Part shown: piece after piece, positions 1 through 64,000 of the stretch
How positions within the stretch are numbered: position 1 is the first letter of the stretch
How the letters are laid out: each line of letters starts with the position of its first letter
Assembly (NCBI GenBank): GCA_964035545.1
Contig: OZ037772.1
Location: 9,397,150 to 9,461,149 of the forward strand
Source of the DNA: Bugula neritina
Taxonomy: Eukaryota > Bryozoa > Gymnolaemata > Cheilostomatida > Bugulidae
Reading direction: 5' to 3'
DNA: 64,000 nucleotides
Translations under genes and position numbers: made by a program
Notes under the pieces: model-generated
Databases searched by the model: none
What the model saw: only the letters and a program-made list of their open reading frames with translations
What the model was told of the DNA's origin: nothing

Positions 1-655
1 AATATAATAAGTATGTATGTAAAAGCACTAGCAATGTATATCATAAATTGTAGATAGCAGCATGAAATAATGATTCAACATAGCATGCAACTACAGCCCA
101 TATTATTAAAACTTTATAACATAAAAATGTAATCACAATATATATATATTTTGTAAATAGTAGTTTATTACCTCTTTTCTCTCTCTCCTAGTCTACTGTT
201 ATGTTAATGCTGTGGCTTTGCACAGTCTTTCAAATAATGCTACTCTTTAGTAGTCTTACATAAACTTAATGCTGTCCAAACTGACAGCATGACTCTAACA
301 ATCTTGCAACTACTAAAAATGGTTTTGTCTTATATACTAATCCATTTGATAAACATTATTGTGTTGTAAGAGGTATGATTTTACAATTTACTATTTTGGG
401 GTGGGATCTTACTGTTTCAAGAAGTGGGCTGAAGTAAACAAGCATGTGTGACATCACAGCTGATGCAAGCATAACTGCTGACTATGAATCATTCTACATG
501 CGTAGCTACTGTTTTGGGGTAGTAATTAAAGAAGCATTAGGTTGACTACTGGCAGCTAGTGGTTATAGGCTAATTTGAGGTTGATGACATTGTGATTGTG
601 TGTGATTGTACTACAAGTTATAATTTCTGTAAACATCCTATTTCGTAACATTACA
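1..655 (-). repeat. Left (3') LTR of BEL/Pao element, truncated by window edge
   Basis: Bases 1-655 match 4586-5240 at a constant offset of 4585, and I found no difference in the lines I compared. The first 98 bases of this LTR lie outside the window. Near-identity of the LTRs indicates a recent insertion despite the deleted pol. Confidence 0.93.
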
Positions 656-669
656 CTCCCCCCTTTAAT
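656..669 (-). promoter_or_regulatory. Polypurine tract of BEL/Pao element
   Basis: On the minus strand this reads as an A-rich then G-rich run (AATTAAAGGGGGGAG) directly abutting the 3' LTR. This is the position and composition of a plus-strand priming polypurine tract. Confidence 0.8.
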
Positions 670-867
670 TTCTCTCTATTCACTTAGAGGGAATTAACAA
701 TTATATTATTATGCATTTAAAATACTAATGTAGGTATGCATGCAAAGGTTATGGGGTAAATAGGTAAATTAATTTGTGGATAGGCCTATCTAAGTATGTG
801 GGTGGAGCTAGTCTCACATCTTTACTGTTCAACTCTGTAGTTGCTAGTTGTACTTTTACCTTACGAA

Positions 868-1060
868 TTAGGTCATCTCAGTTTTATGTGTTTCTATCTT
901 ACTTACACAATTGTCTTTACTTAGCCTGTAATATTCATCTAAAAATGACTCTTTTTGTACCCACTGCATTATAAGATGTTTAGCATCTGTCAAGTCAATA
1001 ATTGTGAGTCTGGGAGTTATGCTACCTTTATGCTTTACTAATCTTTTTCTTTTTGGGGTG
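868..1060 (-). pseudogene. Remnant of BEL/Pao pol just upstream of integrase
   Basis: In a different frame from the gag ORF, minus-strand residues include DLTDAKHLIMQWVQKESF. This resembles the stretch that precedes the integrase zinc-binding region in BEL/Pao polyproteins. It follows directly after the point where the RT sequence breaks off, so the simplest reading is an internal deletion joining the start of RT to the pre-integrase region. The integrase itself is also absent before the LTR. The assignment rests on pattern recognition, not on an alignment. Confidence 0.5.
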
Positions 1061-3772
1061 ATACACGCCAAAGTGGGGAATGTACCACTGATGGTTGCTT
1101 GCCTCACAAGTTGTAGGTACCAATTCTGCATCGCCATTGTTTGTTATGTCTGTCATGAATGCCACGTAGTCTGTTCCATATTCCTGGTCTTTAAGCATTT
1201 TAGTTTTGAGGGTATCAAGTCTGTGCACAGCTAATTGTCTATTGTTTGGTAATTGTGGCTTAGCATTTTTAAAGGGCAGTGGCATGCTGTAATAATTGTC
1301 TTCTCTTTGTTTAATATTGTTACGCATGTTATCTAAAAACTTGGCATCTTCCTGTGACATTTTATGAGAAGCAATGCACTTTGTGTCAGTATAATCTTGC
1401 TGTAGGACATTCAAGATATCTGAGCACAAGTTCTGCTCATGAGCCATAGCCCTATTGCATGTGGGAAATGAGTTTGTTTCATGCTTACCACTATTGCCTA
1501 CAATACACCATCCTAGAGGTGTTCTCAGAGCAAAGGGATCATTGATTGCAGGGCCTATTTTAGTTTCAAGTGGCACTAAAGCTCTGGAGTTGTCATACCC
1601 TATAAGCATTCCTATCTCTATATCTAAACTTTGAGGTATTTCACCTGCAATGCATTTAAGGTGTGGCCATCTATTGGCAATTTCTGGTGTGGGTATGTGC
1701 TGCTTGTTAATTGGAATGCTGTCCCTACTGTAAGTCTTTCCTACTTGTATCTGCTCATGCATGTTCAGTCCTCTAATGGTCAAGTTATTGTACACCTTAC
1801 ACTTCATTTCCAAGTTGTCAGCTGTCATTGTTGTTAGTTTAAGAGAAACTGGTTTGCTTGTAGCTGTTTGTAGCTTACTAACAACTCGGTTGGTTACAAA
1901 TGTGGTATCTGACATGCTATCTAAGAGTGCATAAGTTAGCACTTCCTCATCTGGGTTATCTACAGTTGCTAGGTATATAGGCACAACCATTGAGCACAAG
2001 CCATTTGTTTTAGTCACTGTATTGTTGCTGTTAGCTGTTACTTGCTCTGGGTTGTTGCTACTTGCTAATTCATTTACCTGCACTGTTTCTACATTGGTAT
2101 TGCTGTTGTTAGCTTGTGTAGCTGGCTGATTGCTTCTATGTGTTACAGTAGGATGCCTTTTTTGGCATATTTTACAAGTAGCTCTATTTCTGCATTCTTT
2201 TGTCATGTGACCTATTCTCAAGCAACCAAAGCATAATCTTTTACTAGTAATGAACTGTTGTTTTTGATCAACTGGTATGCTAGCCAGTTTTCTACACTCA
2301 TGTGTGCTATGATTACTGTAATTGCAGTAGAGGCATAGTTTAGCTTTGTGATTTTCTGTACTTTTAACATCAGGAGAATGCTTTTCCATGCTAGTAGCAA
2401 AGCTAATGCCCTTGTTGTTGTGCTTTTGAGGCTTATGTGAGTCTATGACCCTTGAACCTGACAAAGATGAAGTGATTGGATCATTTAGGATTTCTGCTTC
2501 TGTTTGTACAAACTTTACAAACTGACTAAAACTGGGGTAACTCCTGTGATTTTTCCTATGTGTGGTTACCTCCCGCTTCCATCTGTTTATCATGTTATCT
2601 GGCAGCTTGGACATGAGCTCAAGATTCTTTTCGCAATCATTTAAAATTTCCAACTCTTTAATATCTTTTGCTGCTATTTCGCAATGTGTGAGGAAGTCAG
2701 AAAATGATTGTATCTGCTTATGTTCATGTGGTTTCATTTTGGGCCAAGCATTAATTTTCTTTCGAAATTCATTAGCAACTGTGAATTCTGACCCAAATCT
2801 TTCTTTCAAAATTATTCTGGCCTTTTGGTATGCTGCTAGTGTATGTAAACTGCATAGGCCACTAATTGCTTCTCTAGCAGGTCCATCAACATGCTGTTTC
2901 AAGACATACATTTTACCACCATCACCTATCATTTTATCCTTGATGTAACTCTCTATGGCATATTCCCAATCTATAAAGTCTAAGGGATTTCCCTTAAATA
3001 TTGGTGGCTTCGGCACATTGTTGGCTTGTATTGCTTTTGTTAAGCATGTGGCCAGGTATTCATTACTGCATGTAGAATGCTGTGATTCATTGTTTTGCAT
3101 GCTGCCTATTTGCTGTGGTTGGTTGCTTTGCAAAACTTCTACTGGCCTACTAAAAATAACTTCACTATTGCTTTCCTGATTCACTATTGGTTGGCAATTA
3201 TCTAAATACTCTGCTAGCTCATCTCTAACATCTACATCATGTTCCTCTATTATTTCCTGCCTTATTCTCAGTTGTTTCTGTTTTTCTAACAGCTTACTTT
3301 TACTTAATTCCAACTGGACATTGGCTAACTGCCTTTCTAGCTCAGCCTGTCTTTGCATGGCTTCCATTTCAATTTCTAATTGTGCAACTTGCAATTTTGT
3401 CTTGGCTGAGATGAATGAGCTTGCTTTTGATGTGTGTTTACTGCTAGCATGTACTGAATGGCTTTCGCCCTTACATTGTTCATGTATACTGTTAATTTGC
3501 TGTGTTAAGTCCTCAAGGTGAGGATGACTTGGAGCTAATGACTTTAGAATTGCTAAGTCAGCATCTGCATCTAACATAATTCGTTGTATGTCATCCCAAA
3601 ATTCATTATCATGATTGTCTGTTGCTGCATGCCTACTTCTAAACCTTTTAATTGCACTTGTGACAGATTTAAACCTTTTTTCTACCTCTAATTGTTTTCC
3701 CTTTGTAGATAGGGTTTTGACTCGGCTGCTAATCCTAATGCTATTACTACATGTGGATGTGTCATCATTCAT
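1028..3772 (-). CDS. BEL/Pao gag-protease polyprotein, truncated at start of RT
   Basis: A 914-residue uninterrupted ORF. The N-terminal third is a charged, coiled-coil-like region (about residues 100-200). A gag-like region follows with PKPPIFKGNPLDFIDWEYAI near residue 255, typical of the DUF1759 family in BEL/Pao. Two zinc knuckles lie at about residues 475-545 (CLYCNYSNHSTHEC and CFGCLRIGHMTKEC). Next comes an aspartic-protease-like region (DUF1758/A17 type) with LLDSMSDTTFV, where the catalytic motif is D-S-M rather than D-T/S-G. The C-terminus reaches the conserved RT entry motif HQWYIPHFGVYHP and then ends in KKKKISKA. The ORF is intact, so gag could still be made. RT, RNase H and integrase are deleted. 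Confidence 0.9.
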   Translation of the reverse strand: MNDDTSTCSNSIRISSRVKTLSTKGKQLEVEKRFKSVTSAIKRFRSRHAATDNHDNEFWDDIQRIMLDADADLAILKSLAPSHPHLEDLTQQINSIHEQCKGESHSVHASSKHTSKASSFISAKTKLQVAQLEIEMEAMQRQAELERQLANVQLELSKSKLLEKQKQLRIRQEIIEEHDVDVRDELAEYLDNCQPIVNQESNSEVIFSRPVEVLQSNQPQQIGSMQNNESQHSTCSNEYLATCLTKAIQANNVPKPPIFKGNPLDFIDWEYAIESYIKDKMIGDGGKMYVLKQHVDGPAREAISGLCSLHTLAAYQKARIILKERFGSEFTVANEFRKKINAWPKMKPHEHKQIQSFSDFLTHCEIAAKDIKELEILNDCEKNLELMSKLPDNMINRWKREVTTHRKNHRSYPSFSQFVKFVQTEAEILNDPITSSLSGSRVIDSHKPQKHNNKGISFATSMEKHSPDVKSTENHKAKLCLYCNYSNHSTHECRKLASIPVDQKQQFITSKRLCFGCLRIGHMTKECRNRATCKICQKRHPTVTHRSNQPATQANNSNTNVETVQVNELASSNNPEQVTANSNNTVTKTNGLCSMVVPIYLATVDNPDEEVLTYALLDSMSDTTFVTNRVVSKLQTATSKPVSLKLTTMTADNLEMKCKVYNNLTIRGLNMHEQIQVGKTYSRDSIPINKQHIPTPEIANRWPHLKCIAGEIPQSLDIEIGMLIGYDNSRALVPLETKIGPAINDPFALRTPLGWCIVGNSGKHETNSFPTCNRAMAHEQNLCSDILNVLQQDYTDTKCIASHKMSQEDAKFLDNMRNNIKQREDNYYSMPLPFKNAKPQLPNNRQLAVHRLDTLKTKMLKDQEYGTDYVAFMTDITNNGDAELVPTTCEASNHQWYIPHFGVYHPKKKKISKA

Positions 3773-4487
3773 TGTTGCTGTGTTAGTAATAGAGACAGTT
3801 AGTGAAAAGCATGCATTTACTTACTACAGCTATTTTATAACCTAAATTCAGTAGGAAAACTAGTTTGAACTAGTTTGTCAAGAACTATCACTAGCCAACA
3901 GCTAATGCAAACAAACAGCTGATGCCAGCACAGGGATTGCACCCAACTGCCCAATCAGAAACAGGGAGATCCTAATTGATTTTATGGGGCTTTGACACAA
4001 TGTCTATCAAATGGAGTTTCTATAATTACAATACTTCAAAAAATAAAACTGCATGCAAGCCTAACTGTTCTAATAACTTTCAATTCGACTATTTTCTTTA
4101 TAATTATGTCACTTATATGTGAAGGTGAGGGTTATATGGTAATCTCTCACCAATCTGCTGATTCCAGGTCACCTTTGTATGTAGTTGAGAGTAGTTGAAA
4201 ATAATCCTGATAAATGTTAGTAATGTTTATATAGTTGAGGTGGGTAGAAGTGAGGTTCTCTTTGTGGTCGTCTTATGTTTGTCGACTTCTTTTGTTGGAC
4301 TTGAGATGGAGCTTTTTCTCCCGGACTTGAGAAAGAGTTTTTACTCCCAGACTTTGAGAAAGAGTTTTTACTATAGAATGACACTCTTTGCTATGACTCT
4401 TGCTTTAGAGTGACACTCTAGCTTATACAGCCTGACTAGGAATAGGGAGGGTTTTAGACGTGATCAGAGTTTATTTGAGTCACCAAA

Positions 4488-5240
4488 TGTTGATCAAATA
4501 CTGACCAAACACTGACCAAACACTGACCGTAAAAACTAAAATAATAATGATACAACATAAGGCATAAGGCAAACAAAATGTACGTAATATAATAAGTATG
4601 TATGTAAAAGCACTAGCAATGTATATCATAAATTGTAGATAGCAGCATGAAATAATGATTCAACATAGCATGCAACTACAGCCCATATTATTAAAACTTT
4701 ATAACATAAAAATGTAATCACAATATATATATATTTTGTAAATAGTAGTTTATTACCTCTTTTCTCTCTCTCCTAGTCTACTGTTATGTTAATGCTGTGG
4801 CTTTGCACAGTCTTTCAAATAATGCTACTCTTTAGTAGTCTTACATAAACTTAATGCTGTCCAAACTGACAGCATGACTCTAACAATCTTGCAACTACTA
4901 AAAATGGTTTTGTCTTATATACTAATCCATTTGATAAACATTATTGTGTTGTAAGAGGTATGATTTTACAATTTACTATTTTGGGGTGGGATCTTACTGT
5001 TTCAAGAAGTGGGCTGAAGTAAACAAGCATGTGTGACATCACAGCTGATGCAAGCATAACTGCTGACTATGAATCATTCTACATGCGTAGCTACTGTTTT
5101 GGGGTAGTAATTAAAGAAGCATTAGGTTGACTACTGGCAGCTAGTGGTTATAGGCTAATTTGAGGTTGATGACATTGTGATTGTGTGTGATTGTACTACA
5201 AGTTATAATTTCTGTAAACATCCTATTTCGTAACATTACA
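4488..5240 (-). repeat. Right (5') LTR of BEL/Pao element, complete
   Basis: A 753-bp LTR whose ends were set by the TG...CA termini and by the end of identity with the left LTR at 655/5240. Its element-sense end holds a run of near-direct TGACCAAACAC-like repeats (plus 4490-4530). Confidence 0.88.
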
Positions 5241-5600
5241 CAGGGGAAGTCCCTAACTTATCACATGATTAACCTCAGGATCCAGTAGTAGCTATACTAT
5301 TAATATAGTAATAAGCGTATGTAATTTGTTGATGATAGGCATCACTATAGTGAAGTATTCCAATGAAAAAACATTAATCATGCCATGACAAGCTCACTTA
5401 CTAGTTATATATCATTGTCTGAAAACAATCATGATGACAGTAACACTATTGACTTTGACTGCTAACTGCTGATATTACTGCTGCTGCTACTATACTAGCA
5501 GTAGTAGTGGAGCTACTATAACGGTATATTATACTGAGATGATATACTATATGAAGTATAATATATACTGAGCTGGTATAGGCTACAGTTTCACGTGAAA
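5241..5600. repeat. Diverged duplicate of 24652-25010 (TRIM-unit spacer)
   Basis: It starts CAGGGGAAGTCCCTAACTTA and stays alignable by eye with 24652-25010, including the shared ATAGTAATAAGCGTATGT block and the CTG-rich run at the end. It shows that the two TRIM-like genes belong to a tandem duplication whose unit includes spacer DNA. No gene is seen in 5241-5703. Confidence 0.8.
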
Positions 5601-7603
5601 AATTTGTAAGCTTTAATATTAGGCCTGCTTATGTAATTAAAATGACTATATCAATAATGAATGTGCAAGAAGATCTTTAAGATTATACTATTTTCAACAT
5701 GTTTTAAAGAGTATGATAAGTGAAAGCACCTTGAAAAGACACAACATATATTTTCTTCAATGACTTAGCTGCTATGTAGATGAGTCCATTAGAATCTGCA
5801 CAGAGACTGTCTCCACCTTCAATATCATCACATGTCCAGAGTTCAACCAGCTGTCCATTCTCTATTTTATATTTCTGTAATTTACCTCCACAAACTCCTA
5901 ACAAATCACCATCTGGTAAAAACCTCAAACCAAGCAACTCGCGACAAGTTCTGCTCGTTTGTTGAGATATGAAGTCATAAAGTATCAAATGGTTAGTTTC
6001 TGGATTGTTTACTGCAATAAATCTGTCTGATACTATCATAACCCCAACTGCATCACTTGATCGTTCAAACCGAAACAATTCTTTTCTCTTTGTGATGTCA
6101 ACAGCCAAACACATCTCTACCTTGCACACACTTTGTGTTCTATGCAGTATGAATACATTCTGATGATGCTCGACTACTGATGCAACTAATTTCATATCTG
6201 TGCTGCATTCAACCAGTTTGCTCTCACCTCCAAGGAGGACATATAATCCATCACTTGTACCTACGAGTACATCTCCATTTTGTCTATAGCAAGCAGCAAG
6301 ACACGAACTACTTGTCTTATGTTCAGATATGAATTTCAGTGATGATGGAACTGTCACCAGATTTGCACTCAGCAGTGATGCAACTCTCCCATCTGTATAA
6401 TAGATAGATACTAATCATTATTAGCCTTGTGCTGCTATTTGATTTTAAACATTTATATATTTCTTGGAAGGTAAGTGTCAATTAATTTTATATATTCATA
6501 CAGACAAAAGGACTGATGGCTTAACAGCACCAACTTATCTAGCAATATAGCTCTAATTTATTTATAATTTTATAACAAAATTTAAAAGCTCGAATATTGA
6601 GAACTAAAAAGTTTAAGCTGCAGCTTAAAAAATTGCATCAAGTGTTTGAATATTCGATATAAATGGTAAATTTTAGGCAAAAACCCATTTATTTAATTAT
6701 TATTGTTTATTCATAAGCCTGCAGTATACATTATGTTATAGCTAATAATATACCTTAAAAAAGATTGTAATACTTGACTTACACGCTTGGCTTAGAGCTT
6801 GAGGTTTACTGATTGTGAATTCATCAGGTTTTATCTTACTGACTTCATTGGTAATTCTCTTTTTCTGCTTCACTTTCTCAGTCACATGGCTATTTTGAAT
6901 CAAACTATTTAAGTTGAATTGCACTTTTTGCAATTCATTTCTATTCAACATCAGGTTGGTGTAACAAACTTCTACCTCATTGGTCACTTTTTTCCTGTGA
7001 CCTATGACCTTTTTCATGAGTTCTTGACTTTTTTCCTTAATTTTCTTTATCTGTTAGAAGTTGAACATTCCCTATTTTTTATTTATTAAACAATTTTTAG
7101 CAAACATGCTATTTTATTAAAAGTTAACTTTAAATTATAAAATCAAGATAGCCACATTGCATGAGGCTAAAAGCACAAAATTTAAACTCACCCCTCCTTT
7201 GCGCAACTTTCGGATCTGCTTTACAAGTTTTTCACACGTCTGTTCCTGGTCATCCAGTTCTCTCCAAATCTTCTTGTCCAGATCATACACTTCATTTATC
7301 TTTTCTGTTGTAGTCTGAAGTTGAGTCTGTAGATATGTATTTACTTCCTCTTGCAAAGAGGAAAGAGACTTGAAGTGGTGTTGATCGGCCTCTATATAAA
7401 ATAATAAAATTTTAGTTGAAAATGTAAAGTTTACTTGCAGGTTCAATACAGTTTATCTTTCCAATAGACAACAGAAATATTTTTTTTGCTTTGTATTTTT
7501 TAGATACATCTTGCATAATTATAGCAAGTATTATAAATTGAATATACTGGTAATATATTTTCATTTTTGTTTTTGTTTTTTTTTATGGTAGTATATAAAG
7601 GTT

Positions 7604-7692
7604 TCATCTCACTCAGACGATTCCCACTTAGACAATTCCCACTTAGACGATTCCCACTTAGACGATTCTCACTTAGACGATTCTCACTTGGA
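7604..7692. repeat. 15-bp minisatellite
   Basis: About six head-to-tail copies of a 15-base unit (CACTTAGACGATTCC with variants) lie inside the intron/deletion region of TRIM-like copy 1. Any reading frame across it is an artefact of the repeat. Confidence 0.9.
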
Positions 7693-8029
7693 CACTTTTT
7701 TTATGTTGGTACAATATATATAGTAATATACATATATAACTGTTGCATTTACTGCTAAATATGAATAAGCTACCAAGCCAGCTATTTGCTTTAACTCAAT
7801 ATTAGTTTAGCTACAGTTTATTTTATTTAGGTTATTCAGGTAAAAATGGTACTATAAATATGGCACAGGCAATAATAGAAAATTTGGTTAAAATGACATA
7901 TTTTTAACATATTATAGGGGTTTGGGAAAACTTATCTGAACAACTATATGATCTGGACTCAACAGACCACTTATGACACATGACATCCATTTTGAATTTG
8001 TTTCAAATCATACCTTTGAACTATAAAAA

Positions 8030-8240
8030 AAACTCATGCAAGTTTATAGTCACTATCTCTGTGAGAAGCCCCTGATAGAAGGGGTTTTTGCTAAAGCAAG
8101 CTAAGGATTTATTTAAATGAAGCACAGGAGCAATTATGACTGGAGGCTCTTCCTAACATCACCGATAGTCTTTGTCCGGGCTCAAACCCATGACCTAGGC
8201 AAACGCTCTAACTTCGAGACCAGGAGTGCTATACCTAGCT
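8030..8240 (-). mobile_element. tRNA-derived SINE (family 1)
   Basis: On the minus strand a tRNA-like head with a B-box-like GGTTTGAGCCC stretch is followed by GGTGATGTTAGGAAGAGC and a tail ending TTCTCACAGAGATAGTGACTATAAACTTG. The same order occurs at 21185-21405 and 42445-42660. It occupies the gap where the second B-box exon of TRIM-like copy 1 should be. Confidence 0.8.
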
Positions 8241-8913
8241 TTAAACGATACAGTAACATTAAAAAATTTTCACTTCGTATTTTCATGAAGTGAAATAGAA
8301 TTTTTACCTTTTGATGGCCAGTACAAAGTTTGTCTCCACATGTAATGCAAAAGCAAGTGGCAATTTGACCTTGACATCCATAAGCTGTACAATATAGCAT
8401 ATCCAAGTCGGGCTTGTAATCTTTAGTTTCAACTTTCTTTAGTTCTTCAAAGTTGAGGTTTTCATGTACCATCCTGTAATCACATGTGTATTTTCATACC
8501 TTGATTCTTATAGTATAATAGTTTTTCTACAGGGAGCAGAGCATATTTTTAACATTCTATCTATTTTGTGATGGTTTTAACTTAAACCTACAGAAAAACG
8601 TTGAGAACTAAGATGAGACTGTCAGCCATTGACAGATAAAAACTTCATCTTTGCTTCAACTTGACTCTTTCGTTGGCAGTCAAATAAAAGTTGTAGGTAT
8701 ATAAACCATATACTATATATGAAAATTCAATTCCTTATAACTCACTGACCCACAATTAGGACACTTTACAGAGCCTTGTTGGTTGTAGTATCCTTCAATA
8801 CAACTCAAGCAAAATACATGCTGACAAGGCAGCTCTCTTGGATCTGTCATAGACACTGTTCTGGATGCACAGAAACCACATTCATACTCTGGGGGTAAGT
8901 GTTGGGCAGCCAT

Positions 8914-10184
8914 CTTGTTCAAAATATTACGATGGAGTCAAGATCTAAAACCTTAGGCAGCTAAATAAACAGCTAAGATGTTTTCAGGTTTGATAAAATA
9001 ATATATGAGATACAAATAATGCAAAACTGCTATTTATAGATGAAATAAACATCAAAGATTAGTTTTAGCTCAAATTCTATAGATATCAATAAGACAAATC
9101 TAGTATAACTTCCAAACATTGCAGAACAAGTAAATAAACAATAATTGATTTTTCACTAAAATTAAAGGATTTATGTAATGAAAAGAAAGTCTTTAAAAGC
9201 AAGACAGGTCTTTCTTTAAAACTGAATGCATGCTTTCAATGACAATTTTGTTTAGTATGTAAAAAAATCCAAGTATAAAATAAAATTTGCACTAACTGAC
9301 AGTTGGGCAATCAATCAACAACTCTATCTCACAAATATCATACCTACCTTGAAGAAGGATTAATGACCGCTGGTTTGATTGCGGCAGAAATACCACCATG
9401 CAAACAGTCAGGCAATCTACTTATATATAATACGAGATTAATTTTTTAAGTGCAGGTAAAAGATTTACCTAGTAGTAGCTAAAATATAAGCCAACTGCTA
9501 GTATAAACTGCTACAATGGCTATGTTTTAGAATGTTATACTACCTGTAATCAGCAGCTATATTCATTAATGTAAGCAAGTGTAATGCTTAAGGTTAATAA
9601 GCTAGTCATAGAGTTAGTACCATATTGACTGTATCTCAGAACATTTATTTCTCAATGCACAGGGTTAAACTAATAAAACCTATAATCAATAAATATAGTG
9701 CGGAGGCTAAAAGGGGAACCCCCAATTTATAAGCTAAGCACAATCACTTAGATTATCAAATTCAATAGAGTGTCTCAATAGAGTATAAGTGATGTATTGA
9801 ATTGTAGCACAATACAAAATATTGATTACAGCTAAACAATAATATATTATATTTAGGTTAATTGTGTGTTCACCTGCTTATAAATAACTTTAAATATACA
9901 GCAGGTAATAGTAAACTAGGCTTAAGCTGCACACATTTAGTTATCCTTCAGCACAATGCTATACGGATATATCAATATATAGGAGCTTTTATTTGTTGAA
10001 TTATCAAGCTAATTGCATGCCTTTTAAAAATGCAGCGTCATTGTATAAAATGTTGTAATGTGCTATTTTACAAAATTAATATAGAAATACTGTTTTTTTA
10101 TTTCGTTTGGTAATTGACCATATCATAGTTTATTGATGAGAATTACTAGCTTGTTTTTATTCTCAAAAAGCAGCTTATATAATG
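8914..10184. other. Upstream region of TRIM-like copy 1, no gene seen
   Basis: AT-rich non-coding DNA. A short stretch near 9690-9720 (AGGCTAAAAGGGGAACCCCC) resembles the AGGCTAGAAAGGGGAAGTCCC stretch at 24588, upstream of copy 2. It may be a remnant of the duplicated promoter-side spacer. Confidence 0.5.
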
Positions 10185-10328
10185 ATAAGGTGGTTGGGGC
10201 AATGACTATAAGTGAACACAAAGCCATAGGTTCAAATTGAAGTGAAGCTATTGCAGATGTTAAGAAGAGCATTCAGTCATAACAGTTTATACTTTGCCAC
10301 AATAGAAAACAAGTTCTTACCAACATAT
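10185..10328 (+). mobile_element. Decayed family-1 SINE abutting the Gypsy insertion
   Basis: Contains AGTGAACACAAAGCCATAGG and GATGTTAAGAAGAGCATTCA, matching the body of the SINEs at 21185 and 42445 with many changes. It runs up to the 4-bp target site of the Gypsy element at 10325-10328. I could not confidently find its tail on the other side (17946 onward). Confidence 0.55.
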
Positions 10329-10737
10329 TGTAGTGAATTTTGCCAGTTCACTATTATTATTTGTGGGTCTACTTAATCAAAGCCACTGCGACAGGTTGTT
10401 TACGATAAGATACTTTATTATTTACACAAATACAAGAAGGTTATTTACTGCTAGCATGAATAGAAAACGATTACATAATTAGTGAGCTTTAATACACAAC
10501 TGTTCTAAATGAAGTCCCAAGCTGCTCTGCCGGCTAGCTACTCAGCGCACTGCAACTACGAGTAGCTAGCTCCACCTGCTATCAATTAGTGTCACTGTCC
10601 TGATTGGTGGCTACTAATGGTGCCACTACTGTCCATAGTTACACTCCGACAGTGTCGAACTCACAAGATACATAAAACAATATAGAGTAAACCTTTTCGA
10701 TTAATACAATATACTTGCACCACTAAAATCTACCACA
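10329..10737 (-). repeat. Left (3') LTR of Gypsy element
   Basis: 409 bp, starting TGTAGTGAATTTTGCC and ending CTACCACA on the plus strand. It matches 17533-17941 with no difference noticed. The boundaries are fixed by the 4-bp target duplication. Confidence 0.97.
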
Positions 10738-12081
10738 CTCGCCACACCTATCGAAAAGTACACTCTACGATTGATGCACATAATCTCAAAAAAATAACAA
10801 AAGGAATAAAGGCAAAATAAAACAAAAAGATCAAAACCACCAGGAATGAGAGAACACAAAATATGTATTCAAAACGATGTCCATGTTGTACACGATCGAT
10901 CCGGGTCAGTCACAGGGTAGGGGGGGGGAATCTCTTCACCAAATGATGTAGGGTAGCATGAACTTAGTGAAAAGGAGATGTACTGCTTCACACTCGTCTA
11001 GTCGAAGCCAAGCGATGGGGGAATCGATGAGTCCCCAGAAGAATCAAGCGTGGCAAAGGAGTCTCTCCCAAAGGGGGGAGAGAGTGGAAGGAATCTCTCC
11101 AAAGGGGGGAAAGATGGAGGGGGGGTTGACTGGTCTCTTTACTACCAACGTCTACCTCGTCGCCGTCGAATTCCCAAAAGGAAGAAAGGGAAGACTTCTT
11201 CTTCTTAACTTCTATTTTTCTTTTTACTTCATGCAGGAATCTTTAATATTACTTCTTTTTCTTAACTTCTATTTTTACTTTTTAACTTCATGCAGGAATC
11301 TTTAGTATTACTTCTTCTTCTTAACTTCTATTTTTACTTTTTAACTTCATGCAGGAATCTTTAATATTACTTCTTCTTCTTATTAGGATGTAGCCACAGG
11401 GGAGAAGAGGGAAGAACTACTCTGCCTATACCGGAACGTGATCGCCAGAGGAGGGGAGGAAGGAGCTACGTGCCAGTTGTCTCTGGCACTTCTGTGATGA
11501 CAGCCATCAGCACTGCTGTCATGTCGCTACAAGAATCTAGTCAAGCAGCCAGCATCTAGCCAAAAGTTGAGATGAATAATGTGACTGCGTTATGCCATGA
11601 GAAGGAATTTGGCCCCGCCATTCCAGTCTCACCTGCAACAGAATGCCAACAACTGTTGAAGGGGTTTGCACCTGTCAGTACGACACCTCGACTGAGTCTC
11701 GCAATCACTAACCACTGATTAATAATTAATCATGTGGTCGACCGCCCCACTCAAGTCATCAGTGAATCACCTGACTTGGGAAATCAACTTTATCGTTATG
11801 ATAAAGCGAGACTGATTTAGGCTACCAGCTTGAATTCTACTTAAATAATAGAATTATACTAGTAGACTTACCATAAGACAGCCCTGACTTTAGTCTGCTG
11901 CCCACTTAGGCTACGTAGTGCGCCAGCCTGCCAAGTACATGCGTGCACGTTGGCAGTTGAATCAGAAAAGAACGCTTTCCGCAGTGAAAGTGATTGTATA
12001 ACACCCCTTTCACTAGCGAGCTGACTTCGCTCATTTCTTACCCCCGGTGGTGTTTTGTGTCACACTACTGGGGTAGGCAAC
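10738..12081 (-). other. Long non-coding 3' region of the Gypsy element
   Basis: Between the end of pol and the 3' LTR lie about 1.3 kb with no credible coding frame. It holds purine-rich stretches (GGGGGG runs near 10920, 11080 and 11110). No clear polypurine tract abuts the LTR. Such long untranslated 3' regions occur in some Gypsy lineages. Confidence 0.7.
11203..11390. repeat. 59-bp tandem repeat in Gypsy 3' region
   Basis: Three head-to-tail copies containing CTTCATGCAGGAATCTTTA, beginning at 11231, 11290 and 11349 for the ATGCAGGAAT core (period 59). The first copy is slightly shortened. Confidence 0.9.
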
Positions 12082-12646
12082 TCACAATTGCGTCTCCTTA
12101 TACCTTGGAAACGCAACTCTCAATTGCTCGTCCCCCCAGATTTCTTTTATGATAGCTGCTGGATGTTTTTCCACTGCATCACACAAGAAATCTTTTAAAT
12201 AAGATGGAGGCGCCCTAGTGCGTTGGCTACGCTCCAACTGCACTGGGGAATTTGCTACGACTGGTGACTCTTCCACCACGAGTGGTGTCGCCAGTACGGG
12301 GGGGTCTACCAGTACGGGTGGTCCCCCCCCCAGCTGCCTCTTCCTCATGATTTTGAGGAATTGCCATCTCATCCGGGACGATGGGCCTGTCGACCGGCTC
12401 CACAGGTGGTGGTGCCGGCTCCGACAGGTCTTCAGGTGTGTCGACCTCCTCTTCCTGGGGTGGAGGAGGTTGGGGCTGGTCGGCTGGCGCATCAGCCGCC
12501 CCGTCCTGGTCTGGCAGTATCTCCTCAATCTCTCGATATGCCATGGGTCGCCCCCTCATAGGAGGGCGCCTAGCTGGCTCTAAGAGAGGAGGTGCTTGAC
12601 CTGCCGCCTCAGGACTTGCCCAGTGAGGTTTTAGCCGTGCCTCGTT
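12082..12646 (-). pseudogene. Frameshifted C-terminal tail of Gypsy pol
   Basis: Directly after the pol stop (TAG at 12647-12649) the same frame stays open to 12227. It carries a Pro/Glu-rich linker including PMAYREIEEILPDQDG. The plausible true C-terminus (QRTRAPPSYLKDFLCDAVE, a common Gypsy pol tail pattern) lies in another frame ending at 12082. The switch between frames falls near a run of nine C at 12326-12334. The tail is therefore cut off by one nonsense codon and one homopolymer frameshift, either real or a sequencing error. Confidence 0.7.
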
Positions 12647-15600
12647 CTAGACCGACACTTGTCCAGACCGTTCCACTTTGTATGTATGATTTGGCATTAC
12701 CTCAATTACGCAGTAGGGACCTACGAACTTCGGCTGCAACTTGGCTGCCTGTCCGCGCCTGCGGCGATGACTGGTCATCCAGACCCAGTCCCCCACCTTG
12801 TATAAAGGTGGGTCGTCAGAGTCACCACTCCTGACCTGCCACTGCTGCTCACGTAGCACCTCGTGAGCCGTCCCCATGCGTTTTACGAGCTTGTCCACGT
12901 AGTCGTGGACATTGCTCTCTGGATTCGGAACATGATAGGTTACGTGCTCAGGAACCCTTGTTTCTCTCCCCAGCATGAGAAAATTAGGGGTCTCCAGTGT
13001 ACTGGAGTGAGGGGTACTACGGTACGCTCGCATGATCTGCGGCAACACCAAGTCCCACTCTTCCTGGCTCCTACCGATAAGCAGGCTTCTCAGAGAGTCC
13101 CCTAGCATTCGGTTGTTCCGCTCCACGACCCCGTTCCCTTGCGGGTGATACGGGGTCGTCCGACTCTGGTTTACCCCCCACATTCTACAGAGATCGCTCA
13201 TAAGTTGCGACTGAAACTGGGCGCCCTGGTCAGAGTGTATCTGCTCCGGCAAGCCGAAATAGCAGAACACTTGTTGATCCAGAGCTCTGGCCACCGAGGG
13301 GGCCGACGCATCTGGAATAGCCAGTGCATCAGACCACCGCGTGAAATGGTCAGTTAATACCAGTATCCAGTTATTACCTCTCGCTGTAGTGGGCATGGGG
13401 CCTACCAGATCGACAGCAACCACCTGCCACGGACGACCGGCATGGAGGCGACGCCTCCCTGCGGTCTCAGTGGGGCGGCCATGCTTGCTAGCTTGGCACA
13501 CCTCGCACTTCCGCACCCGGAGTCGGACATCCCGGGTCATACCGGGCCAAAACCACTGGAGTTGAAGACACCTGATCACCCGGCTAGCTCCTGCGTGAGC
13601 TTGCTTATGGGTGTCCCAGATCAACTCCCGCCGCAGAGCTGACGGGCAGACTACCCTCTCTCGTTCACTGCGATTGGTGCCGACTGCCAACGTGATCGTT
13701 AGCAGCCCATCGCTGTTGAACCTTAGGGAGTCCCAGCGGTCACAGAAGTACTTAAACTCAGTACTCTTCACTCGCTGTTCGGCCTCACTCGGCCGCCGTC
13801 CCTCCTTCTTGGCCCGGACTAGGTCAGCTACCACTCCTGGTAGCGTGGACTGGAGCCGACATAGCTCCCTGACGTTCCGAAGCAACGTGGGGTTTGCGTG
13901 AAGGTTGTTAACAGCTTTGTTGGGTGATTCGGACAGGAGTTGCCCTTCTTCCCAGCTGTACACACCCGCTTTCCCCAACTGCGCTTCGACGTCCGAGCGA
14001 GGGGGTCCACCGTCCCTGCGCTCGATATTCTGGCATTGCTTACACCCATCTGCCTGGCGGCGGCTGAGTCCATCTGCATTACCGTGTTTCTTACCGGGTC
14101 GATGTTCGATCCGATAAGAAAACTCTGCCAGGATCTCTAGCCAGCGCGCCACTTGGCTGGATGGTTCTGCCCGTCGACACAGCCATATCAGGGACGCATG
14201 ATCCGTCCGAAGCCGGAATGTGCGCCCGTATAGATATGGTCTAAAGTGTTTGACCGCCTTGACTACTGCCAAGAGTTCCCTCCTGGTTGTACAGTAGTTC
14301 TTCTCAGGTGCCGACAGGGCCTTGCTATAGTAAGCTACCACCACCTCGCGACCATCTTGGACCTGCGATAGCACAGCCCCCACATTATGGTTACTGGCAT
14401 CAGTATCCAAAATGTACTCCTTCGCAGGGTCAGGATACGCCAAGATGGGTGCCTCCACCAGGCGATCCTTCAGGTGGTCAAATGCCTTCTGCTCAGCCTG
14501 CGTCCACTGCCATCGCACCCCCTTTGCGGTCAGCCGATTTAACGGCTGTGCAATTCCTGCGAAGTCTGGTATGTACTGACGATAGTACCCAACCAGCCCC
14601 AGGAATGCCCGCAATTCAGAGAGGTCGACAGGAACGGCCCAGTCCCTCACGGCCCGTACCTTCTCGGGGTCGGTGGCGACCCCGTCTCGACCAACTACAT
14701 GGCCCAGGTACTTGACCTCGCGTTGCAGTAATGCACACTTCGAGGGCTTCAGCTTCAGGTTAGCAGCTCGGAGTCTGTCGAACACCTCCCTGAGTCGACT
14801 GACATGTGTGTCGAAGTCGGGGGAGATGACGATGACATCATCGAGATATATGAGCAAGGTCTTCCAGTGCAGTCCACTCAGGACCTGCTCCATGAGTCGC
14901 TGGAAGGTGGCTGGTGCGGACGTAAGTCCGAATGGCAACACCTTCCATTTCCAGAGCCCATCCCGCGTTATAAACGCGGCCTTGTCCTGTGCTTCAGGAC
15001 TCAGGGGCACCTGCCAATACCCGCTTAACAAGTCTAACGTGCTGAAGAACTTGCTACCAGCTAAGGCATCGAGCGACTCATCAATCCTCGGGAGAGGGTA
15101 AGCGTCCTGGATGGTCACGCTGTTCAGCCTGCGATAATCAACGCAAAACCTCCAGCTACCATCCTTTTTCCGAACCAGGACGACTGGAGAACTCCAGGCC
15201 CCATGGCCTGGCTCAATCAGGTCCCGGTTCAGAAGGTCTTGCACCTGACGGCTCACTTCTCTCTCCTTCTCAGGACCTAACCGGCGGGTCGGCTGCCAAA
15301 TCGGCACCGTCCCCGCCGCCAGGGGTATCTCATGACGAACCGTCTCAGTCAGACCCATGTCATGGTCGCCGCAACTGAACACATCCTTGTACTCAGAGAG
15401 TAGCCGCGCCATCTCCAGGCGTTCTCGCTTGCTCTCGCAGCCATCACAGGCATCCTCGTACAACTCTGCTACGTGTTCAAGCACCGGCCCCCTGCCGTCT
15501 CTAGTGGGTACTCCCCGGGCACCGCCTGCTGTTTCCAGCGCGGGCCCTACATCCTCCTCTTGCACGGAGTGGAACTTCCCTACTAGAGACCCAGCCGGTA

Positions 15601-16543
15601 ATTCTACCGGCTCCGTGAAAGGGTTTACGCACTGGACCAGGAACTCCCTCCGCTCATCCAGTCTATTCAGACTGTTAGCGAGCTGGACGCCCCCCAGTGC
15701 ACCTTCCACCACTCCGAGCTCGGAGATCTCCCTACAGTTCACTCTGCAGCGAACTGTAGCCCGGGAGCGCCCAGGTACAGTACAGCGCTGTACCACCTGC
15801 ACTCCCCCCACCAAGGGTCGGCCAAATCGGTCGACACAGGCCAGCTCACGCCCCGCCATCACTACTGCCGACTTGCTAAAGTCGATGTAGCACCTGTGTC
15901 GCTTCAGAAATGGCATGCCCAAGATGGCATCCTCCTTGAGTTGACTGACGATGAAGGTCTCACTGATCATCTGATCACGGACTCTACCAGTCAACTGGAT
16001 TACCCCATAGAAAGGAATACACGACCCGTCCGCCAACGTGCCGTGTTCCCCCTCATATGGTTCTAGGCTAGCCCTGTCCTTGGCACTGAGAGTGTCGAAG
16101 AGACGTCGACTCAGTAGATTTGTGGTACACCCAGTATCCAACAGGAATGTGGCAGCTTTACCAGCAATTTTGCCGGGGAGGAAATAGCTGCTTCCATATG
16201 GCTGGGCGCTCACTGAGCGATTTGTCTCTTGAGGCGACACCTCATGTGCATGGAATTGGGGATGCACCTGTGCTTTTCGGTTGCGAGGGGGTCGTCGACG
16301 TTGCATGGGCGGGCAGGGTACGTCTCGGTCTCGCTCACACACGGGCGGCCGAGTGAATTCTCGGACTGATGCTCGTGTGGGCAACCGAGGAAAATCCCTG
16401 TTGTGCTCCCATTCGTCGTTCACTCCCTCATCAAGCAAACCTTCAAAGCGGTTTTTGAGTGCCCAAGCCGGAGGTATTGGTGGGCCTTGCGGCCGACTCA
16501 CTCTCCTTGGGACTTGCCACTCTGGCGAAGGCGGCCTCCTCAC
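12647..16543 (-). CDS. pol: Gypsy pol: protease, RT, RNase H, integrase
   Basis: About 1298 residues. Protease with FLLDTGC (DTG at about 136-138). RT at about residues 440-620 with FSTLDLLSGYWQVPL (motif A), LPFGLTSAPATFQRLM (motif B) and YLDD at 566-569. RNase H begins near YILDTDASNHNVGAVLS. Integrase has an HHCC zinc finger (HAGASRVIRCL then CEVCQ), DLVGPMP at the start of the catalytic core, an SDQGAQF segment and PYHPQGNGVVER. The frame opens after a TAA at 16580-16582 and has no ATG near its start, so it lies 28 bases downstream of the gag stop with no overlap. How pol would be translated is unclear. The ORF ends at an amber codon before the expected tail. Confidence 0.95.
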   Translation of the reverse strand: MRRPPSPEWQVPRRVSRPQGPPIPPAWALKNRFEGLLDEGVNDEWEHNRDFPRLPTRASVREFTRPPVCERDRDVPCPPMQRRRPPRNRKAQVHPQFHAHEVSPQETNRSVSAQPYGSSYFLPGKIAGKAATFLLDTGCTTNLLSRRLFDTLSAKDRASLEPYEGEHGTLADGSCIPFYGVIQLTGRVRDQMISETFIVSQLKEDAILGMPFLKRHRCYIDFSKSAVVMAGRELACVDRFGRPLVGGVQVVQRCTVPGRSRATVRCRVNCREISELGVVEGALGGVQLANSLNRLDERREFLVQCVNPFTEPVELPAGSLVGKFHSVQEEDVGPALETAGGARGVPTRDGRGPVLEHVAELYEDACDGCESKRERLEMARLLSEYKDVFSCGDHDMGLTETVRHEIPLAAGTVPIWQPTRRLGPEKEREVSRQVQDLLNRDLIEPGHGAWSSPVVLVRKKDGSWRFCVDYRRLNSVTIQDAYPLPRIDESLDALAGSKFFSTLDLLSGYWQVPLSPEAQDKAAFITRDGLWKWKVLPFGLTSAPATFQRLMEQVLSGLHWKTLLIYLDDVIVISPDFDTHVSRLREVFDRLRAANLKLKPSKCALLQREVKYLGHVVGRDGVATDPEKVRAVRDWAVPVDLSELRAFLGLVGYYRQYIPDFAGIAQPLNRLTAKGVRWQWTQAEQKAFDHLKDRLVEAPILAYPDPAKEYILDTDASNHNVGAVLSQVQDGREVVVAYYSKALSAPEKNYCTTRRELLAVVKAVKHFRPYLYGRTFRLRTDHASLIWLCRRAEPSSQVARWLEILAEFSYRIEHRPGKKHGNADGLSRRQADGCKQCQNIERRDGGPPRSDVEAQLGKAGVYSWEEGQLLSESPNKAVNNLHANPTLLRNVRELCRLQSTLPGVVADLVRAKKEGRRPSEAEQRVKSTEFKYFCDRWDSLRFNSDGLLTITLAVGTNRSERERVVCPSALRRELIWDTHKQAHAGASRVIRCLQLQWFWPGMTRDVRLRVRKCEVCQASKHGRPTETAGRRRLHAGRPWQVVAVDLVGPMPTTARGNNWILVLTDHFTRWSDALAIPDASAPSVARALDQQVFCYFGLPEQIHSDQGAQFQSQLMSDLCRMWGVNQSRTTPYHPQGNGVVERNNRMLGDSLRSLLIGRSQEEWDLVLPQIMRAYRSTPHSSTLETPNFLMLGRETRVPEHVTYHVPNPESNVHDYVDKLVKRMGTAHEVLREQQWQVRSGDSDDPPLYKVGDWVWMTSHRRRRGQAAKLQPKFVGPYCVIEVMPNHTYKVERSGQVSV

Positions 16544-16607
16544 CCGATGGGGTGGGGGCCGTAGCCTTTGCCTTGGGGGTTAAACTCGGGCCCACGGTAG
16601 GCGGAAG

Positions 16608-17477
16608 TTACCGTGGGCCGTCGCTGTTTAACCGCCTCCCACTGCCGCGGGGGCAACTTCGTAGGAAGTGCCCACCACTACCACAGCCCCAGCATACGGG
16701 GCCGCGCCTGTCGGCGACAGCTACCGACGACCTCTTGGGTCTCTCGGCTGTCGCCTGCTGGCGCAGTTGCCTGAACTCGGCGAGCAGTTCTCGAATCAAG
16801 CTCGTGGTTAAGCTAGATTCGTCTGCTGCTGCCGCTGCGACTTGTACAGCTGTCTTCGTTGACGACGTCGACACGTCGTCTGCCCCGACTTGCTGTACTG
16901 TCGCGCCAGGTCGACTTGCACTGTCGGCTTGGAAATAGGCATTCCCAAGCCTTAGAGCTCTCTCCATAGTCTCAACTTCGGCCACCAGCAGATGCTGTTT
17001 AAGACCGAGGTTGTTAATGGACTGGAGGAATGCATCCAGTGCTAGGCTCTGTCGACCATCGGCAGGCAAGTCGCTGTAAGCAACTTGTGCCAGTCGTTCG
17101 ACTACGGTAGCGTGCTCTCGCAGATTGGTCTTAGGATTTCTCCTAAGACTCTGCAGTTGCACGCGAGCATCTCGAGCGGTTAATCCAAACCTAGCTCGTA
17201 TTGCTTCAAATATGTCACCGACATTCTGGCTTATCCCATAGGGTTTAGCCGGCCCTGTCAGACACAACCGCAGCTGGATCAGAGTAACCCTGTTCGGCCA
17301 TCCGCAGATGTCCGCCACATCACTGAACTCAGTGATGAATTGCTCCACATCTTCTTCTCCAGAGAAGGTGGGAGCCCGCAAGTGGTACCTGTCCATAGGC
17401 AGCGCTGGGCCGCCTATGTGATCCTCCTCTATTGCTGCTGGCTCCTGTCGGGGCGCGTCGACGACTTCGTCGGCCAT
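16608..17477 (-). CDS. gag: Gypsy gag with one zinc knuckle
   Basis: 289 residues starting MADEVVDAPRQEP at 17477, shortly after the primer-binding site. The central region (TFSGEEDVEQFITEFSDVA, then a retrotransposon-gag-like helical region to about residue 190) is typical of Gypsy capsid proteins. A single CCHC knuckle, CWGCGSGGHFLRSC, lies near the C-terminus. The frame is intact and ends at TAA 16608-16610. Confidence 0.93.
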   Translation of the reverse strand: MADEVVDAPRQEPAAIEEDHIGGPALPMDRYHLRAPTFSGEEDVEQFITEFSDVADICGWPNRVTLIQLRLCLTGPAKPYGISQNVGDIFEAIRARFGLTARDARVQLQSLRRNPKTNLREHATVVERLAQVAYSDLPADGRQSLALDAFLQSINNLGLKQHLLVAEVETMERALRLGNAYFQADSASRPGATVQQVGADDVSTSSTKTAVQVAAAAADESSLTTSLIRELLAEFRQLRQQATAERPKRSSVAVADRRGPVCWGCGSGGHFLRSCPRGSGRRLNSDGPR

Positions 17478-17513
17478 CTTACTCCCTGACTAGGGGCATT
17501 TGTATTAAGTGAG

Positions 17514-17531
17514 ATCCCACCGCTGCCACCA
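17514..17531 (-). promoter_or_regulatory. Primer-binding site, complementary to tRNA-Leu 3' end
   Basis: Minus-strand TGGTGGCAGCGGTGGGAT starts one base after the 5' LTR. Its complement ends CGCTGCCACCA, matching the 3' end of tRNA-Leu isoacceptors with a GGTAGCG acceptor stem. The tRNA identity comes from recalled tRNA sequences, not a search. Confidence 0.85.
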
Positions 17532-17532
17532 G

Positions 17533-17941
17533 TGTAGTGAATTTTGCCAGTTCACTATTATTATTTGTGGGTCTACTTAATCAAAGCCACTGCGACAGGT
17601 TGTTTACGATAAGATACTTTATTATTTACACAAATACAAGAAGGTTATTTACTGCTAGCATGAATAGAAAACGATTACATAATTAGTGAGCTTTAATACA
17701 CAACTGTTCTAAATGAAGTCCCAAGCTGCTCTGCCGGCTAGCTACTCAGCGCACTGCAACTACGAGTAGCTAGCTCCACCTGCTATCAATTAGTGTCACT
17801 GTCCTGATTGGTGGCTACTAATGGTGCCACTACTGTCCATAGTTACACTCCGACAGTGTCGAACTCACAAGATACATAAAACAATATAGAGTAAACCTTT
17901 TCGATTAATACAATATACTTGCACCACTAAAATCTACCACA
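17533..17941 (-). repeat. Right (5') LTR of Gypsy element
   Basis: 409 bp, pairs with 10329-10737; followed by the ATAT target duplication at 17942-17945. From 17946 to 18609 I see only AT-rich non-coding DNA. Confidence 0.97.
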
Positions 17942-18609
17942 ATATTTCTATGGATGCAATATTTGTCTACAAATTAGACAATAGCTTAGAATGCACAGGA
18001 AAATATAATTATTTTTCATTATAATAGAAATACACTATGCTACACTTCAATTTGCTTAATCGTTATGGAAATTCTTATTTTTACTAAAAAATAAAACACA
18101 ATGTTAATATACACAATTCACACCAAAAATAATTGTTATTTTTTGTATGAATAACAAGCAAATAGGTAGATAGATGAATGACAAATTACTCACTAAAATT
18201 AGAGTTTAAGTGATAAAAGTTTAAATGGCTCAAAATATTTAATAAGTTATAAGACTTATGATTAATTCACAAAAAAATGTAAAAAATATTCTTGTATTTT
18301 CACAAATTAAAAACCGTAACATTATAAAAACAAGCAAAATGCTTACAACATGCATTGATTGCAACTTATAAATGACATATTTTGAGCTAGAAAATTGTTT
18401 TGTGAAAAATTCTGTAAAAATTATATTTATCGGATAGTATAAAGTATAATACTTGTAGTTTTAAAATTACTTGGTAAAGTAAGTGAAATCCTAAAATATA
18501 GCAGTTTGTTCTTACGAATTCTTTTAATGAATAATTTATCTTAACAAACATTTTTGCAGCGTACAAATATGAAACTATACTAACTAACATATTGCGAACT
18601 AGTCACTAT

Positions 18610-18615
18610 TTTATT
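18610..18615 (-). terminator. Polyadenylation signal of TRIM-like copy 2
   Basis: AATAAA on the minus strand, 10 bases past the stop codon at 18625. It supports the chosen last exon. Confidence 0.55.
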
Positions 18616-18624
18616 ACTTCTTCT

Positions 18625-21600
18625 TCAAGTTATTCTGAACAAACACAACTTGTTATCACTCCAACCTGGTACAGCCATTACTCCATCTCTGATACTTGGT
18701 ACTCCTGCGGGTGGTAGTTTCTCATGAAAGAACGTTTGAAGTAACTCACCTGTAAAACATAAAATTCGTTGATTCCACATTTCCAGTTGAACACCATAAT
18801 AAATGCTTGAATGCAAATATATGCGTAGCTATAGTTGCAAAATTAACTTTTAAAAAGTGACAAATTAGACTCGTGCAGATTGAAAACCCATTTAGTATAT
18901 TTTATGCTTTTTCATACTTCAACTGAATTTTTTTTGAAATTGAAAAATTTTTATTCTGTAATAAGCATGAGCACGCAACAAACTTTTAGAATTAAACTGT
19001 TGTAAAAGTGTATTATAAGTGACAGCACCTTGAGAAGAGACAACAAATATCTTCTTCGAGGATCTGGCTGCTACATAGATGAGTCCATCAGAATCTGTAC
19101 AGAGACTGTAACCATCTTCTATATCAACACATGTCCAGAGTTCAACCAGCTGCCCATTATCTATTTTATATTTCCGTAATTTACTTCCAAAAACTCCTAA
19201 CAAATTACTGTCTGGTCCAAACTGTAAACCAAGCAGATTCATAGAACCGATTTTTTCTGTTTGCTGAGATGTGAAATCATAAATAATCAACTGGTTAAAA
19301 TCTGGATTCGTCACCACAGCATATCTGTCTGAGACTGCCATTACTGCTGCTATATTACTTGTTCTAGGAAACTGAAACAATTCTTTTCTCATTGTGATGT
19401 CACCAGCTAAACACATCTCAACTATGCATGTGCCAGGTGCTTTATGAAGGATGAATACATTCTGATGATGTTCTACTACTGATGTAGCTAATTTCACATC
19501 CAACCTGCATACACCAAGCATATCCCCACCTCTACAGAGGGCATATAATCCACCACTTGTACCTACTAGTAGATCTCCATTCTGTCTATAGCAAGCAGAC
19601 ACACACTGACTAGTTGTCTCATGTTCAGATATGAATGTCAGTGATGATGGAACTGTCACCAGACTCACACCTAGCAGTGATGTCACTCTTTCATCTGCAA
19701 GAATTAGATACATTGTAATATTTATCAGCCTGATGTTGCAATTTTATTTTAAAATTTTACATTGTTTGAAAATACAGTCTCTAGTTACATATAGTTAGTT
19801 ATTTTAGCAAAAAAGCCTATAGCATAAAAACACCGCTTAGTAAAAAAAGCTTATCTGGCATTAGCTGTCTTAATATAATTATATTATTAAGAGAGGGTTT
19901 TGACAACTAATGCTATCAGCACCATAAAGTTGCACCTGCAGTTTAACTGATACATATTGCTTAAAAATGTTTTTCATAAAAAGCGTTCAACAAGTACATT
20001 TCAAGAGAGAAGCTGCTTGTTTCGAAACTGCTAATTTATAAACTCAAAGATTAGTTAGTGTTGTAGTTAATATATTATGGTGACTTAAATTGTAAAATTT
20101 AGGGGGAAATGCTGCTTATTAGAATTTTTTTGCCGAGTAGTTTAGAATTAATATATAACTTACGTGTGAAACATAAAGCATGGGGTTTACTGATTGCAGG
20201 TTCATCAAGTACTACTTCACTCAGTTCCTCTGTAACTCCTTTCCTCTGTTTCACTTTCTCAGTCACATGAGTATTTTGAATCAAATGATTCAATTTCACT
20301 TGCACCTTCTGCAACTCATTTCTCTTTAACATCAGGTTGTTGTAACAAGCTTCCACCTCATTGGTCACTTTTTTCCTGTGACCTATGACCTTTTCCATGA
20401 GTTCTTGACTTGTTTCCTTAATTTTCTTTACCTGTTTTACACAAAAGAATGAAATTAAATTAGCAAATTTTTAAGTTCAGTAATAAATTGATAATATGTA
20501 AACAAACAAATTTTAGGTGAAAACTTTTTAATATATTTTTATATGTTTCATAACTATGCAGTGTAGAACTTTCCAAAGAATATTCACTAGCATTCTGAAA
20601 TTGAACAAACATATAGAAATTGAGTCTGTAAATTAGGATGCAAATCATAATACATTAAGAATTGCCAGCAGTTGTTGAAAATGAAATATTTAAATGCATG
20701 TTACAAATCTGGTTTACTACATAAAATCTTACAACTTAAATCTAAGAATTAACCATAAAATTTAAGTTGGTACGGAATAGTTTTAAACTCACTCCTTCTT
20801 TGCGCAACTTTCGGATCTGCTTCACAAGTTTTCCACATGTCTGTTCCTGATCATCCAGTTCTCTCCAAATATTCTTGTCCAGATCATATACTTTGTTTAT
20901 CTTTTCTGTTGTAGTCTGAAGTTGAGTCTGTAGATATGTATTTATCTCTTCTCTTAAGGAAGAAAGAGACTTGAAGTTGTGTTGGTTGTCATCTACATGG
21001 AACATTAAAATGGTGTTTAAACTTTGTAGCAGGTTCAATACAGTCTATGTTTAGAGTAAAAAAATTAAATGCTGTGTAAACCTCTTTGCTCAATATTTTT
21101 TTCAATTTTACATAACCTAAGCACAGTAGAATTTGTTTTAAATTGAGGTGTACTATTAATAGGTATTATTATATATGTGCATGAGGGAGCAGCCGAAGTC
21201 TAAGGGTAAGAGCATTTGCTTTGTGAACACGAAGTCATGGGTTTGAGCCCCACAAAGGCCATTGGTGATGTTAGGAAGAGCATTCAGTCATAATTGATCT
21301 TGTGCTTTTTCTTACTAAGTTCTTAGCCAGATTTAATAAAAACCTCTTTCATCAAGGGTTTCTCACAGGAATAGCGACTATAAACTTGGTTGAGTTTCTT
21401 TTTGTATTATATATGTGCATGGCTATTCTCTTATGACAATATTTATCTATGATAATCTGAAGGGTAACATTAATTACTCATACCTGTACAGTCTGTGCCA
21501 TAAACATCACATTCAACACATATCAATCTGTCACATTTCTTACAAGCTTTGATTAGGAGCTCTCCATGCTGTTCACACACTGGTTTAATATAAATATCTG

Positions 21601-22707
21601 GTGATTGCTTGTACACTTCAATGTCTATTTCCATATGTGATTCTTTGTAGAGAGCTGTGTGAAGCTGACAAAAATATATTAAACAGTTGTATTTGTGTAT
21701 ATTGGCTAGAAAATTCAATGCAACAAAATTTGGTAAAAAGGTGATTGATTTAAAAAAGTTGACTGATGGCGTGTAAAAAAATCAAATACTGGGGGAGTTA
21801 CTTTTTATATTTTATATATCAATTGAATAAACAGTTTATTATAATTGACTGGTGCTTGGTTGTACACCTCAATGTCTATTTTGTTATGAAATTCTCTGTA
21901 GAGAATTCTATATAATATAATGAACAACTGCTATATGCTCTTGGCAAGGATGAATAGTTCATTTACGTTTAACTCTTCATAAGGGTGTATATGCGAATAT
22001 ATGATGGCTATAGCCATCATAAATTTGCATCAACACTATACATGCAAACCATGCAGTGACATACAAAGATTTGCCCTCCATTATATTTAAGAATTATTAC
22101 CTTTTGATGGTCAGTACAGAATTTTTCTCCACATGTAATACAAAAGCAAATGGCTATTTGACCTTGACATCCATAAGCTGTACAATACAAAGTATCCAGG
22201 TCAGACTTGCCATCTTCTGTTTCAACTTTTTGTAGTTCTTCAAAGTTTAGAGTTTCATGTAATCCTCTGTATAATAAACTGTATTGTGATAAACCTTAAA
22301 TAACCTTGAATATCCTTAGATAGAAATATTAGTTTAAGCACTTTCAAAGATGGGTAAAAAAATTTTTTGGCTTTGCATAACTTTGTAAAACCTACTCAGA
22401 AAAAACTATAAAAAAATTAAACTTTTCAACTGCTGGCTGATAAAAGATTGTTTGCAATAAAGATACCCAATGGTAGCTAACCAAGTGTTGTAGGTTTGAA
22501 AAAACCTTCAACCATACGTGAATCTATTTTTCTAATAACTCACCCACAGGTAGGGCAGGTCACAGAGCCATGTTGGTTGTAGTATCCTTCAATACAATTC
22601 AAACAGAATACATGCTGACAAGGCAGCTCTCTTGGATCTATCATAGACTCTATTCTGGATGCACAGAAACCACATTCATATTCTGGGGGTAAGTGTTGGG
22701 CAGCCAT
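18625..22707 (-). CDS. TRIM/NHL-like RING E3 ligase, copy 2
   Basis: Seven exons join in frame to 589 residues: 22544-22707, 22101-22266, 21484-21664, 20793-20992, 20164-20431, 19029-19694 and 18625-18749 (1770 bases with stop). Start MAAQ at 22707. Domains: C3HC4 RING (about 15-53), B-box 1 (about 75-108, CQGQIAICFCITC), B-box 2 (about 135-180, CEQHGELLIKACKKC), coiled coil (about 180-320) and a C-terminal NHL/beta-propeller-like region (about 330-589) with DGLIYVAARSSKKIFVV. Family role: RING-dependent ubiquitin ligation, with the propeller binding substrate. The last exon is my choice: a donor at CAAG/GTGCTG (19027) joins GELLQTFFHEKLPPAGVPS and continues the NHL pattern. Without it the frame runs on to 18919 as non-conserved sequence. 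Which TRIM/NHL member this matches cannot be told by eye. Confidence 0.88.
21185..21405 (+). mobile_element. tRNA-derived SINE (family 1)
   Basis: Begins GGGAGCAGCCGAAGTCTAAG and has the B-box-like GGGTTTGAGCCCC, then GGTGATGTTAGGAAGAGCAT and a tail with GGGTTTCTCACAGGAATAGC. It lies in the intron between the B-box 2 and coiled-coil exons of TRIM-like copy 2. Confidence 0.85.
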
Positions 22708-24651
22708 ATTGGTCAGAATATGATGACGTCAAAGCCTAAAAAATAATTCCAATTATTATATTTGTAACAATATCCCATAGCAAGAAATCATTTTGTCTGG
22801 GCTGAAAATTAAATAACCAGCACTTTTTTTCAATTAAAGTTCATTATTATTATATTGAAATATAACAGAGGTTTTACAGTCTTGTTCAAACCATATAGAA
22901 AACTATGTCAATGAGCAAATAGGATTTTTCTGTATCATTTTATATTATGTTTTATATTGTCCTAATTTGTAGAAATGGCCGTAAACATGTCATGAAACAC
23001 CTAAGCGCTCTATAACAAAGGCATAATAAATCTTATAGGCTGTGTAGTATTTATGTTATATAATGCACGGACTGCAACAAATTAGATAGATTTCTTGTGT
23101 GCAACTACAATAAAAGCACCTAGTACTATCCTGTAAAATGATTATTCTCTGCAATGCACTGATATGTACAACTTCTGGCAGTCAATAACTAGTGATAGTA
23201 AATCTGTGCCAAATACAAGTAGGTAGTTGAACAGATTCATTTGGTATAAAATTTATTACAACATGTAATAGAAACATATTGTGACCGCTAGCTGGCAATG
23301 AACGAATAGTAAAAGTGTAATCATTGTTTAGTTCTTAGACCGAGAGAAGAAACCTCCAATCTATTAGTTAAACACAATTATGTTATAACTAAACAAAGCT
23401 GGTGAAATGTATACAACAGTGATATATTGAACTCATTACCACTACTAGTAGATACCGATCACAATTTCAAACAAAATAAAAATACATATTCATAAATTTC
23501 ATAGAAGGTTCACTTCACAGCTATGTAAATAAAATGTGCTACAACAAATAATTAATTATACAATACAATGCAGTGCCTATAATATAGTAGTGCCAAACTG
23601 AATAGTTTATATATCCTTTAAGACTGAATAAGTAACTCACTAGTAATACTACTAGTACTAGTATTACTACTACCAACACTACTGCTATTACTGCTGCTGC
23701 TACAACTACTACTGCTACTACTATACTAGGCCTACCACTACTATACTGCTATTACTTCTGGTAGTACTGCTACTACTGCTATAATGCCAGCACTACCACT
23801 AGTACTACCACTGCTAATAGTACTACTACTACTGCTACTACTACTACTAGCTGACAATATCAATATGAATATTAATATCAGTATCATATGCTTACAAAAC
23901 AAATATTACCAGTAGTTTAAGTATAAGTAACACTGCATTACTATTAGTATTACTATTACTATTGCTGAGTATTAGCAGCACTATTGCTATTAGTATTACT
24001 ATTAGTATTACTATTAGTATTAGATTTAGTATTACTATTAATATTAGTATTAGAAATACTGTACACAAGTGATGTACTACTACTAGTAGTAGTACTACGC
24101 TGAGCCTAATATACTAATAGTAATGCTTATACTTAAGTTATATTATATTTATTATTTATATAATATTATTATCATTATGATTATTATTATTAATACTAAT
24201 AGTAATTCTAATAGCAAACTCGCACATTTTGCATTATCATTATGATTAATGTATCAGTTGATATTAACTAACAACAGACACAAACTATATACTATACCAG
24301 GAAACCAATATTCAACAATATAGTGTAGTTCAACTACTCACCGGTTAAATTGATAATTGATGATAACTGACAAGCAGTATGAGTATGACTACCCGTGAAA
24401 TTGAATTCAATAACTCAGCTGTTGGTCAGTTCGATCTCTTCACGAGTATCAAAGCAAATGCAAATTGAAATACACTACTCGGCACTACAGCCTTGGTTCC
24501 TAATTGTTAGTAGTTTTCTATGTGAATTTACACTGATGTGAAGCTTTCAATGCAGCTATTGATTTAAGGCTAGAAAGGGGAAGTCCCTAGTTATTGCGAT
24601 ACGGAGAACCACTTGAAAGAGGTAGTACTAAATGTTTAGCTCAGTATAAAC
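22708..24651. repeat. Upstream of TRIM copy 2: trinucleotide-rich, no gene seen
   Basis: AT-rich non-coding DNA. It contains interrupted ACT/CTG/TAG-type trinucleotide runs at 23640-23860 and TAT/TAG runs at 23930-24110. Two short lines starting GGGGAAGTCCCTA occur at 24596 and 24653. Confidence 0.7.
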
Positions 24652-25010
24652 AGGGGAAGTCCCTAACTTATCACATGATCAACCCCAGGGTTCAGCAGTA
24701 GCTATAGGCCTATTATTAATATATAGTAATAAGCGTATGTAATTTGTTGATGATAGGCATCACTATAGTGAAGTATTTCAGTGAAAAGACATTAATCTCG
24801 CCATGACAAGCTCACTTACTAGTTATATCATTGCCTGAAAACAATCATGATGATAGTAACACTATTGAACTTTGACTGCTAACTTCTGATATTACTGCTG
24901 CTGCTGTTGCTGCTACTACTACTAGTAGTAAAGCTACTATTACTGTATACGGAGATGATATACTATATAAAGTATATAATTGTACTGAGCTGGTATATAG
25001 GCTACTGTAA
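24652..25010. repeat. Duplicate of 5241-5600
   Basis: The uninterrupted counterpart of the segment next to the BEL element (see 5241-5600). It serves as the empty-site allele for that insertion. Confidence 0.8.
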
Positions 25011-26632
25011 GTAGATGATATACTGTATAACATAATAACGTGACATGCTGCATATAACAAGCTCATTTGTTTTATTTATTTCATAAAGTCAAGACAATAT
25101 TTGTTATGATAACTCAACACCAAACTGAATAATACAACAATTTACTGCATTGAGCTGTTTCAATTAATTAAACTAATATAAAGCAAAGCAAAGTATTAAC
25201 ATATTATCATGATTTTTAGTTTGTGAGCAAAATGTTAAAAATAAGAAACTATTTGCTTGAACATTTCCTTTGAATTTTTAAAACAATAATATTTTAATAC
25301 AAAATATGATGATGAAACAATACAAAGTACACGCATACTTGAGAGTGCTGGCATTTTATAGCTAAAGGAATGATCTAGAAAGACCAGACAAGTTTAGCTT
25401 TTGGCAAAATAAAAGCGATTTATGATAAAACATCTCTTTTTATTCATTTGGAGGACAACTTTGTTTACAACTCTATGCCTAGAAAATGTGATTCTCTTCA
25501 AAAAAATCAGCAGCAATAATTTTGAAAAATAATTGCTTCAACTGGGATTCTAACCACAGACCTCTGACTTGCAAGCAGGCGCACTAACCAATTACGCTTT
25601 ACCACGTAGGCTGCTGCATGGGTTAACTCAACACTACAATTTTCTGCTTGTTTCATCAATTAGAAAGCAGTTTCCTGGTAAGTTTTTTTTAAATTGAAAG
25701 CTTCAATTTTAAATTAAAACAAAATTGTACTTTTTATTCTTTGTGCGGTTAATGTTTTGCTCAATTTATACAAATGTAGGTATTATATATTCATATCAAT
25801 TTAATTTGCAAGATAAATAGGTTTAAATTTATAACTTTATGCTTGCATCTATAAAACTATGTAACGTTACTTATTTTTAATAATCTATATTTCACTTCTG
25901 TTATTTGGGCAGCTATATTGCATATATAATTTACTATAATATTTAAACTATTGTTGAAATAACATTCATTGTTTAATTATCTATAACTATATATAGTTGA
26001 TTACTAATGCAATAATTCACAGGCAGTAGAAAGCTCTGATTGGTTAACTTGCTTTTCCCACATGCAGCCTTAGCACTTCAATTTGTTACTATTCTAATGC
26101 TATCACCTACTCAAGGGCAACTAGTTAAGTTTACTGTTATAATATTGAACCTTGGGCTAAGAATTTTGAATTTGAAATTTTACTTTGCGTTAAACACGCT
26201 GTTTTGCACAACGTGACCATCCATTACTTCTGCTTATTTATGAAATCATCTCAACTTTATGACAATGCTGCTGTGGTTTTGAATAAACTTGTAATACATA
26301 CAATATAATGTATTAAAGACTAACTCAACAAGTAGCAACAGGTTTGTAAATGTATAATAACTTTCATTTTCACTATTTCTATTCACGTCTATAGAAATTT
26401 CAATGTTTTAACCTCTTTTTATTTTAGCAAACACACTGAATTTGATTTTTTTGACCAGTAAAATTGATGACTTTACTAAATTTTAAAGTAATGAAATGTT
26501 AAGAGTTATATTTAGCAAATTATTATTTAGCATTTGACATCGAAATTAAAATAATGCATATACTCATATGCTGAATCTACAACCTACTATAATGCAATGT
26601 TGATGTGAGAGTCCTTCTTTTTATCTTCATGT
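25011..26632. other. Non-coding AT-rich stretch with one tRNA-like repeat
   Basis: No convincing exon on either strand. Minus strand 25540-25625 is tRNA-like: an A-box-like TTGGTTAGTGCG, an anticodon-arm-like CTTGCAAGTCAGAGG and a B-box-like GGTTAGAATCCC. It shares the CTTGCAAG.CAGAGG core with 47490-47575, so it is probably a second SINE family rather than a working tRNA. Confidence 0.55.
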
Positions 26633-26656
26633 GGGTTTGGGGTTTGGGGTTTGGGG
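26633..26656 (+). other. G-quadruplex-forming GGGGTTT heptamer tract
   Basis: Four G-tracts (GGG, GGGG, GGGG, GGGG) separated by TTT loops, a textbook intramolecular quadruplex pattern. It lies 287 bases before the start codon of the small plus-strand gene at 26943. Confidence 0.8.
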
Positions 26657-26942
26657 TCACCGTTTTGATATAATATTTATAATTATACTATTTGTTCTCT
26701 GTAGCTCAATATGTTGGAATATAAAAAATAACCGCATTTAAAATCAAACACTTTGTAGTAATTGGTATATGGAATAGTTGACTATACCAAAGTAACCGTA
26801 ACTTAGTTATTCTATTATCACAGATAGTCGAATTTCTCGTGGGAATCAACATTGACTACAGCTTCATGGCAAGCAGAGCATATAGTTGTCATGTGAGCAG
26901 TATTTGTACCTCAACCTGCACCTGATATTTAGACCACACAAT

Positions 26943-27400
26943 ATGGACAAAATTGAATCCATCTGTAACAGTATTACCAAAGCTTTCCACAAACAACTTC
27001 ATAAATATTTTGAGGTAAGGCTGTCAGAAAAATTAACACTTGGCAGCAATAGTAGCAAAATAAAAACCAGATCACAACAGTGATTAAATGTGATTTATAG
27101 TAAGAAAAACTATTTATATTTTGAGTTAAAATTTTAAAAACATTTGATCCAATGTCGAAAAACTTTATCAAAACTTTTTTTCATGATTAAGAAATTTAAT
27201 AATTCTGATTTTTATGCATCTTTCATTTTATTGTCTAGGGTTTATTACAAATTGTAAAGATAATATTATGCCTATTGTTTTACTACAGTTCCCATGGCAA
27301 CATATTTGTTTACAAAGTTTTTTTGACCTTGACCTTTTAGGTGAGAGAGTCAAAGTCAACAGAATTCACCTGCCACACCTCTAACAGGAACTTCAGCTAA
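26943..27400 (+). CDS. Possible two-exon small protein, unknown function
   Basis: Exon 1 at 26943-27014 (24 codons, MDKIESICNSITKAFHK...YFE) ends in a strong GTAAGG donor. The next good acceptor (TTGACCTTTTAG) opens exon 2 at 27341-27400, which continues in phase 0 for 19 codons to TAA. The product is 43 residues, with an amphipathic-helix-like first half. It is one of the few plus-strand candidates. It could be only the first exon of a longer transcript, or chance. Nothing identifies its role. Confidence 0.35.
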
Positions 27401-28139
27401 ACTAATGAAGTCAGACAACTCTAACTGCTCATTCTCTCAACAAGGTTACCACAATATTATTATGTTATATTATAATTATATATTATATTATGATATATTA
27501 TTATACAACACTTCTAATCTTATGATCACACTTATATCTTTGTGATGTACTTGTTTTACTAATTAATATTTCATATTTGCAAATGTGAAATTTTCTAGTG
27601 AAAAGTGGTTTTCCCTGAAATGCTAGATAAATAGGGTTTGCTGAAGTGAATGTCACAAAAATAATGAAAAACGCAGTTGCTCATGGCACGACTTCTTCCC
27701 CCCCCCCTCAGTTGTTATTCTAGCATTTTTAAATTGATAAAACAAATGCACAAAATTATTTATAGAGTTTTTTCAATTTCAATATGAGAGACTAAAACTT
27801 ACGGAACTTTAAAAGCTAAGATTCTGAGTTTTCAGATAAAACTTGTCTCTATAGCACATTTTTTCCTTATTTTTAGAATTTTCTTCTCTCCTTTTTTTAA
27901 TGAATTTGTGAATTTAATCTTAATTGCTTAAATGTGCTAATTTGCATGCGACTGTAAACAAAACAGGTATTGAAGCATGGTTTACAAAATTGCAATTCTG
28001 GCAAAACTAAAATGTCTGCAGAGAGTCGGCGTCTTAACCAATTTTCGCCTAAATTATCATTTTCTATCACGCCCAGACATTTATACAATACTAAACAACC
28101 AATTAATGTAAGCATATTGATTACATAACATCAGCTTAT
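27401..28139. other. Non-coding stretch, nothing recognised
   Basis: AT-rich sequence with a C-run at 27699-27707. No exon-like block with matching splice sites was found. Confidence 0.5.
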
Positions 28140-28155
28140 CTTGTGATGATACCTC

Positions 28156-28465
28156 CTCATCGGATAATGGGGAGCCTCCATAGACGTCCTCGAACCTGTC
28201 AAGCGGGTTACCAGTCTCAGAGGCTACAAAATACATAAACTTGGTATTTTATAAACAAATTGTTATTGCAGAAAACGTGCCATCAGTTCCATAAACCTAT
28301 CCAGCTCTATGGGTGGTCCAAAACAACGAGCTGTAACAGAAATGATAACAATATATTGTTTTATGTATATTAGGTTCTATTTGCATGTTTCTACCACTTA
28401 TGTCAGCTTCAATCGCCTCACATATACCTCTGCAATCTCCTCTTCGCCAACTGGGAGCGTCACAG
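28156..28465 (-). pseudogene. Decayed copies of the L and R exons of the 31904-33201 gene
   Basis: 28400-28465 matches the LVGEEEVAEVCEQIEAF exon (here LPVGEEEIAEV...), but with a two-base insertion and a lost GT donor. 28263-28330 encodes ARCFGPPIELDRFMELMARF and ends in TAA. 28156-28223 encodes a related ASETGNPLDRFEDVYG block. Both resemble the LCEPQTELDKFMDFMDL exon at 31904-31993. I read this as a truncated older copy of the same modular gene. Confidence 0.5.
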
Positions 28466-29338
28466 CTAGATATAGCCCGTTTTAGGGTAGAAAATTTAGC
28501 TCTATACTATATGCTACAATAATCAAGATTTTAAAGATAATTTATATATAAGCAAAAGCTGATAGAACATGTAACAATTAAACCAAGATCTTGCCAAGAT
28601 GTTATAAATGCATGGGATACTTTCTAAATGCCAGTTCATGTAGGTCATTTAACTTAAAAAATGCATGTTTATAGTGAAATAGCATTTTAGGCTAAAATGT
28701 TATTTCTACCAAATAGCACAACATACAAACAACCTTCTATCATTTACATAAAAAAACAACCTACCAAATATGAATTTTTTCTCTGCCGTCTCGTTATAGA
28801 GAGATTAGACGAAGGTTACCATCTCATCCAGCCCACCCGGTTCTGCTTGGTCTCCAATTAACATACTTTTATGTCACCAAACTTTAAAAAAATTTTTCTC
28901 TCGACAAATGAAAAAAAAAGTAGCTACAACTTGACACCAGAAAAGAAGGAAAACTTTAATGTTTGTATGTAATTCAAGGAAACTATAAGAAAACAGCTCA
29001 GATGTTAGATTATAACAACACTTTTTCTGCAAATTATATAAAATTATTGCAGGCAGATTGTGTAAGTTCCATTCAATTGAAGCTACTAACATAATTGCTA
29101 TAACACATTGCAGATGCAAATGAATTCAATATATACAAGTCGTTTCCTAGTTAAGAGCTACTCACCAATTACCGCTTATAATGCTGTTGTCGTGGGAGCA
29201 GCTTGTTGTGTGACTCTTAGTGTGGCTTCAGGTGTTGCAGGTATTGTTGGTTCCTGGGTGGCCGATGGAACAGTTTTTGAGGTGACCTTTTTCAGTGTCT
29301 CTAGGCGTGGTAGAGAATGTTGCTCCTTGGGTGGCTAA

Positions 29339-29481
29339 TTAAGCAGTTTGTGGAGTGAGAGGTTGAGCTGCTTCTGCCATGGTCGGCTGCACCGCCTGTG
29401 GAGTTGGTGCCGTTGAGGCCCGGCACACCTTACTCACACACCCATCCCCATGAGGACACTTGATCTCCCAAATAGTCGAGG
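29339..29481 (-). other. CPHGDGC-type terminal exon
   Basis: A phase-1 acceptor (TTTGCAG) opens STIWEIKCPHGDGCVSKVCR, followed by an Ala/Pro/Gln-rich tail ending in TAA at 29339. It is one of four intact exons of this type. Beyond the stop a Thr/Pro-rich frame with shifts continues to about 29170 and looks decayed. It could be spliced to the first exon at 30466-30520 as an alternative to 29812-30023. Confidence 0.55.
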
Positions 29482-29603
29482 CTGCAAATAAATTTGACCA
29501 GTGTTTTTTAAGCAAATTAAATAATATCCATCATGGTTTACTTTGCCAAAATGCATTGATAAGTTTCCTTCCAAACCAAAACTTCATGAGATGCAAGTTA
29601 ATT

Positions 29604-29737
29604 CTACGGAGCAGCTTGTGGAGTGACCGGCTGAGCCGCTTTTCTCGCGTCCGGTCGTGCCACCTGTGGAGCTGGTGTCGTTGAGGTGCTGCACACCTTA
29701 CTCACACAGCCATCTCCATGAGGGCACTTGATCCAGT
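29604..29737 (-). other. CPHGDGC-type terminal exon
   Basis: A phase-1 exon encoding WIKCPHGDGCVSKVCSTST, a Pro/Ala-rich tail and TAG at 29604-29606. Same layout as the neighbouring terminal exons, and compatible with the upstream MGN first exon. Confidence 0.55.
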
Positions 29738-29811
29738 CTACAGATTAGCGTTATAGATTAACATTATCTTAATGACGTCAGATTTTTGAGTTAAAATTTT
29801 TCAAAATTAAA

Positions 29812-30520
29812 CTATTGCTTATTGACCGTTGGTGAAATGCAAGAGGTAACAGAGAGTGTTGGTGTTTGGCTGGCCTGTAGAGCCACTGGTAGAGTCAAAG
29901 GTTGAGCCACCTCTGGCATGGCCGGTTCTTTGGTCTGAGAAGCGGGTGCTGTCAAGGCCCGGCACACCTTACTCCCACAGCCATCTGTATGAGGGCACTG
30001 GATCTTCCATATGACAGTTGCAACTAAATTTGACCAAAGCTGTGAACCAATGTCTACTAGAACAACATAAAACAGTATAGAAATATTTAACTTCAAAGTA
30101 AAAAAATTGTTGAAGAGATCATTCATACTTTTAGTCTAGCTGTACTTTCTGGCAATTAACAAGTTAGCAAACTTAGATAAGATGAGAACCCTAAACCATA
30201 TACTATGACCTTTATCCTATTGTATATTATAGCTTTTACAATATTTACTAGTATTGTTATTACTAAAGTTTCAAACTATTTTCCTGTTTATGATTGAAAT
30301 TCTAGTGTAGCTCTATATTATTTTTCTTCCATAAAACAAAAATATGAGCCCAAAAACTATAGTTTAGGATTTCAACTACATTTAAACTCACAAGATATAT
30401 GTAAAGTTCTAATTATCATTCTGACAGGGTTAAAAAGTAAAATGCAAGACATTTTATAAATTTACCAAGTTTTTCGCAGTTTTTAGTTTTCTTAGCGGTT
30501 GTAGTCTCGGTATTTCCCAT
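29812..30520 (-). CDS. Small MGN / CPHTDGC protein, two exons, unknown function
   Basis: Exon 1 (30466-30520) encodes MGNTETTTAKKTKNCEKL and ends in phase 1 at a GTAAAT donor. Exon 2 (29812-30023) continues V-A-T-V-I-W-K-I-Q, then CPHTDGCGSKVCR and a Pro/Thr/Ala-rich tail to TAG. Together they make 267 bases, 88 residues. The start MGNT resembles an N-myristoylation signal (Gly2, small residue at 5-6). The C-x-H-x3-C-x4-C cluster might bind a metal. At least three more terminal exons and three more MGN first exons lie nearby with the same intron phase, so this may be one isoform of a multi-exon locus or one of several tiny genes. I do not recognise the family. Confidence 0.55.
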
Positions 30521-30641
30521 ATTACCTATTATAATTTAAATGCAGCGTTTAGTGTTAGTGAGAGTATTCAGTAGCGATGCCGTGACAAACGATAGTGTCA
30601 TCACACTACTGTTTCGTTGAACATTTGAACTTTAGTGTAAC

Positions 30642-30781
30642 TCAAAATATGAAACTAAAACTTGGGATGACCGGTTGTGTCACATCTGCCATGGCCGGCT
30701 GCACCGTCAGTAGAGCTGGTGCTGCTAAGGCCCTGCACACCTTACTTATGCAACCATCCCCATAAGGGCACTTAACCGGCT
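30642..30781 (-). other. CPYGDGC-type terminal exon
   Basis: A phase-1 acceptor (TTTATAG) opens PVKCPYGDGCISKVCRALA, a tail and TGA at 30642-30644. It lies upstream of the 30520 start, so it must belong to a transcript starting further right (for example at 34479 or 34549). Confidence 0.55.
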
Positions 30782-30966
30782 CTATAAATTAGCGTTATAG
30801 ATTAACATTCTATTAAAATAACATCAGATTTTTGAGTTATAATTTAGTACCATTTCAAAATTAAACTTTTAAGTATTTTAAAAGTAGTTTTTATGCAAGG
30901 CATGGTTGAAGGCTTTGATTCTTAAAACAAAGAGCCTAATAAAGCTTTTTGAATTTAGTTTGGTTT

Positions 30967-31153
30967 TTATTGAGCTGTTGAACTTCTTGCCAACACAGTT
31001 TGCGGCAACATAGGGGGAAATTCACTGAGCTGTATAAAAATTATGCTGCCTTTAGAAGTTCTGCATGATGCATGTGGTGTTGCTGTTTTTCTAATGCTGT
31101 CTAAAGGGTGCTGTGCCAAATTAGTCATTACAGTTGCGGTGGAAACACTATAT
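30967..31153 (-). other. Possible terminal exon with overlapping poly(A) signal
   Basis: After an acceptor at CATATAG (31154) the frame VSTATVMTNLAQHPLDSIRK runs about 60 residues to TAA. The stop overlaps an AATAAA. It needs a phase-2 donor, unlike its neighbours, and I could not assign its partner exon. The surrounding 30782-31903 is otherwise non-coding. Confidence 0.3.
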
Positions 31154-31903
31154 GAAAAATATAACATAATTTTTTAAAGTCCCAAATGTTTTGAAAATAT
31201 TTTTTTTCTTTTTAATGAACAGACACTTGGCTATTCAAAGATGACTACATATGAATAGTTTGCCATGTTTATTAAACAAAAAAAGAAAAGCTTGCAATAA
31301 AAGTGACTGCTTTTTAACAGCAGAAAATAGAGTACAGGCTTTTTGTAAACAGTATCCCACATGGGCACTGATTCTTTAGACATTTGCTGACAATATTATC
31401 TCTCCCCTCAGTTATAGTTAGTTGTGCAAAAACTTTGTTGTAGACCATTCTCCTTGCTTCTCATCTCAAAACAACAAATATATTACTTTGCATAAAAATT
31501 TTAATTATTAATAAAATTCACATACTTGTCTTATATAAGCACCTCTTAAATAGTGCATATATAGCCTACTAAAGCACGTACTCCAATTGCATTGGCTGCT
31601 CTGATTATCAACAACTGGACATTTATATGTAGCTCTCTAGAATATGCCTAAACTAGCGTTGCTTCTGCAGGAATTTTAGAACTTAGACATTTTTACTGCT
31701 GCTTACAAAAAAGTTCTATTATCACAACATTATAGTAATGAGGTGCTACAAATATTTTTATATATATTGTGTGCCCATGGAAAATAGGCGCATCTTTTTT
31801 TGCTGCTCGGCAAATACGAGTAATTATAAAAACCAAAAATTACTCCTAATTGCCAGCACAAATTATATAATATAATTATACTGATTATCTAACATAAACC
31901 AAC

Positions 31904-33201
31904 CTGGTGCATGTTTTTCCTCATCTGATGAGGAACTCAGATCCATAAAATCCATGAACTTGTCCAGCTCTGTCTGGGGCTCACAAAGACGCGCTGTAAT
32001 TAAAAAAATATATTATTATTTTATGTGTAATAAGCATCACTTGCATGTTTGTAACACTTGCATAAGCCTCAATCCGCTCGCAGACTTCAGTTACCTCCTC
32101 TTCACTGACTGGGAGCAACAGAGCTATAATATATAATATCTATTTTAGTTTAAAACAATAGACTTTATATGCACTAATAATTTTGGTTGTGAATAGAACT
32201 TATGTGTGTAAAATCTGAAACTACAGTCCAAAGCACTCACCAGATGCAACCGTGGGGTCTGGCACAATCAACCCGTTGCCACCAGAAACCTCCACCCTGA
32301 AAACGCGATAGAGAGCCGAGGTACAACTGGGCTCAAGAGTCACCGTGAATGGATACTAAAATTGACAGAAAGTCTTCTTTGAGCACAAGGTAAATTTGTA
32401 TGCAAGAACCTACATTTATAAAGGCCAAGCTCATGCATATTAACTCATTATTAGTTTTAAATAATGTGACAATAAGTTGATCTACTCTGTTAAATAGAAA
32501 AAAACCCGGGCTATGAAAGTTGATATATGTTATTCACAGACTACATTACTTGAGTATCTGTAACACTTACAAAAGCCTCAATCTGCTCGCAGACTTCAGC
32601 CACCTCCTCTTCACCGACTAGGAGCAACAGAGCTAAATATAATATAAAATCAGTTTGAGATTAAAACAATAGATTTTATATGCACTGATCATTATAGTTG
32701 AGAACAGAATTAATGTGTGTAAAAGCTGAAGCCACAATCCAAAGTCTTTATTTTCAAGTCCATATTTACTTCAATTTCTAAAAAATTTGCACAAGTAACT
32801 TTATAGATAAGTTCCTTCAAAGCACTCACCAGATACAACCGTGGTGTCCGGCACAATCAACCCATTGCCACCAGAAACCTCCACCCTGAAAACCCGATAG
32901 AAAGCTGAGGCGCAACTGGGCTCAAGAGTCACACTGGATGGATACTAAAATTAGCAAGAAGTCTTCTTTGAGCACAAACAAAACACATTTGTATGCAAGA
33001 ACTTATTTACAGAGGTCAATTCATGCGAATTAACTCTTTAATAGTTTTAAATAATGTGACGGGAAATTGACACTGTCTGTTTAAATAGAACAATAAGTTG
33101 GAATAAGAAAGTTGATATACATTATTCACAGACACTTACGAAAGCCTCAATCTGCTCGCAGACCTCAGCTACCTCCTCTTCACCGACTAGGAGCAACAGA
33201 G
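31904..33201 (-). CDS. Modular gene with duplicated two-exon unit, partial, unknown
   Basis: Ordered exons: L1 33140-33201, Y1 32830-32944, L2 32571-32632, Y2 32241-32355, L3 32062-32123, R1 31904-31993. L exons (62 bp, phase 1 to 0) encode LLLLVGEEEVAEVCEQIEAF. Y exons (115 bp, phase 0 to 1) encode YPSSVTLEPSCASAFYRVF followed by RVEVSGGNGLIVPDTTVVSG. L1-Y1-L2-Y2-R1 joins in frame. L3 does not fit before R1 and uses a GCAAGT donor instead of GT, so it is probably an orphan or a skipped exon. R1 adds LCEPQTELDKFMDFMDLSS and an acidic tail, ending in phase 1 toward an unseen exon. No start exon is proven; the MGN first exon at 34431-34479 is phase-compatible. I do not recognise the domain. Confidence 0.55.
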
Positions 33202-33297
33202 CTAAATATAATATAAAATCAGTTTTAGGATAGTAAATAGCTGCTCCACTGTGGTTCAACAATATAAGCAAAAATTAATAGAGTGTGACTTACAAAG

Positions 33298-33589
33298 TTA
33301 GACTAGCATGTGCTGTGGCCTGTACGCTGCTGTTAAAGGAAGGCCAGGAAGGCCCACCTTGCTGCGACAGCCATTTTCATGCAGGTATTTGATATCCCAG
33401 ATGGAGGCTGCAAAGAAATATTTACTAGAGTTTTGCAATCAAAATAAAATTTTGATCCTGAGGTTTTCTGTCGAATTTGTGCTGTAGTTTCCAGTGTGGC
33501 CGGTTTTGCCGTCTGTGGAGCGGGTGGTGGTGCCGTTAAGTTGTGGCAAAGCTTGCTGCGGCAGCCATCCCCATGCAGGTATTTGATAT
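33298..33589 (-). pseudogene. Two diverged CPHGDGC-type exons
   Basis: 33298-33407 encodes SIWDIKYLHENGCRSKV and a short tail to TAA; two cysteines are lost (KYLH for KCPH, KVG for KVC). About 33440-33589 encodes DIKYLHGDGCRSKLC and an Ala/Pro-rich tail. Both keep the phase-1 acceptor position. They look like older members of the terminal-exon series at 29339-30781. Confidence 0.5.
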
Positions 33590-33891
33590 CTTAAATGGAG
33601 CCAAGATCTTATATGTAAAATTCTAATCATTATACTGGTATGGTTAAAAAAGTAGAATACAGGACGTTTTTATAATTATTCAGCTTCCGGAAGCTTTTAG
33701 CATTTTTAGCTGTTGTGTTTTGGGTATTACCCGTACATTGGTTTGGGTATTCCCATTTCGTTAATTATAGTTCCAGTACAGTGTACAGTTTAAGTGAGAG
33801 CATATTTGCGAATCTATGCATCAACACTCAATTTTTAATTATAATACTGGTATGGTTAATGAAGTAGAATGCAAGAATATTTTATAATTAC

Positions 33892-33939
33892 CAAGTTTTC
33901 CACAGCTCTTAGATTTTGATTAGTTTGGTTATTTCCCAT
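33892..33939 (-). other. MGN-type first exon, phase-shifted
   Basis: Encodes MGNNQTNQNLRAVENL and ends at a GTAATT donor. It has 48 bases, so it ends in phase 0, whereas the sister exons end in phase 1; the difference is one base before the donor. Probably inactive in the usual splicing pattern. A further degenerate copy without ATG lies near 33680-33735. Confidence 0.4.
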
Positions 33940-34430
33940 GTTTTTAAATTTTACAGTTCAAAGACAGTAATGTACTGTGTATAGGTAAAAGAATTATTCA
34001 GTGACAGTGTATTTGTGAAGCTACTCTTCAACTAATAGTAGGGTCAACTGATTGTTATGGTTTCACAGTGTTTGCTTGCAAAACTTCAGCATAGCTAAAA
34101 TTATTTATTCCATTGTACTATACACTTGGGAACGTAACTCCTTATTTTAAATCACATTATTTTTAATTTCCTCACAAGCCTTTTACTAAGAATTTTCAAT
34201 GTAAAGCTTTTAATTGGAATATAGCTTTTTCTATACATGAAAATAACTGAAACTTGCAATATTTGATAGCTACTTCCACTGCTAAGTTAATTCTTTCACA
34301 AAACAAAAATAGGAAATTAAAAGCTGGTTTAGGATTTCAACTACATTTAAACTCACAAGATATATCTAAAGTTTGACCTATCATACTGGTATGGTTAAAC
34401 AACTAGAATGCAGGACATTGTTATAATTAC

Positions 34431-34479
34431 CAAGTTTTTCACAGCTTGTGGAGGTTTTTGTTGTTTGTTTATTGCCCAT
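34431..34479 (-). other. MGN-type first exon
   Basis: 49 bases encoding MGNKQTTKTSTSCEKL, phase 1, GTAATT donor. It differs from the 30466-30520 exon in the middle but keeps MGN at the start and C-E-K-L-G at the end. Confidence 0.5.
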
Positions 34480-34497
34480 TTTCTTAAATATAATTAC

Positions 34498-34549
34498 CAA
34501 GTTTTCTGCAGCTTTTAGATTTTAATGTCGAGATTTGCGTATTGCCCAT
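34498..34549 (-). other. MGN-type first exon
   Basis: 52 bases encoding MGNTQISTLKSKSCRKL, phase 1, GTAATT donor. It lies only 18 bases upstream of the previous first exon, a very close tandem duplication. Confidence 0.5.
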
Positions 34550-34864
34550 GTTTTCAATGTTTTTAAAACAGTGCAGCCTATGAAAGATTATCTAATAGTA
34601 TCAATGAGTATTATGGCTTTAATGTTTTTGCTTCGGTTATGTTTTTGCCAATGTTTAAAAATGGCCTGATAGTTTTGTTTAATAGATGTCGGGCTCTCTC
34701 CAGCAAAATAATAACCCTTCCAGTTGAGATTAATTTTACAGAAAGACTACATCAATATTGATGAAAGTTAGCCTTTGCATAAAAAAAGCAAAACTAATTC
34801 ACCCCACATTATAACTTTTTCCCCTAACAAAGACTACATATAAAAACTCGATTTGAAAATTCAC

Positions 34865-34934
34865 CAGTACTTTCTTCAGGGGCTTGAAGATAAATCACCC
34901 CTGTTTCTCTGCAGTTACTGCTCAGTCCATGAGG
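34865..34934 (-). pseudogene. Lone exon similar to 37189-37287
   Basis: Encodes LSSNCRETGVIYLQAPEEST with a GTGAAT donor. This resembles LSCSRWELGARALQAPEQ in the membrane-anchored gene at 36418-37287. It is probably part of a partial duplicate of that gene. Confidence 0.35.
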
Positions 34935-35310
34935 CTATAATTTTGTTTAAATTTGATTAGAAAACGAATGCAACATTCAGTTTAAATTTGTTTTTTTCTT
35001 AAGCATGTTTTTTTAATCGTTGTGTTGTGCATGTCTGCAAGAATCTATTTAGTTTTGCTTTACATAAAAAGTGAAAAGCTGCAAAATTAACATACCTCTG
35101 TATAATAGCACCATACACTGTTACTGGCACCTTTTATACGGCACATAGGTAGATGCAGAACATCCGACAGTTTACTTTGAGTGACCGCAAAAATTCTGAT
35201 TGCTAGTCGTCCAGGATTTGGTAAGGCTGTTTGAGAAACTGATTTTTGAGAAGCAAGAAGAGATGTGAGTTGTCCTATCTGAGAGTAGCTGCTTGTAGAG
35301 GCACTAGTTG

Positions 35311-35376
35311 TTACTGGCACCTTTTATAGATAACATAAGCTGTTAACGCTGCCACCACAGCGCTGCCTATGTTGCC
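35311..35376 (-). pseudogene. Duplicate of the C-terminal membrane-anchor exon
   Basis: A 66-base exon, phase 0, encoding GNIGSAVVAALTAYVIYKRC and a final Q before TAA. Its ends match the 36418-36504 exon, but an internal deletion shortens the hydrophobic segment. A further tail fragment (YKRCQ, stop) occurs near 35110-35140. The partner exons upstream were not found. Confidence 0.45.
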
Positions 35377-36417
35377 CTACAACAGATAGCAATCAGCATC
35401 AATAGAATATATTACATAATACGACTTTGCTCTACTTAAGAAGCTTCCAGATAAATCTAAAAATTGGGAAAAAAATGGTCAAATTTATTAGGAGCATGGT
35501 TTCGTGTTAAACTAGAGTAACTTGATAATAAAAAAAACCTTAAAGATTTTAGAACTACATCTACATCATCTATCATTAGAACTATATTGAGGCTGTGCGT
35601 AATACAGACATGCAGTAGAGAATGAGTTCTGGCTTTGTAGAAAAACCAACCATTCTCACATCAATGTTGTTAATCTGGAGACTGTATTAAAGAGAATTAG
35701 CCAGGTCATTGGGTGGAGCTTCATGTTTGTCACACCGTCTGTTGACTCACTCAGAGTCGTGATCTGGGTAGGTAGTATACCATCAACATGCGTGGTGGTG
35801 TCAAGAAAAAGAGTAGTGAGGAGATGCTGGTAAACTGCCAGTCGAGTGTAAACTGTGACACTATATCTGAGTTTGAATCGCCAAAAACAAAGCTGACTGT
35901 GTGACCAGAGAGAGACAAAAACTACTGATGTGGATGTAACCGTATCACAGGCTAGACACTAATTGTAGAGATGCCTTTTGAGTTGTTGAGCTTTTCCGAA
36001 TGAGCGATCATGTAAATCTACAATAAGTCAAAAAAAAATTTTACTGCACATGTATATCACACAAACAGAGCATAGCATTTTATAGAACATGATGGCAGAC
36101 GATTCGTAGAAGTCTCAGCTTTACATATTATGTACGTTCACATTGCTAGCATAGGAGTGATAGCAATGATAAATGAAAATGCTTTTTGTCTCATTTACCC
36201 TGTTGATTTTAAAAAACATCTTTGTTGCCTGTTGACCATCATAAATTTGACATCAATTTATTTTGAGCACATGCAACTTAAACTTGTTTTTTTTCAACCA
36301 TTTGCATGTTCTCACTACTCAATTTGTTGTGGCTGCAAGAATATATTTATAATCTTTGCTTTACATAAAAGTAAAAGCCTGCAAATTACCTTACCTCTGT
36401 CATAGCACCATATGGTG

Positions 36418-37287
36418 TTACTGGCACCTTTTATACAGCGCATAGGCTGTCAACACAACCACACCCACCACAGTCGCTGCCACCACAGCGCTGCCTATGT
36501 TGCTCTACAACAAATAGCAATCAGCATCAATAGAATATGTTACATTATACAACTTTGCTTTTCTTAAAAATCTTTGAGAAAACTACAGATTAAGAAAAGA
36601 AAGTAGTTTAATTTAGTGGAAGCATGGTTTTGTATTAGACTAGAGTTCTAATGAAAAAGCCTTTAGGATTTTAAAACTGCAGTTCTAATAAAAAGGCCTT
36701 TAAGATTTTAAGACTGCAGTCTTACATTGTGCTGCTCTGACTGCTGTTGCTGCTCTTCACCTGCTGCTTCTCGAGCCAAGACATGGGACGCCGAATCAGG
36801 CTGTGAGACGCTTCCTCCACCAAGTAGTGGCTCTTCTGGAAGCACCGAGAGAGCTGCCTCACCCCGGCCCACTTTGTCAGACGCAGCAACTTCACTCAGA
36901 TCTCCACTATCCTCAGCTATAAAAAATTGCACATAATTTATGTTAGTTTTTATAACATTCTGTTAACTTCTATAAGTTCTCATTTTATAAATTTGCAGCT
37001 GTCCAACTTCTACACAGTTTAAATAAAAGTTTATTTCCCTGTTGTATAGATTTTATTGCTTGATATGAATAATTCATAAACATAATTTGAAGCAACTAAT
37101 CTTTTATCAAACAAATGAGTGTCTTGCGTCGTTCTAACTTTTTTGATACAATATTTTCAACGCAAACTATGAAGGATATGATATTCACCTTGCTCAGGGG
37201 CTTGTAGCGCCCTCGCCCCTAGCTCCCAACGACTGCAAGAAAGCGCGAGATGCTGCTTGCGTAGAGCCCTTTTGCCTACGCTGTCGT
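36418..37287 (-). CDS. C-terminal exons of a tail-anchored membrane protein, unknown
   Basis: Three exons join in frame: 37189-37287 (phase 1 to 1), 36726-36916 (1 to 0) and 36418-36504 (0 to stop). The second exon is acidic and Glu/Gln-rich. The last encodes SNIGS and then a hydrophobic helix, AVVAATVVGVVVLTAYAL, ending YKRCQ and TAA: a single membrane span with a five-residue basic tail. That is the layout of a tail-anchored or type-I membrane protein. The start lies to the right. A weak candidate first exon (MVHITSKTLLAVNL, minus strand from about 37452, phase 1) exists but has a poor donor. The family is not recognised. Confidence 0.5.
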
Positions 37288-39262
37288 CTAAATTTGTAAA
37301 ACATAATAAGTGGTTCTGTAGAACTCTGTTCAATAAATAATATAGGATAAATACAAGTTTTTTTAAATTTAATTCTTTATATTGCTATGCCTGATATAAT
37401 ACCTAAGTTAACTGCAAGCAAAGTTTTACTGGTTATATGAACCATGTTCATCATATACTCTCCAATTACCTTAATTGAGAATTGTTAGTTGTTTTGAAAG
37501 TGTTTTTTTATTTTAAAGAAAATAAAAAATAATATTTTTTCAGGTAAAAAATCTAAAATTTCACTTTTTAAACCCCCATTGCCTGTTTAATATAATGAAA
37601 AAAATAATTTTATTTCTTTTAGTTTGTTGGTTAGCTTAAACTTTTTATATATCAATTGCTAATAAAAAGAAGCAATTTTAAAAATAACTTACAATATTTT
37701 GCATAATATAAAAAAAATTGTATCATAAAATACTATCTAACACATGGTCGTGTAAAAACAACAACTGTTAGGGGTAGGTCAAATTTTTACCCCCTTTTTG
37801 TGACATTCACTTCTTCAGCCCCTAATATTTACCTTTAGCAAACAAATTATATTACTTCGGCATGAATTAAAAAAATTAAATAGTCATTAATTATATCAAA
37901 TTATAGCTTTTGTTCATGTTTGTTCACAAAAATATGTAAATTTTCTCATTTATTTATTTATTCATTACCAATGCATTATTTCTACAAACTACTTCTGTTA
38001 CTTGTTAGTCCATCACCATATCTGTTTGAATCATTTAAACATAATAGACTATTTTGCTATTTGTGAAGTTATAGTATTTTTTGATTTAAATAAATTATAA
38101 AAATAAAAATATAAACATATTATGATTTTTTGTTGATTATATTTAGATTATTTAAACAGCAGTTTTAAGATATTTAAAACAGTAAAATTGCACATGTAAT
38201 ATTCAATATGCTGAGCTTGACTATTATGTAATGTAGAAAAGCTATCAGCACATAAACATAATATCTTTGAATGCATATGCTATATAAAGGTGACCAACTG
38301 TTATATTTAGAAAATAATTATCATGTTTATATGACAAAAACAGAGATCGACTGCCTAAAGGGTTTGCAAACTGCAAACGGAAAAGTTTTAGAGTATAATG
38401 TGAGTGTTTATATATGTTTGTTTTCATTATATGAAATCAATCAAATTTTTCAAAATATTATATTTATAGAACCTTATTAGGTAGTTTCCTACTGAAGCAG
38501 GATAACATAATGATAAAAGTGTGCTCAATTTTTTATTTTAATTAAACTAAATTAAATTGAAATTCAATTACCAACAGTAATAATTCAGTCTGCATAAATT
38601 TCTGTGAGGGTGTGAGATAAACCGTTCCATTAGACATATCACATGGAAAGTGGCTATAGAAACAAGTGAGCATTTAGCTAGTTTATTTTACTGGCGTTAC
38701 AGAGATCCAGCATTGGTTGAGTTGTGAAAATGATAACTAAATATAATGTAGAATACTTTGTACGTTTTTTCTGCCTTTGTAATTAAATTCTGGCGAGTGC
38801 AACTTTATTCATACTGCAACTATAAAACTAATATTTAGCAATAAGTACTTGTCTTCTGACAGCTTTGCCGGCTCAAAGTTAAAAGATTCTTTGAGAAATT
38901 TAGATTGGAGAAAATCAAATAAATTTTTGTGTGTATATATAAGCATAACTATAGGCATTATTAATTTATTTACATAGAACTGAAGAATTTTAAAAGGCAG
39001 GAATTTAATCTAAAAACACAAATAAAGCATGCATGGTTAAAATGTTGAAAAAACAGTTACTTTTCTACTAAGAACATGTAGCAAATATTTTCATATAGAC
39101 CATAAGCATTTAAAATGACTTCAAAATAAAAAGTACCACAATTATGATCTAACTTTCTATTTACTGTATATGCAACAAGAGATATACAAGCAGATTCTGA
39201 AATAACTTGATTTATGTGGTACCTATAATATGTTATTATTCTTCAGTATCACAGTAGTGCCT
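37288..39262. other. AT-rich non-coding stretch
   Basis: Apart from the doubtful first exon near 37410-37452 I see no exon, RNA gene or mobile element. The part just left of 39262 is the presumed 3' untranslated region of zinc-finger copy A; the stretch near 39080-39140 is similar to the 3' flanks of copies B-F. Confidence 0.5.
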
Positions 39263-41715
39263 TTAGTGAGGTTTATTACTTGTGTGTCCTCTCTTAAGAT
39301 GGTTAGCAAAATATTTCTTCTTTGTTGTTCTGTAGTCACATGTATTGCAAACATGTACATTTTCATCAGAGTGAGTTGCTATATGTCCTTCCATAAAGCC
39401 TCCGTTTGGTGTCTCATATCTACACAGAGGACATTTCCATTTTCCTGTTCTATTGTCTGTAGGCCCAAAATAAAAGAGTAAATTGCTTATATAACAGTTG
39501 CAACATCATATCACATTGTTTAAGAACTGCTTATAGTAAATTATATTTAATACACACACACACCCACACGCACACGCACGCGCACGCGTACACACACACG
39601 CGCACACATTCATGGACAAGCAAGAACACTGTAAAAACACCCAACACTAAAAAATAGTAGGGTCTATCATCGGAAATAGTGTTGTAACTACAAAATTACT
39701 TATACTCATTATTAATTTTATATAACTTTTATCACAACTAAATCTAGTCAGTCAACAATAAATTAGCAACTAACCAATAGTTGGGGTCAATGCAGAGACA
39801 TTGCTGGCTCTAGCCAGCGAGAATGATGGAACGGAAAAAATCTCATCTGTCTGTTGATTGGATGTTGGATTTTGCTGAATAGAAGATGGAGTCTGTGAAT
39901 GAGTTGGTTGCGTGAAGAGTCTAGGTAAAATAGAATGACTCTGATTTACTGCAGAAATATCTTCACTGCTATAGAACAGAAAACTATCTGTTTGTCTGTC
40001 TGTCTGAAAGTTTGGTAGACAAATATTTTGGTCATAAGTTGGTAGATTAAATGTCTGTAGACTTGGAGTTGGTTGTACGAAAAGTTTAGGCAAAGTAGAG
40101 TGGCTCTGAAGAACTGCAGAAGTATATTTACTCTCAGAAAACTGGACATTCTCTGCTTCTGCATTTGCCTGTAAATTTGGCAGTAAGATGTTTACGTCTT
40201 GAGTTGGTAAACTGTTTGTCAGTAAACTTGGTAAATTATAGTTTTGGTCTATGCTTGATAGATTTGATTGAGATGGTACCATGAAAATCTCGTATAAATC
40301 AAAGTCGCTTAAATTTACTAAAACAACATTGTTTCTCTCAGCATCTTGAAGGTTTTGATTTAAAGTGTCTGTCTGCAAGTTTAATGTTTCCGTATTTGGG
40401 CTAAAGACTGGCACAGTCTCAAGTGTTTGCTCTACAAAGGTGTCAGACAAAGTGAGATCACCTCCTTGTGCTGCAGGATTGCTACCAATGTCCTCACATT
40501 GAATATCTTCAGTTGTCGCACTGGTTTCTGGATCTGATGACTGAAGATTCCTTTCCCAAGTTGATGAATGAAACTCAGGTAAAGTAAATTGACTCTCATA
40601 CACCACTGCAGCACTTTCTCTATCAAGAACATGTATATCTTCTACTTCTTTGCTAAATGGTTCAGATGACTGGATTTCTTGGTAACCAGATGGCAGCTGG
40701 AAAGTGTTCTGTGTTATCACCATGTCTGCTGGAGAATCTGTTCTTTCTGGACTGTTTAAATATTGCTCTTTTAAAACTCTCACAGCTTCTGCAGTTTCTA
40801 CAAAAGAAATAAACATCCCTTTGCAACTGATACTTTTTTATAGAATGTGCATGCAGTTTTTGCACTTGTCACAAAGTTTTTAACAAACATTTCAATTTTA
40901 ATTTGTTTCTATCAATACAGATTTCAGCAACATATTATACACTGTCTTTTTATTGTCTGAAAAAATAATATTTAGTACTCTTAAACTTGCTCAAACCTTA
41001 AGTTGACATATAAATTTAGAAACATTTGAAACTTTACTTAGCAACTTTGCTACATATTAAAAAGGTAATACACTCAACAAAATTTTTTAACCCATCAAGT
41101 GTCCTAAACTACAAAGTGAACGGATAAAGGTGCACACAGATATAAGCAGTATTGATATTTTGGTAACAAATGGTCGACTGAACTACCCTAGGGAGCGTAT
41201 AAGACAACTCTGACCAGCACTGGCTAGGTTTGGGGGTGGTGGAGTGCCCTCCAATGTCAAATGTTCTTTTTTGTCCACTAAACACATTTCCCTCTAGCAA
41301 TTATACACCAGTGCATATTAATTTATTTCAAATTACTAACCAGCATCAGCTGTCACACTTTTTGAGCTGGTGTTCAGGTAAACATTTCCTTGATCTTCAT
41401 TAGAATCATGTAATGCCTGCCATAAATCTTCTATATCTAAAATGTAGATTTTGTAACTTTTAAAAACATTTTTAGCTTCTCTTATCAAAAAGTGCAGATT
41501 GTCCTGCAGATAAAATGAACTACATAAACTAATCAACTCAAATTTCTAAAGCTGGTAAATATTATGAAAAAAACAATTTATTTCCTATGCAATATAGACA
41601 TGTGCCATACTTGATCTGCATTTCAACCTTTAATACAGTAAAATATATGCACCAAATAGATTTAGGAATTTACTGAAATACATTCTCTATACGTACTTGA
41701 CATATCATCTGCCAT
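39263..41715 (-). CDS. Two-finger C2H2 protein, tandem copy A
   Basis: Exons 41697-41715, 41341-41436, 39775-40797 and 39263-39456 join in frame to 443 residues (1332 bases). Start MADDMS; all introns are phase 1. The 1023-base third exon encodes a Ser/Gln/Asn/Thr-rich, probably disordered region with repeated QSHSTLPKLF-like phrases. It begins ETAEAVRV and has lost the PLDLS motif present in E and F. The last exon holds two C2H2 fingers (CPLC...H-x3-H; CNTCDYR...H-x4-H) and ends NKPH. Family knowledge: such fingers usually bind DNA or RNA in the nucleus. Two fingers alone specify little sequence, so dimerisation or partners are likely. Confidence 0.85.
39552..39608. repeat. CA/CG dinucleotide microsatellite in copy A intron
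   Basis: Alternating purine-pyrimidine tract with CACACG and CGCGCACGCG segments, a Z-DNA-prone composition. A related CA/GA tract lies in the same intron of copy B (43466-43556). Confidence 0.85.
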
Positions 41716-43184
41716 CTTAAGTAAAACTCAACACTAAAAGTAAAGTGAAACTGTATAGACTTGCTGTAACACAATTTTATATGCACACACATGGGACTAG
41801 ATAAGATTAGGTAGCTTTTTCTTCAACTTCCTAAGTTACAGTATTTTGAAAAACACTGCACTTCTTTCAAAAAGCAAAAAAGCTTTGCTGTAAAAACCTT
41901 TGCATAGCCCGCTATTTTCATATTATTTTATTTCATTATACGTGTGTTAATCAAGGGGTTTTTATAACTATATACCTAAAGCTTTCATATTAAATTCTAG
42001 TAGATTCAATTAAAGATAATTTGTTTAATTGCATGCCAAATACATAAACTTTCAATTTATTCACTTGAATTCCTAATAAGATATAAGCTGGCAAATTTAT
42101 AAATTACATTTATGTTCCATCTTGATTTCTTATGCAGAAATTTTTTCTAAAACTAATGTAAGAAAAAAAAATTTTGACAGAAAGATAATTAGCACCCAAA
42201 AATCAAATAGTGTGCTCATCATGTGAATTCTTACATCAATAAGTATGAGGTATATGATAGTTTGTAAATCCATGAAAAGATTGAGCAAATTCTATGTCAT
42301 TCAAAACTTGACTGACTGCAATTTGCATTCGTTCAGCTGGCAGAGTAAAGTGACTTTGGTTTATGGCAAAAATATTCTGCTTGTATACAATTTAAAGGTT
42401 TTTGGTTTCAGTATTTGTTAGCTGACTCATTGATTGATTGGATTAGGGAGCAGCCGTGGTCCAAGGGTTAAATCGCTTGCTTTGTGAACACAAAGTCATG
42501 AGTTCGAACTTTGACAAAGGTTGTTGGTGATGTTAGGAAAAGCATCCATAATTGTTCCTGTGCCTCATCTGAACAAGTTCCTAGCCTGTTCTAACAAAAA
42601 CCCTTTCTATTAAGGGTTTCTCACAGGTATAGCAATTATAAACTTGCATGAGTTTTTTGTTTATTGATTGACTGCCATGGATTGGTTACAGGATTGTAAG
42701 TGTTGATTCAGTTACTGTGTCATTGGATATAATCTCTAGATGGCTAATTTATTCACAATTTATCTTATGTAGAAGTAAAATATTAATTTTTAAATGTCTT
42801 TAACCAGACAAGAAAATTTTCCCATCAGTGAGTTTTACATTGATAGGGGAAAAAAGTCTAAGCGAGTATTTGACCCATTTATTATAATTGGTTATATTTA
42901 ACTAAAACATATGAAACTGTAGAAATTTATTTAAAATTGGAAGTAAAAACATTCATTCTTTAAAAAAATTTATCACAGTTAAAATTGCCCGTTTGTGATG
43001 AGCTTGAGTGAATGTTTTTCTATAGACTACAAACTTTTAAAATTACCTCAAAATCAAAATTATTAGCTGCGCATTCAACTAGCTGATGCATTTCAATATG
43101 CCTACTCAGATCAGACTGACATAAACACGCAGCATGCAGTAGTCATGGAATAAATTTATTTTGATTTTGTGCACAAAATCAAAA
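41716..43184 (-). other. Spacer A/B with relic exon and SINE
   Basis: Near 42318-42405 the plus strand (GCAGAGTAAAGTGACTTTGG, then a motif like GCAAAAATATTCTG) resembles a part of the large low-complexity exon of the array genes. It is a decayed exon relic on the minus strand. Similar relics occur at about 48490-48580, 55035-55115 and 59585-59660. 42445-42660 is a family-1 SINE (plus strand) with GTGATGTTAGGAAAAGCAT and a GGGTTTCTCACAGG tail. Confidence 0.6.
42445..42660 (+). mobile_element. tRNA-derived SINE (family 1)
   Basis: Head GGGAGCAGCCGTGGTCCAAG, B-box-like GAGTTCGAACTTTG, body GGTGATGTTAGG and tail TTTCTCACAGGTATAGCAAT. It is the best-preserved copy with 21185-21405. Confidence 0.85.
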
Positions 43185-44634
43185 TTAATCTATGCCATGA
43201 ATTCTTTGAGCATGTCTAGTAAAACGCTTTCTTGTTTCTGCTCTGTAGTCACATATATTGCAAACATAAATAGTTTTATAGGAGTGAGTTGCTATATGAT
43301 CATTCATGGTTTGTTTCTGATTTATCTCATAACTACAATGAGGGCATTTCCACTTCTCGGTTCTCAAATCTGTAAGCCCAAAGCAAGAGAGATACTGGCA
43401 GTATAGTTTATATATAGAGTGCAAAAGCAGAATTTATTGTTTCAAAGCTGTTTATATTAATTTACATTCACACACATGCACAGACACTCAGACACAAAGT
43501 GAGAGAGCCAGAGAGGCAGAGAGAGAAAGAGGGAAAAAAGAAAGAGAGAGAAACACACTCTTGAATAGACAAACATGCACAGAGTTTAAACACTCAAAAC
43601 TATTGAAAAATTAAGATGTGTAACTATGGAAAATGCTTTACAAGCACAAAATTGGTTATACTAATAGCAAATTGTATCCTACATTGAATGCAACCTATGT
43701 AGTCAAGTAAGAAATAATTGATAATTACTTACAATAATCTAGAGAAGAGTCAGCGTCAATAATAACTTCAGACCTTGAGGTTGATGGAGTGGAGTGAATC
43801 TCATCTATCTGTTGATTGGATGTTAGATTTTGCTGAGTACAAGATGGAGTCTGTGAATAAGTTATTGGTGTAAAAAGTCTAGACGAAGTAGAGTGGCTTT
43901 GATTCACTGCAGAAGTATTTTCACTGTCAAAAAGCTGAACACTTTCTGCTTTTGTGTTTTGTTGTATATTAGATGAATGAACATTTTGGTTATAAGTTGG
44001 TAAGTTGTATGTCTGTAGATATGGTAGGGGATAGCTTTGGTCTATAACTGATGAATTCAATTCATATGGTGGAAATTGAAAGTTCTCATTCAACTCTTGT
44101 GTTTGTGGATTTAGTGGCTGCTCATTTTGGCCACATACTAGTGAGGTTCCAAAGATTTGATTGACAGAGGGTTCAGTCAATCGGCCTCCATGTACCGCAC
44201 AATTGCTAATGATGTCAACACGTTGCATATCTTGATTTCTTGTACTGGTCTGTTGATCTGAGGACAAAATACTCTGTTCATAAATTCGAGAATGAAACTC
44301 GGGTGAAGTGAAGCGCTGGAATTGAGACACAGTGGCATCAATTTCTTCGCCAAGAGATTGATATCTCTCTCTTGCACATCCTTCATTTAAAATGCCTACA
44401 GTAACGTGTAAGAACACTTTTTGGCTCTTTTTTAAAATATAAAATCTACTGGCAATTATACCTCTACATTATAAGTTAAAAAATGTAATCAATTCAATTA
44501 GCGAAACAGGGGGAAAAATAACCTTTACTACTTTATAGCACCAGAACTAAAAATTGGTAAAATATGCATCACATTATTCTAAGAATTTAGTAGAAGAAAG
44601 TCACTCTATACTTACTTGACATTCTATCTGCCAT
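43185..44634 (-). CDS. Two-finger C2H2 protein, tandem copy B (short form)
   Basis: Exons 44616-44634, 43733-44395 and 43185-43369 join in frame to 288 residues (867 bases). Start MADRMS. The separate second exon of the other copies is fused to the large exon: after the first intron the frame reads ILNEGCARERYQSLGEEID, where the others have an N-EGCIRQEQDSNDEL exon. No PLDLS motif. Two C2H2 fingers (CPHCSYE...H-x3-H and CNICDYR...H-x4-H) end the protein, with a short tail GID. All introns are phase 1. Confidence 0.85.
43466..43556. repeat. CA then GA microsatellite in copy B intron
   Basis: A CACACA-rich stretch is followed by an interrupted GAGAGA run, in the intron before the zinc-finger exon, equivalent in place to 39552-39608 of copy A. 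Confidence 0.8.
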
Positions 44635-45475
44635 CTCAAGTACAACTCAACACTAAAAGTACAATGTAACTAAAAAGAAATGCTGTAACACAGCGTTGTC
44701 TGCACTTTGAAAACAATATTGTAAATTGTAATTATATTTTCATGTAAATATTTTACCATCTAGTGAAAATCTGCCAAACAAAGAGAAGCTATTGTAAAAG
44801 CCAGCTTTTATCAAACCATTTCATTCATACACATGCTAAAGCTTTTGTGATGTTTGTAAGTATTGGGCTGGTTCACATTGCTAGAGCTTCAAAACACCAG
44901 TGTAGTTGTGAAAATGATAACTGAAAATAACATTCCATCCATTTTGTTCTTTTTGATGCCTTTTTATGTATACAGAAGAAGTTTTAAAAATTGTATATTA
45001 TCCTAAAACGATTATTGCATTAATAATATATGTCCCCTGACAACTTAGACAACTCCAAAATACAAGCTTCTTTAGGTAATGGGAGCTGAAGATAATCTAA
45101 TAGATAAGTATTGTGTTGACTATGAGCAATCTTTGATGTGTTTAAACATGTTTTCTATAATTAATGTTTTGAAGAAACAAAAGGTTATAGTAGCTATAAG
45201 AATACACTTATAAAATGGAATGCAAAATACAAGTTAAAAACAGTTGATATCACTTTTCTACTATAATGAACATGCAGTGATTGTTTTTTATAGACCAGAA
45301 ACAATCAAAATGGCTTCAAAATAATAAAATCTTACAACACTAAATTCACATGTATAGTCTAATATGATGGCTTGAAATTTAGAAAAGTTACATTTTCTTC
45401 TTTCACTGATGAGCTTTAAGATGTTTCTTTACATGGTATACTTCTGTGAATATTATATTTACCACAGTGGTTACA

Positions 45476-47804
45476 TTAGTTAGGTTGATTTCCACCATGA
45501 CAGTTCATAGTATGTCTTGTCAGGCACCATCCTCTATTTGTTCTGTAGTCACATTTATCACAAACATGGATTTTTCTAGAAGAGTGAGACTTTATATGAC
45601 GATCCATGTAACTTATCTGCCTTACTTCATTGTTACAGTGAGGGCACTTCCATTTCTTATTTGTACTGTCTTCAAAATCAAAATCAGAAAAAGGCTTGCG
45701 GTAATTTATATAGAAGTTGCGAAATTTGCTAAGTTGTTCTATATAGACACATATGAAAAGCTAAAATTGCACAAGCACACACAAAGAAGTAGAATATGCA
45801 CCAAGGAAAACTTTTGAAGTGTAATTTGCCTTTTGATCTAAATAGTTGTTTTTAATTATTATAATAATTATATATATATATGCATTTTTATTGGCACTCT
45901 ACGGTCAGTGCGTATAGGAAGTTGATAACTTACTCTTACTCAAAGTTGAAGCTAAAGCAGAGAAATCAATTGGTAGACGCTGTGAAGTTGATGGAGTGGA
46001 GTGAATCTCATCTGTTTGTTGATTGGATGTTAGATTTTGCTGAGTATAAGATGAAGCCTGTGAATGAGTTACAGGTGTAGAAAATCTAGACAGAGTAGAG
46101 TGTATTTTGAGATTTGCTGTAGCATTATATTCACGGCCATAATATTGAACCTGCTCTGCTTTTGTGTCTTCCTGTAAACTTGGAATTGGGACATTTTGGT
46201 TTTGAGTTGATAAATATCCTGTCTGTAGGTTCGGTAAAGAACATTTGTGGTCTACGATTGGCAAATGCAATTCAGATGGTACCATAAAAATCTCAGGTAA
46301 GTTAGAGTCACTAGAGTTTACTAAAATAGGATTAATTTCCTTAGCAACTTGAAAATTTTTATTTAATGTGTCTGTCTGTAAATTCAATGTTTGATTGTTT
46401 GGGCTAGACACAGGTGCAGTCTCAAGTGTTTGCTCAACTGAAGTTTCAGGTAGCATAAAATTGCCTTCCTGTAGTGCACAACTGCTGATATTGTCAGTTC
46501 TTGTGCTGATCTGTAGATTTAATGACTGAATATTTTGTTCATAAACTGGTGAATGAAACTCGGGTGAAGTGAATTGACTCTCATACACCACAGCAGCACT
46601 TTCTCTATCACGAACATGTATATCTTCTACTTCTGTGCTTAAGGGTTCAGATGACTGAATTTCCTGGTAACCAGGTGGCAGCTGGAAAGTGTTCTGAGAC
46701 ATTAACATGTTTGTTAGAGAATGTGTTCTTTCTGGACTGTTTAAATATTGCTCTTTTGGAACTCTTACTGCTTCTGCAGTCTCTACAAACAAAATAAAGA
46801 CGCCTTCACAAATTATATATTTTGATACAACTCGGTTCAATTTTTGCAATTATAGTACCAAAGTTTCAACTTTACTTTATATCATCAATACAGATGAAAA
46901 CAACATATATGTGGTCTCTTCCGAGTCTCAAATCATTTATTTAAAAGCTCTAAACTTTTAAATTCTAGCATTTATAAACTGTCATGCAAACCTCAAACAA
47001 TGCAAAGCTTTATTCTCAGTGAGAATACAAATTATGAATTTTTAAATTTTGTTTTGAATTATTTAGCAAGCTGATAAATTCAATAAAATCTACCAACAAT
47101 CAGCTGTTCATTTTCAAAGATAAATATTTCAAACTATATTTACTATTCCTTATTGTTTTCATTACAAAGCTTAGATACATCTGGGCCTACTCTTTTAATG
47201 ACCTTTAAGTTATAGTAAAATAAAATAAAACTACACCATGCCAGAATGCAGAAAAAATTCTCTATATAATAATATAGTATTCTAATGTATATAGTTGTCC
47301 ATATAAGTCTATTCAGCACTACTAATTACCAGCATCACTCATTCTACTTCCTGGGTCGGTGCTCAGTTCGATGTTTCTGAGATCTTCATTCGAATGATAT
47401 TTCTTTCTTGGCCAATCTTCATCTGAAATGTAAATTATAGTGTTCAGGGATATTTTTTGGTTTTCTTTATCAAAAATTATGAAAAAAATTGCCCCCAATC
47501 AAAATCAAACCCGAAGCCTCTGGCTTGCAAGCAAGTGTGCTAACAATTGCACCACCGGGACCACTGGGTAAACTTATCACTACAAATTATTAGCTATAGT
47601 GACTTAATTAATAGAACTGAACTAATAATGGTTCCAATTTCCAAGACCTGTTAAATGTTATCACATAAAATAACTTTTGTCATTGTGCACCATGAAAGCT
47701 GAAGTCAAACATTTCCTACAGCAAAATTGTATTTGTTACAAATTACTATAATAAGAATTTACTAAGACAGAGTCACTCTACTTACTTGACTTTTTATCTG
47801 CCAT
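45476..47804 (-). CDS. Two-finger C2H2 protein, tandem copy C
   Basis: Exons 47786-47804, 47330-47422, 45934-46782 and 45476-45669 join in frame to 384 residues (1155 bases). Start MADKKS. The large exon begins ETAEAVRVPKEQ, as in copy A, and lacks PLDLS. Its 3' splice donor is ambiguous by six bases (two GTAAG in a row), which does not alter frame. Fingers: CPHCNNE...H-x3-H and CDKCDYR...H-x4-H, with tail GGNQPN. A and C look like the closest pair outside E/F. Confidence 0.85.
47490..47575 (-). mobile_element. tRNA-like repeat (possible second SINE family)
   Basis: Minus strand: A-box-like GGTGGTGCAATTGTTAGC, then CTTGCTTGCAAGCCAGAGG and a B-box-like GGGTTTGATTTTGA. It shares its core with 25540-25625. 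It lies in the first intron of copy C. B-box mismatches argue against a functional tRNA. Confidence 0.5.
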
Positions 47805-48886
47805 ATCAAGTACAACTCAGCATAAAAAATTAGAGTGGAACTGCTAAGACTTGTGGTAAAGCAATTTTATCTGCACTTTGAATAAAATGTTGTTAGGTAT
47901 AGCTTCTCTTTTGTTTTTTATATATTTTTTTAGTAAATATCTGTCAAACAAAAGACTATTGTTATTAAAGCATTATATAGCCAGCTTTTATCCAACCATT
48001 TCATTTATACATATATTATGTGCTCTAAAACTATAAAAGTGGTTTTAATCAAATTGTAAAAGCTTTCATAATAATAATATACTAAAATCAAAATATGAGT
48101 TTACTATTTTTATGTCTTCTGTGCAAAGAAAGTATGAGAGTTTATCATACTTACAACAATCCTTTATAAAAAAAATATCCATGCATATAAAATAGAGTTA
48201 AGTTGCATCTTAGTATTGCTTACAATAGTTCTTAAAGAAAAAATTGAGTAGAAAACCCCATTACCTATATATATGTTGTCCTCTCATGCAGAATCATGGT
48301 GTCTCTTAAACTAGTATCAAAAGGCAAAGTAGATAGAGAACAATTGCTTTCCACTCACAAGTCAGCTGTGGTGCTCATCAATTTTGTAAATCAATATTAA
48401 TAAACATGAAAAGAGATTACTATGCAAATCCATCATACACTTATTAATAGATCTGAAAAAAATACGTTATTGCAAAGTTGACAAACTGCATTTGTTCAGG
48501 CAGAGAAGGATGTCTCTGATTTACCGTAGAAGTATTCTGTCTGTAAACAAATTGAATGTCTCCAGTTTCACTGTTTGTTAGCTGATATCTTAATTTTGAC
48601 AGGACTGGCTATAATAGATGGTAAGTGTTGATTCAGCGGCGTCTTTGGAAGCTATCTTTTAAAAATACTCCCTAGATTTGCTAATTTGTCCACAACTTGT
48701 GCATGATAGTAATATGGTTGATTTGTTGATTCAGCTGCATTATTAGAGCTTCTGTTTTGAACATTATACTCTATAGATTTGTTAATGTGTTTGAAAGTTC
48801 TTGTATGAAAGTTAACAATTTGCTAAATTCCTTTAACTTTGTAAAAGAATTTTTTTTATCAGAATTTCTCCCATGCATTGTGACTA

Positions 48887-48888
<2 letters not shown>
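47805..48888 (-). other. Spacer upstream of copy C with relic exon
   Basis: Contains an exon relic at about 48490-48580 (GTCTCTGATTTACCGTAGAAG on the plus strand, close to the large-exon phrase GGCTCTGATTTACTGCAGAAG). No intact gene. The (TA)n tract and Penelope-like element follow. Confidence 0.6.

Positions 48889-48973
<85 letters not shown>
48889..48973. repeat. (TA)n microsatellite
   Basis: About 42 TA repeats directly abutting the left end of the Penelope-like element. Reading frames across it are artefacts. Confidence 0.95.
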
Positions 48974-48978
<5 letters not shown>

Positions 48979-49283
48979 GAAATAAAATGAGATTTGATTA
49001 ATATAATGGCATTTATTACTAGTAGTTTCGTACACAAGAACGATGTGCACTCGTCAGATAAATTAGCCACTATGATTGCTTACAACTATAAATAATGTAA
49101 TATGTAAATATACACAGAATAAAGCTAGAAGATCAAAAAATAACAAAGAGGTAGCATTGGAATTACTTGGCTATGTTATAGCATTCTTGAGTAGAAATTT
49201 ACTACTATGTCTGCATATGGATAAAAAGTCATAGCGCTTATTGAGGGAAGACAACTGTGGCTTATAAAGAATGAAAAATTTTT
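48972..49283 (-). repeat. Left inverted arm of the Penelope-like element
   Basis: 312 bp that pair with 50740-51051 in inverted orientation with few mismatches by eye. It contains the 3' end of the ORF (stop at 49171) and the minus-strand hammerhead. Confidence 0.93.
49008..49068 (-). ncRNA. Type I hammerhead ribozyme in element 3' end
   Basis: Minus strand: helix I strand GGC-TA-ATTTAT, core CTGACGA, stem II GTGCACA/TGTGTAC (seven pairs, one G-U), core GAAA, helix III C-T closed on A-G by a three-base loop, and a GTA cleavage triplet. The second helix I strand ATAAAT-GCC pairs with the first apart from a two-base bulge. All invariant core residues are present. The very short helix III is typical of Penelope-associated hammerheads. 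Confidence 0.9.
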
Positions 49284-50737
49284 CCCATGAGCATAGCTGA
49301 CAGTTTTTAGTGTTGTTGTTGTATGGTTGAGCTTTTCTGAGAATTTTCCAGGATATGGTAAAATCCAGACCTTTGTCTTTTAAGGTCCAGATGTGTTTGC
49401 TCAACTCAGTTTGCAAGCGCTTGGTTGGGTGTCTGAAAGAAGCAAAGTGGTTGTAGTATCTTGCCTTGAATGCAGTGGAGGAAATTCCTACATATGTTTC
49501 GGCAGTATCTTTTGATGGGACGGATACTTTGGCCTGGTACACAATGTTTGGGATGGTGCATTCTCCTGGGAGCGGGCATGTCTTTACATTTCTACAGTTA
49601 CAGCCTGCCTGTGATATAGGGGTGGTGTTGCATTTAGTAACACTTTTGTTGTGAGCAGTGATGGTCTGCTCCAAATTTGGGCAGCAACTGTAGCTGAGTT
49701 TGAGTGTGTTTTTATTAAATATTTTGTGCAGTGGGTGTTTGGTGTTGAATATATCTTTTATCAGCTTGAGGTATATGAAGCCGATTTTCGTCTTTACATT
49801 GCGGCTATAAGGTGGATTGTACCAGATGACTTGTCTTTGTCTGATGGGTTTGATGCTTGTATTGGTGTTGTCAGTATAGTCTTTGTATTTGAGTTGGTAG
49901 TCATATCCGCTTTTAGCCAAAGCATCTTGATATTGTGGGATGGCATTGTTGAAGATAGTTTCATTGGTAGATATGTCACAAAGTCTGCGGTTTATAGATT
50001 CTAGTATATTTTTCAGGATGCTAGGAGGATGGTTAGAGTCTTTGTGTACATACAGAGGGATGTTGTTGGGCTTGGAGTATGGTGTATGATGTTTCTTGAC
50101 CAGATCTAGGGTGACATCTAAATAGTCAGTTGTCTTAATATTAACATCTATGGTGATCTTTAGACCGTGTGACTGGAATAATATGCAAAGATCTTTTTTC
50201 AGTCTTTCAGCTAGTTGTGGTTTAAGATCTGTTACACCTAGCCCATCGTCACGATATAGTCCAATGTTAGCTTTGAACTTTTTTGAGATTGTACTTAATA
50301 AAAATAATCCTACTAATTCACATGTTTCAGCACCATCATGTGAGCCCATAGTGACGTCAAACAAATTATCTGATTGTCTTTTACCCCAAAATGAGTTGTC
50401 ATGCACCAATATGGATTTTTTTGTGTGCAATATGATATTCCGTTCGTGGTTGCTGACTGTGGTATGCAAGTTGGCAAAGTCGAGAGCATCTGATAGTAGC
50501 TTTGGTGATATAGATGGATAAACTTCCACAATATCGAACACGATAAAAGAGTGCTTGTTTGTGGTGGTCAAATTGTCAAACCAATGTAAAACTGCAGATG
50601 TGCTTTTCCACTGATTTAGGCCAAGTTTGCTGTTTATCGATGTATTAATTCTGTCAAGTAGTTGTTTACTCACCCTACCTATCTCTGGTTTGGTGGGGTT
50701 AATAAGGCGGCAGGTGGGGTTAGTTATGTAGTTAGCC
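49171..50737 (-). CDS. Penelope-like RT plus GIY-YIG endonuclease, 5'-truncated
   Basis: The open frame runs from the inverted-repeat junction to TAA at 49171; it has no proper start because the N-terminus is missing. Early residues NPTCRLINPTKPEIGRV match the conserved entry to the Penelope RT. RT motifs: FIVFDIVEVYPSI (motif A), TMGSHDGAETCELVGLF (B region) and LYRDDGLGV (C). The C-terminal GIY-YIG-type endonuclease carries IVYQAKV, ETYVGISSTAFKARYYNH and CQLCSWEKF, preceded by a Cys pair region (CNCRNVKTCPLPGEC). The role in the family is target-primed reverse transcription with nicking by the endonuclease. The frame is otherwise uninterrupted, so the copy is fairly young. Confidence 0.92.
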
Positions 50738-50739
50738 TT

Positions 50740-51051
50740 AAAAATTTTTCATTCTTTATAAGCCACAGTTGTCTTCCCTCAATAAGCGCTATGACTTTTT
50801 ATCCATATGCAGACATAGTAGTAAATTTCTACTCAAGAATGCTGTAACATAGCCAAGTAATTCCAATGCTACCTCTTTGTTATTTTTTGATCTTCTAGCT
50901 TTATTCTGTGTATATTTAAATATTACATTATTTATAGTTGTAAGCAATCATAGTGGCTAATTTATCTGACGAGTGCACATCGTTCTTGTGTACGAAACTA
51001 CTGGTAATAAATGCCATTATATTAATCAAATCTCATTTTATTTCTTTTAAT
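50740..51051 (+). repeat. Right inverted arm of the Penelope-like element
   Basis: Inverted duplicate of 48972-49283. It has a few base changes, such as TACTGGTA here versus TACTAGTA (minus strand) in the left arm. Confidence 0.93.
50955..51015 (+). ncRNA. Type I hammerhead ribozyme, inverted copy
   Basis: Plus strand: GGC at 50955-50957, CTGACGA 50966-50972, stem II 50973-50979 with 50987-50993, GAAA 50994-50997, helix III 50997-50999 with 51003-51005 (third pair G-T), predicted cleavage after A51006, and ATAAATGCC 51007-51015 closing helix I. Same fold as the left-arm copy, with one helix III pair weakened. Confidence 0.88.
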
Positions 51052-51111
51052 GTTTATGCTCTAGATTTATTTCTATAGAGCACTCTAGTAACGTTTTATA
51101 AACACTCATTT

Positions 51112-51660
<549 letters not shown>

Positions 51661-52303
51661 TTAGACTATAGTTTGCTTTATTTGCATTTCAGATATACCT
51701 AACACCAGTGAATCTGTGAAAATAAAAAAAGCAGAACATGTCATGTAGTTATGGCTTTTGTAGTAGGATAAACTGTTTTATTAATGTTTCAACTTCCAAA
51801 AGACATATAATCTCTAAAACTAATATTGTATGACAAATAATTTGCTAGTGACAACTTAGACGGCTTAAAAACACAAGATCTTTCAACATTTACAGACTAG
51901 AAAAGTCCAACAGTTAAGACTGTTTATAAACATATGACTATGTGCAATATTCTACGTATAAGCTATAAAACATGTTTTCAACCCTTACTTTATACTTTTG
52001 GAGAAATAAAACACTAATAATTGTAATAGTTTACTTGTGAAATTATAATAAAAACATCTTTGATGTAGAAAAACTAAAAACAGTAAAAGACATTGTTCTT
52101 GTATGAACATAAAGCAACTGTTTTTCTGTAAACCAAAAATATTTAAACTAGTTTTAAAATAAAAATTATGGCAAGAATTTAAAACTATAAAACAAGATAT
52201 GCATGACTATATTCTGAATGACAGCTTAAAACTTACTAAGTTCATTTGCTTCTCCTTTTACTGATGGAATTGAAGATTATAATTCTTTACCACGGTAATG
52301 AAA
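51661..52303 (-). other. 3' flank of copy D
   Basis: Non-coding. It shares with the flanks of E and F the block around TAAAAATTATGGCAAGAATT and a stretch near 51680-51760 (GTTTGCTTTATTTGCATTTC) that also follows the relic exons at 55330 and 59870. It is part of the array repeat unit. Confidence 0.6.
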
Positions 52304-54446
52304 TCAATTATAAGGTTCATTTAATCCAGAATGATATCTCCGAACGTGAGTAACCATTTTATCTCTCTGAGCTGATCTGTAGTCACATGTGTCGCAAATA
52401 TGTACATTCTCAAAGGAATGAGATTCTATATGACGATCCATGTAATCACTTCGGGCTACCTCATATCTACAGTGAGGGCATTTCCATTTCCCGGTTACAG
52501 GGTCTTCAAATTCAAAGCAAGAATAGAAAATGCAGTAATTTATATAGAAGTTGCAAAAGTTGCTACATTGTTGCAATGTTGTTTATGCATGAGAAGTTAT
52601 GTTCACCTAATATGCAAACAAAAATCAAAGGATAACCTTTTGAGTATTTAAGTTGCCTTTTGATCCTATAGTATAATTATTATTAATATTATATATCGAT
52701 GCTCAGTTACAATCTATGGTCAATATATAATAAGTTGATAACTTACTCTTATTTATAGTTGAAGGTAAAGCAGAGACATTGGTTGGTGGTCGCTGTAAAG
52801 TTGATGAGGTGGAGAGAATCTTATCTGTCTGTTGGTTGAATGGTAAGTTCTGAGGAATTTGTGAATGAATTGGCTGTGTGAAGAGTCCAGACAGATTAGA
52901 GTGGCTCTGATTTACTGCAGAGGTATATTGACTCCCATAATACTGGGAATTATGTGCTTGTCTGTCTGTCTGAAAGTTTGGTGGATGAGCATTCTGGGTA
53001 TAAGTTGGTAGATTGAATATCTGTTGATTTGGTGTAAGATAGCTCTGGTTAATGTTTAGTAAATTAGATTGAAATGGTACCATAAATATATCAGGTACAA
53101 ACAAATGAGTAAAGTTTCTTGAAGAAGCATTGCCCCTTACAACAGATTGAAGGTTTTCATACGATGAAAGTGTCTGTTGATCAAATGCTTGATTATTCTG
53201 GCTAAAGTTGGGTGAACTTCTAAAAGTCTGTTCAACAGAGGTTGCAGACGGCGTAGTAACATGGCTTCTACGTCTTGGAGAGTTGCCAACAAGTTGCATA
53301 TTTCTGCCTCTTCTGCTCCTTTGTGAAATTTGTGACTGAATATGTTCTTCATAGGTCGGTAAGTGTGAACCAGGTAAAGGAAAATAATATTCAGACCATG
53401 TAGTAGTATTGTCTCTATCAGAACCTTGAATATTTACTCTTTCTGTGTTTCTTGGTTGAGATGCTGAGTACATCTCCCGGTAACCAGATGCCATCGACAG
53501 AATTAATGGTTGATCGGTCCCTCCTAGACCCTCTCCGTTCTGTTCTATATTTAGCAATAATTCAGTATCTCCTGTAAAGTAAATAAACCTGTCCTCAAAA
53601 TTTATAACTTTTCTCATAATACAACTTGCTTAATATTTACACAATCATCACAAAAATTGCTTCAAATTCACTTTAGTATTGCCAATACAAAGGCAAACAG
53701 CATAATGTAGCTTTCTCATTTTATTGGTAGTTGAAATTGGGTGAATTGCAATTTTTTAACTTTTTTCAAGCTTGAGAAGGTGTTGTTATAAAACACTCTC
53801 TGTATGTTAAGCTGAAGTTAAAATTCAAAATCATTTTTTGAATTTGATTTAGAAATATTTGAAAAGCTGATATGCATGCATTCACCAAACTGACTAACCA
53901 ATCCACTTTCTACTCTGCAGAGATAATTCATTTAAACTGAGCTGCAATTAGGATTTATTTTCATTACAATTGGTTACAATAAAAGTTATTCATAAGCTGT
54001 ACTCAAGTAGCATTGGTGTAGATTAGGTAAAACTCTCCCAAAGCAAACTGCTGAAAAGATCCTGTAAGATTGAGTATTGAAGCAAAAAGATGTAGACGCA
54101 AATGACAGTTTATTTAAAAGTACTAACCCGCATCACTCATAAGACTTGCTAGATCAGCATTCTGTTCAGAATCTCCGAGTTCATCATTAGAATCCTGCTC
54201 TTGTCTTATGCATCCTTCATCTGAAAATATAACTATGATGTCTTAGAATACAGTGTAGATTGTTAGAAATTAACTAATTAACTCAAATTTCAAACTCTAG
54301 TAAACTTTATGATCGACATAATCAACTTTCACCAATGTGCCATAGAAGGGCAGAAGTTCAACACTTACTATTACATTACCACAGTATTTCAAAATAATAT
54401 TATTAATAAAATACAGTCTCTACTTACTTGACATACCATCTGCCAT
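52304..54446 (-). CDS. Two-finger C2H2 protein, tandem copy D (PLILS variant)
   Basis: Exons 54428-54446, 54128-54220, 52747-53571 and 52304-52503 join in frame to 378 residues (1137 bases). Start MADGMS. The large exon starts with the GDTELLLNIEQN head that in E and F is a separate exon, then runs straight into the low-complexity region, so two introns and two PLDLS-type units have been lost by fusion. The CtBP-type motif is changed to PLILS (53495-53509), which should weaken or abolish CtBP binding. Fingers: CPHCRYE...H-x3-H and CDTCDYR...H-x4-H, with tail SGLNEPYN. All introns are phase 1. Confidence 0.86.
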
Positions 54447-54548
54447 CTTAAGTACAACTCAACGCTAAAAGTAAAGTAAAACTGCAAAAACTCGCTGCAA
54501 CACAATTTTATCTGCACTTTGAATACAATATTGTAGACTATCCGTAGC

Positions 54549-54561
54549 CCCTTTATATATA
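54549..54561 (-). promoter_or_regulatory. Conserved TATA-like box of copy D
   Basis: Minus strand TATATATAAAGGG about 105 bases before the start codon. The same box is at the same distance in copies E and F. The intervening leader (with TTTAGTGTTGAGTTGTACTTAAG just before ATG) is conserved in the array. Confidence 0.6.
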
Positions 54562-55914
54562 GTTTAAGATATAACTAATATATCTGTCAAACAAAGAAAG
54601 CTATTGCAGAAGCATTATATAGCTAGCTTTCATTAAACCATTTTACTCATACATACATGTGCTATGAAACTGGCAGTTTTTCATCTCAATTGTTAAAGCT
54701 TTTGTGATACTTTACTAAAATCAAATGATAGTGTGTGTTATCCTCTCATGCATATGCTATGAAACTATAAGAAGTGTTTTAATTATCTTATCAAAAGTTT
54801 CATAACATTAAACTTAAATAAAATTATCAGTTTATTACTTTGCAAAGACCGTGAAATTTTATCTTATTTATAGAACAAGTCTCTATAAAAAATAATCCTG
54901 CCTATTAAATTAAGTTCAGGCTCAGCTTAGTGTTGTTTACAATAATTCCCAAAGTCAAATTGAGTAGAAACCTCTCATCCAGAAAATAGATCTAATTTAC
55001 ATTTTCTGTTCTTGAAAACTTTACAATCGGTATTTTCTCCAGGCAGAGAATAACGTCTCTGTTTTAAATGCAGAAATATTCTGTCTGTAGACAAATTGAA
55101 GGTTTTTAGTTTCAGTGTTTTTTTAGTAGATTTGTTGATTCAGCTGTGTTACTGGAACTTCTGCTCTGAACATTATACTCTATAGATTTGTTGATTATTG
55201 TGACAGTCCATGATGTATGAAAGTTAACTATTTGCTAAATTATTTTAACATGGTAAAGGAAATTTTCCATCAGGGGTTCTCACATACAGTGTGACTATGA
55301 TTATACTCAAGTGAGCATTAGACTAGTTTGTTTCATTTGCATGTCAGATTCCATCAGTGCATTTGTGAAAATTAAAAAAACAGAACATGCCATTTAGTTA
55401 TTGTTTTTGTACGAGTAGTAGGATAAATTGTTTTATTAATATTGCAACTTCAAAAAAGCATAGAATCTCTAAAATTAATATTGTATGATAGATAATTTGC
55501 TAATGACAACTATTAGATGGCCTAAAAACACAAACTTCTTCAACATGTACAGGCTAGAAAACATCCAACAGTTGGGAATGTTTATAAAAATGAATGTGAC
55601 TGTAAGCAATAGTTTACATGCGTTAGATCTTTTTTTTCTAACATCACTTTATTTTTGAAAAAATAATAAAATTATTTACTGCAAAAATTTACTTCTAAAA
55701 TGGAAATAAAAAAACGCCTGATTTAGAAAGGCTGAAAACATTTGAAGTCAAATTTCATTTATGAACATGGTACAGCTGTTTTTCTAGAGACCAGAAACAT
55801 GTGAACTATCTTCAGAATAAAAATTATGGCAAAAATGTAAACTATAACACAAGATATGGACAATTAATTTCTGGTATATGATAACCTAATTAGATTTACT
55901 AAGTTCAGTTGCTT
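54562..55914 (-). other. Spacer D/E with relic exon
   Basis: Relic of the large exon at about 55035-55115 (minus strand), followed by the shared CTATAGATTTGTTGATT and GTTTGTTTCATTTGCATGTC blocks. No intact gene. 54600-54880 is almost identical to 63720-64000, upstream of copy F. Confidence 0.65.
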
Positions 55915-55920
55915 TTTATT
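55915..55920 (-). terminator. Polyadenylation signal of copy E
   Basis: AATAAA on the minus strand about 70 bases after the stop codon. The same signal lies at 60453-60458 after copy F. Confidence 0.55.
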
Positions 55921-55989
55921 TTACTGATGCATTTGAGAATGATTATTCAGATGGTAGTTATGTGAATGTTTCTTTCCACATTAATGACA

Positions 55990-58900
55990 TTAGGAAGGTT
56001 TATTTCCAGCATCATGAGTTTTCATATGTCTCTTAAAGCTCTGATTGCTTTGGGTTCTGTAGTCACACACGCTGCAAACATGTACATTTTCTTGATCGTG
56101 AGTTTCTATATGGCAAACTATGTTCTTATCGATAACTGTCTTAAATCTACAGTAGGGGCATTCATATTTGTCGATTCCAGTATCTTTAAAATAAAAACAA
56201 GAATATTATTTGCAATAATTAAATTACATTACGTTCTTGTAAAGCAGTTTATGAGAAGTTATATTTACATATGTGTACACGAAAAGAAACAGATTGGATC
56301 AGGAAAAGCTCATCCAGTTAAATTTGACTTTTACTCTATATATAATTTAAATTAAGTAATAATAGAGTAAAATAAAATACTAAATAAATATTAGGATAGC
56401 TATTATAGGTATCCTAATATTTAATACTATTATATTTATGTGTAATTACAATATAATTATGATAAGTAGATAATAAGTTGATAACTTACTATAATAAGTT
56501 GAAGGTAAAGCAGAGACATCGGATGGTAGATGCTGTGAGGTTGATGGAGTAGAGTGAGTCTCATTGGTCTGTTGATTGAATGGTGAGTTTTGTAGAATCT
56601 GTGAATGAATTGGCTGTGTGAAGAGTTCAGGCAGATTAGAGTGGCTCTGATTTACTGCAGATGTAGATTGACTCCCATAATACAGGAAATTTTGTGCTTG
56701 TCTATCTGTCTGAAAGTTTGGTGGATGAGCATTCTGGGTATAAGTTGGTAGATTGAATGTCTGTAGACTTTGAAAGTAATAGTTCTGGAGCATGTTCAGT
56801 AAATTCAATTGAAATGGTACCATAAATATATCAGGTGAAAACAAATGAGTCAAGTTTCTTGAAGAAGCATTGTCCCTTACAACAGATTGAAGGTTTTCAT
56901 TTGATGAAAGTGTCTGTTGATCTAATACTTGATTAATCTGGCTAAAGTTGGGTGAACTTCTAACATCCTGTTCCACAGAGGTTGCAGAAGGCGTAGTAAA
57001 TTGGCTTCTATGTCTTGGAGAGTTGCCAACAAGTTGCATATTTCCGGCTCTTCTGCTCGTTTGTGGAGTTCGTGACTGAATATGTTCCTCATAGGTCGGT
57101 AAGTGTGAACCATGTAAGAGAAAATGATATTCAGACCATGTAGAAGTATTTTCTCTATCAGAACCTTGCATATTTACTCTTTCTGTGTTTCTCGGTTGAG
57201 ATGACGAAGAAATCTCCTGGGAACCAGATGGTAGCTGGGATCTGTTTGTTGCTATTGACAGATCTAAAGGAAGTTCAGTGTTTTCTACACTCTCCACATT
57301 TTTTCGTCCTGGATTTAGCGCTATAATGTCTTTACTTTCTAAAAAGAAGAGAACAAAAAATGTCGTTCAAGCTTATAAATATACAAACATCAAAACATTT
57401 GTCCCAATCTTCAAATATTAAGATTTTTGCAGACGTCAAAAGATGGTGTGGAAAACCCAGCTCTTCTAATTTTTAGGTTAAAGGTCAAATTCAAGACGTT
57501 TTTGACTTTCCTTGAACTATTTGAAAATCTAAGACATTCCCAAAAAAACTTACTTATAACCCGTCAACAGTCTACTTTGTAAAGATCATTAACTTAAATC
57601 TCTGCACCAATAGTTTACTTTTATTATAAATTTTAGAAAAAAGTACTTTACAAGCTGTACTCAAGTAGTAATAAAATGTGGTAATAAAAGTTTAGTGCTT
57701 TCTACATTCTTCTCATTCTGTTGTTCTATATATAATTACCATCACTATGAGAACCTTGGATGTTTACTCTTTCTGTGTGCTTTGGTTTAGATGCTGAGGA
57801 CATCTCCTGGTAACAGGATGCTATTGATAGATCTAATGGTTGTTTGGCAATTTCTAGATTATCTCTGTTTTCTAGTTGTGGATTCAGTACTTCTGCTGCA
57901 AACGTTTCTATAAAAACCATAAACGCTTCTTTAAGTTTTAAAATTGCTTTACTAAAATGCGTATGCACTGTTAGTATTATTACCATCAATATCAGAACCT
58001 TGGATGTTTACTCTTTCTGTGTTTCTTGGTTGAGATGCTGAGTACATCTCCCGGTAACCAGATGCCATCGATAGATCTAATGGTTGATCGGTCCCTACTA
58101 TAAAGCTCTCCTCATTCTGTTCTATATTTAGCAATGGTTCAGTGTTTCCTGTAAAGTAAATAAATCTGTCCTTGAAACTTATAGTACTACTCACATAAGA
58201 TTTTCACAATCATCACAAAAATTGCTTCAACTTCACTGTGGTGTTGCCAATACAGGAGCAAACAGCATAATGCAGCTTTCTCAGTTTATAGGTAGTTAAA
58301 ATTATATGTATTGCAATTTTCTAACTTTGTTCAAGCATGTAAAGGTGTTGTTATAAAACTAGCTGTATTTTAAGCTGAAGTTAAAATTCAATATCATTTG
58401 GAATTTGATTTGGAAATATTTGAAAAGCTGATATACATGCATTCACTAAACTGACTAACCAATCCACTTTCTACTCTGCAGAGATTATTAAGTTAAACTG
58501 AGCCGCAATTAGAATTTATTTTCATTCCAAGGTTTTAATAAAAGTTATTCATAAACTTTACTCAAGTTACATTCATGTAGATTGGGTAAAATTCTCCCAA
58601 AGCAAACTGCTGAAAAGATCCTGTAAGAATGAGTGTTCAAGCAAAAAACTGTAGATGCAAATGACAGTGTATTTAAAGTACTAACCGGCATCACTTCCAA
58701 GACTTGCTGAATCAGCATTCCGTTCAGAATCGCTGAGTTCATCATTAGAATCCTGCTCTTGCCTTATGCATCCTTCATCTGAAAATATAACTCTGATGTC
58801 TTAGAATACAGTGTAGATTGTTAGAAATAAACTAATTAACTCAAATTACAAATTCTAGTAAAATTTATGACATAATCAACTTTCACCAATGTGCCATAGA

Positions 58901-58994
58901 AAGGCAGAAGTTCAACACTTACTATTATATTATCACACTGTTTTAAGATATTCATAAAATTCAGTCTCTACTTACTTGACATATCATCTGCCAT
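55990..58994 (-). CDS. Two-finger C2H2 protein with three PLDLS motifs, copy E
   Basis: Exons 58976-58994, 58686-58778, 57984-58148, 57740-57907, 56490-57338 and 55990-56183 join in frame to 495 residues (1488 bases). Start MADDMS; all five introns are phase 1. Exons 3, 4 and the start of exon 5 are repeats of one unit: acidic lead, PLDLS, a phrase like SGYREMYSASQP, and NTERVNIQGSD. PLDLS codons lie at 58069-58083, 57825-57839 and 57256-57270. PxDLS is the established docking motif for the co-repressor CtBP. The 849-base exon adds a Ser/Gln/Asn-rich region. Fingers: CPYCRFK...H-x3-H and CSVCDYR...H-x3-H, tail DAGNKPS. I infer a nuclear, CtBP-recruiting repressor. Confidence 0.88.
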
Positions 58995-59095
58995 TTTAAG
59001 TACAACTCAACACTAAAAGTAAAGTAAAACTTCAAAGACTTGCTGTAACACAATTTTATTTGCACTTTGAATACAATATTGTAGATTCTCCTTAG

Positions 59096-59108
59096 CCCTT
59101 TATATATA
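59096..59108 (-). promoter_or_regulatory. Conserved TATA-like box of copy E
   Basis: Minus strand TATATATAAAGGG about 105 bases before the start codon, aligned with 54549-54561 and 63692-63704. Confidence 0.6.
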
Positions 59109-60452
59109 GTTCAGGATATAACTAATATCTGTCAAATGAAGAAAGCTATTGTAGAAGCATTATATAGCTAGCTTTCATTAAATCATTTTACTTGTACATG
59201 TGCTATGAAACTGGCAGTTTTTTCACCTCAATTGTTAAAGCTTTTGTGATACTTAACTAAAGTCAAATGATAGTGTGTGTTATCTTCTCATGCATATATG
59301 CTATGAAACTATGAGAAGTGATTTAATTAACTTATCAAATTTTTCATAACATTAAACTTAAATCAAATTATCAGTTTATTACTTTGCAAAGATCGTGAAA
59401 ATTTATCTTATTTAGAACAAGTCTCTATAAAAAATGATCCTGCCTATTAAATTAGGTTAAGTCTCATCTTGGTGTTGTTTACAGTAATTATTCCCAAAGA
59501 CAAGTTGAGTAGAAAACTCTCATCCAGAAAATAGAATTAATTTACATTTTCTGTTCTTGAAAACTTTACAATCTGTATTTTCTCCAGGCAGAGAATAATC
59601 TCTCTGTTTCAAATGCAGAAATATTCTGTCTGTAGACAAATTGAAGGTTTTTAGTTTCAGTGTTTTTTAGCTAATTTGTTGATTCAGCTGTGTTACTGGA
59701 ACTTCTGCTCTGAACATTATACTCTATAGTTTTGTTGATTTTTTTGACAGTCTATGTGTGAAAGTTAACTATTTGCTAAATTATTTTAACTTGGTAAAGG
59801 AAATTTTCCATCAGGGGTTCTCACATGCATTGTGAATATGATTATACTCAAGTGAGCATTAGACTAGTTTGTTTCATTTGCATGTCAGATACCTATCAGT
59901 GCATCTGTGATAATAAAAAAACAGAATATGCCATTTAGTTATTGTTTTTGTATGAGTAGTAGGATAAATTGTTTTATTAATATTGCAAGTTCTTCAAAAA
60001 AGCATAGATTCTCTAGAATTAATATTGTATGATGGATAATTTGCTAATGACAACTATTAGACGGCCTAAAAACACAAACTTCTTCAACATTTAGAGACTA
60101 GAAAACATCAAACAGTTAAGAATGTTTATAAAAATGAATGTGACTGTAAGCAATAGTTTACGTTAGATCTTTTTTTTCTAACATCACTTTATTTTTGAAA
60201 AAATAATAAAATTATTAACTGCAAAAATTTACTTCTAAAATGGAAATAAAAATGCCTGATTTAGAAAGGCTGAAAACATTTGAAGTCGCATTTCATTTAT
60301 GAACATGGTACAGCTGTTTTTCTAGAGACCAGAAACATGTGAACTATCTTCAGAATAAAAATTATGGCAAGAATGTAAACTATAAAACAAGATATGGACA
60401 ATTAATTTCTGGTATATGATAACCTAATTAGATTTATTAAGTTCAGCTGCTT
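59109..60452 (-). other. Spacer E/F with relic exon
   Basis: Relic of the large exon at about 59585-59660 (minus strand) in the same position as in the D/E spacer, then the 3' flank of copy F. The whole spacer aligns with 54562-55914 with scattered differences. Confidence 0.65.
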
Positions 60453-60458
60453 TTTATT
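60453..60458 (-). terminator. Polyadenylation signal of copy F
   Basis: AATAAA on the minus strand about 70 bases after the copy F stop. Confidence 0.55.
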
Positions 60459-60527
60459 TTACTGATGCATTTGAGAATGATTATTCAGATGGTAGTTATG
60501 TGAATGTTTCTTTCCACATTAATGACA

Positions 60528-63500
60528 TTAGGAAGGTTTATTTCCAGCATCATGAGTTTTCATATGTCTCTTAAAGCTACGATTGCTTTGGGTTCTGTAG
60601 TCACACACGCTGCAAACATGTACATTTTCTTGATCGTGAGTTTCTATATGGCAAACTATGTTCTTATCGATAACTGTCTTAAATCTACAGTAGGGGCATT
60701 CGTATTTGTCGATTCCAGTATCTTTAAAATAAAAACAAGAATATTATTTGCAATAAGTTACATTACGTTCTTGTAAAGCAGTTTATGAGAAGTTATATTT
60801 ACATATGTGTACACGAAAAGAAACAGATTGGATCAGGAAAAGCTCATCCAGTTAAATTTGACTTTTACTCTATATATAATTTAAATTAAGTAATAATAGA
60901 GTAAAATAAAATACTAAATAAATATTAAGATAGCTATTATAGGTATCCTAATATTTAATACTATTATATTTATGTGTAATTACAATATAATTATGATAAG
61001 TAGATAATAAGTTGATAACTTACTATAATAAGTTGAAGGTAAAGTAGAGACATCGGATGGTAGATGCTGTGAGGTTGATGGAGTAGAGTGAGTCTCATTG
61101 GTCTGTTGATTGAATGGTGAGTTTTGTAGAATCTGTGGATGAATTGGCTGTGTGAAGAGTTCGGGCAGATTAGAGTGGCTCTGATTTACTGCAGATGTAG
61201 ATTGACTTCCATAATACAGGAAATTATGTGCTTGTCTGTCTGTCTGAAAGTTTGGTAGATGAGCATTATGGGTATAAGTTGGTAGATTGAGTGTCTGTTG
61301 ACTTTGAAAGGAATAGTTCTGGAGCATGTTTAGTAAATTCAATTGAAATGGTACCATAAATATATCAGGTGAAAACAAATGAGTAAAGTTTCTTGAAGAA
61401 GCATTGTCCCTTATAGCAGATTGAAGGTTTTCATTTGATGAAAGTGTCTGTTGATCTAATACTTGATTAATCTGGCTCAAGTTGGGTGAACCTCTAACAC
61501 TCTGTTCTACAGAGGCTGCAGAGGACGTAGTAAAATGGCTTCTATGTCTTGGAGAGTTGCCAACAAGTTGCATATTTCCGGCTCTTTGTGACTCATTGTG
61601 TTCTTCATATGTTGGTAAGTGGGAACCATGTAAGAGAAAATAATATTCAGACCATGTAGTGGTATTGTCTCTATGAGAGCCTTGAATATTTACTCTTTCT
61701 GTGTTTCTTGGTTGAGATGCTGATGACGAAGGATAAATCTCCTGGGAACCAGATGGTCGCTGGGATCTGTTTGTTGTTGTTGACAGATCTAAAGGAAGTT
61801 CGGTGTTTTCTACACTCTCCTCATTCTGTTGTTCCTGATTATGTACTATAATGTCTTCATTCTCTAACAAAAAAACAAAAAATGTCGTTCAAGCTTATAG
61901 ATATACCAACACCAAAATATTAGTCTTAATCTTCAAATATTGAGAGTTTTGCAGGCGTCAAATGATGGTGTGCAAAATCCAGCTCTTCAAATTAGGTTAA
62001 AGTTCAAATTTAGAATATTTTGGACTTTTCCCGAACTGTTTGAAAAACTAAGATATTCCCCAAAAAGGTTCTAACCAGCAGACAGTCTACTTTGTACAGA
62101 TCATTATCTTGAACCTCTGCACCAATAGTTTACTTTTATTATAAATTTTAGAAAAAAGTACTTTACAAGCTGTACTCAAGTAGTATTAAAATGTGGTAAT
62201 GAAAGTTTGGTGCTTTCTACACTCTTCTCATTCTGTTGTTCTATACACTTGGTACTACTGCTGCAGTTTCAATAAAAGGCATAAATATTGCTTTAAATTT
62301 TATAATTGCTATTTTATAATTTGTATGCACTGTTATTTAGTATTATTACCATCACTATCAGAACCTTGAGTGTTTACTCTTTCTGTGTGTTTTGGTTTAG
62401 AGTACATCTCCTGATAACCAGATGCCATCGACAGATCTAATGGTTGTTCGGCATTTTCTAGATCCTCCTTGTTTTGTTGTTGTGGATTCAGTACTACTGC
62501 TGCAGTTTCTATAAAAATTATAGACGTTTCTTTAAATTTTAAAATTGCTATACTAAAATGTGTATGCACTGTTAGTATTATTACCATCACAATCAGAACC
62601 TTGGATGTTTACTCTTTCTGTGTTTCTTGGTTGAGATGCTGAGTACATCTCCCGGTAACCAGATGTCATCGACAGATCTAATGGTTGATCGGTCTCTACT
62701 ATAAAGCTCTCCTCATTCTGTTCTATATTTAGCCATGGTTCAGTGTTTCCTGTAAAGTAAATAAATCTGTCCTTGAAACTTATAATACTACTCCCATAAT
62801 ATTTTCACAATCATCACAAAAATTGCTTCAACTTCACTGTGGTGTTGCCAATACAGGAGCAAACAGCATAATGCAGCTTTCTCAGTTTATAGGTAGTTAA
62901 AATTAAATGTATTGCAATTTTTTACTTTCGTTCAGGCATGAAAAGGTGTTGTTATAAAACACTCTCTGTATTTTAAGCTGAAGTTAAAATTCAATATCAT
63001 TTGGAATTTGATTTGGAAATATTTGAAAAGCCGATATACATGCATTCACTAAACTGACTAACCAATCCACTTTCTACTCGGCAAAAATAATTAATTTAAA
63101 CTGAGCCGCAATTTTTTCATTACAAGGTTACAATAAAAATTATTCAGAAACTGTACTCAAGTTGCATTCATTTAGAATGGGTGAGACTTTCCCAAAGCAA
63201 ACTGTTGAAAAGATCCTGTAAGATTGAGCATTGAAGCAAAAAGATGTAGATGCAAATGACAGTGTATTTAAAAGTACTAACCCGCATCACTTCTAAGACT
63301 TGCTATATCAGCAGTCTGTTCAGAGTCTCTGAGTTCATCATTAGAATCCTGCTCTTGTCTTATGCATCCTTCATCTGAAAATATAACTATGATGTCTTAG
63401 AATACAGTGTAGATTGTTGGAAATAAACTAATGAACTCAAATTACAAACTCTAGTAAACTTTATGACATAAGCAGCCTTCACCAATGTGCCATACAAGGG

Positions 63501-63590
63501 CAGAAGTTCAACACTTACTACTACATTATCACACTGTTTTAAAGTATTAATAAAATTCAGTCTCTACTTACTTGACATATCATCTGCCAT
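60528..63590 (-). CDS. Two-finger C2H2 protein with three PLDLS motifs, copy F
   Basis: Exons 63572-63590, 63282-63374, 62585-62749, 62350-62508, 61024-61863 and 60528-60721 join in frame to 489 residues (1470 bases). Start MADDMS; all introns are phase 1. Three PLDLS motifs (62670-62684, 62429-62443, 61781-61795), one per duplicated unit. A further non-coding remnant of the unit start (GGTACTACTGCTGCAGTTTC at about 62250-62270) lies just downstream of exon 4 and lacks a usable acceptor. The zinc-finger exon differs from copy E by one codon, Arg for Gln in the second finger. The closest relative is E, and the 3' halves are almost identical. Confidence 0.88.
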
Positions 63591-63691
63591 CTTAAGTACA
63601 ACTCAACACTAAAAGTAAAGTAAAACTGCAAAGACTTGCTGTAACACAATTTTATCTGCACTTTGAATACAATATTGTAGATTCTCCTTAG

Positions 63692-63704
63692 CCCTTTATA
63701 TATA
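63692..63704 (-). promoter_or_regulatory. Conserved TATA-like box of copy F
   Basis: Minus strand TATATATAAAGGG about 105 bases before the start codon, as in copies D and E. Confidence 0.6.
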
Positions 63705-64000
63705 GTTTAAGATATAACTAATATCTGTCAAACAAAGAAAGCTATTGCAGAAGCACTATATAGCTAGCTTTCATTAAACCATTTACTCATACATACATGT
63801 GCTATGAAACTGGCAGTTTTTCATCTCAATTGTTAAAGCTTTTGTGATACTTTACTAAAATCAAATGATAGCGTGTGTTATCCTCTCATGCATATGCTAT
63901 GAAACTATAAGAAGTGTTTTAATTATCTTATCAAAAGTTTCATAACATTAAACTTAAATAAAATTATCAGTTTATTACTTTGCAAAGACCGTGAAATTTT
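63705..64000 (-). other. Upstream spacer of copy F, continues beyond the window
   Basis: Almost identical to the spacer upstream of copy D (about 54570-54880) and less similar to that of copy E. The array therefore probably continues past the right edge. Confidence 0.65.

Follow-up and report, generated by a model that had tools for sequence, protein, structure and literature searches.

Introduction

Most known tandem expansions of zinc-finger genes come from vertebrates, insects, and molluscs. DNA binding by two fingers is usually weak, and in Ikaros and Hunchback the C-terminal finger pair is a dimerisation module. The cluster described here, from the bryozoan Bugula neritina, is like the KRAB-ZNF and ZAD-ZNF clusters in its tandem layout and variable finger contacts. 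Unlike those clusters, its copies have two to four fingers rather than long arrays, and no KRAB or ZAD domain was listed for the seven proteins scanned.

A second comparison comes from proteins that recruit the corepressor CtBP. The pentapeptide PLDLS is an E1A-type CtBP-binding motif (PMC2749851, PMC9907507), and ZEB has three PLDLS-like motifs that contribute to CtBP binding (PMC2749851). Two genes of the Bugula array likewise have three such motifs together with C2H2 fingers. In contrast to ZEB and ZNF217, the motifs of the array sit on tandemly duplicated exons, and CtBP binding is predicted. A tandem C2H2 expansion is of a kind already known, and the particulars are unusual: a finger lost in common, PLDLS exons that have multiplied, and mosaic copies. 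In this bryozoan case, finger number shrinks through a common stop codon while a short corepressor motif multiplies on exons. The copies form a natural series (zero to three motifs; two, three, or 2+2 fingers) for the trade-off between effector dose and finger count. We found no description of this gene family in the literature, of which our coverage was partial.

Results and discussion

Extent of the array

The stretch of DNA analysed, called the window here, is 64,000 nucleotides long; 60 kb past it was also examined, and positions there continue the window numbering. The sequence-only reading of the window had counted six copies of the gene, which is where the window cuts the array off. Seventeen first exons and 19 finger exons lie over ≈68 kb of contig C8, to which the window belongs (C8:9436412-9504918), with the first exons all on one strand and spaced 2.8-7.4 kb apart. 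When exon 1 with its splice donor was searched for as a 26-base pattern, with up to one mismatch allowed, 15 matches turned up in the 216 Mb genome, always on the minus strand of C8 (9438839-9500285), and the backward control of the pattern matched nowhere. Reading revealed two further first exons: one at 99295 encodes MADINMS and is three bases longer, and one at 107769 encodes MADEIS. A protein search with the middle exon gave 32 matches, all on the minus strand of C8:9436928-9503365, and neither search matched elsewhere in the 216 Mb. Copies are named g1 to g6 from 63590 down to 41715, and c7 (67976) to c17 (107769) upstream. Open reading frames past 113 kb are EGF- and thrombospondin-1-like by reading, so the array seems to end there. 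As co-oriented duplicates at one locus, the genes belong with the tandem, lineage-restricted zinc-finger clusters.

Gene models in the window

The six window genes, claimed to be co-oriented between 39263 and 63590, were rebuilt from the sequence on the minus strand with exactly these outer bases. All six start with a 19-nt exon encoding MADxxS, as described before (starts at 63590, 58994, 54446, 47804, 44634, and 41715), and end with an exon for two fingers. The exon joins are predictions from sequence alone. They use AG acceptors and GT donors, and the spliced frames stay open in all six genes; all internal exon lengths are multiples of 3, so that every predicted intron is in phase 1, in agreement with the earlier reading.

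Gene g1 (60528..63590, minus; exons 63590-63572, 63374-63282, 62749-62585, 62508-62350, 61863-61024, and 60721-60528) encodes 489 amino acids with three PLDLS motifs and two fingers. Its neighbour g2 (55990..58994, minus; exons 58994-58976, 58778-58686, 58148-57984, 57907-57740, 57338-56490, and 56183-55990) has the same features in 495 amino acids. The other four genes have fewer exons: g3 (52304..54446, minus; 54446-54428, 54220-54128, 53571-52747, and 52503-52304; 378 amino acids), with PLILS at the motif position; g4 (45476..47804, minus; 47804-47786, 47422-47330, 46782-45934, and 45669-45476; 384 amino acids), without PLDLS; g5 (43185..44634, minus; 44634-44616, 44395-43733, and 43369-43185; 288 amino acids), without a separate second exon or PLDLS; and g6 (39263..41715, minus; 41715-41697, 41436-41341, 40797-39775, and 39456-39263; 443 amino acids), with PADMV at the motif position. 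The N-terminus is acidic, as had been noted: the first 38 residues of g2 include 11 D/E and 2 K/R.

Pfam scans of the six window proteins put zf-H2C2_5 over the cut-off in g1 and g2 and left all zinc-finger families below it in g3-g6; no domain other than zinc-finger models passed the cut-off in the window proteins. Di19 (PF05605), a two-finger look-alike, passed in g1 and g2, was below the cut-off or unlisted in the other four, and was rejected as the family's identity. No KRAB, ZAD, SCAN, or BTB domain was listed for any of the six, and the scan of c15 was likewise free of KRAB and ZAD, which places these seven proteins outside the KRAB-ZNF and ZAD-ZNF families.

Loss of the third finger

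Finger 1 fits C-x2-C-x12-H-x3-5-H/C in all 19 finger exons, which places the family among the C2H2 zinc-finger genes. A second finger can be read in every one; in several upstream copies its last histidine is replaced by cysteine, and in c16 its loop is 13 residues long. Copies c8 and c12 encode three intact fingers in one open exon. In 12 of the 19 finger exons, a TAA lies directly 5' of TGT, the codon of the first cysteine of finger 3; g6 has a TAA at the same distance with no cysteine codon behind it, and g3 and g5 stop at another place and have weak finger-3 traces. The sequence 3' of the stop is still finger-3-like, and many copies have acquired extra stops, frameshifts, or shortened loops there. 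Within the window, g1, g2, and g4 have a trace that is clear by eye; that of g3 and g5 is weak, and that of g6 is doubtful. Decayed third fingers follow the stops of g1 (60459..60527, minus) and g2 (55921..55989, minus), a frameshifted remnant follows that of g4 (approximately 45400..45475, minus), and a weak remnant that of g3 (approximately 52240..52303, minus).

The idea of two fingers as the family's architecture did not hold; most plausibly, the family started with three fingers and most copies lost the third secondarily. The claim that none of the six genes is broken stands for their reading frames and fails for the third finger. The simplest account is that the stop arose in an ancestor or spread by gene conversion. 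Alternatively, finger 3 may have been regained in c8 and c12; the tree of the fingers has no root and little support for its deep branches, so it does not fix the order of events. In c9 and c13, one finger exon runs without a stop into linker sequence (open frames of 150 residues) and, judged by its AG and GT signals, may be spliced in phase 1 to a second finger exon, which would give 2+2 fingers. Readthrough of the stop into finger 3 was considered and is thought unlikely, because the remnants in several copies contain further stops or frameshifts.

Middle exons and PLDLS motifs

The middle exons had been described as a disordered, low-complexity linker. The main exon of g2 encodes 282 residues (15% Ser, 11% Gln, 10% Asn), and AlphaFold2, given 18 aligned sequences, predicted no fold for the g2 middle (mean pLDDT 36.3); this value fits disorder, and so shallow an alignment also depresses confidence. 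The prediction thus agrees with a disordered linker, and the middles of all six window genes are rich in Ser, Gln, and Asn. What the low-complexity description missed is that some copies contain a known effector motif, PLDLS.

A single module that includes PLDLS occurs three times in both g1 and g2, as exon 3, as exon 4, and at the start of exon 5. The motifs of g1 lie at 62670..62684 (exon 3), 62429..62443 (exon 4), and 61781..61795 (exon 5), and those of g2 at 58069..58083, 57825..57839, and 57256..57270 in the same exons, all on the minus strand. By eye, another decayed start of a PLDLS module lies at 62200-62265 (minus), between exons 4 and 5 of g1. Copies c7 and c11 have PLDLS once in the main exon and once in exon 3. 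The exact motif, two or three times in each, is therefore found in four copies (g1, g2, c7, and c11), which alone among the copies searched qualify as PxDLS proteins. A search of the complete proteins g3-g6 (four of the six window proteins) did not find it, and of the 16 main exons searched, those of all copies but c14, 12 are without it; the upstream copies among the 12 are c8, c9, c10, c12, c13, c15, c16, and c17. Copies without PLDLS either lack the module or have PTDMS, PTDTS, PADMV, or PLILS at the aligned position.

Ten of the 11 aligned module sequences of the Bugula neritina genome contain PLDLS. Outside the array, the metagenome ORF P0001 has PLDLS, three others have SLDLS, and at its two motif positions the EB796 protein P0002 has QSDLL and SLDLW. 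Residues next to the motif in the module are likewise conserved, so PLDLS is not singled out by this conservation. Shuffling g2 gave at least one P.DLS in 283 of 20,000 shuffles, and one five-residue motif can arise by chance. Because four copies have the exact motif, we read the family as repressors, some of them CtBP-recruiting; because it is missing or altered in the others, CtBP recruitment is proposed for a subset.

Selection and the possibility of decay

Loss of finger 3 could instead mean that the family is decaying, with selection relaxed in most copies, these drifting to pseudogenes, and a few (c8, c12, and the PLDLS copies) still working. Besides the common stop in most finger exons, this reading draws on the failure to find exon 2 in c9, c10, c13, c17, and g5, on the shortened middle exon of c14, and on two pairs of main exons, c11-c7 (pN/pS 1.02) and c12-c8 (0.83), that do not differ from neutral. 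These pairs belong to a set of six sharing no copy, which was picked after the dN/dS of 22 pairs was known (0.31 for c13-c9 to 1.02 for c11-c7) and leaves out g3, g5, c16, and c17. Summed over the six pairs, main-exon pN/pS is 0.59 (Fisher p=2.8e-9), which argues against general decay. Three of the six are individually below 0.05, and c15-c10 is borderline (p=0.055). Starting the main exons of c10, c13, and c15 a few codons inside the intron rather than at the AG left the sum at 0.59 and changed c15-c10 to p=0.047; the indel and contact tests described below used these intronic starts. A ratio near 1, which the sequence-only reading had named as evidence against itself, thus appears in one pair of six (c11-c7) and not overall.

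Other evidence also argues against decay. Main exons are open in all 16 copies translated, and their indels are multiples of 3 in 8 of 8 cases (six comparisons, with some indels counted twice); in the mostly intronic 5' parts, 12 of 38 indels are multiples of 3 and 26 are not. An exact TATATAAA lies 111-121 bases 5' of the ATG in 12 of the 17 copies and is missing, by exact search, in g5, g6, c8, c12, and c17. We consider it rather unlikely, on balance, that the family is decaying. Ratios for the finger pairs (0.19 to 1.82) rest on few synonymous changes, and nothing was drawn from them.

Finger contacts and the possibility of dimerisation

At positions -1, 2, 3, and 6 of the fingers, which we take to be the DNA-contact positions, entropy is higher than at the other non-ligand positions (exact permutation p=0.027 for finger 1 in 19 of 19 exons and 0.017 for finger 2 in 17 of 19, without c11 and c16, where finger 2 is misplaced or shifted); conserved core positions common to any C2H2 finger add to this contrast. 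Variability that peaks at predicted DNA contacts is at odds with a C-terminal pair used for protein contact, by which the array proteins would be one another's partners or competitors instead of DNA binders. In the PDB, the sequences that best match the g6 finger pair are chains of CTCF, ZNF524, and ZBTB7A, and a 57-residue ZNF217 chain also matches; these matches likewise speak against such a role. Dimerisation would suit two fingers at the extreme C-terminus, linkers between them that are not TGEKP, and a possible resemblance to Ikaros and Hunchback; we regard it as quite unlikely.

Among the matches listed, other C2H2 clusters of the same genome lie at C5:14.56-14.72 Mb, C8:8.44-8.58 and 10.73-10.78 Mb, and C3:1.41-1.43 Mb. 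Unlike the array, three C3 stretches that were read have 5, 6, and 13 fingers with GEKP-type linkers.

Recombination between copies

By reading, c11 is a mosaic in which a PLDLS-type middle is followed by an end and fingers that belong to the upstream group, and c17 joins an upstream-group start, a PLDLS-type middle, and an upstream-group end. Genes g1 and g2 are 0.97-0.99 identical over ≈900 aligned bases that take in the last part of the middle exon as well as the finger exon, compared with 0.83-0.96 before this stretch and 0.95-0.96 after it. Gene conversion would give such a profile.

Relatives

Protein searches gave five and three hits, the five among the best 7996 candidates; of these hits, three are annotated proteins of the EB796 draft of B. 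neritina and five are JGI ORFs without an assigned source. With the three-finger exon as query, no candidate was returned. EB796_015311, EB796_008475, and EB796_008477 share the middle exon and are 66-68% identical to the best array copies listed, and P0001, at ≈71%, has the highest identity among the relatives' matches listed. Two of the three annotated proteins are apparently on one contig of 20,539 bases, and EB796_008475 (P0008) has by eye the mosaic joint of c17. Unlike the array copies, the annotated EB796 proteins lack the finger exon. In the tree, P0002 to P0005 group together as one clade close to g3, as if they had been amplified separately. The draft genome of B. neritina was made from Virginia colonies typed to the S genotype (PMC7576161), and EB796 is presumably this draft. 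Cryptic species, missing annotation, and fast turnover are each possible reasons for the divergence of the two B. neritina assemblies. We conclude that the array is a real and largely intact-looking tandem C2H2 family. Outside Bugula neritina, protein searches have so far found it only among metagenome ORFs without assignment, which agrees with the lineage restriction proposed earlier. The proposal of an independent expansion with a novel architecture holds in that the genes are tandem, coding, and, in the window, without a listed KRAB, ZAD, SCAN, or BTB domain; it needs revision in that the finger number is probably secondary and the middle of some copies contains PLDLS.

A model for the array

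We put at about 0.5 the probability that the array genes are expressed and encode DNA-binding repressors of which some recruit CtBP. According to this model, the 17 genes would descend by repeated duplication from a single ancestor, whose protein would have had three C2H2 fingers at its C-terminus, joined by a long disordered linker to a short acidic N-terminus. A stop just 5' of finger 3, spread by duplication or gene conversion, would have left most copies two-fingered. The fingers would bind short DNA sites and the proteins repress, and copies that have PLDLS exons would recruit CtBP by means of their two or three motifs, in the manner of ZEB. Recombination between copies, which may account for the mosaic middles, the triplicated PLDLS exons, and the 2+2 finger units, would maintain diversity. 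A more specific version, which we offer tentatively and think unlikely, is a fast-turning, recombining repertoire of repressors in which exon modules (PLDLS exons, middles, and finger pairs) are shuffled between copies. This turnover would give matches of at most ≈68% to the relatives in the other assembly, and effector dose (zero to three CtBP motifs) and finger number (two, three, or 2+2) would be assorted along the locus.

A genome-defence array like the KRAB-ZNF and ZAD clusters, silencing transposons through diversifying fingers, would fit the tandem expansion, the contact-residue diversity, and the retroelements nearby within the window, which may lie there by chance, but is very unlikely given that no KRAB or ZAD was listed for the proteins scanned and that two to four fingers would read short sites with poor selectivity.

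Other features of the window

A retroelement at 12653-17489 (minus) stands out by its GC content (53-57%, against ≈32% around it) and has a long frame with reverse transcriptase, RNase H, and integrase domains. A 929-aa open frame with DUF1759 at 1034-3820 (minus) is presumably a BEL/Pao-type retroelement. Inside the array, between g4 and g3, a 525-aa open frame at 49174-50748 (minus) had no Pfam match at 0.001; it resembles a Penelope-type element. Finally, the open frames at 5707-8493 and 18922-22295 (minus) look alike by eye and may be duplicates of one gene, and one frame at 18922-22295 has a B-box zinc finger.
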